Source of the DNA: Pseudomonadota bacterium
Lineage (GTDB): Bacteria; Pseudomonadota; Gammaproteobacteria; Burkholderiales; Rhodocyclaceae
NCBI GenBank assembly: GCA_018261895.1
Contig: JAGTRT010000038.1
Location: 1-64,000, forward strand
Direction of reading: 5' to 3'
DNA length: 64,000 nucleotides
Numbering within the stretch: position 1 is the first letter of the stretch; every line of letters begins with the position of its first letter. Under the pieces are notes generated by a model, which was not told the DNA's origin, searched no databases, and saw only the letters and a program-made list of their open reading frames with translations. The position numbers were made by a program, and so were the translations under genes. Positions 1 to 64,000 of the stretch are shown in pieces.

Positions 1-29
1 GCCCGGGCAAACCAGCGGTAGCGGAGAAG

Positions 30-64
30 ATTTCAGTTTTAGCCGTTTTTTCCGGTTGACCGTC
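30..64 (+). repeat. CCGGTTGACCGT-family repeat, copy 1
   Basis: Member of a family of about 34 bp found ten times in this window. The left half resembles ATTTCAATTTTGGCC and the right half TTTTTTCCGGTTGACCGT. This copy has two differences in the left half and a perfect right half, and runs on into AAATCGTGCC, a flank also seen beside copy 9. It lies upstream of the dRS3-like palindromes. Strand is given as the strand carrying the T-rich form. Confidence 0.85.
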
Positions 65-75
65 AAATCGTGCCC

Positions 76-138
76 TGTCATTCCCGCGCAGGCGGGAATC
101 CAGGCGGCCGATGGATTCCCGCTTGCGCGGGAATGACA
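76..138. repeat. paired dRS3-like palindromes (NIME-like unit)
   Basis: Two 20-bp units fit the pattern ATTCCC-N8-GGGAAT exactly, at 80-99 and 115-134. The outer arms TGTCATTCCCGCG (76-88) and CGCGGGAATGACA (126-138) are inverted repeats, so the whole segment can fold into one long stem. The pattern is the published consensus of Neisseria dRS3 elements, which occur in pairs flanking RS units in intergenic mosaic elements. That this is the same family, rather than a look-alike REP in another betaproteobacterium, is inference. Confidence 0.75.
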
Positions 139-502
139 AGCGGCAGAGGTTAATCTGCGACGCCTTGGGGGCCCCCGTGGAAGGCGCTGAGCAACCCAGG
201 GGGGCCGGGAGCTTTCGGCTTGCCTTGTCTGAGCCGAAGGCGAGTTCTGGCAAGCCGCCCGGCCCTCCGAGTAGCGCAAGGTACCGGGCAAAGCCCGGCG
301 CCGCCCCCGGGGTCGCCTTTTCTTTGGCTACTTTCTTTTGGCGAAGCAAAAGAAAGTACGCTCGCCGGTCAGCGGCGAAACCCAGCGTCTCAGAAAACAC
401 CGCCCGCGCGTCAGGCGCGGAAACCAGCGCTTCAGCAAAAACACACGCCAAAAGCGCAGAGGCGAAACCCGTCGTTGGCCAAAGCCAACAACAACCACCC
501 CC
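139..502. repeat. dispersed intergenic element with 11-bp hairpin; no gene
   Basis: This 364-base stretch holds no convincing gene. It contains a perfect inverted repeat, ACTTTCTTTTG (330-340) and CAAAAGAAAGT (347-357), with a 6-base loop. About 360-470 carries imperfect direct repeats of the type GAAACC(C)AGCG followed by CAG and an A-run. From memory, near-identical segments with the TTTCTTTTGGCGAAGCAAAA core recur in many beta- and gammaproteobacterial genomes and are often mis-annotated as small proteins. The open frames here overlap each other on both strands and look like products of composition. Confidence 0.6.
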
Positions 503-1270
503 TCACCCCCGCCGCCGCACAACCTCAAACAAGCAAACCGCCGCTGCGGCCGCCACATTCAGCGACTCCACCGCCCCGGGCATGGGAATCCGGATCCGCA
601 ACGAGGCCGCCTCAATCAATTCCTTCCGCACCCCCTGCCCCTCTGCCCCGAACACCCAGGCAACCGGGCCATCCAGCCGCGCTGCATAGAGCGAGGTGGC
701 ACCATCCAGACAGGTCACGGCGGTCGTGCCTTCGTAATCGGCCATGAACACGGCGAGATCAACGTCTTCGTGAATGGCCAGGGCAAAGTGTGCGCCTTGA
801 CCGGCACGCAGTACCTTGGGCGACCATGCCGCGGCGCAGCCCGGTGCCAACAGCGCCTGGCCAATGCCGGCTGCAGCTGCCGTGCGCAGCAGCGTCCCGA
901 CGTTGCCGGGATCCTGCACGCCATCGATCAAAATGGCATCTTTTTTCCGGTTGACCGCAACATTGGCCCGGGGTGTCTTGACCAGCGCCAGCAGGCCGCT
1001 CGGGGTGTCGACCAGGCCAAGATCGCGCATCAAGGCATCGGCGAGCACGACCACGTCTCGCCCCTCGACAAAACGGGCTACTTCGCCACCGGCCACGGCT
1101 GATTCGGTGACGATCAGGGTTTCCACCGGCCCGAATGCGGCCTCGTAGGATTCGACCAGATGCACGCCGTCAAGCAGCGTCTGCCCCGTTTTCCGGCGCT
1201 CGCGCCCGGATTCGGCCAGCCGCTTGAGCGACTTGAAGAACGGGTTGTCGCGCGACTGGATGAGCTTCAT
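503..1270 (-). CDS. TrmH/SpoU-family RNA 2'-O-methyltransferase
   Basis: A 255-aa SPOUT methyltransferase that should methylate a ribose 2'-OH in rRNA or tRNA using SAM. Residues 1-95 form the substrate-binding N-terminal domain typical of the longer TrmH proteins. The three SPOUT motifs are visible: [12 protein letters not shown] at 120-131, WVFGAEGQG at 205-213 and the [12 protein letters not shown] stretch at about 229-240, which forms the trefoil knot. The ATG at 1270 overlaps the rnhB stop by four bases (ATGA), implying translational coupling as the last gene of the lpxB-rnhB run. Residues 104-115, in the linker between the domains, are encoded by repeat copy 2. The exact RNA target (rlmB-like or another) cannot be read from the sequence. 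Confidence 0.9.
927..957 (+). repeat. CCGGTTGACCGT-family repeat, copy 2 (inside a CDS)
   Basis: The right half TTTTTTCCGGTTGACCG is perfect over 17 bases, while the left half is degenerate (ATCAAAATGGCATC). It lies within the TrmH-family gene and is read there as [12 protein letters not shown] on the minus strand, in the linker before the SPOUT domain. Confidence 0.65.
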
Positions 1271-1857
1271 AGCAGGGAAAGCTGTTTCGCCACCGGGCCG
1301 AAACTGCGTCGATGGACCGGCGACGCACCATGTTCTTCCAGCGCCTGAAAATGTGCTGCGGTCGGGTAACCCATGTGCCGGTCGAAGCCGTACATCGGGT
1401 ATTGCGCGTGCAGGGCCAGCATTTCGGCATCGCGGGCGGTCTTGGCGAGAATCGACGCAGCAGCGATCGAGGCGATCTTGCCATCGCCCTTGACCACGGC
1501 TTCGCACGGCATGTCCAGTTTCGGGCAGCGATTGCCATCGACCATCGCGGCGGTCGGGCGCACGCTCAGCCCGGCCACGGCGCGCTGCATGGCCAGCATC
1601 GTCGCATGCAGGATGTTCAGGCGATCGATCTCCTCGACCGAGGCGGACGCCACCGACCAGGCCAGCGCCCTCTCACGGATCAGCACGGCCAGCGCATCGC
1701 GCTTTTTCTCGCTGAGCTTCTTCGAGTCGTTCAGCCCCGGAATCGGTCGCTGCGGGTCGAGAATGACGGCCGCCGCGACCACCGTACCGGCCAGCGGCCC
1801 ACGTCCAGCCTCGTCTATGCCACAGACGAGCCCTTCCGGAACGATCAGTTCAGGCAT
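1267..1857 (-). CDS. rnhB: ribonuclease HII
   Basis: A 196-aa enzyme that cleaves RNA in RNA-DNA hybrids and single ribonucleotides in DNA. The N-terminal signature [12 protein letters not shown] starts at residue 13 and supplies catalytic Asp15 and Glu16. Asp108 in MVDGNR and Asp143 in KTARDAE complete the four-acid metal site. The length is normal for the family. It overlaps the 3' end of lpxB by 13 bases and the next gene by four, the usual lpxB-rnhB arrangement of proteobacteria, so it is probably expressed from the same transcript. Confidence 0.97.
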
Positions 1858-2990
1858 TCGATGACCGCGTTGGCGGCCTTCTCGGCGGTGTTCTGGCGGA
1901 GTTGCAGATGCATGTCGGTAAATGCCGCCTCGACGGCCTCGGCATTTTCCTTGTCTTCGTAGAGCTTGATCAGCGCTTCGGCCAGTTTCTCGGGCGTCGC
2001 CTCATCCTGCAGCAGTTCGGGTACGACGTAGCGCCCGGCCAGAACATTCGGCAAGCCGACGTAGGGCAGATAGGCCATGCGTTTCATGAGCCAATAGGAA
2101 AACTTGGCGATCTTGTAGGTGATGACCATCGGCCGCTTGATGAGCGCTGCTTCGAGCGTCGCCGTACCGCTGGCAACCAGCGACACATCGGCGGCCCCCA
2201 AGGCATCCTGCGCATGCCCGAAGAGCAGCCGGAACGGCACATCGCCCGCCTGCTGCCGATAAATCGCCGCCTCGAACTGCAGGCGCGTTTCACGGGTCGC
2301 CAGCGGCACGACGAAAATCGCATTGGGGAAGCGTTCGCAAATGAGCTTGGCCGTCTGCACGAAGGTGTCGGCCATCATGGCCAGTTCGCCCTGACGGCTG
2401 CCCGGCAGCATGCCGAAAATCGGATAGTCACGCGGCAGCGCCAGTTTCTCGCGCACCGCCTGCTTGCTGGTCTGCAGGGGAATGATGTCGGCCAGCGGAT
2501 GACCGACATAGGTTACCGGGATGTGCTCTTTTTCGTAGAGCGGCGGCTCCATCGGGAAAAGCGCAAGAACGCGATTGACCGCACGAGCGATCTTCTTGAT
2601 GCGCCCACCCCGCCATGCCCAGATCGATGGGCTGACGTAATGGATGGTCTTGACGCCAGCCGACTTGAGGCTGGTCTCCAGGCCGAGATTGAAATCCGGC
2701 GCGTCGACGCCGATGAAAATGTCCGGCTGGATGTCGAGCAGACGCTTCTTCAACTGCCGGCGAATGCCGGAAATCTCGCGGTAATTCTTGAGCGCGTCGA
2801 CATAACCCATGACCGACAGCTTTTCCATCGGCCACCAGGCCTCGAACCCGTGAGACTCCATGCGCGGACCGCCAATGCCAAAAAACACGGCATCGGGCAG
2901 ACGCGCCTTCAAAGCGGCGATCAGGTGGCTGGCCAGAAGATCCCCGGAGGGCTCCCCTGCCACCATGGCAATGCGTACAGCGCGACCCAT
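1845..2990 (-). CDS. lpxB: lipid-A-disaccharide synthase
   Basis: A 381-aa GT19-family glycosyltransferase that joins UDP-2,3-diacylglucosamine to lipid X to give the lipid A disaccharide, at the inner face of the cytoplasmic membrane. The N-terminal MVAGEPSGD motif (residues 9-17) and the FGIGGPRM segment are diagnostic. The upstream open frame extends further, but the ATG at 2990 lies one base after the lpxA stop and matches the family start. It sits in the lpxD-fabZ-lpxA-lpxB block. Confidence 0.97.
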
Positions 2991-2991
2991 A

Positions 2992-3762
2992 TCAGCGAAT
3001 GATGCCTCGCTTGGACACCTCAAGGAAATCGACGAAACGCTGGACATCCGGCTGCGTCCTGGCATCCTCGGCCAGCTTGCTCTTCGCTTCTTCGAGCAAC
3101 AAACCCGACTTGTAGAGCGTACGGTAGGCACGCTTGAGCGAAGTGATCGACTCAGCGGTGAAACCGCGACGCTTAAGGCCTTCGACATTGATGCCGTACG
3201 GCGTCGCCGTATTGCCGGCCGCCATCAGGTAGGGCGGCACGTCCTGGAGAATCACCGTGCTGACCGCCGTCATCACGTGTGCGCCAATCCGGCAGAATTG
3301 ATGGACACCGGTAAAACCGCCCAGAATGGCCCAATCGTCCACCACGACGTGGCCTGCCAGCGACGCATTGTTGGCAAAGGTAACCTTGTTGCCCACCTGG
3401 CAATCGTGCGCAATATGCACGTAGGCCATGATCCAGTTGTCGTCACCCAGGCGCGTAACGCCCGCATCCTGCACGGTCCCCAGATTGAAAGTACAGAATT
3501 CGCGAATGGTGTTGCGGTCTCCGATTTCCAGACGCGTCGGTTCACCTGCGTACTTCTTGTCCTGCGGCACTTCACCCAGCGAACAGAACTGGAAAATGCG
3601 GTTATCGCGACCGATCCGCGTATGACCGCGAATCACGGTGTGCGGGCCAATCACGGTGTTGTCGCCGATTTCCACATCCGGACCGATAATCGAATACGGA
3701 CCGATCTCGACGTTGGCGCCAATCTTGGCAGCCGGATCGACAATGGCTGTCTGATGAATCAT
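2992..3762 (-). CDS. lpxA: UDP-N-acetylglucosamine O-acyltransferase
   Basis: A 256-aa protein that catalyses the first step of lipid A synthesis, moving a 3-hydroxyacyl chain from ACP to UDP-GlcNAc in the cytoplasm. The first 190 residues are hexapeptide repeats forming a left-handed beta helix. The catalytic base matching E. coli His125 is His119 in HIAHDCQVG. The C-terminal third is the helical LpxA domain. Only one base separates it from fabZ and from lpxB, so the three genes are almost certainly co-translated. Confidence 0.97.
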
Positions 3763-3763
3763 G

Positions 3764-4198
3764 TTACAGCTTCCGCTGAGCGCACATCAGGCGGGCTTCG
3801 GCCACCAGCTGGCCATCCACGCGAGCCTCTCCCTTGAACTTCCAGACACCCCGCATCTGACGTTCGATCTCAGCATGCAGATGCAACTGATCGCCCGGCA
3901 AAACGGGCTTCTTGAAACGCGCCTCGTCGATACCGGCAAAGTAGAACACTGTATCGGCAGACGGCTTTTCGTCCATCGACTTGAACGACAGGATGCCGGC
4001 AGCCTGGGCCAGTGCTTCCATGATCAACACTCCAGGCATCACCGGATGGTGCGGGAAATGCCCCTGGAAGAACGGCTCATTGATCGTCACATTCTTGTAG
4101 GCATGGATGGACTTGCCCAGTTCGATTTCCACCACACGGTCTACCAGCAAAAACGGGTAACGGTGGGGCAAATGCTCCATGATTGCTTGAATATCCAT
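3764..4198 (-). CDS. fabZ: 3-hydroxyacyl-ACP dehydratase
   Basis: A 144-aa hot-dog-fold dehydratase of fatty acid elongation. The [13 protein letters not shown] segment (residues 10-22) and [13 protein letters not shown] with catalytic His47 and Glu61 are present, with the 14-residue spacing of characterised FabZ proteins. Its position between lpxD and lpxA is the classic one. It competes with LpxA for 3-hydroxyacyl-ACP, so shared expression may balance phospholipid and lipid A synthesis; that last point is established in E. coli, not seen here. Confidence 0.97.
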
Positions 4199-4202
4199 TT
4201 AC

Positions 4203-5249
4203 TCAATCCCCTATATCTTTTTCTTTAAGTAACTTTTCGAGTTCGGAAACACGATCGGCCAATTTGGAGAGCCGACGAATGTGCGATGCATTGCGCATCC
4301 AGTGCTCGTAGCTATCCAGCGGGAAAACACTGGCATAAACCCCACCCGGTTCGACAATGCTGCGCATCACGGTCGAGGCACCAGAAATCGTCGTATTGGG
4401 CGCCAGGGTCAAATGCCCGCTGATCATCGATGCACCACCCAGGATGCAATGCTCGCCCAGCGTCGTGCTGCCAGCCATTCCCGTGCAACCTGCAATGACC
4501 GAGTAGGGCCCGATATTGCAGTTGTGCCCGATCATGACCAGATTGTCGATCTTGCATCCTTCACCGACGGTCGTGTCATCCAGCGCACCGCGATCAATGG
4601 TCGTATTGGCGCCAATTTCGACATCGTCGCCGATCACCACGGCACCGATTTGCGGAATCTTCACCCATTCCTTGCCATCTGGCGCGAAGCCGAAACCATC
4701 CGCGCCGATCACGACGCCGGAATGCAGGACCGCCCGCTTGCCAATACGGCAACCAAAATAAATGGTGACATTCGGGTAGAGAACGCTGCCCTCGCCAATG
4801 GTCACCCCATCGCCGATAACGCATCCGGCATGGATAATTGAACCCTCACCAATGCTGACATCCTTGCCGATGCAAACATGCGGCCCGACAAATACCGAAT
4901 CAGGAACAGCAGACCCGGTGACAGCACTGGGGTGAACACCCGGCGTCGACGTCGCTGGCGGATTCAACAAGGTCGCAACGCGCGCATAGTAAGCGTACGG
5001 ATTGCTGGTCACGATGCGCGGCCCGGAAAATCCTTCAGCCGCATCCGGCGCCAGGATCACCGCCGCCGCTTGGGTCGTCTGCAACTGGTTGCGATACTTG
5101 CGATTGGCCAGGAAGGCAATCTCACCCTCTCCCGCAGAAGCCAGGGTCGCCACTTGCGATATGCGCGTTTGCCCGTCTCCAAGCACATCGCCGCCCAGTT
5201 GGGCGGCGATGTCGGCTAGAGTATGGGAAATCCGGCCTTGGCCGTTCAT
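4203..5249 (-). CDS. lpxD: UDP-3-O-(3-hydroxyacyl)glucosamine N-acyltransferase
   Basis: Third enzyme of lipid A synthesis, adding the amide-linked 3-hydroxyacyl chain. The roughly 348-aa protein has an N-terminal uridine-binding domain (about 1-100), a long run of hexapeptide repeats, a conserved MIGHNCNIG motif with the likely catalytic His, and a C-terminal helix ending in a charged coiled segment. A GTG at 5252 directly precedes the ATG at 5249; both overlap the skp stop, so the start could be either. A four-base overlap with skp implies coupling. Confidence 0.95.
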   Translation of the reverse strand: MNGQGRISHTLADIAAQLGGDVLGDGQTRISQVATLASAGEGEIAFLANRKYRNQLQTTQAAAVILAPDAAEGFSGPRIVTSNPYAYYARVATLLNPPATSTPGVHPSAVTGSAVPDSVFVGPHVCIGKDVSIGEGSIIHAGCVIGDGVTIGEGSVLYPNVTIYFGCRIGKRAVLHSGVVIGADGFGFAPDGKEWVKIPQIGAVVIGDDVEIGANTTIDRGALDDTTVGEGCKIDNLVMIGHNCNIGPYSVIAGCTGMAGSTTLGEHCILGGASMISGHLTLAPNTTISGASTVMRSIVEPGGVYASVFPLDSYEHWMRNASHIRRLSKLADRVSELEKLLKEKDIGD

Positions 5250-5752
5250 CACTTGCCTTCCGACAAGGCCTTGATCACGCGATCCGTAATATCAAGACGC
5301 GGGCTGACCCAAACGACGTCCTGGAGGATCAGGTCATATTTTTCGCTCTCGGCGATCTGCTTGATCGCCTTGTTGGCCTTCTCGATGACCGCCGCATTCT
5401 CTTCGTTCTGGCGGAGATTCAGGTCCTCACGGAACTCGCGCTGGCGACGCTGGAATTCACGGGAAATCTCGCCAAACTCCTTCTCCTTGGCACGACGTTC
5501 ACTTTCCGCCATGGTCACGGAATTCTTTTCCAGATTCTCCTGCAGACCTTGCAACTGCTTGGCCATGCGCTGCAGATCCTGATCGCGCTTGGCAAACTCG
5601 CCTTCCAGCTTTTTGGCTGCCTTCTGGGCTGCCGGCGCATCACGGAAAATACGCTGGGTATTGACGTAGCCAACCTTCAACTCGGACGCAATTGCCCCTG
5701 AGATGCACAAGGCCGACAACAACGATGCGAGAACTACTGACTTGATTTTCAA
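5249..5752 (-). CDS. skp: OmpH/Skp periplasmic chaperone
   Basis: A 167-aa periplasmic chaperone that holds unfolded outer membrane proteins for the BAM complex. It has a signal peptide of about 22 residues ending ISGAIA before SELKVGYV, followed by long charged helices (about 45-130) that form the tentacles of the trimer, then a short C-terminal strand region. It lies directly downstream of bamA, its functional partner, and upstream of lpxD. Confidence 0.95.
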   Translation of the reverse strand: MKIKSVVLASLLSALCISGAIASELKVGYVNTQRIFRDAPAAQKAAKKLEGEFAKRDQDLQRMAKQLQGLQENLEKNSVTMAESERRAKEKEFGEISREFQRRQREFREDLNLRQNEENAAVIEKANKAIKQIAESEKYDLILQDVVWVSPRLDITDRVIKALSEGK

Positions 5753-5767
5753 CTTGAGACTCCTGAT

Positions 5768-8053
5768 TTAAAACGTAGTGCCCATCTGGAACTGGAACGA
5801 CTCTGACTTATCGCTTTCCTGTTTGTTCAATGGCCGACCAATACTGAATTTTAGCGGACCGATCGGAGAAATCCACGAAGCGGATACGCCCGTGGAATAG
5901 CGAAGTCCACTCGACGAATCATTTCCGTTATCTCCATAAACCTGCCCGGCATCAAAGAACCATCCCATACGGAAGCTCTTTTCCATGCCTGGCAAGCCCC
6001 AGAGCAATTCGGCATTCCCAATGACGCGACGATTGCCACCAATTCGATACTCCGTACCATTGGAGTCTCGAGTGATAGGCCCGAGACTGGAAGCTTTGTA
6101 ACCCCGAACGGAGCCAATACCACCTGCGTAAAAATTCTTGAAGAACGGCAAACCGGAATCGCCGTAGCCTTCGGCGTAACCAACTTCACCATTCAGCATC
6201 AAGGTGAATTTCGTATTGAGCGGAATGAAATGCTGGAGCTGATAACTTGCACGATAATAGGTCAAATCACCGCCAGGCATGGCTATTTCAATTGCTGCCT
6301 TCTGGAAGGTTCCGCGCGTCGGGAAGAAATAGCTGTCCTTTCCGTCACTTGCCCAACTCAGGGTTACGGGAACCGAGAGATTTGACTTGCCGAACTTTGC
6401 GACGTAATCCTTGTAATACTGCGGGCTGGTGTCATAGGTCGTAATGGATGTCGAGTCGATGCCCAAACCCAGGCCAATCGACTCCTTTTCACCGATCGGG
6501 AAGCCGAATCGAATCGCTCCACCCGTAGACGCCGAGCTATAAGCAGCGATCGCCGTTGACGTCGTATTGACCGTCCGGTGATAGATATCGAAGCCCTGGC
6601 TGACACCATCCTGCGTGAAATACGGATTGGTGTAGGAGAAAACATAGGTGCGATAAGACCTGGCCGAATTGACCTGAATCGCGACGTTGTTACCGCTGCC
6701 CATGAAGTTGTTCTGAGCGATCGAGCCCGACAGGATGATCTTGTCCGTACTGGAGGTACCGATACCCAGCATCAGATTCCCGGTCGGCTTTTCCGTCACA
6801 TTGACATTGACATCCAGTTGGTCGGCAGTCCCGGGTACGGCGGGCGTCTCGATTGCCACATCGCCGAAATAACCTAGACGGTCGATGCGCTGCTTGGATG
6901 CCGTCACCTTGTCGGCATCGTACCAACCGCCTTCCATTTGACGCATTTCGCGGCGAATGACTTCATCACGCGTCTTTGTATTACCCGTCACATTGACGCG
7001 ACGGACGTAAACTCGCTTGCCAGGATCCACGAAGATGGTGAATGCAACCTTGCGTTTTTCCTTGTCAATCTCCGGAGCCGCATTGACGTTGGCAAAGGCA
7101 TAGCCCTCCTTGCCGAGGCGATCGCTGATCGCCTTGGTGGTGTCGTTGAGCTTTGCGCGTGAAAACACATCGCCAGGCTTTACCAGAACGAGTTTTTTCA
7201 ACTCTTCTTCGGGCACAGAGAAATCGCCTGCCATCTTTACGGAGGTAACCTGAAAACGTTCGCCCTCCGTAACATTTATCGTTATATAAACATCCTGTTT
7301 ATCGGGCGAAATGGAGACTTGCGTCGATTCAACAGCAAACTCCAGATAACCCTGATTCATGTAGAACGACTTCAGTTTTTCAAGGTCAGCTGACAACTTC
7401 TGACGGGAATACTGGTCGTTCTTGGTGTACCAGGTCATCAGCCCCGGAGTGGTCAGATCGAACTGACTGAGCAACTCTTTTTCCGAAAAGGCTTTGGCAC
7501 CCACCAGATTGATCTGCTTGATCTTGGCAGCGACGCCTTCTTCGATATTGAAATTGATACCGACGCGATTCCGTTCAAGCGGCGTTACCGTCGTGGTGAT
7601 ATTGGCAGCATACTTGCCCCGCGTCAGATATTGACGCTTGAGCTCCTGTTCTGCCTTTTCCAGCAAGGCTCGATCAAAGATACGACCATCGGCAATACCG
7701 GTCTCCTTTAGAGCCTTGACGATGACATCCTTGTCAAATTCCTTGAGGCCAACGAAATTGATCGTTGCGATAGCCGGGCGCTCCTGAACCACCACGACCA
7801 TGACGTCCTTTTCAACCTCAATCCGGACATCCTTGAAAAAACCCGTGGCAAAAAGTGCCTTGATCGACTGCGCGGCCTTTTCGTCCGTCAGTGTTTCTCC
7901 CACCTTGACCGGCAAATAGCCAAAAACGGTACCGGCCTCCGTTCGCTGAATACCTTCAACCCGAATGTCCTTGACCGCAAAAGGTTCGAAAGCCAGAGCA
8001 GGAGTCGCAAAAGCGCCAGCAATCAGGATGGACAGCAGGGATTTTTTCATCAT
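5768..8053 (-). CDS. bamA: outer membrane protein assembly factor BamA
   Basis: A 761-aa Omp85-family protein, the core of the machine that folds beta-barrels into the outer membrane. The signal peptide covers residues 1-21 and ends TPALA. Five POTRA domains span about 23-420 (the first begins AVKDIRVEGIQ), then the C-terminal barrel containing the conserved VRGY motif of loop 6. The last residue is Phe, the usual outer-membrane insertion signal. Start codon and rseP stop are directly adjacent, with two ATGs in tandem. Confidence 0.98.
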   Translation of the reverse strand: MMKKSLLSILIAGAFATPALAFEPFAVKDIRVEGIQRTEAGTVFGYLPVKVGETLTDEKAAQSIKALFATGFFKDVRIEVEKDVMVVVVQERPAIATINFVGLKEFDKDVIVKALKETGIADGRIFDRALLEKAEQELKRQYLTRGKYAANITTTVTPLERNRVGINFNIEEGVAAKIKQINLVGAKAFSEKELLSQFDLTTPGLMTWYTKNDQYSRQKLSADLEKLKSFYMNQGYLEFAVESTQVSISPDKQDVYITINVTEGERFQVTSVKMAGDFSVPEEELKKLVLVKPGDVFSRAKLNDTTKAISDRLGKEGYAFANVNAAPEIDKEKRKVAFTIFVDPGKRVYVRRVNVTGNTKTRDEVIRREMRQMEGGWYDADKVTASKQRIDRLGYFGDVAIETPAVPGTADQLDVNVNVTEKPTGNLMLGIGTSSTDKIILSGSIAQNNFMGSGNNVAIQVNSARSYRTYVFSYTNPYFTQDGVSQGFDIYHRTVNTTSTAIAAYSSASTGGAIRFGFPIGEKESIGLGLGIDSTSITTYDTSPQYYKDYVAKFGKSNLSVPVTLSWASDGKDSYFFPTRGTFQKAAIEIAMPGGDLTYYRASYQLQHFIPLNTKFTLMLNGEVGYAEGYGDSGLPFFKNFYAGGIGSVRGYKASSLGPITRDSNGTEYRIGGNRRVIGNAELLWGLPGMEKSFRMGWFFDAGQVYGDNGNDSSSGLRYSTGVSASWISPIGPLKFSIGRPLNKQESDKSESFQFQMGTTF

Positions 8054-9421
8054 TCAGCCGTTAAACAGGCGAGACAAGTCGTTAAAAAAGGCGAAAGCCA
8101 TCAATGCAAAAAGAATGGACAGGCCCACTCGCTGCCCCAATTCCATGGCACGCTCAGAGAGCGGCCGACGCATGACGACTTCAATCATATGATACAACAA
8201 ATGACCACCATCCAGCACCGGTATGGGCAGCAGATTCAGGACCCCAAGGCTGATACTGACCAGCGCCATGAACTTGAGGTAATAATCGAGACCCAGACGT
8301 GCCGATTGACCCGCATAGTCTGCGATGGTCACCGGTCCTGAAAGGTTTTTCCAAGAAACCTCACCAGTCAGCATCTTGCCCATCATGACGAGCGTAAACA
8401 CGGACTTGTTCCAGGTTTCTTCGAGCGACCTGAGCGCCGCCTCATAGATGCCATAACTTACAAATGTCTTCACGTCGCGGCGAGCATCCGGGCTATCTGC
8501 AACAGCCACGCCTATCTTTCCGACGGTATGCCCGCGTTCAGAAACAGCCTCGGGTATTACATCGACGAAGAGCAACTCATCTTCCCGCTGCAACTCAAGG
8601 CGAATCACCTTGCCGGGTGATTCACGAATGATCTTAACGAAGTCAAACCAAGTCCAGATATCCTTGCCGGCAATCGCTCGCACGTAGTCACCGGCCCGAA
8701 TGCCGGCGCGCTCGCCGACACTTCCTGAAATCACTTTGCCAATAACAGGGCGAATATCCGGCCGATAGAAGCGGATACCCAAGCGCTCCAGGGCATCGCC
8801 TTCCCAACCCTGCTCGCCGGCCGCAGCCAGATAGACGCGGCGAACTGAAATTTCGCCGTTTTCATTGACCACTTCCAGCGACACACTTTCCTGATCGACG
8901 GCCTTCTGGAGAAGCAACCAGCGCAGATCGTTCCAGGTTGCAACCGGCTGCCCGTCGAGCAGACGAACCTGTTCTCCATTCTTGATCGCCGCCATGGCTG
9001 CGGGCGTATCTGCGGGCGGTGTGCCAAGCACGGGTAGCAGTTCTTCACTGCCGTGCATGAATACGGCCCAGTAAATCAACATCGCCAGCAGAAAATTCGC
9101 GAGCGGCCCGGCTGCAACGATCACGCTGCGCTTGCCAACCCCTTGCCGATTAAACGCACGATGAAGTTCCGCTTCCGCAACCTGACCCTCACGCTCGTCG
9201 AGCATCTTCACGTAGCCGCCCAAGGGAAAAATACTGATCGCCCATTCGGTGCCATCCTGCCCCAGGCGTTTTTTCCAAAGCATGCGGCCAAAACCGACCG
9301 AAAAGCGAAGAACCTTGACACCGCAAAGTCTTGCGGCCAGATAGTGTCCCAATTCGTGAAAAACAATCAGGACACCCAGAACCAGTACAAAGGCTGCGAG
9401 ATAAAACAGAACGTTATTCAC
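8054..9421 (-). CDS. rseP: RIP metalloprotease RseP
   Basis: A 455-aa inner-membrane site-2 protease that cleaves anti-sigma factors within the membrane to release the envelope-stress sigma factor. The zinc motif HELGH is at residues 22-26, two PDZ domains lie in the periplasmic middle part, and the second catalytic motif [10 protein letters not shown] is near the C-terminus between membrane segments. The GTG start at 9421 overlaps the dxr stop by four bases. It is placed directly before bamA, as in most proteobacteria. Confidence 0.97.
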
Positions 9422-10614
9422 GCGAAACGGCGTTCCTGCACCATTTTTCTGGCCAATTGACGGGCTTCCGCATCTGCAGCAAGCACGTCCGCCAGGCTAC
9501 CCTCCGGGCCGGCCGGCAAGGATTGCAAAACAGCCTCGTTGAGCGAGGCGATCCCCAGGAAAGGCAACTGACCATCAAGGAAAGCTGCAACGGCTATTTC
9601 GTTGGCCGCATTCAGAATGGCGGGCGCCGTCCCACCTTCGCGCAAGACATCGTAGGCAAGCTGCAGGCAACGAAATCGCTCAAAATCCGGCGCCATGAAA
9701 TCAAGGTGGGCAATCTTGAACAGGTCCAGCGGCTCGACACCGGCAGCGATACGCTCCGGCCAGGCCATGGCATATGCGATGGGGGTCCGCATGTCGGGAT
9801 TGCCCAATTGCGCCAAAACCGAACCATCAACGTACTGCACGGCCGAATGGATCACGCTCTGCGGATGCACGACGACCTGGATCATTTCCGGCGGCGCATC
9901 GAACAGCCAGCGCGCCTCGATGACTTCCAGCCCCTTGTTCATCATGGTCGCAGAATCAACCGATATCTTGCGCCCCATCACCCAGTTGGGGTGCGCACAA
10001 GCCTGATCGGGCGTCACATTGCCCAGGTCCGCCATCGGCGTATTGCGGAACGGTCCGCCGGACGCCGTCAGCAGGATTTTCTGAATGCCACATTCCACCA
10101 AGCCACGCGAGAAATCCCCCGGCAGAGACTGGAAGATGGCGTTGTGTTCGCTATCGACGGGCAGCAACGTGGCACCATGCTCGCGTACCGCATGCATGAA
10201 GAGCTCACCCGCCATGACCAGCACTTCCTTGTTGGCCAGCATGACTTTCTTGCCGGCGCGTGCCGCAGCAAGGGTCGGCTCCAGACCAGCAGCGCCGACG
10301 ATGGCAGCCATGACGGCGTCCACCTCCGGCAGGGCGGAAAGCTCAACCAAGGACGCCACACCGTAGCGAACCTCGGTGTCTAGTCCGGCAAATGAACAAC
10401 GGTCAGCAAGTTGTGCAGCCAGAGCAGCATCGCGCAACACGGCAAACCGGGGTTTGAATTCGAGGCATTGCTCAAAGAGCTTGTCTACCTGGCTATGCGC
10501 GCAGAGCGCAAAAGCCCGATAGCGATCCGGATGACGCCGGATCACATCCAGCGTACTGACCCCGATCGATCCAGTTGAACCCAGTACGGTAATGTTCTGC
10601 AAAATAGCGCTCAC
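9418..10614 (-). CDS. dxr: 1-deoxy-D-xylulose 5-phosphate reductoisomerase
   Basis: A 398-aa enzyme of the MEP isoprenoid pathway that converts DXP to MEP with NADPH. The nucleotide-binding VLGSTGSIG is at residues 10-18; [10 protein letters not shown] and [17 protein letters not shown] carry metal and substrate ligands. A GTG at 10614 overlaps the cdsA stop by four bases. Together with uppS in the same run it supplies isoprenoid precursors for undecaprenyl phosphate. Confidence 0.97.
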
Positions 10615-11441
10615 CGGGAAGCGAACAACAGCCAGAGCAGCGCAACAACAGGCAACGTGGACGTCAGGCTGTCGATGCGATCGAGTACCCCGCCATGCCC
10701 CGGCAAAATGTTGCTGCTGTCCTTGATGCCAGCCTTGCGTTTGAGCAGGGACTCATAGAGATCACCCACGATGCTGACCGCAGTTATGCCAATCAGCGCA
10801 GCAACCCACAACGGCAGGGACATCAGGTCCAGATCGAACAGATGTCGAACAACCAGTCCGTAAAGGACCACGCCGACGCCAGCACCAATCGCACCTTCCC
10901 AGGTCTTGCCCGGACTGATGGAGGGTGCCAGCTTGTGCTTGCCAAAGGCCTTTCCGGAAAAATAGGCGGCGATGTCTGCCATCCAGACGACGGCAAAAAT
11001 GCCGAGTAACGCCCCGGCGCCAAGCATCCGCAACTGGACCATGGCCAGCCAGGTCGGCAGCAGGACCACAGCGCCGACCAAAAGACCCGAAACGCCGTCC
11101 AAGGACCACTTGCTTCTCAACCAGAGAGGCATGATCAGACACCAGAATGTGGCGGCAAGCGCATAGGCCAACAGAACCCAAGGCTGGCGTGGCTCGCTGG
11201 GTTCGCCCGCTCCAATTGCATCCGGAAAGAAAATCGACAATAGCACACAGACGAGCGCAGTTGCCACACCGAGCCCAATGCGGCCGGTTCGCTGCCAGCC
11301 GAGCAATGCACCCCACTCCCAGGCAGCGACGCCGATGAAGCCGGCCACCAGCAAGGCCCAACCGGCTTGCGAAGAATAGAACAAACTGGGCAGCAGCAAA
11401 GCCATCAGAACCAGCGCCGTGATGACGCGAGTTTTAAGCAT
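10611..11441 (-). CDS. cdsA: phosphatidate cytidylyltransferase
   Basis: A 276-aa multi-pass inner-membrane enzyme making CDP-diacylglycerol from CTP and phosphatidate, the branch point of phospholipid synthesis. The N-terminal two thirds consist of hydrophobic segments. The C-terminal family signature is present as [20 protein letters not shown]. The ATG at 11441 overlaps the end of uppS by eight bases, which I prefer to the longer upstream open frame because the extension is uppS coding sequence read in another frame. Confidence 0.96.
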
Positions 11442-12195
11442 TCGGTTTTTCCACCAGTTGTTCGCTGGTTCGGCCAAAACGGCGCTCACGCTGCTGGAAC
11501 GACGAGATAGCCTTGTCGAATTCCGCAGTATCGAAATCCGGCCAAAGCGTCGGCGTGAAATAGAGTTCGGTATAGGCCAGTTGCCACAGGAGGAAATTGC
11601 TGATTCGCTCTTCGCCACCAGTACGGATGAACAAGTCCGGCTCCGGCGCGAAACTCATTGCGAGATGAGGCTCAAGATCGCCTTCCTGCCAGCCGTTGCG
11701 TTTTTCCGGCTGGGCAGCCAGCATTCCCTCGACCGCCTGCATGATGTCCCAGCGCCCCCCGTAATTGGCAGCAATGGTCAAGTCAAGGCGGGTATTGCTT
11801 GCGGTTCTGGCCTCCGCTTGTCGAATCAGTTCCTGCAGGCGCGGCTCGAAGCGGGTCAAATCGCCGACGACGCGAAGGCGTACGCCATTGCGATCCAGCT
11901 TTTCGACTTCCTGCTCCAGTGCCTTGACGAACAGCTGCATGAGCAAGGAGACCTCGTCTTGCGGGCGACGCCAGTTTTCGGAGGAAAAGGCAAAGAGGGT
12001 CAGGTACTGAATGCCACGCTCGAGGCAGGCACGGACCATTTCTCGAACCAGCTCGACGCCTTTGACATGTCCAGCGACGCGCGGCAGAAACCGCTTTTTT
12101 GCCCAGCGGCCATTACCATCCATGATGACGGCGACGTGCCTGGGCACTGCCGCCGACTGGGGGACCTGACGTGTCGAGCTTGAAAAGAGGGCCAT
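11434..12195 (-). CDS. uppS: isoprenyl transferase (undecaprenyl diphosphate synthase)
   Basis: A 253-aa cis-prenyltransferase that builds the C55 carrier lipid for peptidoglycan and O-antigen. The diphosphate-binding [13 protein letters not shown] is at about residues 23-35, followed by NYGGRWDI and the C-terminal DLFIRTGGE and WPDF segments, all diagnostic of the family. It lies between frr and cdsA as expected. Confidence 0.97.
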
Positions 12196-12199
12196 TCAG

Positions 12200-12222
12200 C
12201 CGGTACTTTATGCGGAACCGGC
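12200..12222 (-). terminator. hairpin between frr and uppS
   Basis: In the short gap after the frr stop, GCCGGT and ACCGGC form an inverted repeat of six pairs with an 11-12 base loop. There is no T-tract, so it may modulate read-through or protect an mRNA 3' end rather than end transcription. Confidence 0.4.
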
Positions 12223-12780
12223 TTAAACCTGCATGAGCTCGGCCTCTTTGACGGCGAGCAACTTGTCGACTTCGACGATATAACGATCAGTCAGCTTCTG
12301 GACGTCGTCCTGGGCCTTGCGCTCGTCATCTTCGGGCACTTCACCTTTTTTCAGCGCATCCTTGAGATGGGCTATGGCATCACGTCGCAGATTGCGAATC
12401 GCCACCTTGGCGCCTTCACCTTCGGTTTTGACGATCTTGATCATTTCCTTGCGACGCTCTTCCGTCAATGCCGGCATGGGAACGCGGATGAGGTCGCCTT
12501 GCGATGCCGGGTTCAATCCCAGATCGCAGTCGCGAATGGCTTTCTCTACCTTCTGCAGCATGCCTTTTTCCCACGGCTGCACACCGATCGTACGGGCATC
12601 AACCAAGGTGATGTTGGCCACCTGATTGACCGGCACCATCGAGCCATAGTAATCGACCTGAACGTGGTCGAGCAGGCCAGTGTGGGCACGGCCGGTACGA
12701 ATTTTCTGGAGGTCGAGCTTCAGCGACTCCAGCGACCTCTGCATCTTGCTTTCGGCGTTTTTCTTGAGTTCAGCAATCAT
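12223..12780 (-). CDS. frr: ribosome recycling factor
   Basis: A 185-aa factor that, with EF-G, splits post-termination ribosomes. The length and the near-terminal sequences [15 protein letters not shown] and [15 protein letters not shown] are characteristic of the three-helix-bundle domain, with the smaller beta domain at about 31-104. It lies directly downstream of pyrH, the usual order rpsB-tsf-pyrH-frr. Confidence 0.98.
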
Positions 12781-12792
12781 TTCTTGTCTCCC

Positions 12793-13509
12793 TCAGCAAT
12801 AAACCAGCGTGCCTTCATCTTCGCCGCAGACCACGCGCTTCAGCGCGCCGGCCTTGAAAATGGAAAACACGTTGATTGGCAATTTCTGGTCGCGGCACAA
12901 CGCAAATGCGGTGGCATCCATGACGGCGAGGCTCTTTGAAATCGCTTCGTTGAAGCTGATCTTGTCATAGCGTGTCGCCGACGGATCCTTCTTCGGATCG
13001 GCCGAATAGATACCATCGACCTTCGTCGCCTTGAGCACGATTTCAGCACCAATTTCCGAGCCGCGCAATGCTGCAGCGGTATCGGTCGTGAAGAAGGGGT
13101 TGCCGGTGCCGGCACCGAAGATCACGATCTTGCCTTCTTCGAGATAGCGGATGGCCTTGCCGCGAATGTACGGCTCGATCACTTGCTCGATATTCAGGGC
13201 GGATTGCACCCGGGCGTTGAGCCCGACCTGGCGCATCGCATCGGACAGCGCCATGGCGTTCATCACCGTGGCCAGCATGCCCATGTAATCAGCCGTGGCG
13301 CGATCCATCCCGGTGGCCGTACCGGCCATGCCGCGGAAGATGTTGCCACCACCGATCACGACGCCGATTTCCACACCCATGTCAGCGACCGCCTTGATCT
13401 CTCCGCAAATCCCCGCGATGGTCTGCGGGTTGATGCCATAGGCGTCATTGCCCATCAGGGCCTCGCCGGAGAGTTTCAGGAGAATTCGCTTGTACTTGGG
13501 TGCAGACAT
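12793..13509 (-). CDS. pyrH: UMP kinase
   Basis: A 238-aa amino-acid-kinase-fold enzyme phosphorylating UMP to UDP. The N-terminal [14 protein letters not shown] and the [12 protein letters not shown] loop bind phosphates; the C-terminal [12 protein letters not shown] is typical. I place the start at the ATG at 13509, preceded by a good GAAAGGA ribosome binding site, rather than at an in-frame TTG 15 bases upstream. Confidence 0.97.
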
Positions 13510-13524
13510 CGGCGTTCCTTTCAA

Positions 13525-14424
13525 TTACTTCTTGGCAGCAGCGGCAGCAGCCTGGGCAGCGACTTCAGCAGCGAAGTCGTCAACCTTCTTCTCGATGCCT
13601 TCACCAACGATGTACAGCGTGAAAGCGGCAACCGAAGCGCCCTTTTCCTTCAGAAGCTGTTCGATGGTTTGCTTGCCGTCGGCAGCCTTGACGAAGACTT
13701 GACCGAGCAGGGTGACGTCCTTGAGATACTTCTGGACGGTACCTTCGGCGATCTTTTCGAGCATGGCTTCCGGCTTGCCGCCTTCGCGAGCCTTTTCAAT
13801 GGCAACGCGGCGCTCAGTTTCCAGCAGTTCTGCGGGAACGCCCGAGGCATCGAGTGACTTCGGCTTGGAGGCAGCGATATGCATCGCCAGATCCTTGCCC
13901 AGTTGCTCGTCGCCACCAACCACATCGACCACGACACCAACCTTGGCGCCACCGTGGATGTAGGAGACCAGCTTGCCCTTGGCTTCGAAACGAACGAAGC
14001 GGCGGATCGACATGTTTTCACCGATCTTGCCGACCAGTGCGGAGCGGGTCGATTCGACCGTGCCTTCGCCCATCGGCAGCGCGGACAGCGCAGCCACGTC
14101 AGCCGGGTTCTTGTCGGCAACCAGCTTGGCGGAGCCATTGGCCAGGGCGATGAACTCGTCGTTCTTGGCCACGAAATCGGTTTCGCTGTTGACTTCGATG
14201 ATGGCACCCAGCTTGCCGTCAGCAGCGATGCTGACCGCAACGATACCTTCTGCAGCGATACGGGTAGCGGCCTTGGTCGCCTTGTTACCCAGCTTGACGC
14301 GAAGAATTTCTTCAGCCTTGGCCATGTCGCCATCGGCCTCGGTCAGCGCCTTCTTGCATTCCATCATGGGTGCGTCGGTCTTGCCGCGCAGTTCTGCCAC
14401 CATGCCTGCGGTAATTGCCGCCAT
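13525..14424 (-). CDS. tsf: elongation factor Ts
   Basis: A 299-aa nucleotide exchange factor for EF-Tu. The N-terminal helical region ([12 protein letters not shown] at about 16-27) and the TDFVAKND motif contact EF-Tu. The length is close to that of the E. coli protein. The ATG is preceded by CAGGAG. It is placed between rpsB and pyrH, as in nearly all proteobacteria. Confidence 0.98.
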
Positions 14425-14450
14425 ATATTTTCTCCTGAGCTTTTAAGACA

Positions 14451-14471
14451 GGCGGAGCCTAAGGCTCCGCC
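14451..14471 (-). terminator. rpsB-tsf intergenic hairpin
   Basis: A perfect 9-bp stem GGCGGAGCC/GGCTCCGCC with a 3-base loop sits between rpsB and tsf. There is no strong T-run, so it is probably an attenuator or processing site that sets the rpsB:tsf ratio, not a full terminator. Confidence 0.55.
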
Positions 14472-14480
14472 ATTGCAGCT

Positions 14481-15230
14481 TTATTGCGCTGCTTCTTCCT
14501 GAACTTCGACGAACTCGTCGTCGCCACCGGCAGCAACGATGTCCTGCACGACCTGGCTGCGGCCTTCGAGGATGGCATCGGCAACGCCACGGGCGTAGAG
14601 CTGGATGGCACGGGAAGAGTCGTCGTTACCCGGAATGACGTAAGCAACGCCGTCCGGAGAGTGGTTGGTATCGACCACGCCGATGACCGGGATGCCAAGC
14701 TTTTCGGCTTCGGTAATGGCGATCTTGTGATAGCCGACGTCGACAACGAAGATGGCGTCCGGCAGGCCACCCATTTCCTTGATGCCGCCGATGGACTTCT
14801 GGAGCTTCTCCAGTTCGCGACGGAAGGTCAGCGCTTCCTTCTTCGGCATCTTTTCGAGTTCACCAGCTTCAACGGCCAGTTCCATGTCCTTCAGACGCTT
14901 GATCGAGGTCTTGACGGTCTTGAAGTTGGTCAGCATGCCGCCCAGCCAGCGCTGGTCGACGAACGGCGAACCGGCGCGCAGCGCTTCTTCACCGATGATT
15001 TCGCGAGCCTGGCGCTTGGTGCCGACGAACAGCACGGTACCGCGATTGGCGGCCAGCTTCTTCACGAAAGCCATGGCTTCGTTGTACTTGGCCAGGGTCT
15101 TTTCGAGGTTGACGATGTGAATCTTGTTGCGGGCACCGAAGATGTACGGGGCCATCTTGGGGGACCAGAAACGGGTCTGGTGACCGAAGTGGACACCAGC
15201 CTCCAGCATTTCGCGCATGGTAACGGACAT
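14481..15230 (-). CDS. rpsB: 30S ribosomal protein S2
   Basis: A 249-aa ribosomal protein beginning [21 protein letters not shown], the universal S2 N-terminus, with [13 protein letters not shown] further on. The ATG at 15230 follows an AAGGAG ribosome binding site. It is the first gene of the long minus-strand run and is preceded by a structured leader and a consensus -10 element. Confidence 0.98.
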
Positions 15231-15240
15231 GTAAAACTCC

Positions 15241-15305
15241 TTAAGGGTTGAACCTCCACCCGCCTGAAACGCCCACCAGGATTGAGTCCTGGCGAACACC
15301 CTTAA
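15241..15305 (-). promoter_or_regulatory. structured rpsB leader (candidate S2 autoregulatory site)
   Basis: The leader can close with the outer arms TTAAGGGT (15241-15248) and ACCCTTAA (15298-15305). Inside is CCAGGA/TCCTGG (15276-15281 with 15287-15292). The outer stem abuts the AAGGAG ribosome binding site of rpsB. Autogenous control of rpsB-tsf by S2 binding its own leader is established in E. coli; that this fold does the same is inference. Confidence 0.5.
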
Positions 15306-15353
15306 TCGGCGGATGTGTGGATTTTGGTTGCCTGCACCGTGCAGACAACCGTC

Positions 15354-15393
15354 TTTTTCAGCCATATCGGCTGAGAAAAACCTGCGGATTATA
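15354..15393 (-). promoter_or_regulatory. rpsB operon promoter with adjacent palindrome
   Basis: On the minus strand TATAAT (15388-15393) is preceded by TGC, giving an extended -10 box; the -35 region is weak. Immediately downstream, near the expected start site, lies the palindrome CAGCC-ATATC-GGCTG flanked by T- and A-runs, which could be an operator or an early transcript hairpin. Confidence 0.55.
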
Positions 15394-15458
15394 GCAGCAG
15401 AACAGGCGATCCGGAAGATCATTCAGCATTTTGCTTGCGCCCCGCGACCCCCTCCGAA

Positions 15459-15493
15459 ATTTCAATTTTGAGCATTTTTTCCGGTTGACCGTC
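15459..15493 (+). repeat. CCGGTTGACCGT-family repeat, copy 3
   Basis: A close match to the family consensus over its whole length, lying in the divergent gap between rpsB and map, about 100 bases before the map start. The flank continues as ACATCC, similar to the R-N-ATC extension of other copies. Confidence 0.88.
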
Positions 15494-15591
15494 ACATCCC
15501 GGGAAACGCCGCCACGGGGCTCCCGGCTTTGCGAAACCAGCCCCATCATTTATCCTTGCCCTTTCCCCCAACGCATCACAGAACAGCCGCC

Positions 15592-16392
15592 ATGAGCATC
15601 AGCATCAAGACTCCGGAAGAAATTGAAAAAATGAGAATTGCCGGGCGTCTGGCCGGAGAAGTCCTCGACTACATCGAGCCTTTCGTCAAGGCCGGCGTCA
15701 CCACGGACGAACTCGACAAGCTTTGCCACGACTACATGGTCAACGTTCAGGGTTGCATACCGGCCCCGCTCAACTACGCCCCTTCCGGCTACGACCCCTA
15801 CCCTAAATCGATCTGCACCTCGGTGAACCAGCAGGTCTGCCATGGCGTCCCCGGCGAGCGCGTGCTCAAAAATGGCGACATCATCAATCTTGACATTACG
15901 ACCATCAAGAACGGCTACCACGGCGACACCAGCCGGATGTTCATCGTTGGCGAGGGATCCATCCAGGCCAAGCGCCTGTGCGAGATCACCTTCGAGTGCA
16001 TGTGGCTGGGCATTTCCGTCGTCAAGCCGGGCGCCCATCTCGGCGACATCGGTGCGATCATCCAGAAATACGCGGAAAAGAACGGCTGCTCGGTCGTTCG
16101 CGAGTTTTGCGGTCACGGCATCGGCGCCAAGTTCCACGAAGACCCGCAGGTCCTGCACTACGGCAAGGGCGGCACCGGACCCAGGCTGGAACCGGGCATG
16201 ATCTTCACCATCGAGCCGATGATCAATGCCGGCAAGGCGGCCATCCGCGAAATGGCCGACGGCTGGACCATCGTCACCAAGGATCGCAGCCTGTCGGCAC
16301 AGTGGGAACATACCGTGCTGGTCACCGAAACCGGCTACGAAATCATGACCCAATCCGCAGGCAGCCGCCCCAAGCCGGACTGGATCAAATAA
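15592..16392 (+). CDS. map: type I methionine aminopeptidase
   Basis: A 266-aa metalloenzyme removing the initiator methionine from nascent proteins. All five metal ligands of the family are present: Asp101, Asp112, His175, Glu208 and Glu239, plus the substrate-binding His84 in QVCHGVP. The start is set at [15 protein letters not shown], the family N-terminus. It runs divergently from rpsB, a common proteobacterial arrangement, and its stop overlaps the glnD start by one base. Confidence 0.98.
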
Positions 16393-18950
16393 TGACCTGC
16401 GATATCGCCGCCCTGCGTGCGGAAGTCAAGGCCGGACAACGCAGCCTCCAGGAAAACTACGAACAATCCGGCGACGCCCAGGCCCTGCTCGTCGAACGCT
16501 GTGCCCAGGTCGACCGCATTCTCGAAAAGCTCTGGCAATCCTTCGATTTACCGGCCAGCCTCGCCCTCGCCGCCGTCGGCGGCTATGGCCGCGGCGAACT
16601 CTATCCCGCCTCCGACATCGACCTGCTCATCCTGCTCCCGCAGGAAGCCAGCGTGGCCTTGCAGGGCAAGCTGGAACGCCTGATCAGTTCCTTCTGGGAC
16701 ATCGGGCTGGAAATCGGCCATAGCGTCCGCACGATTCAGGATTGCCTGAACGAAGCCGAAGGCGACATCACGGTACAGACCGCCCTGCTCGAAGCCCGCC
16801 TGCTGACCGGCAACGGCAAGCTGTTTACGACTTTCCAGAAACGCCTGCGCGGCCACCTCGATCCGCTGGTTTTCTGCGAAGCCAAGCAGATCGAGCAACA
16901 GGAACGCTACCTCAAGTACAACGAAACGCCGTACAGCCTGGAACCCAATTGCAAGGACTCGCCAGGCGGATTGCGCGATTTCCAGGTCATTTTCTGGATC
17001 GCCAAGGCGGCCGGCTTCGGTTCGACCTGGGAAGAACTGCAGAAGAACGGCATCATCACCCAGGAGGGCATGATCCAGGCCCGCGATTGCGAGGAATACC
17101 TGACCCACCTGCGCATTCGCCTGCACTTCATGCTCGGGCGGCGCGAAGATCGCCTGCTGTTCGACTACCAGGGCAATCTCGCCGCCAAGTACGGCTTCGT
17201 CTCGAACGAAGCCAAGCGCGCCTCCGAACAGCTCATGCAGGTGTATTACCGTAACGCCAAGACGGTTTGTCTGCTCAATACCATCCTGCTGCAGAACATG
17301 AGCGCGGCACTGACACCGGAAAACGAGCAGACACCGCAACCGCTGGACGACAATTTCCAGATCGTGGGCAATCTGCTCGACATCCGCGACGAAGCCCTGT
17401 TCCAGAAACAGCCCTCGGCCATCTTCGACAGTTTCCTGGTCATGCAGGAAACCCACGAACTGTCCGGCATGACGGCCCGCACCCTGCGAGCCCTGTGGCG
17501 CGCCGGCGACCAGATGACCCAGGCGTTTCGCGACGACCCGGCCAACCGGGCCATGTTCCTGAAACTGCTGCAGAGCGAGCGCGGCATCATTCATGAATTC
17601 CGCCGCATGAACCAGCTCGACATCCTCGGCGCCTACCTGCCCAATTTCGGGCGCATCGTCGGCCAGATGCAGCACGATCTCTTCCACGTCTACACCGTGG
17701 ATCAGCACATCCTGCAAGTACTGCGCAACATCCGCCGCTTCACGATGAGCGAATTCGCCCACGAGTACCCGTTGTGCTCGCGCATTGTCAGCGAGCTGGA
17801 CCGTCCGTGGCTGCTCTATATCGCCGCCCTCTTCCACGACATCGCCAAGGGCCGCGGTGGCGACCATTCCGAACTCGGCACCGTCGACGCAGAGGAATTC
17901 TGCCGAAATCACGGACTGAGCGACGAAGATACCGAACTCGTCGTCTGGCTGGTTCTGAATCACCTGGTCATGTCGCAGGTTGCCCAGAAGGAAGACCTCA
18001 GCGACCCCGACGTGATCGGCAAATTCATCAAGCTGGTCGGCGACATCCGCCACCTGCAGGCGCTCTATCTCCTGACCCACGCCGACATCCGGGGAACCAG
18101 CCCGAAGGTCTGGAATCACTGGAAAGGCAAGCTGCTGGCCGATCTGTACTACCAGACCCTGCACCTGCTCTCCAGCGGTGAAACACCGGCGGCGCACGGC
18201 GCGATTGCCGATCGTCAGGCTGAAGCCATGCGCCTGCTTCGCTTCTTCGCCCTCTCCGACACCGTTCACGAACGCCTGTGGAAACAGCTCGATACCGTTT
18301 ATTTCCTGCGCCATTCCGCCGAGGAAATCGCCTGGCACACCCGCTCGCTGCATTACCGCATCTACAACAACCAGCCGGTTGTCCGGGCCCGTCCAAATCA
18401 GGAAGGCGATGGTCTGCAGGTCATGGTCTACACGCAGGATCAGCCAGACCTCTTTGCCCGCATCGTCGGCTTCTTTGCCCGCGCCGGCTACAGCATCGTC
18501 GATGCCAAGGTGCACACCACGGCACACGGCTATGCGCTGGACAGCTTCGTCGTGCTGGACGTGGAAGACCGTGACAACGACCGCGAGATGGTCGCCTACA
18601 TCGAGCACGAACTGGAGCAACGCCTGGTTCACCAGATGCCGCCGGACGTCCCGTCAACCGGCCGCCTGTCGCGTCAGGTCAAGCATTTCCCGATCAAGCC
18701 GGAAGTGGATATCCGCGGCGACGAAAAGGGATCGCACTTCATCCTGACACTGGTTGCCGCCGACCGTCCCGGCCTGCTTTACACCATCGCCAATACCCTG
18801 GCCGAGCATGGCGCCAATCTCCATACCGCCAAGATCACGACGCTGGGCGAGCGCGCCGAAGACGTTTTCCTGATCAGCGGCGGCGACCTGCGCGACACCA
18901 GCAAGCGCATCCGCCTCGAAACGGAATTGATGGAGCGGCTGAAAATCTGA
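16392..18950 (+). CDS. glnD: [protein-PII] uridylyltransferase / UMP-removing enzyme
   Basis: An 852-aa nitrogen sensor that uridylylates PII proteins when glutamine is low and removes UMP when it is high. The nucleotidyltransferase motif [17 protein letters not shown] (about 63-79, Asp75 and Asp77) is intact. The HD hydrolase domain contains [14 protein letters not shown] with the HD pair near residue 482. Two C-terminal ACT domains (from about 675 and 785) bind glutamine. The length is normal. Translation is probably coupled to map through the TAATG overlap. Confidence 0.97.
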
Positions 18951-18959
18951 TGCCGGCAT

Positions 18960-18979
18960 GGCGGGCCAGCAGGCCCGCC
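18960..18979. terminator. bidirectional hairpin between glnD and mtnP-like gene
   Basis: A perfect 8-bp stem GGCGGGCC/GGCCCGCC with an AGCA loop lies in the 45-base convergent gap. It lacks a T-tract, so efficient termination is uncertain. Confidence 0.5.
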
Positions 18980-18995
18980 CATCGAGACATCTTGC

Positions 18996-19766
18996 CTAGA
19001 CGGACATGCCCATCGGCTGGCAATTGTCGGTACAACCGACCAGCTTCTCGACGATGGACCTGACACGCCCCATCGCATCATGGAGCACGTGCTCCAGACT
19101 TTCGAAATGGATGCCATTGGCGCTGCTGCCGCGTCCGGCTGCATGGTTGGCGACCACGTTGATCGCCGCGTAGGGCAAGCCCAGTTCGCGCGCCAGGATG
19201 GCCTCAGGCATGCCGGTCATGCCGACCACATCGGCCCCGTCGCGCTCCAGGCGATTGACCTCGGCCGCGGTCTCAAGGCGTGGCCCCTGGGTTGCCGCAT
19301 AGACCGCATCGACCTTGATATCGATGCTGAGTTGCTGCGCCGCGTCGAGAATGCGCCGGCGCAACTCGCCGTCGTAGGGTTCGGTGAAATCGACGTGGGT
19401 CACCGGCGTGCCATTGCCATCGAACATCGTCGATTTACGACCCCAGGTGTAATCGATGATCTGGTTGGGCAGGACGATGTCGCCCGGCTCCAGATCGGCA
19501 CGAATGCCGCCGACCGAGGCGACCGAAATGACGCCGCTCACCTTGTGGTGATGCAGGGCCCACATGTTGGCGCGGTAATTGACCATGTGCGGCGGGATGG
19601 TGTGGCCGTAGCCGTGGCGCGGCAGAAAAACCGCCGGCTGCCCGCAGATCTGCCCGAAGACGAGCGCGCCGGACGCCTCGCCGTAGGGGGTGCGAACGAC
19701 TTCGCGGTGCGAAACGTCGAGGTTGGACAAGGTGGTCAGGCCACTGCCGCCGATGATTGCGATCAT
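18996..19766 (-). CDS. mtnP: S-methyl-5'-thioinosine/thioadenosine phosphorylase family
   Basis: A 256-aa purine nucleoside phosphorylase of the MTAP/MTIP branch, salvaging methylthio-nucleosides left by polyamine and quorum-signal synthesis. The N-terminal IAIIGGSGL binds phosphate, followed by RHGYGHTIPPH, GIRADLEPGDIVLP and MTGMPEAILARELGLPY. The base-recognition region reads NVVANHAAG, with Asn rather than the Asp-rich motif of adenosine-type enzymes. This favours 6-oxo substrates such as methylthioinosine; the choice is inference. It is the last gene of the smc-to-hpt run. Confidence 0.88.
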   Translation of the reverse strand: MIAIIGGSGLTTLSNLDVSHREVVRTPYGEASGALVFGQICGQPAVFLPRHGYGHTIPPHMVNYRANMWALHHHKVSGVISVASVGGIRADLEPGDIVLPNQIIDYTWGRKSTMFDGNGTPVTHVDFTEPYDGELRRRILDAAQQLSIDIKVDAVYAATQGPRLETAAEVNRLERDGADVVGMTGMPEAILARELGLPYAAINVVANHAAGRGSSANGIHFESLEHVLHDAMGRVRSIVEKLVGCTDNCQPMGMSV

Positions 19767-19767
19767 G

Positions 19768-20463
19768 TCAGTTCTTCCTTTCCGCCAGCAGTGAAGCCAG
19801 CGTCGGCACCACGCCCTTCATGGCGGGATGCGTTTTACGGATGGATGCGTTGCCGTCTTCGCCCAGCTTGCGGTACAGCGCATTGGCGCGGCTGACGATG
19901 AACGGCAGATCGAGCAAGGTCTTGCCCGCATGGTAATTGACCAGCGTATCGCGGCCAATATCCTTGGCTTGCCAGGGAATCGCCGTGCGATCGATGAAAT
20001 GCAGCCAGCGAACGCCGGGCAGGCTGGCCGCCAGTTCAGCGACCAGACGATGGATCCGTTCACGATAGGCAATGACCGCCCTGCCCCCGTCAGCCGGCGA
20101 CGCCCCGGTGGTATCGGCTGGCGCACCCATGAGCCAGCAGACGACGGTATCCGGCGCAAAGGCCTCGACCGCTGCACGCTGCTCATCGGAGAGTGCCGTC
20201 AGGTCGGCCTGCATCAGGCCGACATCGGCACCATCGAGCTTATGCCGGGTCTGCTCCAGGCATTCCGGCAGGGAATCCATCGAGAGGATGGCCAGACCGC
20301 GCCGGGCCAATGCCTGCGTGGCGAAACCGACGCCACAGCCGATTTCCAGCACGCGCCGGCCAGGCACCAGCGACGCCATCCAGTCGTAGTCGCCATGCCG
20401 GACGTAGGCCTGGCCTTCATTTTCCCAGTAGCCGATGAACTCGGCGACTGTCGCACCGCTCAT
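19768..20463 (-). CDS. class I SAM-dependent methyltransferase
   Basis: A 231-aa protein with the SAM-binding glycine loop RVLEIGCGVGFAT at about residues 37-49 and an acidic residue in SMDSLPE at the end of the next strand. The substrate is not evident. It overlaps hpt by four bases and is one base from the mtnP-like gene, so the three are co-transcribed and possibly linked through purine or SAM salvage, which is only suggestive. Confidence 0.8.
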   Translation of the reverse strand: MSGATVAEFIGYWENEGQAYVRHGDYDWMASLVPGRRVLEIGCGVGFATQALARRGLAILSMDSLPECLEQTRHKLDGADVGLMQADLTALSDEQRAAVEAFAPDTVVCWLMGAPADTTGASPADGGRAVIAYRERIHRLVAELAASLPGVRWLHFIDRTAIPWQAKDIGRDTLVNYHAGKTLLDLPFIVSRANALYRKLGEDGNASIRKTHPAMKGVVPTLASLLAERKN

Positions 20464-21008
20464 GCATCGTCCCTTGCGGCATAAATGGCTGGCAGATTGC
20501 GCCAGGCGCCACCGGCATCCATGCCGAAGCCGAAGACGAAGCGGTCGGGTACGGTCAGGCCGATAAAGTCGGCGGTGACCGGCTTGGTCTTGCCGTTGAG
20601 CTTGTCGGCGAAGACGGCTGTCAGGACCTCTTCCGCGCCCATGCGACGCAGGCTTTCCTTGACCGCAGCGAGGGTCACGCCCTCATCGAGGATGTCGTCG
20701 ACGACCAGGACGGAACGCCCCTTGACCGAGGTCCACGGCGCGGAACGCCAGGAGATCTTGCCGCCCTGCGTTTCCGGGCCGTAGCGGGTGGCGTGCAGGT
20801 AGTCGAAGTCGAGCGGAAAATCGAGTTTGGTCAGCAGGTGGCCGCAGAACACCACCCCGCCCTTCATGACACAGAGCACGAGCGGATATTTGTCGGCGAG
20901 GCGGGCGCGAATCGCGGCCGCCATGCCATCCACGGCTTCCTGAACGACGGTTTCGCTGTGAATGATTTCCGCGTTGGCCAGCATGGCCCTGGCTTTTTGT
21001 TCGTCCAT
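20460..21008 (-). CDS. hpt: hypoxanthine-guanine phosphoribosyltransferase
   Basis: A 182-aa type I PRTase salvaging hypoxanthine and guanine with PRPP. The PRPP motif VLVVDDILDEGVTL is intact, and the C-terminal DRFVFGFGMD segment is the purine-binding region. It directly follows galU with no gap. Confidence 0.93.
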   Translation of the reverse strand: MDEQKARAMLANAEIIHSETVVQEAVDGMAAAIRARLADKYPLVLCVMKGGVVFCGHLLTKLDFPLDFDYLHATRYGPETQGGKISWRSAPWTSVKGRSVLVVDDILDEGVTLAAVKESLRRMGAEEVLTAVFADKLNGKTKPVTADFIGLTVPDRFVFGFGMDAGGAWRNLPAIYAARDDA

Positions 21009-25245
<4,237 letters not shown>

Positions 25246-28200
25246 TTAAGCCGCATCCCTCATTTTCAAGGCTTCCTGAATGTCCACTTCCACCACGCGC
25301 GACACGCCGCTTTCCTGCATGGTGACGCCGACCAGCTGTTCGGCCATTTCCATCGCGATTTTATTATGGGAAATGAACAGGAACTGCGTTGCGCCTGACA
25401 TTTTCTTGACCATTTCGCAGAAGCGCTCGGTATTGCTGTCGTCCAGCGGCGCATCGACCTCGTCGAGCAGGCAGAACGGCGCCGGGTTGAGCTGGAACAT
25501 CGAGAAGACCAGCGCGATGGCGGTCAGCGCCTTTTCACCACCCGACAGCAGGTGGATGGTCGAATTCTTCTTGCCCGGCGGCTGGGCGATGACCTGCACG
25601 CCGGCGTCGAGGATTTCGTCGCCGGTCATGACCAGCTCGGCGCGCCCGCCCCCGAACAGTTCCGGGAAAAGCTTGCCGAAATGGCCGTTGACCGTGTCGA
25701 AGGTGCTTTGCAGCAGGTCGCGCGTTTCGCGGTCGATGCGGCGGATGGCGTTTTCCAGCGTTTCCATGGCCTCGGTCAGGTCGGCCGCCTGCATGTCGAG
25801 GTAGCCCTTGCGCTCGGTGGCTGTTTCGAGCTCCTGCAGCGCTGCCATGTTGACGGCGCCGAGTTCGGCGATGGCGTTGGTCAGGCGGGTGATTTCGCCC
25901 TGCAAGGCCGGCGGCCGGGCGGTGCCCAGCTCGGCCTGCAGCGCCTCTTCGTTGGCGCCGGCTTCGAGCAGTTGCATGGCGAACTGCTCGGCGTTGAGCG
26001 CCGCCGCCTGCTCTTTCAATTTGAGATCGCCGATGCGGGCACGCAGCGGTTCCAGCCCCTGCTCGATGCGCAGACGTTGTTCCTCGAACCCGCGCAGCGC
26101 GTTGGTTGCCGCTTCAAGCGCATCGCGCTTCTCGGCCAGCGCTTTCTCAGCCACCTGACGCGCTTCGAGCGCCGCCTGCAGCGCGCCTTCCATGACATCC
26201 GGCGGCGCCGCCTCGACCTGCTCGGCACACTGGGCGCGATCCTTCTCGATGCGGTTGAGTTCGCGCTGGGCCATGGCCTGCTGGGCGAAAACGTCCTGCA
26301 GCTTGCCCTCGCATTCGCGCAGCGAGAACTGAGCTTCGCGCAGGGCGCGGTCGAAATCGGCGTTGCGCTCGCGCTCGGCGCGCACGGCGCGTTCGCATTC
26401 GTCGAGCCGTGTTTGCGCGCCATGGACCAGCACGCGGATGCGGCTCAGCCCGTCGCGGATTTCCTCGATGCGCTCGTCGGCGGCCATTTCGCGCTCGCGC
26501 TCGCCCTCTTCTTCCTCGGCCAGTTCGGCCAGTTGTTCCTGCAGGCGCTCCGCACTTCCATCTGCACGGCATGCACGCGCTGCTGGCGGTCGGTGACGTA
26601 CTGGCGGATTTCATCCATTTCCGCCTGCTTGTCCTCGACCTGCTCGTCGAACATGACCAGCTGCTCGCGGATGGCGTCGGCCTTTTCCTCGGCCATGGCG
26701 ATCCCGTCGCCGAGCGCCTCAATCTCGCGCTGGCGTTCGAGCAGGCCGTGTTCGCCTTGATCCGGCGCGAAGAAGGTGACGCTCGCTGCACTGACCAGGT
26801 CGCCGCCGCGCGTCACGATGACCGCCCCCGGCGGCAGCTCGGCCCGCTTGGCCAAGGCGTCGGCCAGCGTTTCCGCCGTGCGCACCTGGCCCAGCCAGTC
26901 GTCGAGCACGGTCTGGATCGCCGGATCGTCGCTGCGCACGTGCGCCGAGAGCGATTCGACGGTCAACCGGAAATTTTGCCCAAAATTGAAATCGCCCGGC
27001 AGCATGACGCTGAGCCGCGCTTCCGGCCGGTCGTGCAGCCAGGCGTCGAGCTTGGCCGGATCGCTGCAGGCGATGGCGCTCAGCCGCTCGCGCAGCACGG
27101 CTTCGACCGCCTCTTCCCAGCCGGCCTCGACGTGAATCTTCTGCCACAGCGGCGGCGCGTTTTCGAGGTCGTGGCGACGCAGCCATTCCGGCAACTTGCC
27201 GCTCTGCTGGGTGCGCGCCTGCATCTGCTCAAGCGCCGCCCGGCGGGCCTGACCGGCGGCCAGTTCGCGCTCGATGCGCTGCAGTTCGGCCTGCGCTTCC
27301 TTGCGCCGGGCCTCGACCTGCGGCATTTCCTGCTGCAACTGTTGCAACTGATCCTGATCGCCGGCCAGTTCCTCGCGCAGCAGGCTGAGTTCTTCTTCCT
27401 TCTCGGCCAAGTCCATTTCGTCCGGCGCGTCGTTGCCACCGGTTTCCTCGCGCAGACGCTCGCGGCGCAGCGTGATGGCCTGCAGCGCGCGCTGGGCGTG
27501 CGCCTTGTTGGTCAGTTCGACTTCGAGCTTCTGCTCGCCATTGGTCGTGCGCGTCTTGAGGCGCTGCAGTTCTTCCTGCGCCTGCGTGTGGTCTTCCTCG
27601 ACCTGCGGCGCGATATTCATGTGCTCGTGCAGCTTGGCCTCGGCCTCTTCGACGCGCAGCTTGGTGATCTCCTGCGTCTCTTCCCACTTCAGCCGGTCTT
27701 CAGTCAGCTTCTCGGCCGTCTCGCTCCAGTGCTTGAGCTCGTCCTCAAGCTGCGTCAGGCGCGCTTCCAACTGGCTGCGCGATTCGCGGCGATGGCGGAT
27801 TTCCGCTTCCAGCCGGGCGACTTCGGCGTTGGCGGCGTACATGTCGCTCTGCGCGTTGTGCAGCGCGTCGCCGGCGGCGAAGTGCGCTTCGCGGGTCTCC
27901 TCGGCGCGCGCCTCGGTTTCGCGCAGCGCGGCGTTCTGCGCTTCAAGATCGGTCGTCGCGCGCTCGACGTCGAGCGACAGCTTTTGCCGCTCGGCCTCAG
28001 CCTCGCGCTTTTTCAGCAGCCACAACACCTGCTGGCGCTGGACCAATTGTTCGTTGAGCGCCTGATAGCGCCGCGCCACTTCGGCCTGGACTTCCAGCCG
28101 CTCCATCTGGTTGCCGAGTTCCTGGCGGATGTCCTCGACGCGCAGCAGGTTTTCGCGGGTGTCTTCGAGGCGGCCGTTCGTTTCCTTGCGCCGTTCCTTG

Positions 28201-28718
28201 TAGCGCGTGACGCCCGCCGCTTCCTCCAGAAACACCCGCAGATCGTCCGGCCGCGCCTCGATGATGCGCGAGATCATGCCCTGGCCGATGATGGCGTAGG
28301 CACGCGGGCCGAGACCGGTGCCGAGGAAGAGATCGGTGATGTCCTTGCGGCGGACCTTCAGGTTGTTGATGAAGTAGTCCGACTGCCCCTGCCGCGTCAG
28401 CGTGCGCTTGACCGACAGTTCGGTGTATTGCGACCACTGGCCGAGCGCCCGGCCCATGGTGTTCTCGAAAATCAGCTCGACGGACGCCCGCGACACCGGC
28501 TTGCGGTTCGACGAGCCGTTGAAGATGACGTCCATCATCGATTCGCCGCGCAGCTCCGACGCCTTCGACTCGCCCAGCACCCAGCGCACGGCATCCATGA
28601 TGTTGGATTTGCCGCAGCCGTTGGGGCCGACGACGCCGACCAGCTGGCCGGGAACAGCGACGGCAGTCGGATCGACGAAGGATTTGAAACCGGAGAGTTT
28701 GAGCTTGGTTAAACGCAT
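25246..28718 (-). pseudogene. smc: chromosome segregation SMC ATPase, one-base frameshift
   Basis: SMC condensin subunit, expected to work with ScpAB in chromosome compaction. The N-terminal part (start ATG 28718) has the Walker A loop GPNGCGKSN at 31-39 and long coiled coils. The C-terminal part (25246 to about 26550) has the signature [11 protein letters not shown] and Walker [13 protein letters not shown]. The two halves are in different frames: near 26551 the minus strand reads ATGGAAGTGCGGAGCGCC, and one extra base after GTGCG would restore MEVRERLQEQ and a 1157-aa protein. As written, translation ends at 26445 after about 757 residues. Either a real mutation or an assembly error; smc loss is usually costly, which favours the latter. 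Repeat copy 5 encodes residues about 576-587 in the hinge region. Confidence 0.9.
26958..26992 (-). repeat. CCGGTTGACCGT-family repeat, copy 5 (inside smc)
   Basis: An almost complete family match whose only clear change is in the central run (AAAATTT in place of the T-run). It is read in smc as FNFGQNFRLTVE, in the poorly conserved hinge. The right flank continues GAATCG, like copy 7. Confidence 0.85.
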
Positions 28719-28740
28719 GCGTGATTCCGGCAGGGCCAAT

Positions 28741-28768
28741 GCCCCCGCCATGTTGGGGGCCGTATAAT
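28741..28768. promoter_or_regulatory. possible divergent promoter with hairpin
   Basis: The 94-base gap between smc and the deaminase contains GCCCCC/GGGGGC (28741-28746 with 28755-28760) and a TATAAT at 28763-28768 on the plus strand. No good -35 element is visible at the right distance. Confidence 0.3.
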
Positions 28769-28812
28769 ACCACCGACTATTTGATCGCCCGGCCCTCAGG
28801 AAGGATCGCCAG

Positions 28813-29283
28813 ATGACGGATGACCAGTTTCTCGCCCGCGCCATCGAACTGGCCCGGCAAGGCAGCGAAAGCGGCGAAGGCGGCCCGTTCGGCGCCGTCA
28901 TCGTCCGCGACGGCCAGATCATCGCCGAAGGCTGGAATCGCGTCGTCGCCAGCCACGACCCCACGGCCCACGCCGAAATCAGCGCCATCCGCACCGCCTG
29001 CGCCGGCGCCGGCAGCTTCCACCTGCATGGCTGCACCCTCTACGCCTCGAGCGAACCCTGCCCGATGTGCCTCTCCGCCGCCTACTGGGCGCGCATCGAC
29101 CGCATCGTCTTCGCCAACAGCCGCGCCGAAGCCGCCGCCATCGGCTTCTGCGACGACGAGCTGTACAGCGAACTGAACCGCCATTTCTCGGCGCGCAGCA
29201 TCGTCATGGTGCACCACCCCCTGCCCGGCGCCCTCGAACCCATGGAACGCTGGGCCGCCAATCCCGGTCGAACCCCCTATTGA
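28813..29283 (+). CDS. guanine deaminase-like nucleoside/base deaminase
   Basis: A 156-aa zinc deaminase of the cytidine-deaminase fold. The catalytic HAE is at residues 53-55 and the zinc motif PCPMC at 82-86. The EGGPFGAVIV start and an aromatic C-terminus (ERWAANPGRTPY) resemble the small GuaD guanine deaminases rather than the tRNA deaminase TadA. Substrate guanine is inference. It runs divergently from smc, with GGAAGGAT upstream of the ATG. Confidence 0.8.
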   Translation: MTDDQFLARAIELARQGSESGEGGPFGAVIVRDGQIIAEGWNRVVASHDPTAHAEISAIRTACAGAGSFHLHGCTLYASSEPCPMCLSAAYWARIDRIVFANSRAEAAAIGFCDDELYSELNRHFSARSIVMVHHPLPGALEPMERWAANPGRTPY

Positions 29284-29296
29284 ACGGAGGGCCGCC

Positions 29297-29614
29297 ATGG
29301 ACATTTCCACCATCCCGCAACGCGCCGAAACCCTGCAGATCCTCCGCCTGATGGGCTCGTTCGAACCCATCCTCATGCTCACCGGCGACGACGAAGGCTA
29401 CGGCTCCCGCTGGACACTCTCCGGCCAACAAGTCCAACCCGCCATCGCCCGCTTCCTCATGGACTGCGGTTTCATCGCCGACGCCGGCAAAACCGAATTC
29501 GGCGCCATCAAGCTCATGCTCACCGAAAAAGGCAAGGAATTCCGCGAAAAAGGCCTGGCCTGGTGGGCCGAACTGAATTTTCTGGAAAAGCTGAAGATTA
29601 CGGTGTTCGGGTAG
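29297..29614 (+). CDS. conserved hypothetical, 105 aa
   Basis: I do not recognise this protein. It starts 13 bases after the deaminase and is preceded by ACGGAGGG, so it is a real gene of the same operon. It is a single soluble alpha/beta domain; the middle (VQPAIARFLMDCGFIADAGKTEFG, broken here by the many hydrophobic positions) and the end (LTEKGKEFREKG) look like a winged-helix fold with a terminal helix. Its composition matches the deaminase. Confidence 0.65.
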   Translation: MDISTIPQRAETLQILRLMGSFEPILMLTGDDEGYGSRWTLSGQQVQPAIARFLMDCGFIADAGKTEFGAIKLMLTEKGKEFREKGLAWWAELNFLEKLKITVFG

Positions 29615-30081
29615 GCAGCAAACGACCCAATCCCGACTTTCGGACCTTTGAGCTTCGAATGGCGGGTTTCGGATTGCTACTGTCGTTCAGGGCAAGTGCC
29701 AAATGCGAACTGCTCGGCCTTTGCTGCCCTTGAATTGGGTTCCAATAATAGGCGGCAATTTGGCAGTTTTCCGCCATTCAGCCTTGGCAAGCCATCCGTG
29801 CCAACATTCTTGGTCGGCGATGCCGCGGACTACTAGGCTCTCAGTGATTAGGTCAGTCATGCCGTACTTGAGGTAGCTCGAGCCGCCGCTTAGGCTAGGG
29901 CTTGGGTATGAGCTGCGTTGTATGGCCAAATTTCATGCCAAAAAAGTTCCGGCCTAGCGGCCTTGGCAAGCTGAGTGGTTAAAATGGGACCAATCTATCG
30001 TTTGTCATAGCAACTGTAAATCCCGGTTGCCTCGAAGTTTTGCAAAACGCCCCTCCGCCAAGAAAGGGAGCAATACGTCTT
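29615..30081. other. gene-free, lower-GC stretch before the membrane protein gene
   Basis: No convincing gene in these 467 bases. GC drops relative to the deaminase gene, marking the left border of a likely acquired segment that extends to about 32600. An 11-base direct repeat CCTTGGCAAGC occurs at 29782 and 29961. An 80-codon open frame on the minus strand (29687-29929) lacks a ribosome binding site and any recognisable feature. Confidence 0.5.
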
Positions 30082-32331
30082 ATGGAACCTGTGCCGCACC
30101 AAACGCCCAAGGAACAAGTCAAGCAACGCTTACGCCGCGCCTACTATGAGTGGCAAAACAGAGCAATGGGCTTGTGGTTTAGAGGTTGGCCAGCACTTCT
30201 TTTTATTTTTGGCATTTGCTTGGCCGTTATCGGCTATTGGGCGGTCGGGCCGGCGTTGCAGGCTGAAATTGGTGAGCTAGACAAAGACCGGCTGACGGCA
30301 GTGGAGACACTTCTGGTTACGGTTGGAGGTTCTCTTATAGGTGCCACCGCCATCGTCTCGGCGATGGTCGTTTACGCATTGCAGGTCAATGTCGAGCGTA
30401 TGCCTCATGCACTGTTCAGGCGGCTTAGCAGCGACTTACGTTTGATGCTGGCGTTTGTAGGAACGGTTCTGCTGGCGTGCCTCATCGCGTCGTTGGCGAT
30501 GGTTGTGACTCAAAACGAAGTAGTTTTGCCGCTGTTTACTGCGCTTTGGTCTCTGATTCTGGTGCTTATCCTTTTCGGCTACGCGTACCGTCGCACGTTA
30601 GATTTGGTAAATCCGAGCTTTCAGCTCAATTACATCGTCAAACGGGCACAGCAAGACTTGGCGCGGTGGGAGAAGTTTGCCGACAAGGCCTTGCCGGCGG
30701 TGGCTCAACCCAAAGCTGCCGAGGACCGTCCCGGTAGCACCTTTGATGCCCCCCGGCTGAAGCTACTTCTACAGTTCCCTCAATGGACAGGCAGTGCCGA
30801 TGAATCGTTGTTTTATGCGGCTAGCCTGGCTAGCCATTACGCAAGCAAGGGCGACTTCGGTGTCGTAAATGCGGCCTACTCCGCCATCCTCGCAATTCAT
30901 GCCAGCTATCTACGCGCAAAAGGTAATACGTTTGTAGCGGCGAACGGCTTTATGGATAGCCCACTAATTGGCGATTCGTTTATTAGCGGCACGCTTGAGT
31001 CCTTGAGACAAACGCATCGCGAAGCCATTACGCAGGGCAACGAAAGATACATGCTCGCCAATCTGCAAGTGCTGGCCAAACTGGCCGAGTTGTACTTGCG
31101 CATCGACTATGGGTCCTCCGGGACAAATAAGACGCATGCCAACCTAGCGGCTCATTACTTGGCGGGGGCTATCAAAGAGGTCCTTCCCCATAATCGGCCA
31201 GATATTCTCATGCAGGGTGTCCGATTGCTCAGCCATCATGCTCAATGCTGCATCGCATTCGGTGGGCCGGACCATCTTCCGGAATTGACGCAGCGAATCG
31301 CTGAAATTGCGCTCGTGGGTATTGTCCGAGAAGACCACTTCCCAGTCACCGTGTGTGCCATGGAAGAACTCGGGAAACTGTCGCTGGCCCTGCTGACGGC
31401 GATGCAAAAATATGACCTGAGATTTCCATTGCATGAGTTGCGTGACGATATCCATAACGTAGCGCTCTTGCTGATTAAGAACACCAAGGATAGCGCTCTC
31501 GGTAATAGGCATAGTCAGGCGTTAGCGGGCTATTACTCGGCTCAATCCGGATTTCTCGCCATGCTGGAAGAGTTAGCAAACCAGTTGCTCCAGGCCGAGG
31601 CGGACAACAAGCACGCGCAACAAATTATTCGAAACATTCGTGAATGGTGTGACCAGCTATATCTGACCCAAAAGGACCTTCTGATTACAGCAGTCGAAGC
31701 ACAATCGCCATTTGTATCAGACATGGTTTTCTGGATTACACACGTCACGGAGATATTGGCGGCGCTGTCCGCTGCGCCTGCTTGTAATGGCCATAATCGT
31801 GAGAATTTGGAGAAGGACGCGACGCGGCTGTTGTGCGTGCTTTCATGGCTCCCTGACGACAAGGATAGCGTTGCCCGCCTGGCTCCCTATCAGGTTCACG
31901 AACGGCTATTCGAATGCGCAATGCACCTCTACGGCCACGGATGCTTCAATGTTGCCAAACGAGCAGCATCGTTGCTGTTGTCTTGGGCGTTTCGTGCGGG
32001 GCGTTATCAAAATGGGTGGGGCACACTTGAGCATGCGATGTACTGCGTCGCGGTGCTAAGCCTACGTCCAGAGCTTCAGGCCGCGGTTTCGCACGACCAA
32101 ATTCAAGAGATGATGGAAAAATACCCTGTGCCACAGGAAATTTTGGACAGAACGGCTCAAGACATCCGTAGCAAGGCCGAATCCCCCTTCCAATCCCGCA
32201 TGCTTCCTGGGATTGAGCATGAATTGTCACAGGAGGACCCTGAGACGCTCGTAAGCGTGCTTACGAGGATTGCCAATCTGCTATCTCCGCATACGGCAAA
32301 TGACCCAGTCCCTTCAAGGTTTGGCCATTGA
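30082..32331 (+). CDS. multi-pass membrane protein with large helical cytoplasmic domain
   Basis: A 749-aa protein of unknown function. Four hydrophobic segments are predicted at about 36-56, 78-101, 120-143 and 148-168; the arrangement resembles DUF2254-type membrane proteins, but I see no firm family signature. Residues about 185-749 are soluble and almost entirely helical, with repeated Leu/Ala-rich helices that could form a TPR- or HEAT-like scaffold. I prefer the ATG at 30082 (AAGGGAG about 12 bases upstream) to an in-frame TTG at 30040. Codon use and lower GC differ from the flanking genes, suggesting horizontal transfer. Confidence 0.75.
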   Translation: MEPVPHQTPKEQVKQRLRRAYYEWQNRAMGLWFRGWPALLFIFGICLAVIGYWAVGPALQAEIGELDKDRLTAVETLLVTVGGSLIGATAIVSAMVVYALQVNVERMPHALFRRLSSDLRLMLAFVGTVLLACLIASLAMVVTQNEVVLPLFTALWSLILVLILFGYAYRRTLDLVNPSFQLNYIVKRAQQDLARWEKFADKALPAVAQPKAAEDRPGSTFDAPRLKLLLQFPQWTGSADESLFYAASLASHYASKGDFGVVNAAYSAILAIHASYLRAKGNTFVAANGFMDSPLIGDSFISGTLESLRQTHREAITQGNERYMLANLQVLAKLAELYLRIDYGSSGTNKTHANLAAHYLAGAIKEVLPHNRPDILMQGVRLLSHHAQCCIAFGGPDHLPELTQRIAEIALVGIVREDHFPVTVCAMEELGKLSLALLTAMQKYDLRFPLHELRDDIHNVALLLIKNTKDSALGNRHSQALAGYYSAQSGFLAMLEELANQLLQAEADNKHAQQIIRNIREWCDQLYLTQKDLLITAVEAQSPFVSDMVFWITHVTEILAALSAAPACNGHNRENLEKDATRLLCVLSWLPDDKDSVARLAPYQVHERLFECAMHLYGHGCFNVAKRAASLLLSWAFRAGRYQNGWGTLEHAMYCVAVLSLRPELQAAVSHDQIQEMMEKYPVPQEILDRTAQDIRSKAESPFQSRMLPGIEHELSQEDPETLVSVLTRIANLLSPHTANDPVPSRFGH

Positions 32332-32614
32332 ACGGCTGCGTTGGCCGACGAGCTGAACTAGGCACATCAGGCAGTTTTCGGGGTTGAGCTGCCGTTCGAA
32401 TGACCTCAATTCCAAATTGGTGACGGTCCGGTTGTGGCCGACTGTTGCCTCTTGCATCAACGGGAACGCGATTTCGGCACTCGGCGTAACCGCAGAGCGG
32501 AATTCCCGGAAATTCTGTCAAAACTTCCCGATTCAGATTTCCACGGTCTACCGGAAAAAACTGCCAAATTTGAAATGCCTTCGGCTGGGCGACGGCCCCG
32601 CTCTCGGAAATGCG
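32332..32614. other. gene-free stretch with repeat copy 6
   Basis: About 280 bases between the membrane protein and the convergent SDR gene. Apart from the repeat at 32543-32576 I see no gene, promoter or clear terminator here. Confidence 0.5.
32543..32576 (-). repeat. CCGGTTGACCGT-family repeat, copy 6
   Basis: Matches the family with GTAGACC in place of GTTGACC, the same change as copy 4, and one or two changes in the left half. It lies 38 bases beyond the stop of the SDR gene, in the same orientation as copy 7 on the other side of that gene. Confidence 0.85.
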
Positions 32615-33298
32615 CTAGCGCCCCACCCAGCCGCCGCACACAGGGAAGACCTGCCCGACAAAGCAGTTGGCGGCGTCGCTGCAGAGGTAGGCGGCGAATT
32701 CGGCATCTTCGTTGGCCGAGACGAGCCGGCCCAGGGGGACTTCGCGTTTCAGGCGGTCCTGAAACCGGGGGTTGGCCTGGACATCCGCCGGGAAATAAGT
32801 CGGGTTGTCGACGAAATTCTGGGCGATGGCGTTGACCTGGATGTTGTGCGGCGCCAGTTCGACGCCGACGGCCTGGACAAAGGCCAGTTGCGCGCCCCGG
32901 GCGGCGCTGTAGGTCGAGGCGCGCTTCATGCCGCGCAGCGCCGATGCGCTGCCCATGACCAGGATCTTGCCGCTGCGGCGTTCGATCATTTGCGGCGCGA
33001 CAGCACGCACCAGCCGGGGCAGCGGCGCGACGAGGGCGTTGAAGACGGCGCTCCATTCGTCTTCATCGACCTGCTCCACCGGGGTACTGGGCGCCATGAT
33101 CGAGAGGTTGGCGATCAGCACATCGACCGGCCCGACCTCGGCGACGAGGGCGGCCGGTTCTTCCGGCGCGAGCAGGGGCAGCACGCTTTCGATGACGGTG
33201 GCGCCGTGCGCCTTCATCACCGTGCAGAGGAAGGGCCCCATGAAGGCATCGGCGTGGGTGATGAGGACACGTTTTCCCTTGAGATTCTGGTCTGGCAT
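32615..33298 (-). CDS. halohydrin dehalogenase-like SDR protein
   Basis: A 227-aa Rossmann-fold SDR whose active site is not that of a dehydrogenase. The usual glycine-rich cofactor loop is replaced by THADAFMG, fitting T-x4-F-x-G (Thr14, Phe19, Gly21). The catalytic triad is Ser117, Tyr130 and Arg134, fitting S-x12-Y-x3-R, with Arg where SDRs carry Lys. These two patterns are, from memory, the published signatures of halohydrin dehalogenases, which turn vicinal halohydrins into epoxides without NAD(P). The NFVDNPTYFP segment (161-170) sits where HheC has its halide-site loop. Function is inferred; activity is untested. The gene stands alone between two same-orientation repeat copies. Confidence 0.8.
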   Translation of the reverse strand: MPDQNLKGKRVLITHADAFMGPFLCTVMKAHGATVIESVLPLLAPEEPAALVAEVGPVDVLIANLSIMAPSTPVEQVDEDEWSAVFNALVAPLPRLVRAVAPQMIERRSGKILVMGSASALRGMKRASTYSAARGAQLAFVQAVGVELAPHNIQVNAIAQNFVDNPTYFPADVQANPRFQDRLKREVPLGRLVSANEDAEFAAYLCSDAANCFVGQVFPVCGGWVGR

Positions 33299-33366
33299 GT
33301 TTTTCCCTCCGAAAAAGTCCGGTCATAGTCATGGACAGGCGACGCCAGCGCAAGTTTAGCGATTCC

Positions 33367-33400
33367 ACGGTCAACCGGAAAAAAGGGCCAAAATTGAAAT
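33367..33400 (-). repeat. CCGGTTGACCGT-family repeat, copy 7
   Basis: A near-perfect member 68 bases upstream of the SDR start, in the divergent gap before the symporter gene. The right flank continues GGAATCG. Confidence 0.9.
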
Positions 33401-33475
33401 GTGCGCGCTGACCGTCCCGGCCGAAAACCTGGGCAATGCCGCTAGAATGGCGCTGCCTGAACTTCACGCATCCCG

Positions 33476-34723
33476 ATGACCCGTCCCTCGCTCAACACCC
33501 AGATCCTGATCGGCTGCCTGCTCGGCATCGCCGGCGGCTTGTGGCTGGCCACCGAACCGGCATCCTCACCAGTCGTGGGCAACACGCTGTATGGCGCCAA
33601 GATGGTCGGCAACCTGTTTCTCGACCTGCTGCGCATGGTGCTCGTGCCGCTGGTCTTTTCGTCGATTGTCTGTGGCGTCGCCAACCTGCGCGCCCACGAG
33701 CAGATGCATAGGGTGTGGACGACGACGCTGGGCTTCTTCGGCCTGTCGATGGCGCTGGCCATCGTGCTCGGGCTGGGCGCAGCCGAAATTTTCCGGCCGG
33801 GCGAAGGCATGCAGCTGGCCATGTTCGCCGATGCGACCCGCGACTATCAGGCGCGCCAGATGCCGCTGCCCGACTACATCGCCCAGTTCATGCGCGGGCT
33901 GTTCCAGAACCCGTTCAAGGCGCTGGCCCAGGGCGACATCATGGCCATCGTGATGATTGCCCTCATTCTCGGCATCGCGCTGGTCATCGGCGGCGAGCGC
34001 TACAAGAACATTCGCGTGCTGCTCCAGGAACTGCAGGAACTCTGCCTGCTTGTCGTCGGCTGGATCATGCGCCTGGCGCCCTTCGGCCTCGCCGCCCTGC
34101 TCCTGCAACTGGTCGCCACGCAAAACAGCGCCCTGCTCGCCAGCCTCGCCCACTTCATTGCGGTCATCATCGGCAGCACCCTGTTCCACGGCGTCGTCGT
34201 GCTGCCACTGCTGCTCTGGCTGGTCACCCGCATGTCGCCGCTGCGTTTCTGGAAGGGCGCCAAGGAAGCGCTGATCACGGCCTTCGTCACGAGTTCGAGC
34301 GCTGCCACGCTGCCCATCACCCTGCGCTGTACCGAACAGCACCTGCACGTCAAGAAGGACATCGCCAACTTCGTCGTGCCGCTCGGCGCCACCGTCAACA
34401 TGGATGGCACGGCGCTCTACGAGGCCGCCGCCGCCCTCTTCGTCGCACGCCTGGCCGGCATCGAACTCGATCTCGCCCACCAGCTCATCATCTTTTTCGT
34501 CGCGATGCTCGGCGCCATCGGCGCCCCGGGCATTCCCAGCGTCGGCATGCTGAGCATGGTCCTCGTCCTTGAATCGGTCGGCCTGCCCACCGCGGCCATC
34601 GCCATCCTGCTGCCCATCGACCGGATTCTCGACACCGTGCGCACCGCCGTGAACGTCGAGGGCGACATGGTCGGCAGCCTGATCGTCCAGAAACTCACCG
34701 AGTCCGGCGAAAAAACGGCCTGA
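33476..34723 (+). CDS. dicarboxylate/amino acid:cation symporter (SDF family)
   Basis: A 415-aa membrane transporter related to DctA and GltP, importing C4-dicarboxylates or acidic amino acids with protons or sodium. The family hallmarks are present: the serine-rich SSSAATLP hairpin tip near residue 275 and NMDGTALYE near 309, with a second re-entrant loop around AIGAPGIPSVG. About eight membrane helices fit. The family does not fix the substrate. No regulator is adjacent. Confidence 0.9.
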   Translation: MTRPSLNTQILIGCLLGIAGGLWLATEPASSPVVGNTLYGAKMVGNLFLDLLRMVLVPLVFSSIVCGVANLRAHEQMHRVWTTTLGFFGLSMALAIVLGLGAAEIFRPGEGMQLAMFADATRDYQARQMPLPDYIAQFMRGLFQNPFKALAQGDIMAIVMIALILGIALVIGGERYKNIRVLLQELQELCLLVVGWIMRLAPFGLAALLLQLVATQNSALLASLAHFIAVIIGSTLFHGVVVLPLLLWLVTRMSPLRFWKGAKEALITAFVTSSSAATLPITLRCTEQHLHVKKDIANFVVPLGATVNMDGTALYEAAAALFVARLAGIELDLAHQLIIFFVAMLGAIGAPGIPSVGMLSMVLVLESVGLPTAAIAILLPIDRILDTVRTAVNVEGDMVGSLIVQKLTESGEKTA

Positions 34724-34734
34724 CCCGCCCGGAT

Positions 34735-35673
34735 TCAGCCCCCGTCAGCCCGCCGGGCGACGAAGCTGACCGGCGTATGCGCGCTGAAGCCACCGCCGCT
34801 TTCGAGCACCAGATGCAGTTCGCCCGCCTTGAGCGTACCGCGGTAGCGATGCGTTACCTCGCGGGCCGGACCATCGCCCGCCACCTCCTGGCTATGCGTC
34901 ACGAAACCCAGTTGCTCGCCGCTGACCGTGCCCTGCTCGATCATTCGCGCCACCCCGAGATAGCCGGCCGTGCCATGCAGCTTGTCCTTGTCCACCTGCA
35001 GCTCGAATTTCTCAAGGTGCTCGGCACCCCAATCGTATTTGATCGTCGCCTGCCAGCGCCCGGAAACGTTCTGTGCCGGCGCAACCGCGACCGGCTGAGC
35101 CGCATCGCCCGTTTGCTTCGTGCCAAAGCCGTTCAGACCCACTGCCAGAAGCGCCGCCGCCAGCAAGGCCACGCCACCCCAGATCGCCACCGGGCGCCCG
35201 GTGGTTGGGCGCACAACCGGCACCTTAGTCGCAACGACAGCGATCAGCCGTGCCAGATCTGCCGACCAGCCCGCATCGGTCAACACCAGCGCCTGACGCC
35301 GGGCCAGGGTCCGAATCGACGACGGCAGTTCGCTTTCCGCCGGCATCGCGGCGCCGCCGACGAGAACCGGCAGAACGACCTTGCCGGCAGTCAGGCCGGC
35401 CTCGATCTCCCGGCGCACGAAATCGTCCGGCTCATCGAGTCGCCGCACGCCCTGCCGGCTCAAGCTCAGCCACGCTGGCCCGATCAGCGCCAGCATGACA
35501 TCGACCGCCGCAAGGTTCTTCTCGATGGCGACGACGAAATCCTCGCCGGGATGAATGTCCTCGATATCGCGGAACACATTGTCCGCGCCGAATGTCGCCT
35601 CCAGCGCATCGGCCAGCCGCCCGGCAAACCCGGCCTGATCATCGCGACGGTAACTGATGAAAATTCCCGGCAT
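34735..35673 (-). CDS. TIR-domain membrane protein with C-terminal beta domain
   Basis: A 312-aa protein with three parts. Residues 3 to about 145 form a TIR domain (IFISYRRDDQAGFAGRLAD, then VFRDIEDIHPGEDF), with a candidate NADase glutamate at Glu89 or Glu91 in FVRREIEAGL. One membrane helix lies at about 162-180. Residues 200-308 are strand-rich and begin SGRWQATIKY, resembling small extracytoplasmic beta domains. The likely topology is TIR inside and beta domain outside. The ATG at 35673 has GGAGAGG upstream; an earlier in-frame start is possible. No defence-gene partner lies next to it. Confidence 0.85.
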   Translation of the reverse strand: MPGIFISYRRDDQAGFAGRLADALEATFGADNVFRDIEDIHPGEDFVVAIEKNLAAVDVMLALIGPAWLSLSRQGVRRLDEPDDFVRREIEAGLTAGKVVLPVLVGGAAMPAESELPSSIRTLARRQALVLTDAGWSADLARLIAVVATKVPVVRPTTGRPVAIWGGVALLAAALLAVGLNGFGTKQTGDAAQPVAVAPAQNVSGRWQATIKYDWGAEHLEKFELQVDKDKLHGTAGYLGVARMIEQGTVSGEQLGFVTHSQEVAGDGPAREVTHRYRGTLKAGELHLVLESGGGFSAHTPVSFVARRADGG

Positions 35674-35840
35674 GAAACGCCTCTCCATCTCGCCAATGCT
35701 GGCGTTAGAGCCCAGGCGGGCCAACGGCATTACGGCGTCGCCGTCTCAGCTCGCCCTCAAAACACATTGTTTGCCCCGAAGATAAGCAAATTTTCACAAT
35801 TCAGAAATAGCTGCTTAGGCTTCGTCAATCCAGAAAATAA

Positions 35841-35872
35841 AAATGCCGTTCAGTCGTCACTGAACGGCATTT
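35841..35872 (-). terminator. strong terminator of the PEP-CTERM gene
   Basis: A perfect 14-bp stem, AAATGCCGTTCAGT and its complement, with a CGTC loop. On the minus strand it is followed by TTATTTTC, giving a classic intrinsic terminator about 40 bases after the stop of the PEP-CTERM gene. Confidence 0.9.
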
Positions 35873-35908
35873 GGACTGATCAGGAAAGCCGTCTAAAGAC
35901 GCGCCCCG

Positions 35909-36724
35909 TCAATTTTGACGACGACGGCGAATATAACCGAGTCCAGCGACCCCCAAACCAAGTAGTGCCAACGTCCCAGGCTCAGGCACCCCATTGCCCG
36001 GACCAGGATCGAAATTAGCCCGCAAACCCATGACTCCGTTGATTTCATTGTCACCGTCCTGAATCAACGACCCCGGCCCACCCCAGATGATAGATGCATA
36101 GCGGAATGTAGTATTGCTTCCAGTACCAACCGCGTAGGTAAACCCGTCCCAGACCAGAGAAGTATCGCTGTCGAAACCTTCCAGCCAAACACGCTCGGTG
36201 ACTGCCTGCGTCCAATTGATCATGTCATTGGACAGATAGACTGTCGACTCGATCGCCTCCTGGGGCAATGGTCCATGATCGATGGTATTGAAGATGGCTG
36301 CCTTGGTGGCCTGGAAGCCTAGATCCCAGACCGAAGCGCCAATAACGTTATTGACTTGAATCCACAGATTGTCGATTGCGTTGCCGCCAGTCGCTGCATT
36401 GCCGCTACAACAAGTGTAACCGTAGGAATTCGGAGCATAGAACGAAGTTCCGTAACTTCCGGTGGTATTCGGGTTACCTCCGTTGTATTTGACCATGGTT
36501 GCGGCGGAATACCCGCTAGCATTGAAGTAACTATCGTCAAGCAACTTGTTGGTCACCACCAATTGCCGATTTGCCAGGGTATCCGATCCGTAGTAGAGCT
36601 GGGCAAAAGTCCCAACCGTTGCACCTTGCCAATTCCGTGCATCGTTCGGGTCGACAATAAGTGCCGCATTCGCGGCCTGGGCAGCAACCAGGCCTGTAAC
36701 AAAAGAAATAAGTCGCTTGTGCAT
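35909..36724 (-). CDS. PEP-CTERM sorting domain protein
   Basis: A 271-aa exported protein. A signal peptide of about 20 residues (MHKRLISFVTGLVAAQAANA) leads to a mature Gly/Asn/Ser/Thr-rich beta-type region of unknown function. The C-terminus has the exosortase sorting signal: VPEPGTLALLGLG, a hydrophobic helix and an RRRR tail. Such proteins are cleaved by exosortase (EpsH/XrtA type) and linked to exopolysaccharide or floc formation in Rhodocyclales. GGAGGAG lies seven bases before the ATG. A sigma-54-type promoter lies upstream and a strong terminator downstream, so it is a single-gene unit. Confidence 0.93.
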   Translation of the reverse strand: MHKRLISFVTGLVAAQAANAALIVDPNDARNWQGATVGTFAQLYYGSDTLANRQLVVTNKLLDDSYFNASGYSAATMVKYNGGNPNTTGSYGTSFYAPNSYGYTCCSGNAATGGNAIDNLWIQVNNVIGASVWDLGFQATKAAIFNTIDHGPLPQEAIESTVYLSNDMINWTQAVTERVWLEGFDSDTSLVWDGFTYAVGTGSNTTFRYASIIWGGPGSLIQDGDNEINGVMGLRANFDPGPGNGVPEPGTLALLGLGVAGLGYIRRRRQN

Positions 36725-36777
36725 GTCGATCTCCTCCACTAAATGGTTGAACGAACTACCTTCTTGACTCAAACGGT

Positions 36778-36793
36778 AGCAATAGACATGCCA
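36778..36793 (-). promoter_or_regulatory. sigma-54-type promoter of the PEP-CTERM gene
   Basis: On the minus strand the 16-mer TGGCATGTCTATTGCT differs from TGGCAC-R-N4-TTGCW at one base and has the required spacing between GG and GC. It lies about 55 bases upstream of the start codon. PEP-CTERM genes in floc-forming Rhodocyclales are reported to depend on RpoN and the PrsK/PrsR system, which supports the call. Confidence 0.7.
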
Positions 36794-36889
36794 AAAACAC
36801 ATTTCCAATTATTCAACAAGTTATGAATTATACAATCTAGACCTGTAAGGAATTCCGACAAGTCACTGAGCGCCGTATTGGCCCCGATA

Positions 36890-37273
36890 TCAATTTCGAC
36901 GGTCAACCCGAAAAATCAGCCGATTTCCAAATTTGTCCTCGCCGCTCCCTTCGAAGGAACGGCAGGTCATGGCCTGCCAGCGCACCGGCACTTCCCGGCC
37001 GTCGCTGCAACGCACCGTACCGCTGCCGCGTTCGCCGTCGCAACTGCCCGGCACGGGCGACACATCAGGCGGCGACAACTGGCCGTCGCACTGCAATCGC
37101 CCCTCGCGGTCGGCCAGCACAAAGCGCCCGCCGCCCGCCGTGTTGCCGGGATAGCCCTTGCCACGCAACTCGCCCGGCACGTCGCTCAGGCTGCCGCGCG
37201 CCTGGTAGCCGAAGGCGCAAGCGCCCAGCAGCAGCGGCACAACGAGCATCAGTGAGGTTCCGAATTTGTTCAC
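36890..37273 (-). CDS. small lipoprotein, 127 aa
   Basis: A probable lipoprotein of unknown function: GTG start at 37273, Lys3, a hydrophobic stretch and the lipobox LLLGAC with Cys19. An alternative ATG at 37249 would remove the only N-terminal positive charge. The mature part has four further Cys residues and a WQAMTCRSFEG segment near the end. Its last dozen residues (GNRLIFRVDRR, about 115-126) are encoded by repeat copy 8, so the present C-terminus may have been formed by repeat insertion. It runs divergently from dapC. Confidence 0.65.
   Translation of the reverse strand: MNKFGTSLMLVVPLLLGACAFGYQARGSLSDVPGELRGKGYPGNTAGGGRFVLADREGRLQCDGQLSPPDVSPVPGSCDGERGSGTVRCSDGREVPVRWQAMTCRSFEGSGEDKFGNRLIFRVDRRN
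36898..36932 (-). repeat. CCGGTTGACCGT-family repeat, copy 8 (in lipoprotein 3' end)
   Basis: A diverged member: the right end GGGTTGACCGTC is intact except for CCGG to CGGG, and the left half reads ATTTGGAAATCGGC. It overlaps the last codons and stop region of the small lipoprotein gene. Confidence 0.7.
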
Positions 37274-37332
37274 AAGGCAGCGAAAGCGTTTTCGAGGATA
37301 ATTGCCATTTTTACACCCATTCGACGCCCGAC

Positions 37333-38523
37333 GTGAATTCGCATCTCGCCCAACTCCAGCCCTACCCCTTCGAAAAACTGCGCGCCCTGTTCGCCGGCGT
37401 CACCCCGAATCCGCAATACAAGGAAATCAAGCTCTCCATCGGCGAGCCGCAGCACCCGACACCGGCCTTCATCATGGACGCGCTGGCCAACGGCCTCAAA
37501 GGTTTGGCCAATTACCCGACGACGCAGGGCATCCCGGCCCTGCGCCAGGCCATCGCTGTCTGGTGCCAGCGTCGCTACGACCTGACGCTGAACCCTGAAA
37601 CCGAGATCCTGCCGGTCAACGGCTCTCGCGAAGCGCTGTTCTCCTTCGCGCAAACCGTCATCGACACCAGCCGTGGCCACGTCCCGCTCGTCGTCAGCCC
37701 GAACCCGTTCTACCAGATCTACGAAGGCGCCGCCTACCTGTCCGGCGCCGAGCCACGCTTCCTCAACAACCTGCCGGAAAACGATTTCGCCTTCGACTAC
37801 GCCAGCCTGAGCGAAGAAGAATGGTCGCGCGTCCAGCTCTTCTACGTCTGCTCGCCGGGCAATCCGACCGGCAAGGTGCTGTCGCTCGACGACTGGAAAA
37901 CGCTATTCGCCCTCTCCGACAAGTACGGTTTCGTCATCGCCTCCGACGAGTGCTATTCGGAAATCTATTTCGACGAAGCCAACCCGCCGATCGGCGGCCT
38001 GCAGGCGGCCAAGCTGCTCGGCCGCTCGAACGAACGGCTGGTCATGTTCTCCAGCCTGTCCAAGCGCTCCAACGTGCCGGGCATGCGCTCCGGCTTCGTC
38101 GCCGGCGACGCGGCCATCCTCAAGAAATACCTGCTCTTCCGCACCTACCAGGGCTGCGCCATGTCGCCGCCGGTGCAGACTGCCTCCATCGCCGCCTGGA
38201 ACGACGAGGCGCACGTCCTCGACAACCGCAACCAGTATCGCGAGAAGTTCGCCGCCTGCACGCCGCTGATCGCCGAGGTGCTTGGCACCGGCATGCCGGA
38301 CGCCAGCTTCTACCTGTGGGCGAAGACACCCATCGCCGACACCGAATTCGCCCGCGGCCTGCTCGAACACTATAATGTCGTGGTCCTGCCCGGCAGCTTC
38401 CTGGCGCGCGAGGTTCGCGGCGTCAATCCGGGTGCCAACTTCATTCGTATTGCACTGGTCGCCGGCCTCCAGGAATGCCTGGAAGCGACGCAGCGCATTC
38501 GCCAATTCGCACAACAACTGTAA
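37333..38523 (+). CDS. dapC: succinyldiaminopimelate transaminase
   Basis: A 396-aa fold-type I PLP aminotransferase of lysine and diaminopimelate synthesis, converting N-succinyl-2-amino-6-ketopimelate. The N-terminal LQPYPFEKLRALFAG is typical of DapC. The PLP lysine is in SSLSKRSNVPGMRSG, and CSPGNPTGKVL and SDECYSEIY are family motifs. The GTG at 37333 is the likely start; no strong ribosome binding site is visible. It is followed 15 bases later by dapD. Confidence 0.93.
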   Translation: MNSHLAQLQPYPFEKLRALFAGVTPNPQYKEIKLSIGEPQHPTPAFIMDALANGLKGLANYPTTQGIPALRQAIAVWCQRRYDLTLNPETEILPVNGSREALFSFAQTVIDTSRGHVPLVVSPNPFYQIYEGAAYLSGAEPRFLNNLPENDFAFDYASLSEEEWSRVQLFYVCSPGNPTGKVLSLDDWKTLFALSDKYGFVIASDECYSEIYFDEANPPIGGLQAAKLLGRSNERLVMFSSLSKRSNVPGMRSGFVAGDAAILKKYLLFRTYQGCAMSPPVQTASIAAWNDEAHVLDNRNQYREKFAACTPLIAEVLGTGMPDASFYLWAKTPIADTEFARGLLEHYNVVVLPGSFLAREVRGVNPGANFIRIALVAGLQECLEATQRIRQFAQQL

Positions 38524-38538
38524 ACAGAGAGAACATCC

Positions 38539-39357
38539 ATGAGCCATCCCCTGCAAGCCATCATCGAAGAACTCTGGGAACGCCGCACCGAGCTGTCCCC
38601 GCAATCGCCGCCCGACACCATCGCTGCCATCAACCAGGTGGTCGGCATGCTCGACTCCGGCGCCCTGCGCGTCGCCGAGAAAATCAACGGCGACTGGGTC
38701 ACCCACCAGTGGGCCAAGAAGGCCGTGTTGCTGTCCTTCCGCGTCCGCGACAATCGCGTCCAGGAAGCCGGCGACATCCGTTTCTTCGACAAGGTCGATA
38801 CCAAGTTCGAAGGCTGGAGCGAAGCCCAATTCCGTGAAGGCGGCTTCCGCGTCGTGCCGGGCACCATCGTCCGCAAGGGTTCCTACGTCGCCAAGAACGC
38901 CGTGCTCATGCCGTCCTTCGTGAACATCGGCGCCTACGTCGATGAGGCAACGATGGTCGACACCTGGGTGACCGTCGGTTCCTGCGCACAGATCGGCAAG
39001 AACGTGCACCTCTCCGGCGGTGTCGGCATCGGTGGCGTCCTTGAACCGCTGCAGGCCAACCCGACCATCATCGAAGACAATTGCTTCATCGGCGCCCGTT
39101 CGGAAGTCGTCGAAGGCGTCATCATCGGCGAGAACTCCGTCCTGTCCATGGGCGTCTATATCGGCCAGAGCACCCCGATCTACGACCGCGAAACCGGTGA
39201 AGTCACCTACGGCCGCGTGCCGCCGGGCTCCGTCGTGATCAGCGGCACATTGCCGAAAGCCAACGGCGCATACAGCCTCTATGCTGCTATCATCGTCAAG
39301 AAGGTCGACGCGCAAACCCGCTCGAAGACCAGCATCAACGAACTGCTGCGCCCGTAA
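38539..39357 (+). CDS. dapD: tetrahydrodipicolinate N-succinyltransferase
   Basis: A 272-aa hexapeptide-repeat enzyme that succinylates tetrahydrodipicolinate, starting the succinylase branch of the DAP pathway. The central [20 protein letters not shown] region and [20 protein letters not shown] are highly conserved in the family. Together with dapC and dapE, three steps of the branch are clustered here. Confidence 0.98.
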
Positions 39358-39384
39358 GCTTCACTACCCCTCGAAGGTCTTGGC

Positions 39385-41769
<2,385 letters not shown>

Positions 41770-41770
<1 letters not shown>

Positions 41771-42666
41771 TGACCACTGCCGCCAAAACCGAGCTGTTCA
41801 CCGTTCGCGACTACATCCGCTACGCCGTCAGCCGCTTCAACGCCGCGCAGCTCTTCTTCGGCCACGGCAGCGACAACGCCTGGGACGAAGCCGTCTATCT
41901 GACGCTGCACACGCTCAACCTGCCGCTCGACCGCCTCGATCCCTTTCTCGACGCCCGCCTATTGCCGCATGAGCGCGAACTGCTGCTCGACATCTACACC
42001 CGCCGTTGCCAGGACCGCCTGCCGGCTGCCTACCTGACCAACGAAGCCTGGCTTGGCGAGCATCGCTTTTACGTTGACGACCGCGTCATCGTGCCGCGCT
42101 CCTTCATCGCCGAACTGCTTGACGAACAGCTCACGCCGTGGATCGACGATCCGTGGGCCATCGAATCGGCCCTCGACCTGTGCACTGGCTCCGGCTGCCT
42201 GGCCATCCTGACCGCCCTCGCCTTCCCGAATGCCGAAGTCGCCGCCGTCGATCTTTCCGACGATGCGTTGGCCGTCGCCGAGCGCAATGTCGCCGATTAC
42301 CACCTGAGCGAGCGCGTCGAACTGATCCAGTCCGACGCCTTCACCAAACTAGCCGGCCGCAAGTTCGACCTGATCATTTCCAATCCGCCCTACGTCAACG
42401 CCGAGTCGGTCGCCGCGCTGCCGCCGGAATACCTGCACGAGCCCGAACTGGCGCTCGGCTCGGGCGAAGACGGCCTCGATTTCACGCGCATCATCCTGCG
42501 CGAAGCGAAGAAGCACCTGAGCAAAAACGGCATCCTCGTCGTCGAGATTGGCCACAACCGCGACGAACTCGAAGCCGCCTACCCGACGCTGCCCTTCACC
42601 TGGCTCGACACCGCCGCTGGCGACGACTTCGTCTTCCTGCTCCACGCCTCGGACCTGCCGGACTAA
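41770..42666 (+). CDS. prmB: ribosomal protein L3 glutamine methyltransferase
   Basis: A 298-aa SAM methyltransferase of the HemK/PrmB family that methylates a glutamine of ribosomal protein L3. The SAM loop CTGSGCLAILTAL and the active-site ISNPPYV are present, with an N-terminal recognition domain (RDYIRYAVSRFNAA) characteristic of PrmB rather than PrmC. Confidence 0.93.
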
Positions 42667-42675
42667 GCCCCTCGA

Positions 42676-43545
42676 TTGACCCAGCTTTTTGAAATGCCCA
42701 GCCCGTTCGAAGTCGAAACGGGCACCGTCCTCATGCATGAGCCGTCATGGGCACGCGAAGGCGAACTGCGCGCGCAGTTGCTCGACGAAAGCTACCCCAA
42801 GCCCTTCGTCATCGACGACGGCAAATCGCGTTTCCTCTATTTCAACGTGCGCCTGATGCAGAGTGAAATGTCGCTCAAGGCGCCGCACGACCTGGCCATC
42901 CGCTACACGCAGAAGATGATGGCCTTCCTGCTCTTCCAGCCCCGGCCGAAGCGCCTCGTGCTAATCGGCCTCGGCGGCGGCTCGCTGATCAAGTTCTGCT
43001 ACTACCGCCTACCCGGCACGCAGCTGACGGCCATCGAACTCGACCCCAACGTGATCGCCTTCCGCGACACCTTCCTGCTGCCGCCGGACGATGAACGCCT
43101 GCAGGTGCTCGAAGCCGACGGCGCCGAATACCTCGAAAAAGCCGACAAAGGCATCGACGTCCTGCTCGTCGACGCCTTCGACAAGACCGGCTTTGCGCCC
43201 AGCCTGGCCAACCGCGAATTCTTCGAAAACGCCTACGCCAAACTCGCCGGCAACGGCGTGCTGGTCATCAATCTGGCCGGTGAAAAGGAAACCTACGCCG
43301 GGCTGATTGGCGAGGCCATGCACGTTTTCGACGACCAGGTCATCGTGATTTCGGTGCCGGACGACGGCAACCACGTGCTCTACGCCTTCAAGGAACGCTA
43401 CTTCGAGCCGCGCTGGCGCTGGCTGTACAACTACGCCAAGGAATTGCGCGCCAAGTTCGGCCTCGATTTCCCGGCCTTCGTTCAGAAGATGGAACGCTCG
43501 ACCAAGCTCGGCCTGGCCCGGCGGGAAGCCATTCGGCGGCGCTGA
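42676..43545 (+). CDS. spermidine synthase-like protein
   Basis: A protein of about 289 aa with the polyamine-synthase Rossmann core: VLIGLGGGSLIKFC binds the SAM-type cofactor, TAIELDPNVIAF carries the ribose-binding acid and VLLVDAFDKTGFAPSL is the catalytic loop. The gatekeeping Asp and substrate residues of true SpeE are not fully conserved (DAFDK in place of D-S-T-D-P), so polyamine synthesis is doubtful; many such proteins have unknown substrates. The start may be TTG 42676 or ATG 42694; neither has a good ribosome binding site. Confidence 0.75.
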   Translation: MTQLFEMPSPFEVETGTVLMHEPSWAREGELRAQLLDESYPKPFVIDDGKSRFLYFNVRLMQSEMSLKAPHDLAIRYTQKMMAFLLFQPRPKRLVLIGLGGGSLIKFCYYRLPGTQLTAIELDPNVIAFRDTFLLPPDDERLQVLEADGAEYLEKADKGIDVLLVDAFDKTGFAPSLANREFFENAYAKLAGNGVLVINLAGEKETYAGLIGEAMHVFDDQVIVISVPDDGNHVLYAFKERYFEPRWRWLYNYAKELRAKFGLDFPAFVQKMERSTKLGLARREAIRRR

Positions 43546-43552
43546 TCGCCCA

Positions 43553-43610
43553 TTTCCGGTTGAAATCGTGCCTTTGACGGTCAACCGGAAAAAATGCCCA
43601 AAATTGAAAT
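43553..43610 (-). repeat. CCGGTTGACCGT-family repeat, copy 9, plus partial inverted copy
   Basis: The full copy is 43576-43610 and is almost identical to the consensus. Upstream, TTTCCGGTTGA (43553-43563) followed by AATCGTGCC repeats the right end and flank of copy 1 in the opposite direction but lacks the central CCGTC. The two facing pieces give an 11-bp inverted repeat (43553-43563 with 43581-43591) in the convergent gap between the spermidine-synthase-like gene and pepD. Confidence 0.9.
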
Positions 43611-43627
43611 TTTCGGGCAGGCGAAAA

Positions 43628-45082
43628 TCAGCGAATCTCGCTCAAAATCGCCCGCAGCAAACGCCAGCAACGTTCCACCGAAGCGACCTCGACCCGCTCC
43701 CCGGGCGCGTGCGCCCCGTGAATGGTCGGCCCGAATGAGACGATGTCCATGCCCGGATATTTGTCGCCAATGAGCCCGCACTCCAGCCCGGCATGGATGA
43801 CCTGGACCTTCGAGTCCGCGCCGAAATCGCGCCGATACACGGCCTGACAAAGCTTGAGCAGATCCGAATCCGGGTTCGGCGCCCAACCGGGATAGAAACC
43901 CGATTTTTCCGCCGTCGTCCCGCTCAGCCCCCACAAGCTGACAATTTCATCGGCCAGCGCCAGTGCGCCGCTGCCGATCAGGGAACGCACCATAAAGTTG
44001 CACGAGCCCCCATTCGGGTGCAGATCGACCATACCCAGATTGTTCGAGGTCTCGACCACGCCAGGCACCTGCCTGCTCATCCGGCGAACGCCATGGGGTG
44101 CCGCATGGAGCGAGGCCAGCCACACGGCCTGCTCGCCCGCCGCCAACACTGCAGCGGCCTCGGCATGGGCAACAGACAACGAAAAGCCCTCATCCACCCC
44201 GCGCAATTCCGCCTGCAAAACGCCTGCGATATTGGCCACCAAGGCGCTCAGCCGAGCCACCGATTCCGCCGGCACGGCCACCGTCGCCACCGCCTCGCGG
44301 GGCAACGCATTGCGGGCCGAACCGCCCTGCAATCCGGCCAGCCGCAAGGGCATCGCCGCCTCGATTTCGCGCAGGACACGCACCAGCAACTTGATCGCGT
44401 TGCCCCGCTCCTCGTGAATATCGACGCCCGAATGCCCGCCCCGCAAACCGCGCAAGGCAATCTGCACGGCCTGAAAACCATCGGGAATGGCCTCCGGCGA
44501 ACCATGGCGCTCGACATTGACATCCAGCCCGCCGGCGCAGCCCAGATAGAACTCGCCCCACGCTTCGGTATCGAGATTGAGCATGACCCGGCCCTGCAGA
44601 ACGTCAGGCGCCAGCCCGCGCGCACCGCCCATGCCCGCCTCTTCATCCACGGTCAGCAAGGCTTCGAGCGGCCCATGAACCAGGCTGTCATCTTCCAATG
44701 CCGCCAGAATCAGCGCCACGCCGATCCCGTTATCGGCGCCCAGCGTCGTTTTTTCCGCCACCAGCCAGCCATCGCGCAGCTCGGGAACGATCGGATCGCG
44801 CGCAAAATCGTGGCGGCTATCGTCATTCTTCTGGCAAACCATGTCGAGATGCGCCTGCAACACAACACCCGGCCGATCTTCACAACCGGCGCTCGCCGCC
44901 TTGCGCAGAATCAGGTTGCCGGCGCCATCGACAACGGCCGCCAGCCCGCGCGCCACGGCCCACTGCTGCAGCGAATCGCGCAACGCGCCCTCCGCCTTCG
45001 AGGCGCGCGGAATGGCGCAGAGCCGGGCAAAATGAGACCAGACAATCGCTGGCTGCAAACCGGAAATCTCAGAATGGGTCAC
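43628..45082 (-). CDS. pepD: aminoacyl-histidine dipeptidase (peptidase D)
   Basis: A 484-aa M20 metallopeptidase cleaving Xaa-His dipeptides such as carnosine. Zinc-binding segments VLQAHLDMVCQKN, LGADNGIGVA and TVDEEAGMGGARG are intact, with the catalytic Glu in the last. GGHSGVDIHEERGNA and the C-terminal GPTIHGAHAPGERV complete the site. The GTG at 45082 gives the family length. It lies downstream of tRNA-His, beyond a hairpin. Confidence 0.95.
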   Translation of the reverse strand: MTHSEISGLQPAIVWSHFARLCAIPRASKAEGALRDSLQQWAVARGLAAVVDGAGNLILRKAASAGCEDRPGVVLQAHLDMVCQKNDDSRHDFARDPIVPELRDGWLVAEKTTLGADNGIGVALILAALEDDSLVHGPLEALLTVDEEAGMGGARGLAPDVLQGRVMLNLDTEAWGEFYLGCAGGLDVNVERHGSPEAIPDGFQAVQIALRGLRGGHSGVDIHEERGNAIKLLVRVLREIEAAMPLRLAGLQGGSARNALPREAVATVAVPAESVARLSALVANIAGVLQAELRGVDEGFSLSVAHAEAAAVLAAGEQAVWLASLHAAPHGVRRMSRQVPGVVETSNNLGMVDLHPNGGSCNFMVRSLIGSGALALADEIVSLWGLSGTTAEKSGFYPGWAPNPDSDLLKLCQAVYRRDFGADSKVQVIHAGLECGLIGDKYPGMDIVSFGPTIHGAHAPGERVEVASVERCWRLLRAILSEIR

Positions 45083-45104
45083 GTCAGGCAGGCTCCAAAG
45101 TGAA

Positions 45105-45136
45105 AACCCCCGCAAACCTTGCGGTGTGCGGGGGTT
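45105..45136 (-). terminator. terminator after tRNA-His
   Basis: AACCCCCGCA (45105-45114) pairs with TGCGGGGGTT (45127-45136). On the minus strand the stem is followed by TTTTCA, a short T-run, so it should end the tRNA-His transcript before pepD. Confidence 0.75.
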
Positions 45137-45142
45137 AAATTC

Positions 45143-45218
45143 TGGGGCGACTGATGGGGCTCGAACCCACGACAACCGGAATCACAATCCGGGACTCTAC
45201 CAACTGAGCTACAGGTCT
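45143..45218 (-). tRNA. tRNA-His (GTG anticodon) with mismatched acceptor stem
   Basis: The D arm (TAGCTCAGTTGGTAGAGT), the anticodon arm CCGGATTGTGATTCCGG with GTG, the T arm GTGGGTTCGAGCCCCAT, the discriminator C and CCA are all typical of tRNA-His. The 3' acceptor strand CAGTCGC calls for GCGACTG on the 5' side, but the sequence reads AGACCTG with C before it, so only the three inner pairs form and the G-1 needed by the histidine enzyme is missing. This is a damaged copy, an assembly error or an edited tRNA. Confidence 0.75.
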
Positions 45219-45342
45219 GTCTACACAAAATGCCGAAAACCCGATGAAGACGGCCGCCGGCGCCCGGAAGCATTCGGCATTGCGCCGCCCGTGATATTAT
45301 TGTCAGCTTTATTTTTCGGCTCTGCAGTCACAAGGAACTCTC

Positions 45343-46647
45343 ATGGAAGCAACCACCGCACAAGCTAACGAACTCGAACGCCGCGTCGATCTCTCCATCG
45401 CTATTGCCGATGTCGAGAAAGAAATGGAACAGCGCCTGAAGCGCATGGGCAAGAACATGAAAGCCCCTGGCTTCCGTCCGGGCAAGGTTCCTTACAGCAT
45501 CATCAAGCAACAACACGGCGACCAGGCGCGCCATGAAGTGCTCTCCGAAGAACTCGACCGCGTGTTCGGCGAAACCGTGACCGCCCAGAAGCTGCGCGTT
45601 GCCGGCTACCCGCGCATCGAGCCGAAGACCACCGAAAGCACCACGCACATCGAATTCTCCGCCATTTTCGAGGTTTATCCGGAATTCACCCCGGGCGACC
45701 TGTCTGCCGCCGAAATCGAGCGTCCGACGCTCGAAGTTTCCGCCGCCGAAGTCGACAAGACCCTCGACATCCTGCGCAAGCAACGCGTCAGCTACGAGAC
45801 CGTTGACCGTGCCGCCGCCAAGGAAGACCGCGTTGTCATCGACTTCCTCGGCAAGAAGGACGGCGTCGCCTTCCAGGGCGGCCAGGCCAGCGATTACCCC
45901 TTCGTCCTCGGCCAGGGCATGATGCTGCCTGACTTCGAAAACGCTGTTGAAGGCGCCAAGGCGGGCGAATCCAAGACCTTCGACCTGACCTTCCCGGCCG
46001 AATACCACGCCAAGGATCTGGCTGGCCAGAAAGTCCAGTTCGAAATCACCGTCAAGCAGGTGCAAGCCGCCGTCCTGCCGGAAATCAACGCCGAGTTCGC
46101 CACCAGCATGGGCATCGCCGACGGCGACGTCGCCAAGATGCGCAGCGAGATCGAAGCCAACCTGAAGCGCGAAGTGAAGCGCCGCATCGAAGCCAAGATC
46201 AAGGACCAGGTCATGGAAGCCCTGATCAAGTCCAACCCGATCAACGTACCGACCTCCCTCGTCGACATGGAAATCCAGCGCCTGATGCAGGCTGCCCGCC
46301 AGGACATGGAACAGCGCGGCATGAAGGTCAAGGACATGCCGATCCAGCCCGAGTGGTTTGCCGACCAGGCAAAGCGCCGCGTGACACTTGGCCTGATCCT
46401 TGCTGAGGTAGTGAAAACGGAAAAGCTTCAAGCAACGCCGGAACAAGTTCGTACGATGGTCGAGGAAAACGCCCAGAGCTACGAGAACCCGGAAGAAGTC
46501 ATCCGCTGGTATTACGCTCAACCGCAGCGCCTGCAGGAAGTTGAAGGCGTCGCCATCGAGAACAACGTGGTTGCGTGGGTCCTGGGCAAAGCCAAGGTCG
46601 CCGACAAGGCCGCAGTTTTTGATGAACTGATGGGTCAAAAGCAGTAA
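45343..46647 (+). CDS. tig: trigger factor
   Basis: A 434-aa ribosome-bound chaperone with peptidyl-prolyl isomerase activity. The ribosome-docking signature is present ([13 protein letters not shown] in the first 60 residues), followed by the PPIase domain ([14 protein letters not shown] to about 250) and a long helical C-terminal substrate domain. It begins the tig-clpP-clpX-lon quality-control cluster, the standard proteobacterial order. Confidence 0.98.
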
Positions 46648-46655
46648 TCCGGACC

Positions 46656-46673
46656 TTGTCGCGAAAACGACAA
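46656..46673 (+). terminator. weak hairpin between tig and clpP
   Basis: TTGTCG and CGACAA form a perfect 6-bp stem with a 6-base loop shortly after the tig stop. It is not followed by a T-run and probably only lowers read-through. Confidence 0.35.
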
Positions 46674-46714
46674 TCGTCTTGAATGTAACGAAACGGCAAC
46701 ACACAAGGGCTGAC

Positions 46715-47344
46715 ATGAATATCGACAACGCAAGCAACTGGGATCCGCAGGCACTGGGCCTCGTCCCCATGGTGGTTGAACAGAGCGGACGCGGCGAACG
46801 TGCGTACGACATCTATTCGCGCCTGCTGAAGGAGCGGGTGATTTTTCTTGTCGGCCCTGTGAACGACGCCAGCGCCAATCTGGTCGTTGCCCAGTTGCTC
46901 TTCCTCGAAGCAGAAAATCCGGACAAGGACATCTACTTCTACATCAACTCTCCGGGCGGCTCGGTCACTGCCGGCATGTCGATCTACGACACCATGCAGT
47001 TCATCAAGCCCGACGTGTCCACCCTTTGCATCGGCCAGGCTGCCTCCATGGGCGCCTTCCTGCTCAACGCCGGCGCCAAGGGCAAGCGTTTCGCCCTGCC
47101 CAATTCCCGCGTCATGATTCACCAGCCGCTAGGCGGCTTCCAGGGCCAGGCCTCGGATATCGCCATCCACGCCAAGGAAATCCTGTCCATTCGCGACCGC
47201 CTCAACCGGATCATGGCCGAACACAGCGGCCAGCCGCTCGAGCGCATCGAAAAGGACACCGACCGCGACAATTTCCTTTCGGCCAGCGAAGCGGCAGAAT
47301 ATGGTTTGATCGACAAGGTATTGACCCGCCGCGATGCGGCTTAA
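46715..47344 (+). CDS. clpP: ATP-dependent Clp protease proteolytic subunit
   Basis: A 209-aa serine peptidase that forms the barrel of ClpXP and ClpAP. The catalytic triad is Ser111 in GQAASMGAF, His136 in MIHQPLGG and Asp185 in DTDRDNF, at the spacing of E. coli ClpP. I chose the ATG at 46715, preceded by CAAGGGC, over an upstream in-frame start. clpX follows after 14 bases. Confidence 0.98.
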
Positions 47345-47358
47345 ACGGAGAGCTTCAG

Positions 47359-48621
47359 ATGACTAAAGGCGGCCAGGAAAAACTGCTCTACTGCTCTTTC
47401 TGCGGCAAGAGCCAGCATGAAGTCAAAAAGCTCATCGCCGGCCCGTCGGTGTTCATCTGCGACGAGTGCATCGCGCTCTGCAACGACATCATCCGCGACG
47501 AGTTGCCGGAAGAGGCTGCCAAGGCCGGTCGCTCCGACCTGCCGACGCCGCGCGAAATCAGCTCCATCCTCGACCAGTATGTGATTGGCCAGGAAGTCGC
47601 CAAGCGCATCCTCGCTGTCGCGGTCTACAACCACTACAAGCGTCTTCGCCATACCGCCAAGAACGCCGGTGAAGTCGAGCTTTCCAAGAGCAACATCCTG
47701 CTCATCGGCCCGACCGGTTCGGGCAAGACCCTGCTCGCCCAGACGCTGGCCCGCCTGCTCAATGTTCCTTTCGTGATGGCCGATGCCACCACCCTGACCG
47801 AAGCCGGCTACGTCGGCGAAGACGTCGAAAACATCATTCAGAAACTGCTGCAAAAGTGCGACTACGATGTCGAGAAGGCCCAACAGGGCATCGTCTACAT
47901 CGACGAAATCGACAAGATCTCGCGCAAGTCGGACAACCCGTCGATCACCCGCGACGTATCGGGCGAAGGCGTGCAGCAGGCGCTGCTCAAGCTGATCGAG
48001 GGCACCACTGCCTCGATTCCGCCACAAGGCGGCCGCAAGCATCCGAACCAGGATTTCGTCCAGGTCGACACCACCAATATCCTCTTCATCTGCGGCGGTG
48101 CCTTCGCCGGCCTCGAAAAGGTCATCCAGAAGCGCTCAGAGCGGGGCGGTATCGGCTTCGGTGCCGAAGTGAAGAGCAAGGATGACGGCAAGGCTGTCGG
48201 CAAGATCCTGCTTGAAACCGAACCCGAAGATCTCATCAAGTTCGGCCTGATTCCCGAACTGATCGGCCGCCTGCCAGTCGTCGCCACGCTGCAGGAGCTG
48301 GAAGAAGACGCACTGGTCCAGATTCTGACCGAACCGAAGAATGCACTCGTCAAGCAATACCAGAAGCTGTTCAACATGGAAGATGTGGAATTGGAGATTC
48401 GCCCAGGCGCCCTCTCCGCCATCGCCAGAAAGGCTCTGGAACGCAAGACCGGTGCGCGTGGCCTGCGTTCGATCATGGAACATGCGCTTCTCGATACGAT
48501 GTACGAACTCCCGGGCATGGAGAATGTCGAAAAGGTCGTGATCGATGAGAACATGATCAACGGCGACACCCCGCCCCTGCTCATTTACGCCGATCAGCCA
48601 AAGGTTTCCGGCTCCAACTGA
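47359..48621 (+). CDS. clpX: ATP-dependent Clp protease ATPase subunit ClpX
   Basis: A 420-aa AAA+ unfoldase feeding ClpP. The N-terminal C4 zinc finger has Cys12, Cys15, Cys34 and Cys37. Walker A GPTGSGKT is at about 117-124, Walker B is VYIDEIDKI, and sensor and arginine-finger regions follow. The [13 protein letters not shown] segment is near the pore-2 region. Confidence 0.98.
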
Positions 48622-48628
48622 GCCGGGT

Positions 48629-48663
48629 CTTGAATTGCGGTTCCCCGCCCCCACGTAGGGGGC
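48629..48663 (+). promoter_or_regulatory. candidate sigma-32 promoter of lon (overlapping hairpin)
   Basis: CTTGAAT (48629-48635) and CCCCACGT (48649-48656), separated by 13 bases, resemble the heat-shock consensus CTTGAAA-N11-16-CCCCATNT. The -10 box is overlapped by a perfect 6-bp stem GCCCCC/GGGGGC (48647-48663), which could instead be an end signal of the clpX transcript. lon is a heat-shock gene in E. coli. Confidence 0.5.
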
Positions 48664-48688
48664 ACATACCTATTTCAAAGGCATCGTA

Positions 48689-51103
48689 ATGTCGAACCCC
48701 AACACGCTCCCGGAAACCGTCGAACTGCCGCTGCTCCCGCTGCGCGATGTCGTCGTCTTCCCGCACATGGTCATCCCGCTCTTCGTCGGGCGTCCGAAAT
48801 CGATCAAGGCGCTCGAAATGGCCATGGAAGCCGGCAAGAATATCCTGCTGGTCGCCCAGAAGTCAGCCGCCAAGGACGAACCGGAACCGGAAGACCTCTA
48901 TCGCATCGGTTGCATGGCCAACATCCTGCAGATGCTCAAGCTGCCGGACGGCACCGTCAAGGTGCTGGTCGAGGGAACCCAGCGTGCCCGCGTCGAAGCG
49001 GTCGAAGTCCAGTCCTCCGTGTTCATGGCGACCGCCCTTCCGTTGGTGCAACCGGGCGTCGAAGATCACGAGATCGAAGCCATGCGTCGCGCCGTAGTCG
49101 CGCAATTTGACCAGTTCGTCAAACTCAACAAGAAGATTCCGCCGGAGGTGCTCTCCTCAATCGCCGGCATCGAAGATGCCGGTCGCCTGGCCGACACCAT
49201 CGCCGCCCACCTGCCGCTCAAACTTGAGCAGAAGCAGGAAGTGCTCGAGATGGAAAGCATCCGCGACCGTATCGATCGCCTGCTGTCCCAACTGGAAGCG
49301 GAAATCGACATCCTTCAGGTCGAAAAGCGCATCCGTGGTCGCGTCAAGCGCCAGATGGAAAAGAGCCAGCGCGAGTATTACCTCAACGAACAGGTCAAGG
49401 CCATCCAGAAGGAACTCGGCGAAGGCGAAGAAGGTGCCGACCTCGAGGAACTGGACAAGAAGATCAACGCCGCCGGCATGAGCAAGGAAGGCTTGGCCAA
49501 GGCCCAAAGCGAGCTCAAGAAGCTGCGCCTGATGTCGCCGATGTCGGCCGAAGCCACCGTTGTCCGTAACTTCATCGAGACGCTCATTGGCCTGCCGTGG
49601 CGCAAGAAGACGCGGATCAGCAAGGATCTGCGTGAAGCCGAGAAGATTCTCGACAGCGACCACTACGGTCTGGATAAGGTCAAGGAACGCATCGTCGAAT
49701 ACCTTGCCGTTCAGCAACGCGTCGACAAGGTCAAGGCACCGATTCTCTGCCTGGTCGGGCCTCCCGGTGTCGGCAAGACCTCGCTCGGCCAGTCCATCGC
49801 CAAGGCAACCAACCGCAAGTTCGTGCGCATGGCGCTCGGTGGCGTGCGTGATGAAGCCGAAATTCGCGGCCATCGCCGCACCTACATCGGCTCGATGCCG
49901 GGCAAGATCCTGAGCAGCCTGACCAAGGTTGGCGTGCGCAACCCGTTGTTCCTGCTCGACGAAGTCGACAAGCTCGGCCAGGACTTCCGTGGTGACCCAT
50001 CATCGGCCCTGCTTGAGGTGCTCGATCCGGAGCAGAACCACACCTTCCAGGACCACTACGTTGAAGTCGACTTCGACCTCTCCGACGTCATGTTCGTTGC
50101 CACGGCCAATACGCTGAACATCCCGGCACCGCTGCTCGACCGGATGGAAGTCATTCGTCTGTCGGGCTACACGGAGGACGAAAAGGTCAATATCGCCATG
50201 CGCTACCTGCTGCCCAAGCAGATCAAGAACAACGGCCTCAAGAAAACCGAAATCGCCGTTGCCGACAGCGCCATTCGCGACATCGTGCGTTACTACACCC
50301 GTGAAGCCGGCGTCCGTGCGCTTGAGCGCGAGATTTCGAAGATCTGCCGCAAGGTGGTCAAGACGCTCGTACTGAAGAAGCGCGATAACAAGATCGCCGT
50401 CAATGCCCGCAACCTGGACAAGTTCCTTGGTGTGCGCCGTTACAGCTTCGGCATGGCGGAGAAGGAAAACCAGGTCGGTCAGGTCACTGGTCTGGCGTGG
50501 ACAGAGGTTGGCGGTGAATTGCTGACGATTGAGTGCGCCAATATGCCAGGCAAGGGCAACATTCTGCGCACCGGCTCACTGGGCGATGTCATGAAGGAGT
50601 CGGTTGAGGCTGCACGCTCGGTCGTGCGGGCCCGTGCTCGTCGCCTTGGCATCAAGGACGAGGCCTTCGAGAAGACAGATATCCACATTCACGTTCCCGA
50701 AGGCGCTACGCCAAAGGACGGCCCATCTGCCGGCAGCGCCATGACTACTGCTCTGGTTTCGTCCTACACAGGCATCCCGGTTCGTTGCGACGTTTGCATG
50801 ACCGGCGAAATTACCCTGCGTGGTGAAGTACTGGCAATTGGCGGCCTAAAGGAAAAGTTGCTGGCTGCCGTGCGTGGTGGATTGAAGACAGCGCTGATCC
50901 CCGAAGAGAACGTCAAGGACCTCACCGAGATCCCTGACAACATCAAAAACAAGATCGAAATCGTTCCGGTCAAATGGATCGACCAGGTGCTTGAACGCGC
51001 CCTTGAGCGCATGCCTGAGGCGCTTCCAGAGCCAGCTGTCGCCGATTCTGCAGTCCAGGCAGCGGCTGATGGGACCACAGCGAGTACAGTGCTTACCCAT
51101 TGA
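48689..51103 (+). CDS. lon: ATP-dependent protease Lon
   Basis: An 804-aa AAA+ protease that degrades misfolded and regulatory proteins. It has the N-terminal LON substrate domain (LPLLPLRDVVVFPHMVIPL onwards), Walker A GPPGVGKTS near 357, a Walker B region LFLLDEVDKLG, and the protease domain with the Ser-Lys dyad Ser680 in PKDGPSAGS and Lys723 in IGGLKEK. A short non-conserved tail follows. A strong terminator lies ten bases beyond the stop. Confidence 0.98.
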   Translation: MSNPNTLPETVELPLLPLRDVVVFPHMVIPLFVGRPKSIKALEMAMEAGKNILLVAQKSAAKDEPEPEDLYRIGCMANILQMLKLPDGTVKVLVEGTQRARVEAVEVQSSVFMATALPLVQPGVEDHEIEAMRRAVVAQFDQFVKLNKKIPPEVLSSIAGIEDAGRLADTIAAHLPLKLEQKQEVLEMESIRDRIDRLLSQLEAEIDILQVEKRIRGRVKRQMEKSQREYYLNEQVKAIQKELGEGEEGADLEELDKKINAAGMSKEGLAKAQSELKKLRLMSPMSAEATVVRNFIETLIGLPWRKKTRISKDLREAEKILDSDHYGLDKVKERIVEYLAVQQRVDKVKAPILCLVGPPGVGKTSLGQSIAKATNRKFVRMALGGVRDEAEIRGHRRTYIGSMPGKILSSLTKVGVRNPLFLLDEVDKLGQDFRGDPSSALLEVLDPEQNHTFQDHYVEVDFDLSDVMFVATANTLNIPAPLLDRMEVIRLSGYTEDEKVNIAMRYLLPKQIKNNGLKKTEIAVADSAIRDIVRYYTREAGVRALEREISKICRKVVKTLVLKKRDNKIAVNARNLDKFLGVRRYSFGMAEKENQVGQVTGLAWTEVGGELLTIECANMPGKGNILRTGSLGDVMKESVEAARSVVRARARRLGIKDEAFEKTDIHIHVPEGATPKDGPSAGSAMTTALVSSYTGIPVRCDVCMTGEITLRGEVLAIGGLKEKLLAAVRGGLKTALIPEENVKDLTEIPDNIKNKIEIVPVKWIDQVLERALERMPEALPEPAVADSAVQAAADGTTASTVLTH

Positions 51104-51112
51104 TTTGCAAGG

Positions 51113-51146
51113 AAAGGCTGTGGAGGCGATTGCCTCCACAGCCTTT
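51113..51146 (+). terminator. intrinsic terminator of lon
   Basis: AAAGGCTGTGGAGGC pairs perfectly with GCCTCCACAGCCTTT around a four-base loop and runs into six Ts on the plus strand, a textbook terminator separating lon from hupB. Confidence 0.95.
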
Positions 51147-51185
51147 TTTGCGCCACGAGCGCCCCGCCACCCCGCGAAAATCCGC

Positions 51186-51214
51186 TTGACACAAGGATTT
51201 CGCCAGATATATAA
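51186..51214 (+). promoter_or_regulatory. sigma-70 promoter of hupB
   Basis: A consensus -35 TTGACA at 51186-51191 is followed after 17 bases by ATATAA (within TATATAAA). It lies about 50 bases upstream of the hupB start codon, after the lon terminator. Confidence 0.8.
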
Positions 51215-51266
51215 ATCCGTCCTCGCAAGATTTTCACCACTCCAATCCATCCATTAGGGGACTAAT

Positions 51267-51539
51267 ATGAACAAGACTGACCTGATTGACTCCATCGCCG
51301 CTTCGGCTGACATTTCCAAGGCTGCTGCAGGCCGCGCGCTGGATGCTGCCGTTGAAGCCATCAAGGGTGCACTCAAGGCCGGCGACACCGTCAATCTGAT
51401 CGGTTTCGGTACTTTCTACGTTGGCGAGCGTGCCGCCCGCACCGGCCGCAACCCGCGCACCGGCAAGACCCTTCAGATCAAGGCTGCCAAGTCGCCGAAG
51501 TTCCGCGCTGGCAAGGGCCTCAAGGACGCCTGCAACTGA
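51267..51539 (+). CDS. hupB: DNA-binding protein HU
   Basis: A 90-aa histone-like protein that bends DNA and organises the nucleoid. The helical N-terminus ([19 protein letters not shown]), the [19 protein letters not shown] region and the [11 protein letters not shown] arm with the intercalating Pro are typical of the HU/IHF family. GGGG upstream of the ATG is a fair ribosome binding site. It has its own promoter; position after lon is the common proteobacterial order. Confidence 0.97.
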
Positions 51540-51578
51540 TTCCTGCCCTGCAGTACTAGCCGATACAGTGGCACTCTG

Positions 51579-51605
51579 TTGGAAATAGCCAAATCATCGT
51601 AGTAT
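51579..51605 (+). promoter_or_regulatory. possible promoter of tRNA-Val
   Basis: TTGGAA (51579-51584) and TAGTAT (51600-51605) have a short 15-base spacer and lie just upstream of the tRNA, so the call is tentative. Confidence 0.35.
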
Positions 51606-51619
51606 TGCTCAGGTGAATC

Positions 51620-51695
51620 GGGTGCTTAGCTCAGTTGGTAGAGCGTCGCCCTTACAAGGCGAATGTCGGGGGTTCGAGCCCCTCAGCACCCACCA
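51620..51695 (+). tRNA. tRNA-Val (TAC anticodon)
   Basis: A 76-base cloverleaf: acceptor GGGTGCT pairs with AGCACCC, D arm TTAGCTCAGTTGGTAGAG, anticodon stem-loop CGCCCTTACAAGGCG with TAC, T arm GTCGGGGGTTCGAGCCCC, then ACCA encoded. All stems pair. Confidence 0.97.
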
Positions 51696-51707
51696 GATGC
51701 TTCAATC

Positions 51708-51736
51708 AAAAACCCCGCCCACAAGGCGGGGTTTTT
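51708..51736 (+). terminator. terminator after tRNA-Val
   Basis: AAAAACCCCGCC pairs with GGCGGGGTTTTT around CACAA and ends in a T-run. It sits only about ten bases before the HDOD start codon, so that gene must be transcribed by read-through or from within this stretch. Confidence 0.9.
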
Positions 51737-51746
51737 GTTGAATAAT

Positions 51747-52631
51747 ATGGCCATGACTACCGCCAGCTCAGACAACGATCAGGACAAAAAAGGCGAAGCA
51801 CTCAAGTCGCAACGCTTTCAGATGCTCGCCGACATCGCCAAGGAACTGTCCGGCGAAGTCGTTTTTCCCACCTACTTCGATGCAGTCCTGCGTCTTCGCA
51901 AGGTACTCCAGGACCCGGAGCAGAGCATTGGAAATATTGTTCACGCAGTTTCGGTCGAACCCCTGATTTCCGCCAAGCTTCTCCATCTGGCCAACTCGGT
52001 CGCATTCAACGCGGGGGACAGGAAAGTGGTCGATCTTAAATCGGCCATAACCCGGCTGGGGCTCAACGTCGTACGAACTTCGGCGCTCTCCATCGTCATG
52101 GCGCAGCTGATGCGCGCCAAAGGAATGGCCGAGTTCTCGGAGATTACCCAATCCCTGTGGGAGCACTCCATCCAGAGCGCTGCCGCTGCGAGCATCATCG
52201 CTCGGCAAGTCCCGCGCCAAAACCCGGATGAGGCCATGCTGGCCGGCCTGATTCACGACCTTGGTGCGTTTTACATGCTGTATCGGGCTACGCAGTATGA
52301 AGAACTGCGTCATCGTCCGGAAAGCATCAAGTACCTGATTGTCCAGTGGCATGAAAGCATTGGCGTGTCATTGCTCAATGCGCTTGGTCTCCCGGAGGAA
52401 ATCGTCGAAGCGACCGTCGATCACGATCATATTCGGCCAACGCCCAACCCGGCCCGTAATCTGTCAGACATCATCTATATTGCCAACATGCTGAGCGGCG
52501 GGCACTTTGAATGGCTGATGCAGGACAAACCCGAAAGCCCTGCAGAACTCAGCCAGATCGAGGAAAAATACGGGCATCTGCGCCCGGAGATTGAAGCCTT
52601 GACTCAGGAGATGCGAAGCAGCTTCGCCTGA
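51747..52631 (+). CDS. HDOD-domain protein
   Basis: A protein of about 294 aa with an HDOD domain (about 45-245), a degenerate HD phosphohydrolase fold used in bacterial signalling. LLHLANSVAFN and LAGLIHDLGAFYML are family landmarks; the latter keeps an HD pair, but the full catalytic set is not evident. There is no output domain. The start may be ATG 51747 or 51753. Its role is unknown; HDOD proteins often act in motility or cyclic-di-GMP responses. Confidence 0.85.
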   Translation: MAMTTASSDNDQDKKGEALKSQRFQMLADIAKELSGEVVFPTYFDAVLRLRKVLQDPEQSIGNIVHAVSVEPLISAKLLHLANSVAFNAGDRKVVDLKSAITRLGLNVVRTSALSIVMAQLMRAKGMAEFSEITQSLWEHSIQSAAAASIIARQVPRQNPDEAMLAGLIHDLGAFYMLYRATQYEELRHRPESIKYLIVQWHESIGVSLLNALGLPEEIVEATVDHDHIRPTPNPARNLSDIIYIANMLSGGHFEWLMQDKPESPAELSQIEEKYGHLRPEIEALTQEMRSSFA

Positions 52632-52640
52632 GACTGCGTA

Positions 52641-53402
52641 TCACCCCTTGCGTCCGTGCCCCGTTCGAACCTGAGTCGAGGCCAGGATTCCGCGCAAGAT
52701 ATTGACCTCGTCGCGCTCGAGGCGAGCCCGAGCGAACAAACGGCGTAATTTGGGCAGCAATCTGCCCGGCTGTTCCGGGTTATAAAAACCGGTATTGGTC
52801 ATCACTGCTTCCAGATGGGAATACAAGCCCTCAACCTCGTCGTGCGTTGCGGGCGGCGATGAAAAGGGGGTCACCCCTTGTTCAAGCAATGGCGGAAGCT
52901 CTGCGTAAGCTCCCATGCGGCATTCGTAGCACAACACCTGTACCGCTGAACCGAGATTCAACGAACTGAAATCGGGATTGGTCGGAATGGTTACAGCAGC
53001 ATGGCAGTTCAGGATTTCCTCATTACTCAGTCCAACCGTTTCATTCCCAAACACCAGCGCGACCTCCCCCTGCCCTGCCTCGGCAATCAGGCGTGCCACA
53101 GTCTCGCGAGGAGCACTGATCGGCGGCCCAATATCGCGCTGACGGGCCGAGAGTGCCACAACAAACGATGTACCGACCAACGCCTCCTTCAGGGAAGAAG
53201 TGACTGTTGCTCTTTGCAGGATATCGACTGCAGATGTCGCTCGGGCGTCGGCTTCAGGATCTGGAAATTGCTTGGGCTCTACCAGATACAAATTGCTCAG
53301 CCCCATTGTCTTCATGGCTCGCGCGGCCGCGCCAATATTGCCCGGGTGACTCGTGCGACAGAGCACAACGCGGATACGTGAAAGCAGGACTTCGGGGTTC
53401 AT
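52641..53402 (-). CDS. trmJ: tRNA (cytidine/uridine-2'-O)-methyltransferase TrmJ
   Basis: A 253-aa SPOUT enzyme that methylates the ribose at tRNA position 32. N-terminal [20 protein letters not shown] is motif 1; [16 protein letters not shown] is motif 2; [18 protein letters not shown] is motif 3. The charged C-terminal extension ([19 protein letters not shown]) is characteristic of TrmJ. It runs divergently from suhB, as in E. coli and many relatives. Confidence 0.95.
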
Positions 53403-53468
53403 GGTGTAAAATCGGTTCTTTCAAACATTGATCGAGTGGCGCAAGCTGCTTGTCAGCTCTTTAAGCTC

Positions 53469-54281
53469 ATGCATCCAACCCTGAATATCGCCATCAAGGC
53501 AGCTCGTCGCGCTGGCCAGATCATCAACCGCGCCTCCAATGACCTTGACCTGCTCAAAGTTACCGCCAAGCAACCAAACGACTTTGTCACCGAAGTCGAC
53601 AAAGCGGCTGAAGCGGCAATCATCGAAGTCCTGACCGAGGCCTATCCGGGCTACGGCATTCTAGCAGAGGAGTCCGGCCTGTCTGCTGGCAAGGGTGGGA
53701 ATGATGCCGATTACCAATGGATCATTGACCCACTGGACGGCACCACCAATTTCATTCACGGCATGCCGCAATACGCGGTTTCCATCGCACTGGCCAAGGG
53801 CGGGATTGTTGAACAAGCCGTTGTCTTCGACCCCAATCGCAATGAACTTTTCACCGCCAGCAAAGGCGCAGGCGCGTTCCTCAACGAACGCCGCATTCGC
53901 GTTTCCAAACGCGCCAAGCTCCAGGACTCGCTGATTGGTACTGGTTTCCCGTATCGAATGTTTGATCACATCGACACCTACCTTGCCATCTTCAAAGAAT
54001 TGGCCCAGAAGACTGCGGGACAACGGCGCCCAGGCGCTGCATCCCTGGATCTGGCTTATGTCGCTTGTGGTCGATATGACGGCTTTTGGGAATTCGGCCT
54101 TTCGCCTTGGGACATGGCGGCAGGTGCGCTTCTGATTTCTGAAGCCGGCGGACTGGTCAGCGATCTGCGCGGCGATGCCAGTTATCTGGAAACCGGCAAC
54201 CTTGTAGCTGGCACGCCAAAAGTATTCGCACCACTGCTCAAGCTGATTGAAGATCAGCTACCCAGTTCGGTACGCGGCTGA
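53469..54281 (+). CDS. suhB: inositol-1-monophosphatase family protein SuhB
   Basis: A 270-aa Mg-dependent phosphatase. Metal motifs are intact: [22 protein letters not shown] and the late [15 protein letters not shown]. In E. coli SuhB also acts in rRNA antitermination complexes. Start is placed at [16 protein letters not shown], the family N-terminus. Confidence 0.95.
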
Positions 54282-54300
54282 ATTCACTTCACAGAAAAAC

Positions 54301-54326
54301 AAAAAGCGCCTTGAAGGCGCTTTTTT
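54301..54326. terminator. bidirectional terminator between suhB and tRNA-Ser
   Basis: AAAAAGCGCCT and AGGCGCTTTTT flank a TGA loop, with A- and T-runs on both sides, so it serves both the plus-strand suhB and the minus-strand tRNA-Ser. Confidence 0.9.
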
Positions 54327-54332
54327 GTTTTC

Positions 54333-54423
54333 TGGCGGAGGAGGCGGGATTCGAACCCGCGGTAGGCTATTAACCTACACACGCTTTCCAGGCGTGCGAC
54401 TTAAACCACTCATCCACCCCTCC
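54333..54423 (-). tRNA. tRNA-Ser (GGA anticodon)
   Basis: A 91-base class II tRNA: acceptor GGAGGGG pairs with CTCCTCC with one G-T pair. The anticodon arm reads GCACGCCTGGAAAGCGTGT with GGA, a long variable arm TAGGTTAATAGCCTA follows, then T arm CGGGTTCGAATCCCG and discriminator G with CCA encoded. Confidence 0.96.
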
Positions 54424-54458
54424 GGAAGCCCGCCATTGTATCAGAAGCGGCCAATCGG

Positions 54459-54728
54459 TCAAACAAACTTTCGGACAAAGGCGAGTCCGAGCCAGAGCAC
54501 AAGCACCAACACAAAAGTCAAAACACCAATCAAAACCGAACCAACAGCCTCTGGCAACAAGCAGGCGATCACTTTTCGCGGAGGAGAGGTGATTAGCGAA
54601 AACAGGCGATACATGTAGTTATCCTGCCTTCGCGCCCCTGCCAGCACATAGAGCGCCCCCTGGCCCAGCAGGCAAAGTCCCAGCATTTCAGCGATGGCTC
54701 GAAGCGCACTGATAACGAAAATGCTCAT
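54459..54728 (-). CDS. small membrane protein downstream of symporter
   Basis: An 89-aa protein with two hydrophobic segments (about 5-30 and 60-85), starting at ATG 54728 four bases after the DUF4212 stop. It is not recognised. Its two-helix form and position suggest a YggT/DUF-type accessory membrane protein of the symporter operon, but this is inference. Confidence 0.6.
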   Translation of the reverse strand: MSIFVISALRAIAEMLGLCLLGQGALYVLAGARRQDNYMYRLFSLITSPPRKVIACLLPEAVGSVLIGVLTFVLVLVLWLGLAFVRKFV

Positions 54729-54732
54729 CGGT

Positions 54733-54984
54733 TTAGTCTTCCTCGACACCAAACTCGGCGTCGAGTTTCTTCATCTGTCGGTTGTACCACCAGATGATCA
54801 TCAGATAGATGACCAAGGCTCCCTGGGCTGCCATGTAGAAACCAAGCGGGAATCCAAAGATGATGATCTCGTTGATATTTCGTGCAAACCAGGTGAAGCC
54901 AAAGGTCACGATCAACCAGAAGACGATCAGGATGAACGTGAGCCGCCGAGATCTGCGCCAGTAAATATCGCCGGTCGTCGTCAC
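54733..54984 (-). CDS. sodium:solute symporter small subunit (DUF4212)
   Basis: An 83-aa two-helix membrane protein. The YWRRSRRLTFILIVFWLIVT start and FARNINEIIIFGFPLGFYMA are typical of the small subunit paired with VC_2705-type symporters. Although written here after the large subunit in transcription order, it overlaps that gene by four bases, so the two are coupled. Confidence 0.88.
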   Translation of the reverse strand: MTTTGDIYWRRSRRLTFILIVFWLIVTFGFTWFARNINEIIIFGFPLGFYMAAQGALVIYLMIIWWYNRQMKKLDAEFGVEED

Positions 54985-57017
54985 AGTTCCTCCCCGCTAC
55001 GGAACCGAATTGCCCTCAGGAAGTTGGCTGACCGTGGATCCGATCTGGTCATCAGACTTACCAGAATGATGGTGACGAAACCGGCCACGACCCCGAATAC
55101 GCCGGCCGAAGTGGATTGAATATGGAACCAGGGTTCCATGCCAAAGCCACTGATTCCAAGAAGAGGCACACTGTCGAATTCGACCCGGATAATGTAATAA
55201 ATCGATAGGCAGATTCCCACTAACATTCCCGCCAGCGCCCCCTCTCTGGTCGCTCTTTCCCAGAAAATACCCAGCACCAGAGCAGGGAAAAACGCCGAAC
55301 CGGCGATGGAAAACGCCCATGAGACCATGGAAAGAATGGTTCCCGGTTTCTGAGCGGCGACCGTCGCAGCAAGAATGGCAACGACCAGTAGCATGGATTT
55401 TGAAATTACCAAGCGAAACTGGGTCGATGCATCTGGACGGAAAATCCGGTAATAGACATCGTGCGACAAGGAGCTGGTGATGGTCAGCAGCAATCCATCT
55501 GCCGTTGATAGCGCAGCCGCCAGCCCCCCCGCAGCAACCAATCCGGAAACCACGTAGGGCATGCCCGCAATTTCAGGTGTCGCCAGCACAATGACGTCAG
55601 GGTTCAACGAAAGTTCGGCCAATTGAAGGATGCCGTCAGCGTTAATGTCTTCAATGCTGACCAAGCCAACCTTGGCCCACGCGGCGACCCATCCCGGTAG
55701 CTTGGCAATGGGAATTTCGGCCAGATGGGAAAGAACCTCGTACTTGGCAAACACAGCATAGGCTGGCGCGGTTATGTAGAGCAGCAGGATGAACAAAAGC
55801 GACCAGAACACCGACTCGCGGGCCTGCCGCACGGTGGGCGTGGTGTAGTAGCGAATCAGGACGTGGGGCAAGGCTGCCGTTCCGACGGTCAGGCAGAAAA
55901 TCAACGCCAGGAAATTGATGCGCATGATGTTCTGTTCTTCGGGCGTGTCACCTGGAAACGCCTCCGCATGATGAATTGGCGGTTTGCTGCGCTCAGCCGC
56001 CGAGAACATGGCACTTTCCCAACGCGCCCTCGCCTGCTCCGGATCATGTGGAAGATCCCGATATTGCCGTTCCAGCGCGACAATATCCTTCATCTGGGCA
56101 TCACTGGCCTTCAACTGGTTGATCTGTGCCGAGAGCTGGTCCCGTTCAAAACTCAAGGACTGCGGCAACTGCATGATCTTTTGCGCATACAGATCCGCCC
56201 GTTCGCGATAGAGCTGGCGCACATCCAGCTCATCCTTGTTCTGGAAAAGGCGATCCTCCAGCTGGGTCACCTGCTGCAGCACCTGACCATAGACCAGTTG
56301 CGGAACGGGATTTCCAGTCTGGTTATAGGACAGGATGGCCACCGGCGTGATGTAGGCGACAATCAGGATGAGATATTGGGCCACTTGGGTCCAGGTAACC
56401 GCCCGCATGCCGCCGAGAAATGAGCAGACAAGAATACCGGCCAGGCCGACGAAAACGCCAATTTCAAACTGCAGGCTGACGAAGCGGCTGGTAATCACGC
56501 CGACCCCGTAGATCTGCGCAACTACGTAAACGAACGAAGCCAGAATGGCCGCGGCGACCGCGACCAGCCGAATGGCGTTACCGCCATAACGGGCGCCGAG
56601 GAAGTCCGGGATCGTATATTGGCCAAAGCGTCTCAGATAGGGTGCCAGTAGCAAGGCAACCAGGACGAACCCCCCAGTCCAGCCGATCACGTAGGCCAGG
56701 CCCTGAAACCCCGAAAGGTAGAGCGTTCCGGCCAGACCGATGAAGGAGGCCGCACTCATCCAGTCGGCACCCGTTGCCATGCCATTGAAGAAGGCAGGTA
56801 CGCGACGTCCGGCGACGTAGTACTCGGACACATCGGACGTACGACAAACAATCCCGATCAAGGCGTACATCGAAATGGTGAAGCAGAGGAAGGCGTAGCC
56901 GATCCAGCGAGGCGGCATGCCATGCTGCTCCAGAACGGCCAGCACTCCGATGAAAGCAAGGAAACAACCGGTGTAATACAGGTAATAGCGCTGCAGTCTG
57001 GACAAAGATGCAAACAT
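54981..57017 (-). CDS. sodium:solute symporter, large subunit (VC_2705 type)
   Basis: A 678-aa SLC5-fold transporter. The core resembles acetate permease ActP (GMATGADWMSAASFIG, GARYGGNAIRLVA, GLVAAGGLAAALSTADGLLL). A soluble, helical insertion of about 130 residues (about 230-360, rich in Gln, Glu and Arg) splits the core and explains the excess length. This insertion is known in the VC_2705 subfamily. The substrate is unknown; short-chain carboxylates are likely by relation. Confidence 0.9.
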   Translation of the reverse strand: MFASLSRLQRYYLYYTGCFLAFIGVLAVLEQHGMPPRWIGYAFLCFTISMYALIGIVCRTSDVSEYYVAGRRVPAFFNGMATGADWMSAASFIGLAGTLYLSGFQGLAYVIGWTGGFVLVALLLAPYLRRFGQYTIPDFLGARYGGNAIRLVAVAAAILASFVYVVAQIYGVGVITSRFVSLQFEIGVFVGLAGILVCSFLGGMRAVTWTQVAQYLILIVAYITPVAILSYNQTGNPVPQLVYGQVLQQVTQLEDRLFQNKDELDVRQLYRERADLYAQKIMQLPQSLSFERDQLSAQINQLKASDAQMKDIVALERQYRDLPHDPEQARARWESAMFSAAERSKPPIHHAEAFPGDTPEEQNIMRINFLALIFCLTVGTAALPHVLIRYYTTPTVRQARESVFWSLLFILLLYITAPAYAVFAKYEVLSHLAEIPIAKLPGWVAAWAKVGLVSIEDINADGILQLAELSLNPDVIVLATPEIAGMPYVVSGLVAAGGLAAALSTADGLLLTITSSLSHDVYYRIFRPDASTQFRLVISKSMLLVVAILAATVAAQKPGTILSMVSWAFSIAGSAFFPALVLGIFWERATREGALAGMLVGICLSIYYIIRVEFDSVPLLGISGFGMEPWFHIQSTSAGVFGVVAGFVTIILVSLMTRSDPRSANFLRAIRFRSGEEL

Positions 57018-57026
57018 CCGCCGACT

Positions 57027-57698
57027 CTAGTGCGTCCGCCGCAGGAAGCTGCTCGCCCGCGACTCGTCGATGAGCTGCGCTGCTGTATCGATCTGCTTGC
57101 CCACTGCACGAACCATCAGCATTTGAAAGATGCGCGCCAGCAAGAGCGTATTGGCCATTGCATCGCGCCGGCCGGTACCGGCATCGAGCCCGAACACATC
57201 GATCCAGTGGTCGAGCGGCATAACGGAATCGCCCTTGTCTTCAAACATGGAGGGAAGCAGCCACGCCAGATCGACCCATTGCGGCTGGAAATCGACCCCC
57301 AGCCGCTCCTTGAGTGCGCGCTGCAAGAAGCCGCCTACATAAGGAATGTGATAGGTCACCAAAGGCGCCTTGGCGGCAAAGAGCAAAAATGCGGTCAATT
57401 GCCGGTCGACTGCAGCTCCCTCGCCATCGAGCGTCGAGAAATCGACGTAGAAAGTGTCGTCGGGCTGAATCGCCCCTTTCCACACCGAGCTGGCGGCAAT
57501 GCCTAACAGTTGGTCGCTGTCCGGGTTGGGGCCACTGCTCACGATATCAACGACCACGTAGCGCGTGTGGAAGTGAAGGTCAGTCAGCGACGGACTGGTA
57601 CTGTCGCGCCAAACGTCCAGCGAAGCACGCACATCGCCGGGAAGGCTGGCGGGTGCGCTGCCCCGGAACAGAAATTTCTTGAGCCCGAGCATGGTCAT
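57027..57698 (-). CDS. degenerate DnaQ-fold exonuclease-like protein
   Basis: A 223-aa protein with the DEDD exonuclease fold but without its catalytic set. Motif I reads VVVDIVSSGPNPDSD (Val where DxE needs Glu); motif II reads TYHIPYVGGFL (no Asp); motif III has RRDAMANTLLLA (Asn in place of the last Asp). It is probably a non-catalytic binding or regulatory protein. It overlaps the next gene upstream by four bases (ATGA) and lies ten bases before the symporter. Confidence 0.75.
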   Translation of the reverse strand: MTMLGLKKFLFRGSAPASLPGDVRASLDVWRDSTSPSLTDLHFHTRYVVVDIVSSGPNPDSDQLLGIAASSVWKGAIQPDDTFYVDFSTLDGEGAAVDRQLTAFLLFAAKAPLVTYHIPYVGGFLQRALKERLGVDFQPQWVDLAWLLPSMFEDKGDSVMPLDHWIDVFGLDAGTGRRDAMANTLLLARIFQMLMVRAVGKQIDTAAQLIDESRASSFLRRTH

Positions 57699-59671
57699 TG
57701 CACCTGGTAATCGAGTTTGAGGCGCGTCTGGATCTTGCGGGCCTGACGGAAGGATTCCTTCAGGATGCGGCGATCCAGTTCGTTGAGCGTATCGGGATCG
57801 ATCAGGTTGTCGCCCTGCGTACCCGGTTCGCCTTCAAGGTACTGGTGTTGCAGGCGAAGCAACTGGATGAAATTCAGGCCTTCGAGAACGGCATTGATTT
57901 CATCGCTGCGGATCGACAGGCGCTGTGCCGCCAAGCGCAGGCGCTGAATGGAATTGGTGTTGTGCACGCCGCTGGCCATGGCGTAGATGCGGGCGACGTC
58001 GACGAAAATGCGCGAGCCGTACTTCTTGAGATCGATCTTGCCGGGATGACCCGGTTCGAGATCGGTTAGGAAATCGCGGATCTTGCCCAGCGGCGGCTCG
58101 ACATCGAGTGCATTCTTGGCCATGGCCCGCAGGAACATCGGATTGGAAGCTGTCTGGGCCAGCAGGTGGCGACGCATCGCATCGGCCAGTTCCGACTTGC
58201 CGTAGAGCGCGCGGAAGTCGAAGAAGATGGTCGCGTTAAGCAACGCGTCGGGTTGCGGCATGCGAATCCAGTTGCTGAACTGATCCTTCCACTCCTCAAG
58301 CGTCAGGCACCACTGCGGGTTGCTCGCCATGATGTTGCCCTTGCACAGCGGGAAGCCGCAACGGTCGAGGTCGTTGTTGACGTCCAACGCGTAGGCCAGG
58401 AAGCGCTTTTTCAGGTCTTCAACCGACGCGCCTTCCGGCACCTGGAAGACGATTCCGTTATCCTGGTCCGTACTGAAGGTCTGCTCGTCGCGGCCCTCCG
58501 AGCCAAAGGCCAGCCAGGCCCACTCAATGCCGTCGAAGTTGTGGTTTTCGAGATTGAGTTGGATGACACGGCGGGTCAGCGCATCATTCAGCGCGGAAAT
58601 GAACTGGGTAAGCTGCTCGGCACCGACGCCTTGCGCCAGCATGTTGAACGAGAGCTGGCGCACATCGGCTGCCGCCTGCTGCAAGGCCGCCACATCACTG
58701 GCGCCATCGATGGCCTGGCGAATCTGACGCAGGCCGACGCGCTGCAGCGAGAAGAGATCGCGCTCGGAAACGACTCCGGTCAGCTTGCCCTCGGCATCGG
58801 TGACCAGAACGTGGCGGATGCCATGAGTGGCCATGGCGAACATCGCATCGTAGGCGGTAGCATGTTCTTCCAGCATGAACGGGCTCGGCGACATGGCCTG
58901 ACTGACCGGGGCAGTCAGCGGCAGATCGGCGAGAACGACACGATCCAGCAAGTCGGAGCGGGTGAAAACACCGACCGCCTTGCGGTCGTCGCCGGCGACG
59001 ACGAGCGACCCGACCCCCGCCTTCGACATGGTTTCCAGTGCTGCCCGCAACGGCGTCTCGGGAGAGACGGTCACCGGCGAGCGGGAACCGATGCCGGCCA
59101 GCGGCGAATTGAGGGTCTGCTGCTCACTGGCACGCTGCGAAAACTGCAACTGCAACTGGCGACGCGACTGGTCGAGCAAGCTGGCGATGTAACGCGTGCA
59201 GAACAGGTTGAATTCGGGGCTGGACGTCAGCAGCGCGAGAAAATCCTCGGCTGGCAACTGGTAGCAGAAGGTATCTTCCACTGCCGTATAGACGTTGGTC
59301 GATGGACGTCCCGCCGTCACGGCGCCGATCGGGAAACTCTCCCCTGCCCCCAGGCTGAGGATGGAATATTCGGTGACGGTCACTTCGCCGGCTTGGCGCG
59401 CCTGCACCTTGCCGGATTCGATGAGGTAAAAGTAACGGACCTTGCCGGAATCGGGGCCGACGATCTCGCTGCCTGCCGCGTAGAAAACGATTTGCGCCTT
59501 TTCGGCAAAACGCTGCAGTGCGTCCGGCTGCATCTTGTTGAACGGTGCGTGGTTGCGCAGGAAGGCCTGGGTATTGCTCGCCATGCGGGCTCGCCCGTCC
59601 TGGCGCAATGACATTTCGACATGACCGACGGCCTGCTGTTGTTCTTGCCCCGATTGCTGTTGCGTAGTCAC
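57695..59671 (-). CDS. cNMP-binding/CBS/DUF294 nucleotidyltransferase-like protein
   Basis: A 658-aa cytoplasmic signalling protein. The domains are: a cyclic-nucleotide-binding fold (about 30-150; AAGSEIVGPDSGKVRYFYLIESG split by loops), a pair of CBS domains (about 205-330), and a DUF294 nucleotidyltransferase-like domain with GSEGRDEQTFSTDQDNG (about 393-409), then a helical substrate-binding domain (to 650). The nucleotidyltransferase residues G-S and D-x-D are present, so it may modify a partner protein, as GlnD does; this is inference. The start is GTG. Confidence 0.85.
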   Translation of the reverse strand: MTTQQQSGQEQQQAVGHVEMSLRQDGRARMASNTQAFLRNHAPFNKMQPDALQRFAEKAQIVFYAAGSEIVGPDSGKVRYFYLIESGKVQARQAGEVTVTEYSILSLGAGESFPIGAVTAGRPSTNVYTAVEDTFCYQLPAEDFLALLTSSPEFNLFCTRYIASLLDQSRRQLQLQFSQRASEQQTLNSPLAGIGSRSPVTVSPETPLRAALETMSKAGVGSLVVAGDDRKAVGVFTRSDLLDRVVLADLPLTAPVSQAMSPSPFMLEEHATAYDAMFAMATHGIRHVLVTDAEGKLTGVVSERDLFSLQRVGLRQIRQAIDGASDVAALQQAAADVRQLSFNMLAQGVGAEQLTQFISALNDALTRRVIQLNLENHNFDGIEWAWLAFGSEGRDEQTFSTDQDNGIVFQVPEGASVEDLKKRFLAYALDVNNDLDRCGFPLCKGNIMASNPQWCLTLEEWKDQFSNWIRMPQPDALLNATIFFDFRALYGKSELADAMRRHLLAQTASNPMFLRAMAKNALDVEPPLGKIRDFLTDLEPGHPGKIDLKKYGSRIFVDVARIYAMASGVHNTNSIQRLRLAAQRLSIRSDEINAVLEGLNFIQLLRLQHQYLEGEPGTQGDNLIDPDTLNELDRRILKESFRQARKIQTRLKLDYQVQ

Positions 59672-59687
59672 GACAACCTCGTTTTTC

Positions 59688-60743
59688 TCAAAGTGAATAG
59701 TTTAACTTGAGACGCTGTTGCAGGCGTTTGGCCTGTTTCAATGTCTCGCGCAGGATGGCCCGATCGACGTCATTCAATGCGGCGGGCTTCAGGCCATACC
59801 CCCCCGCCTCACCTCTGGCAACTGCTTCAATTTGCTGCGCCAGCCGCAGACGCAGGATTTGTGAGAATGCAGCTTCAATCGAGGCAATCTCCGTCACCGG
59901 CAAACCGACCGCGGCACCGGCCTGACGCAGGCGTTCGGCGGTACTGACCGATTCGGCGCCCGTCGACAGCGCAAAGATGCGGGCGGCATCGACAAAGATC
60001 CGGCTGCCGTACTTTTTGAGATCGACGCTCTCGCCTTCGTCTACGGCGACCTCGCCGCGGAAGTTCAGCGGGACATCGACCTGCAACGCATTGCCGGCCA
60101 TGAGATGCTGGAAGGATGGCGTGGCGACGGTCATCGACAGCAGCAGCTTGCGCAGCTTTTCACCGAGGATGAACTCGCCGAACAAGGGGCGCAGATCGAA
60201 GAAAATGCTGGCATTGAGCAGCGCCTCTGGCTCCGGGCGGCGCACCCAGTCGATGAACTTCTCGCGCCACTCCTCGAGCGACAAACACCAGGCCGGGTTG
60301 CCGGCCATGATCTTGCCGGAACACAGGGCAAAGCCGCAGTCGGCCAAATGCTGATTCACGTCCTGCGCGAACGGCTGGAAAATCTGGCGCAGGGCGGCTG
60401 CTTCCTGGCCGCTGGTCGCGTTGAAGATGAGGCCGTTGTCCTGATCGGTGACGAAGGTCTGTTCGTGACGCCCTTCGGAACCGAGGGCCAGCCAGCACCA
60501 GGCGACCGGCGGCAGGCGATGGCGGCTGGCCGTCAGCGCGATGACCTTGGCGGTCAGGCGATCATTGAAGACCGAAATCAGGCGCGTGGCGACAAGCCCG
60601 TCGAGTCCGCCGGCCACCGCCTTGAGCAGGTGTTCGCGCAGACGAATGGCCAGGGATGGCGCCGCCTCCAGGGATTTCAGCGCTTCGAGCGCCGCAACCA
60701 GATCAAGTTGCTGCCGGCAGGGCAGCGTAAATTCGGAATTCAC
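59688..60743 (-). CDS. DUF294 nucleotidyltransferase-like protein without sensor domains
   Basis: A 351-aa paralogue of the previous protein lacking the cNMP and CBS domains. The conserved segment GSEGRHEQTFVTDQDNG matches it closely, as do VNQHLADCGFALCSGKIMA and VDLKKYGSRIFVDAARIFA. A tandem duplication with loss of the sensor part is the simplest origin. It lies 16 bases upstream of the longer gene and seven bases after the exonuclease-pseudokinase. Confidence 0.85.
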   Translation of the reverse strand: MNSEFTLPCRQQLDLVAALEALKSLEAAPSLAIRLREHLLKAVAGGLDGLVATRLISVFNDRLTAKVIALTASRHRLPPVAWCWLALGSEGRHEQTFVTDQDNGLIFNATSGQEAAALRQIFQPFAQDVNQHLADCGFALCSGKIMAGNPAWCLSLEEWREKFIDWVRRPEPEALLNASIFFDLRPLFGEFILGEKLRKLLLSMTVATPSFQHLMAGNALQVDVPLNFRGEVAVDEGESVDLKKYGSRIFVDAARIFALSTGAESVSTAERLRQAGAAVGLPVTEIASIEAAFSQILRLRLAQQIEAVARGEAGGYGLKPAALNDVDRAILRETLKQAKRLQQRLKLNYSL

Positions 60744-60750
60744 GGCAGCC

Positions 60751-62916
60751 TCAATATTTCACCCGGGCGAAATAGGTTTTCTCCGCCGCTTCCAGGGCTT
60801 GGCGGACAGTGACAATACCCATGTCCTCGAGCAGCTTGACGAGCTTGAGGAAAACCTCGCCGGTCGCCAACGCGTCTTCCAGGGCGTTGTGCCGCGTACC
60901 GATGGTGATGCCGAGGCGCTCGAGAATGACGTCGAGTTTGTGGGATTCCTGATTGGGGTGAACGACGGACGACAGCAGCAAGGTATCGAGTACCGGCTGG
61001 GTGAAACGGATGCCGGTACGCTCTTCCTTGAGTTGCAGGAAGCGCATGTCGAAGGCCGCGTTGTGGGCGATCAGTACGGTATCTTCGCAGAACTCGTGGA
61101 AGGCCGGCAGGACGACATCAATGGTCGGCTGGCCGCGCACCATGTCTTCGGTGATGCCGTGAATGGGGATCGATTCGGGCTTGAGCGGGATTTCCGGATC
61201 GAGGATCTGGTTGAAGGTTTCCTGCCGCAACAGGCGGCCATTGACGATCCGCGCAGCGCCGATCTGGATGATCTCGTCGCCGTTCGAGGGCTCAAGGCCG
61301 GTCGTCTCCGTATCGAACACGGTGTAGGTCAGATCGGAAAGCTTGCGGTCGAGGTCGATCGTCTTGTCCTCGAACTTGAAGAGGTCGAAGTCGTAATACT
61401 CCGGGCGACCATTGCCGCGCGAACGTTCTTCCTGCTCGTGCTCGATTTCCGGAATGGCGACCGGCAGGACGAAACGGAAGAAAGCGCGGTGCGCGGCCTT
61501 TTCGCGCTCGTACCAGATCTCGCCGCCATGGCGGTCGATGACGTCGCGCAGGCTGAGCGGCGAGGTTTCGCTGCCGATCTGCATCGACTCCATTTCCCAG
61601 GTGTAGAAAGTCTCCGACGACATCGCCGGGCCAGCCCAGATGAGGTCGAGGTAGGCCAGTCGGCCGGCGGAGGTCAGGCGGAAGCGGAGTTCGCGCGGCT
61701 CGTAGTGATCCTGCAGCTTGGAGGCCAGCGATACGATGGCAAAGACGAGCGAGAAGCTGTCTGCCTTGATCCACAGGGCGTCGTCGAGTTCTTCGGTCTT
61801 GGTCGGCAGCTTGAGCTTGTCGTCGATGCGGCGCTGGGCGGCGGCCACGATGTCGATGCCCAGGACGTCTTCGAGCGGCCAGCGGGTCTTGATGGCGTCC
61901 GAGAACTGGCTCATGGTCTGGTCGATGACCACGCTGCGCTTGGAGACTTCGTCGTCGATGACGCGCAGGAAGCGTTCGCGCAGCTCGGCTTCCATGTCGG
62001 GGTAGTCGAGCAGGTTGGCGACCGCCGCGCGGATGTTGCCGATGGCTGAACGACTGCCCTGGGTCAGCGCGTGCAGGGCCTGGTCGCGCCTTTCTTCTTC
62101 CTCGATGCTGCGCGTGATGTTCTCGACGGTCAGCACGTAGCCGCTCATCTCGGCGTGGCTGTCGGCATGGATCAGCACCGGCACCATCTGGACGCGGAGG
62201 AGCTGGCCGCCGCGGGTGGTGGTGATGAAATTGGCGATGGCGTTCTTGCCGGCAGAGAGGCGCTGGCGAATGACCTCTTCGGCGTGTTCGACCTGGCTCT
62301 TTTCAAGAATGGAAAAGATCGAACGTCCGAGGCCGATCAGTGCCCCGCCGGCGACCGACGTCGGTCCCTGCGACAGGGCCTTGAACTGCAGGCGGGCGCG
62401 GTTGTTGTAGAGCAGGATGCGGCCATCGAGGTTACACACGACCACGGCCTGGGCCAGTTCGGACATCAGCGCGGCGAGCCGGTTCTTTTCTTCCTCGACC
62501 GAGGCCTTGGCCGTGGCGATTTGCGAATCGACGTCGTCCATGAGCGCGTCGCGCTGCTGGGCGAGGTCGTTGGCGGCCTGGGCGAGTTGCTGGACTTCCG
62601 GCGGCCCTTCGATGGTCACGCGGAAATTGCGGTTGGCGCCGAGCATGAGGCGCAGCGTTTCGGCCATGCGCAGCAGGCCTTCGACGTACTGCTTGAACAG
62701 CTTGTGCAGCACCAGCACGCCGATCACGAAGCCGAACACGGTCATCATCGTGCCCACCGGCAGGCGCGACAGCAACAGCTCGGTGAGCATCGTGCGCTCG
62801 GCTTCCTTCATGTCCAGCCAGACGAGCAGCGAGGTCACGACGAAGGGCCCGGTCATGAGCAGACCGAGGACGATCACCGCCAGGATGAAACGATGTTTAG
62901 CCTTCATGGCAGACAT
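60751..62916 (-). CDS. membrane pseudokinase fused to DEDDh 3'-5' exonuclease
   Basis: A 721-aa fusion. Two membrane helices (about 10-33 and 53-72), a HAMP-like linker and coiled coil, a PAS domain (about 150-270) and a histidine-kinase-like region (280-490) precede a DnaQ-family exonuclease (530-710). In the kinase part the HELRTPL box reads QGSRSAI (Gln286 for His) and the N and G1 boxes are not recognisable, though RHGGEIWYE remains, so it is probably a pseudokinase. The nuclease is intact: DTETTG (535-540), HNAAFD (618-623) and HNALED (676-681). A membrane-tethered nuclease tied to a sensor is unusual. Confidence 0.85.
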   Translation of the reverse strand: MSAMKAKHRFILAVIVLGLLMTGPFVVTSLLVWLDMKEAERTMLTELLLSRLPVGTMMTVFGFVIGVLVLHKLFKQYVEGLLRMAETLRLMLGANRNFRVTIEGPPEVQQLAQAANDLAQQRDALMDDVDSQIATAKASVEEEKNRLAALMSELAQAVVVCNLDGRILLYNNRARLQFKALSQGPTSVAGGALIGLGRSIFSILEKSQVEHAEEVIRQRLSAGKNAIANFITTTRGGQLLRVQMVPVLIHADSHAEMSGYVLTVENITRSIEEEERRDQALHALTQGSRSAIGNIRAAVANLLDYPDMEAELRERFLRVIDDEVSKRSVVIDQTMSQFSDAIKTRWPLEDVLGIDIVAAAQRRIDDKLKLPTKTEELDDALWIKADSFSLVFAIVSLASKLQDHYEPRELRFRLTSAGRLAYLDLIWAGPAMSSETFYTWEMESMQIGSETSPLSLRDVIDRHGGEIWYEREKAAHRAFFRFVLPVAIPEIEHEQEERSRGNGRPEYYDFDLFKFEDKTIDLDRKLSDLTYTVFDTETTGLEPSNGDEIIQIGAARIVNGRLLRQETFNQILDPEIPLKPESIPIHGITEDMVRGQPTIDVVLPAFHEFCEDTVLIAHNAAFDMRFLQLKEERTGIRFTQPVLDTLLLSSVVHPNQESHKLDVILERLGITIGTRHNALEDALATGEVFLKLVKLLEDMGIVTVRQALEAAEKTYFARVKY

Positions 62917-62930
62917 TCCGACAAATTGTT

Positions 62931-62964
62931 ATTTTGATTTTGGCCGTTTTTTCCGGTTGACCGT
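62931..62964 (+). repeat. CCGGTTGACCGT-family repeat, copy 10
   Basis: Left half ATTTTGATTTTGGCC with two changes, perfect right half, flank GAGATG as in copy 4. It lies between the pseudokinase-exonuclease gene and the response regulator, separating them into likely different transcripts. Confidence 0.88.
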
Positions 62965-62975
62965 GAGATGCTCGC

Positions 62976-63347
62976 TCAGGCGACGCCGAGCATGGTTTTC
63001 ACGCGGGCGACGAGATCCTTGGTCGAAAAAGGCTTGGTCACGTAGGCATCGGCGCCGATGGCCAACCCCTTGGCCACTTCGGTGTCGCGCCCCTTGGCGG
63101 TCAGCATGACGATCAATAGTCCGGCCTTGGCCGGGTCGGCGCGCAGTGCCTCGCAGACTTCGAAACCCGACTTCTTCGGCATCATGACGTCGAGCAGGAT
63201 GAGGTCCGGCCGGAAGCTCGCTTCCTTGGCCAGCGCCTCCTCGCCATCGCAGGCCACGGCAATCTCGAAACCTTCCTTTTTCATCAGGAATTCGAGGGAA
63301 ATGACGATGTTGGGTTCATCGTCGACGATCAGGATTTTTTTGCTCAT
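62976..63347 (-). CDS. single-domain response regulator
   Basis: A 123-aa receiver domain without output domain. Acidic pocket Asp9-Asp10, phospho-acceptor Asp53 in LLDVMMP, Thr83 and Lys105 (in TKPFS) are all present, so it should be phosphorylated, probably by the histidine kinase 16 bases upstream. It may act by protein contact. Confidence 0.93.
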   Translation of the reverse strand: MSKKILIVDDEPNIVISLEFLMKKEGFEIAVACDGEEALAKEASFRPDLILLDVMMPKKSGFEVCEALRADPAKAGLLIVMLTAKGRDTEVAKGLAIGADAYVTKPFSTKDLVARVKTMLGVA

Positions 63348-63363
63348 CTAAGGGTCTCCGTTG

Positions 63364-64000
63364 TTATTCCTCTGGTGCCGGCAAGGGCACCGTGAAAATG
63401 AAGTTTGCTCCGGCTCCGGGCGCACTTTCAACCCAGAGATTACCACCAAAGTATTCGACAATCTGACGGCTGATCGGCAGGCCCAGTCCGGTTCCTTGCG
63501 GCTTGTCCGTCATCGTGTTGCCGCCCTGGCGGAATTTTTCAAAAATCACGCTCGACTCCTCGGCCGTCAGCCCCGGCCCGTTGTCGCGCACCTCGACGCG
63601 CACGAGGCCAGCCGCCGTGCCAAGCTTGACATGGACCTTGCCCTCGCCGCCCGGCACGAACTTCACGGCGTTCGACAGCAGGTTGATCATGACCTGGGTC
63701 AGGCGGTCGCGGTCGGCCAGCACAACCGGTCCGGATTCCGGAATGTCGCCCGAGAGCGCGACATCCTTTTCGCGGAACAGCTGCTCGACGGAGGCCATCG
63801 ATTCGCGCGCCACCTCGCCGAGGTCGACCTCGCCGGTCGTCCATTCGGCCCGGCCGGATTCCAGCTTGGCCATGTCGAGAATCTGGTTGATAAGCCGCGT
63901 CAGCCGCTCGGCTTCATTGACGATGATGCTAAGGAAACGCGTGCGGGCCGCCAGTTCGAGACGCGGGTCTTCGTGCAGCATCTCCGACAGCGCCCGGATG
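63364..64000 (-). CDS. sensor histidine kinase, C-terminal part (cut by window edge)
   Basis: The last 212 or so residues of a histidine kinase whose 5' part lies beyond the window. The frame stays open to the edge and reads IRALSEML before the first ATG, the segment that normally follows the phospho-accepting His. An N box (INLLSNAVKF), G1 (VRDNGPGL), F box (FEKFRQG) and G2 (GTGLGLPI) are intact, so the ATPase domain is active in appearance. It is paired with the adjacent response regulator. Confidence 0.92.
   Translation of the reverse strand, partial: IRALSEMLHEDPRLELAARTRFLSIIVNEAERLTRLINQILDMAKLESGRAEWTTGEVDLGEVARESMASVEQLFREKDVALSGDIPESGPVVLADRDRLTQVMINLLSNAVKFVPGGEGKVHVKLGTAAGLVRVEVRDNGPGLTAEESSVIFEKFRQGGNTMTDKPQGTGLGLPISRQIVEYFGGNLWVESAPGAGANFIFTVPLPAPEE

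Follow-up and report, generated by a model that had tools for sequence, protein, structure and literature searches.

A dispersed repeat of an Azonexaceae genus is probably a DNA uptake sequence

According to PMC12616744, only two families are known to take up their own DNA selectively. The Pasteurellaceae USS, as in Haemophilus influenzae, occurs in hundreds of copies in genes and in the gaps between them, and has its origin in substitution (PMC1626085). Its short core is flanked on one side by a pair of AT-rich tracts, and its dialects differ between sub-clades (PMC1626085; PMC12616744). The repeat analysed here shares all of these traits. However, the USS core (AAGTGCGGT or ACAAGCGGT) is unrelated, and since the inner core GCGG is absent and the core is GTYGACCG, the repeat falls outside the Pasteurellaceae USS. 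It also differs in being longer, in belonging to another bacterial class, in having apparently few inverted pairs, and in that its uptake role is predicted from sequence. With the Neisseriaceae DUS it has in common a betaproteobacterial setting, genome-wide spread and the formation of dialects, but the letters of the two motifs are unrelated. The lengths quoted in PMC12616744, up to ~13 nt for the DUS, a continuous motif, and 32 nt for the USS, are both shorter than the ~41 bp found here.

The window (the whole 64-kb stretch of DNA analysed) was originally predicted to hold ten copies of a repeat, and all ten are found at roughly the positions given (Table 1). The 14-mer TTCCGGTTGACCGT, with ≤3 mismatches allowed, has 22 matches in the window against 6.1 expected, a number that 0 of 100 shuffles reach. 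A 41-position profile trained on the source genome's own sites picks out exactly those ten copies and no others at ≥12 bits, the lowest scores being those of copies 2 (27.5 bits) and 4 (36.0 bits), with the other eight at 43.6-69.7. The proposed 35 bp is too short, as conservation reaches ~41 bp. In place of the T-run attributed to every copy, copies 4 and 5 have AAAAAATT or AAAATTT. This is a genuine dispersed, non-palindromic family, unlike REP or CRISPR as the original prediction held, and it is apparently undescribed.

Table 1. The ten copies in the window, with their setting and profile score.
Copy	Position	Strand	Context	Tract	Profile (bits)
1	29..69	+	intergenic	T-tract form	62.4
2	924..964	+	antisense within SpoU-type rRNA methyltransferase gene (Pfam)	weak upstream tract	27.5
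3	15458..15498	+	intergenic, adjoins ribosomal protein S2 gene	T-tract form	66.4
4	23096..23136	+	antisense within ligA	A-tract form	36.0
5	26953..26993	-	smc hinge loop, sense, in frame, peptide DFNFGQNFRLTVES	AAAATTT form	55.8
6	32537..32577	-	intergenic		60.0
7	33361..33401	-	intergenic		69.7
8	36893..36933	-	predicted ORF 3' end		43.6
9	43571..43611	-	intergenic		67.4
10	62930..62970	+	intergenic		62.9

The common architecture is an A/T tract, then 15 bases, then the core GTYGACCG. Logos anchored on the octamer GTTGACCG, in which selection is on these 8 bases alone, have T6 or an A-T tract at -9..-4, AATTTT at -20..-15, and ATTT at -25..-22. The AT tracts are thus centred ~10 and ~21 bp from the core centre on its upstream side, i.e., at one and two helical turns. 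Among 84 source-genome sites the T-run occurs in 54, while tracts of the AAAAAATT/AAAATTT kind are regular (~25). The ~41-bp extent is taken from a logo of source-genome loci chosen by an exact 18-mer, so that its core is strict by construction; no conservation is seen in the flanks beyond 41 bp.

A genome-wide count, the check suggested along with the original prediction, is far above chance. The T-tract form TTTTTTCCGGTTGACCGT has 402 copies in the source genome with ≤2 mismatches, and the reversed pattern has 0. The 402 copies are oriented 197 forward and 205 reverse, and the corresponding figures in two relatives are 233/242 (G002) and 187/170 (G042). Scanning 435 kb of the source genome with the profile gives 85 sites, whereas neither a Markov control nor the reversed profile gives any. 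These 85 sites fall inside genes (31), across a gene end (11) or between genes (43) at a coding fraction of 0.889, and in G042 the 329 sites are divided into 176, 36 and 117 at a coding fraction of 0.853. Sites therefore occur both within and between genes, with an intergenic excess, but these shares are approximate because the home-made gene calls miss or misplace genes: whole clusters were overlooked (L175, 4.5-12.2 kb), and a false plus-strand gene was called over smc at copy 5. In-gene sites are found on either strand, and some copies lie ≤25 bp from gene ends. KOPS and architecture-imparting sequences (AIMS) are short, abundant chromosomal words that are strand-polarised by replichore. 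The repeat is also a short abundant word, but the polarity is missing in G042, the genome in which position and orientation were compared using GC skew as a proxy: no association is seen (82/92 and 78/77), ruling out a replichore-polarised motif. Inverted pairs of USS or DUS often serve as terminators. Here inverted pairs seem to be rare, with no pair <807 bp apart among the 84 source-genome sites; the matches listed include three pairs with 8-base spacing, and G042 has a few close pairs. In the tail-to-tail pairs observed, the T-run is 5' of the stem, which is the wrong side for a terminator.

The origin of coding copies can be followed in orthologues. Nine of the 31 in-gene sites of the source genome were compared with one motif-rich genome (G002) and two motif-poor ones (G024 and G034), and three window copies were compared separately. 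The motif is present in G002 at 9/9 sites and absent in 16/16 alignments to G024 and G034. Eight of these 16 alignments are gap-free (Lgt, D-amino-acid aminotransferase and P-type ATPase against both genomes; LivM and ABC ATPase against G034), and none of the 16 has a clean 13-14 residue insertion at the site. The other 8/16 have a gap within the site region, such as the +6 residues of RecG. The same gap test was applied to the Haemophilus USS, where the gapped share of 24% is below that found here (PMC1626085). Identity at the site is 0.61 compared to 0.84 in the flanks for G024, and 0.59 compared to 0.82 for G034 (7 sites each), while for the motif-rich G002 the values are 0.90 and 0.905 (10 sites). 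Divergence from the motif-poor relatives is thus restricted to the site itself. Within the window, copy 4 in ligA aligns with G034 over 400 bp without gaps, at 0.54 identity in the site and 0.76 in the flanks. At copy 2, G002 has a site in the same place in a 401-bp gapless alignment, G024 and G034 being without coverage there; copy 5 in smc was also put through the orthologue alignments, and the G002 intergenic interval corresponding to copy 3 also has a copy. Taken together, the alignments indicate that coding copies arose by substitution and not by insertion.

The shared architecture reaches ≥200 copies in 39 of the 76 congeners searched, the next value being 126, and the other 37 have few or no copies. 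Outside the genus, each of 63 genomes has ≤18 copies. On a 30-genome SMC tree, carriage of the motif changes at least five times. Logos built from 100 kb of each of four relatives yielded readable dialects in two: G029 and G038 use other dialects, with the AT tract at the same offset as in the source genome, and none was seen in the 100 kb sampled from each of G034 and G046. A named Azonexaceae genome very close to the source genome carries the motif, which supports the Rhodocyclales placement implied in the original prediction; this comes from a scan with a long exact pattern that matched two records, and is not a map over named taxa.

The motif is scarce in recently acquired DNA, judging from a few cases. 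Three of the 60 20-kb stretches sampled in G042 are without any site: one has a Tn3 transposase and copper efflux genes, and two are of low GC with restriction genes. All three look like islands; they were picked by their absence of sites, and 10 of their 39 called proteins are annotated. A 33.7-kb element within the comEC of G002 also has zero sites. A phage-borne repeat was rejected, the exact 18-mer being found in just one stretch of the viral collection.

The competence machinery is present, with ComEC, DprA and type IV pilus genes. Compared by eye, neither ComEC nor DprA distinguishes genomes with the motif from those lacking it, and comEC integrity does not track motif content either: the gene is split or broken in the motif-poor G034, G043 and G017 and in the motif-rich G002 and G008. 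The source genome encodes a minor pilin of the ComP_DUS family (PF16732, 78 bits), and in G002, which has the same motif, the match is just 45 bits. Of 138 genomes searched, 123 have matches to this family, and motif-poor genomes are among them, so its presence is too widespread to be evidence here. Another pilin (L179:8602-9291) was rejected as the receptor: it looks carrier-specific among six genomes, but a wider search found it in 70 of 75 genomes of the genus, the source genome and motif-poor ones among them.

By comparison with the known systems, a model can be proposed. The repeat is very probably a DNA uptake sequence of an Azonexaceae genus, by which cells undergoing natural transformation recognise their own DNA. 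As the best explanation of its features, it would be the first such sequence outside the Neisseriaceae and Pasteurellaceae. We also think it likely that this is the third uptake system to have evolved independently, that it is old in one Azonexaceae genus, where it has been lost several times and has split into dialects, and that its layout of a core and two phased AT tracts converges on the Haemophilus USS. The core GTYGACCG would be bound at the cell surface by a receptor, for which a type IV pilus minor pilin is the most likely candidate. At one and two helical turns upstream, the AT tracts may help the DNA to bend or melt as it is pulled in, as the Pasteurellaceae USS suggests. Fragments with a good site would be preferentially taken up and recombined, and sites would therefore build up genome-wide, via point substitution and biased recombination rather than transposition. 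The three options of the original prediction did not include an uptake sequence. A literature search on uptake sequences in Rhodocyclales, Azonexaceae and Betaproteobacteria and on the core string gave nothing relevant among the matches listed, in a collection with few subscription papers and no preprints.

The main rival explanation, which we consider unlikely, is that the repeat is bound inside the cell by a protein that organises the chromosome, in the nucleoid, in segregation or in repair; substitution could spread sites of this kind too. The length, conservation and non-palindromic form of the site, and its occurrence both within and between genes, agree with this, and such a site would likewise be missing from recently acquired DNA. 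So does the even spacing, seen in the source genome and in G042, where it is more even than chance (CV 0.80 compared to 0.93 simulated, fraction 0.001). Bakkali argued that compaction signals would be spaced more evenly than the known uptake sequences are, and because of this even spacing alone is no support for uptake. Like-oriented neighbours are above chance in the source genome (51/76 pairs, p 0.004), a local clustering that also favours an organising site, but in G042 clustering is not significant (149/272 pairs, p 0.13) and the GC-skew association is missing. The many congeners with few or no copies, the repeated changes in carriage, the differing dialects of lineages, and the USS-type layout all argue against it. 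Moreover, ~40 bp of constraint over hundreds of copies displaces coding sequence, which would be hard to achieve through selection for binding and is expected from biased uptake. The protein-binding option of the original prediction may hold broadly, although an extracellular receptor for DNA uptake accounts for the distribution better than nucleoid organisation does.

A transcription regulator site, terminator or RNA element would account for the intergenic enrichment and for the copies close to gene ends, but it is highly improbable given that 31/85 source-genome and 176/329 G042 sites lie wholly within called genes, on either strand. The T-run of tail-to-tail pairs also opposes a terminator, and an RNA element was rejected since the copies have no Rfam match and the one copy folded has no stable fold (z 0.69). 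The missing stable fold in that copy and the missing conservation of flanks beyond 41 bp also speak against a small mobile element that a transposase copies, such as a MITE or a REP/RAYT product. The large number of near-identical copies and their intergenic enrichment would suit such an element, and opposite the intergenic copy 9, G024 is shorter by 34 bases, which taken alone is compatible with insertion. However, the gapless alignments of coding copies to motif-less orthologues, with divergence only at the site, contradict the small mobile sequence of the original prediction and leave it with hardly any probability.

The evolutionary reason for self-specific uptake is unsettled. If the repeat is indeed an independently evolved uptake sequence that converges on the USS layout, then sequence-specific DNA uptake would in general require helically phased bending or melting beyond receptor binding. 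The many sequenced congeners that have the signal, another dialect or none offer a natural comparison for receptor co-variation, and for drive versus selection. In practice, laboratory strains of this group might become transformable with donor DNA to which the motif has been added.

All ten copies of the repeat claimed for the window in the original prediction are present as described. They share a conserved stretch of about 41 bp. In order, it consists of ATTT, a near match to CRAWTTTGGSC, a single unconstrained base, a tract of either T6 or AAAATTT, CCGGTTGACCGT, and a tail rich in purines, with almost no information in the flanks of the logo. The genome of origin is 85% complete, at 3.30 Mb over 93 contigs. 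Allowing up to two mismatches, it contains 402 occurrences of TTTTTTCCGGTTGACCGT, 197 forward and 205 reverse, and none of the reversed pattern. A profile search of 435 kb found 85 sites, or roughly 640 per genome by extrapolation, against none for either a Markov control or the reversed profile. The most over-represented 10-mers and 12-mers in an unsupervised count of two samples of this genome are also pieces of the motif. A distinct, short palindrome-like sequence, CATTCCCGCGCAGGCGGGAAT, lies directly after copy 1 (window 79-99).

We strongly predict that the motif is a DNA uptake sequence. Its short core, flanked on one side by AT tracts centered at about 10 and 21 bp, resembles the layout of the Pasteurellaceae USS. 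However, it is not a member of that family, as the USS inner core was tested for and is absent. In the features tested, terminator pairs and receptor aside, it fits the general uptake-sequence class. No report of uptake sequences in this group was found in the non-preprint literature searched.

The 85 sites fall within called genes (31), over a gene end (11), or between genes (43), at a coding fraction of 0.889. In the complete genome of the motif-rich congener G042, the 329 sites in 1.2 Mb are divided into 176, 36, and 117, respectively (coding fraction 0.853). One study gives a coding share of 65% for the H. influenzae USS (PMC1626085). Some sites apparently code for signal peptides or C-terminal tails. 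In both genomes the sites are spaced more evenly than expected by chance (CV 0.76 vs. 0.97, fraction 0.007, in our genome; CV 0.80 vs. 0.93, fraction 0.001, in G042). Orientation and GC skew are not associated in G042 (82/92 and 78/77), where neighbors share an orientation in 149 of 272 pairs (p 0.13, not significant). In the profile-searched contigs of our genome they do so in 51 of 76 (p 0.004), and the confirmation of this clustering slightly lowers our confidence in the uptake-sequence reading. Of the three site-free stretches sampled in G042, one carries a Tn3 transposase and copper efflux genes, and the two others have low GC and restriction-modification genes, one of them with a conjugation-type ATPase as well. 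At least three tail-to-tail pairs are present among the matches listed.

Tail-to-tail motif pairs in the genomes searched
Genome	Contig and positions	Gap
G000	C41:21670-21713	exactly 8 bases
G140	C1:359185-359228	exactly 8 bases
G140	C45:77948-77991	exactly 8 bases

Redfield et al. tested Haemophilus USS for an origin by insertion through gaps against repeat-free orthologues (PMC1626085). In the same test here, nine of the 31 coding sites were compared with orthologues in a carrier (G002, the closest relative met, with 99% identity over a 300-aa smc piece) and two non-carriers (G024 and G034). The motif is in G002 at all nine sites, and is missing from the non-carriers in all 16 alignments. 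Half of these are free of gaps across the site (Lgt, D-amino-acid aminotransferase, and P-type ATPase against both non-carriers; LivM and ABC ATPase against G034), and the others differ in length by +6, +6, 0 (with internal gaps), -2, -3, -9, +5, and +9 residues. None of the 16 shows the 13-14 residue difference expected of an inserted motif. Over seven coding sites each, identity to G024 is 0.61 in the site and 0.84 in the flanks, and identity to G034 0.59 and 0.82; to G002 it is 0.90 in both (10 sites). Likewise, ligA (copy 4) aligns with G034 over 400 bp without a gap, at 0.54 in the site and 0.76 in the flank. The coding sites compared were therefore built by substitution in otherwise conserved genes. 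Counter-evidence comes from intergenic copy 9, opposite which G024 is 34 bases shorter, so an indel is possible for some copies. The length of the smc hinge loop bearing copy 5 differs among 30 congeners, and several without the T-tract form have GTCGACCG-like words there. In the window, smc (25246-29036) occupies two overlapping minus-strand frames, against a single 1191-aa frame in G002; judging by these frames, the split is a frameshift or an assembly error near 26445-26487.

The host has DprA, a ComEC with all three expected domains, and a FimT-PilVWX-PilY1-PilE-like cluster, named from Pfam matches and gene order. The last pilin of this cluster matches the Pfam family ComP_DUS at 77 bits. 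A pilin would bind the motif core during pilus-driven uptake. ComP_DUS matches occur in 123 of the 138 genomes searched (122 above cut-off), and no close counterpart of the cluster was found among the G002 pilins examined, though G002 has the same motif. About 33 kb interrupt comEC in two congeners, with an identical profile position in both (G002 C33:109608-143311, L186 and L187; G043 C1:2218693-2251157). The G002 insert starts with a serine recombinase and also holds genes for a tyrosine integrase and a DinB-like polymerase as well as a type ISP restriction gene; it may be an element disabling competence. In the complete, motif-poor genome G034, comEC is broken between two frames (C1:1959178-1959913).

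The T-tract form is abundant (198 to 480 copies) in eight of 60 same-genus genomes, ours included; some of the others have intermediate numbers and many almost none. Across the genus, a dialect-neutral pattern (five A/T, 15 free bases, GTYGACCG) is bimodal, with 251 to 992 copies in 39 of 76 genomes and at most 126 in the other 37. It reaches at most eight copies in eight genomes from other genera of the family, 18 in 55 from the rest of the order, and 35 in reversed controls. Named carriers include MAG CTSoil_120 and the Azonexaceae MAG W9_Combined_metabat1_055, the Azonexaceae sitting within Rhodocyclales. G029 and G038 have GTYGACCG with other neighbors but retain the AT tract at -20..-16, and G034 and G046 have no such enrichment. 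Another word, GACAAGGATGCC, is over-represented in G034 (C1:1000001-1100000, 8 per 100 kb), possibly as one repetitive gene. An SMC tree of 30 genomes places carriers to either side of its midpoint root. The carrier label needs seven changes on this tree, at least five of them being forced by well-supported branches. Repeated gain within the genus is a possible account of this pattern; we read the motif, from its distribution, as an old trait of the genus that has often been lost.
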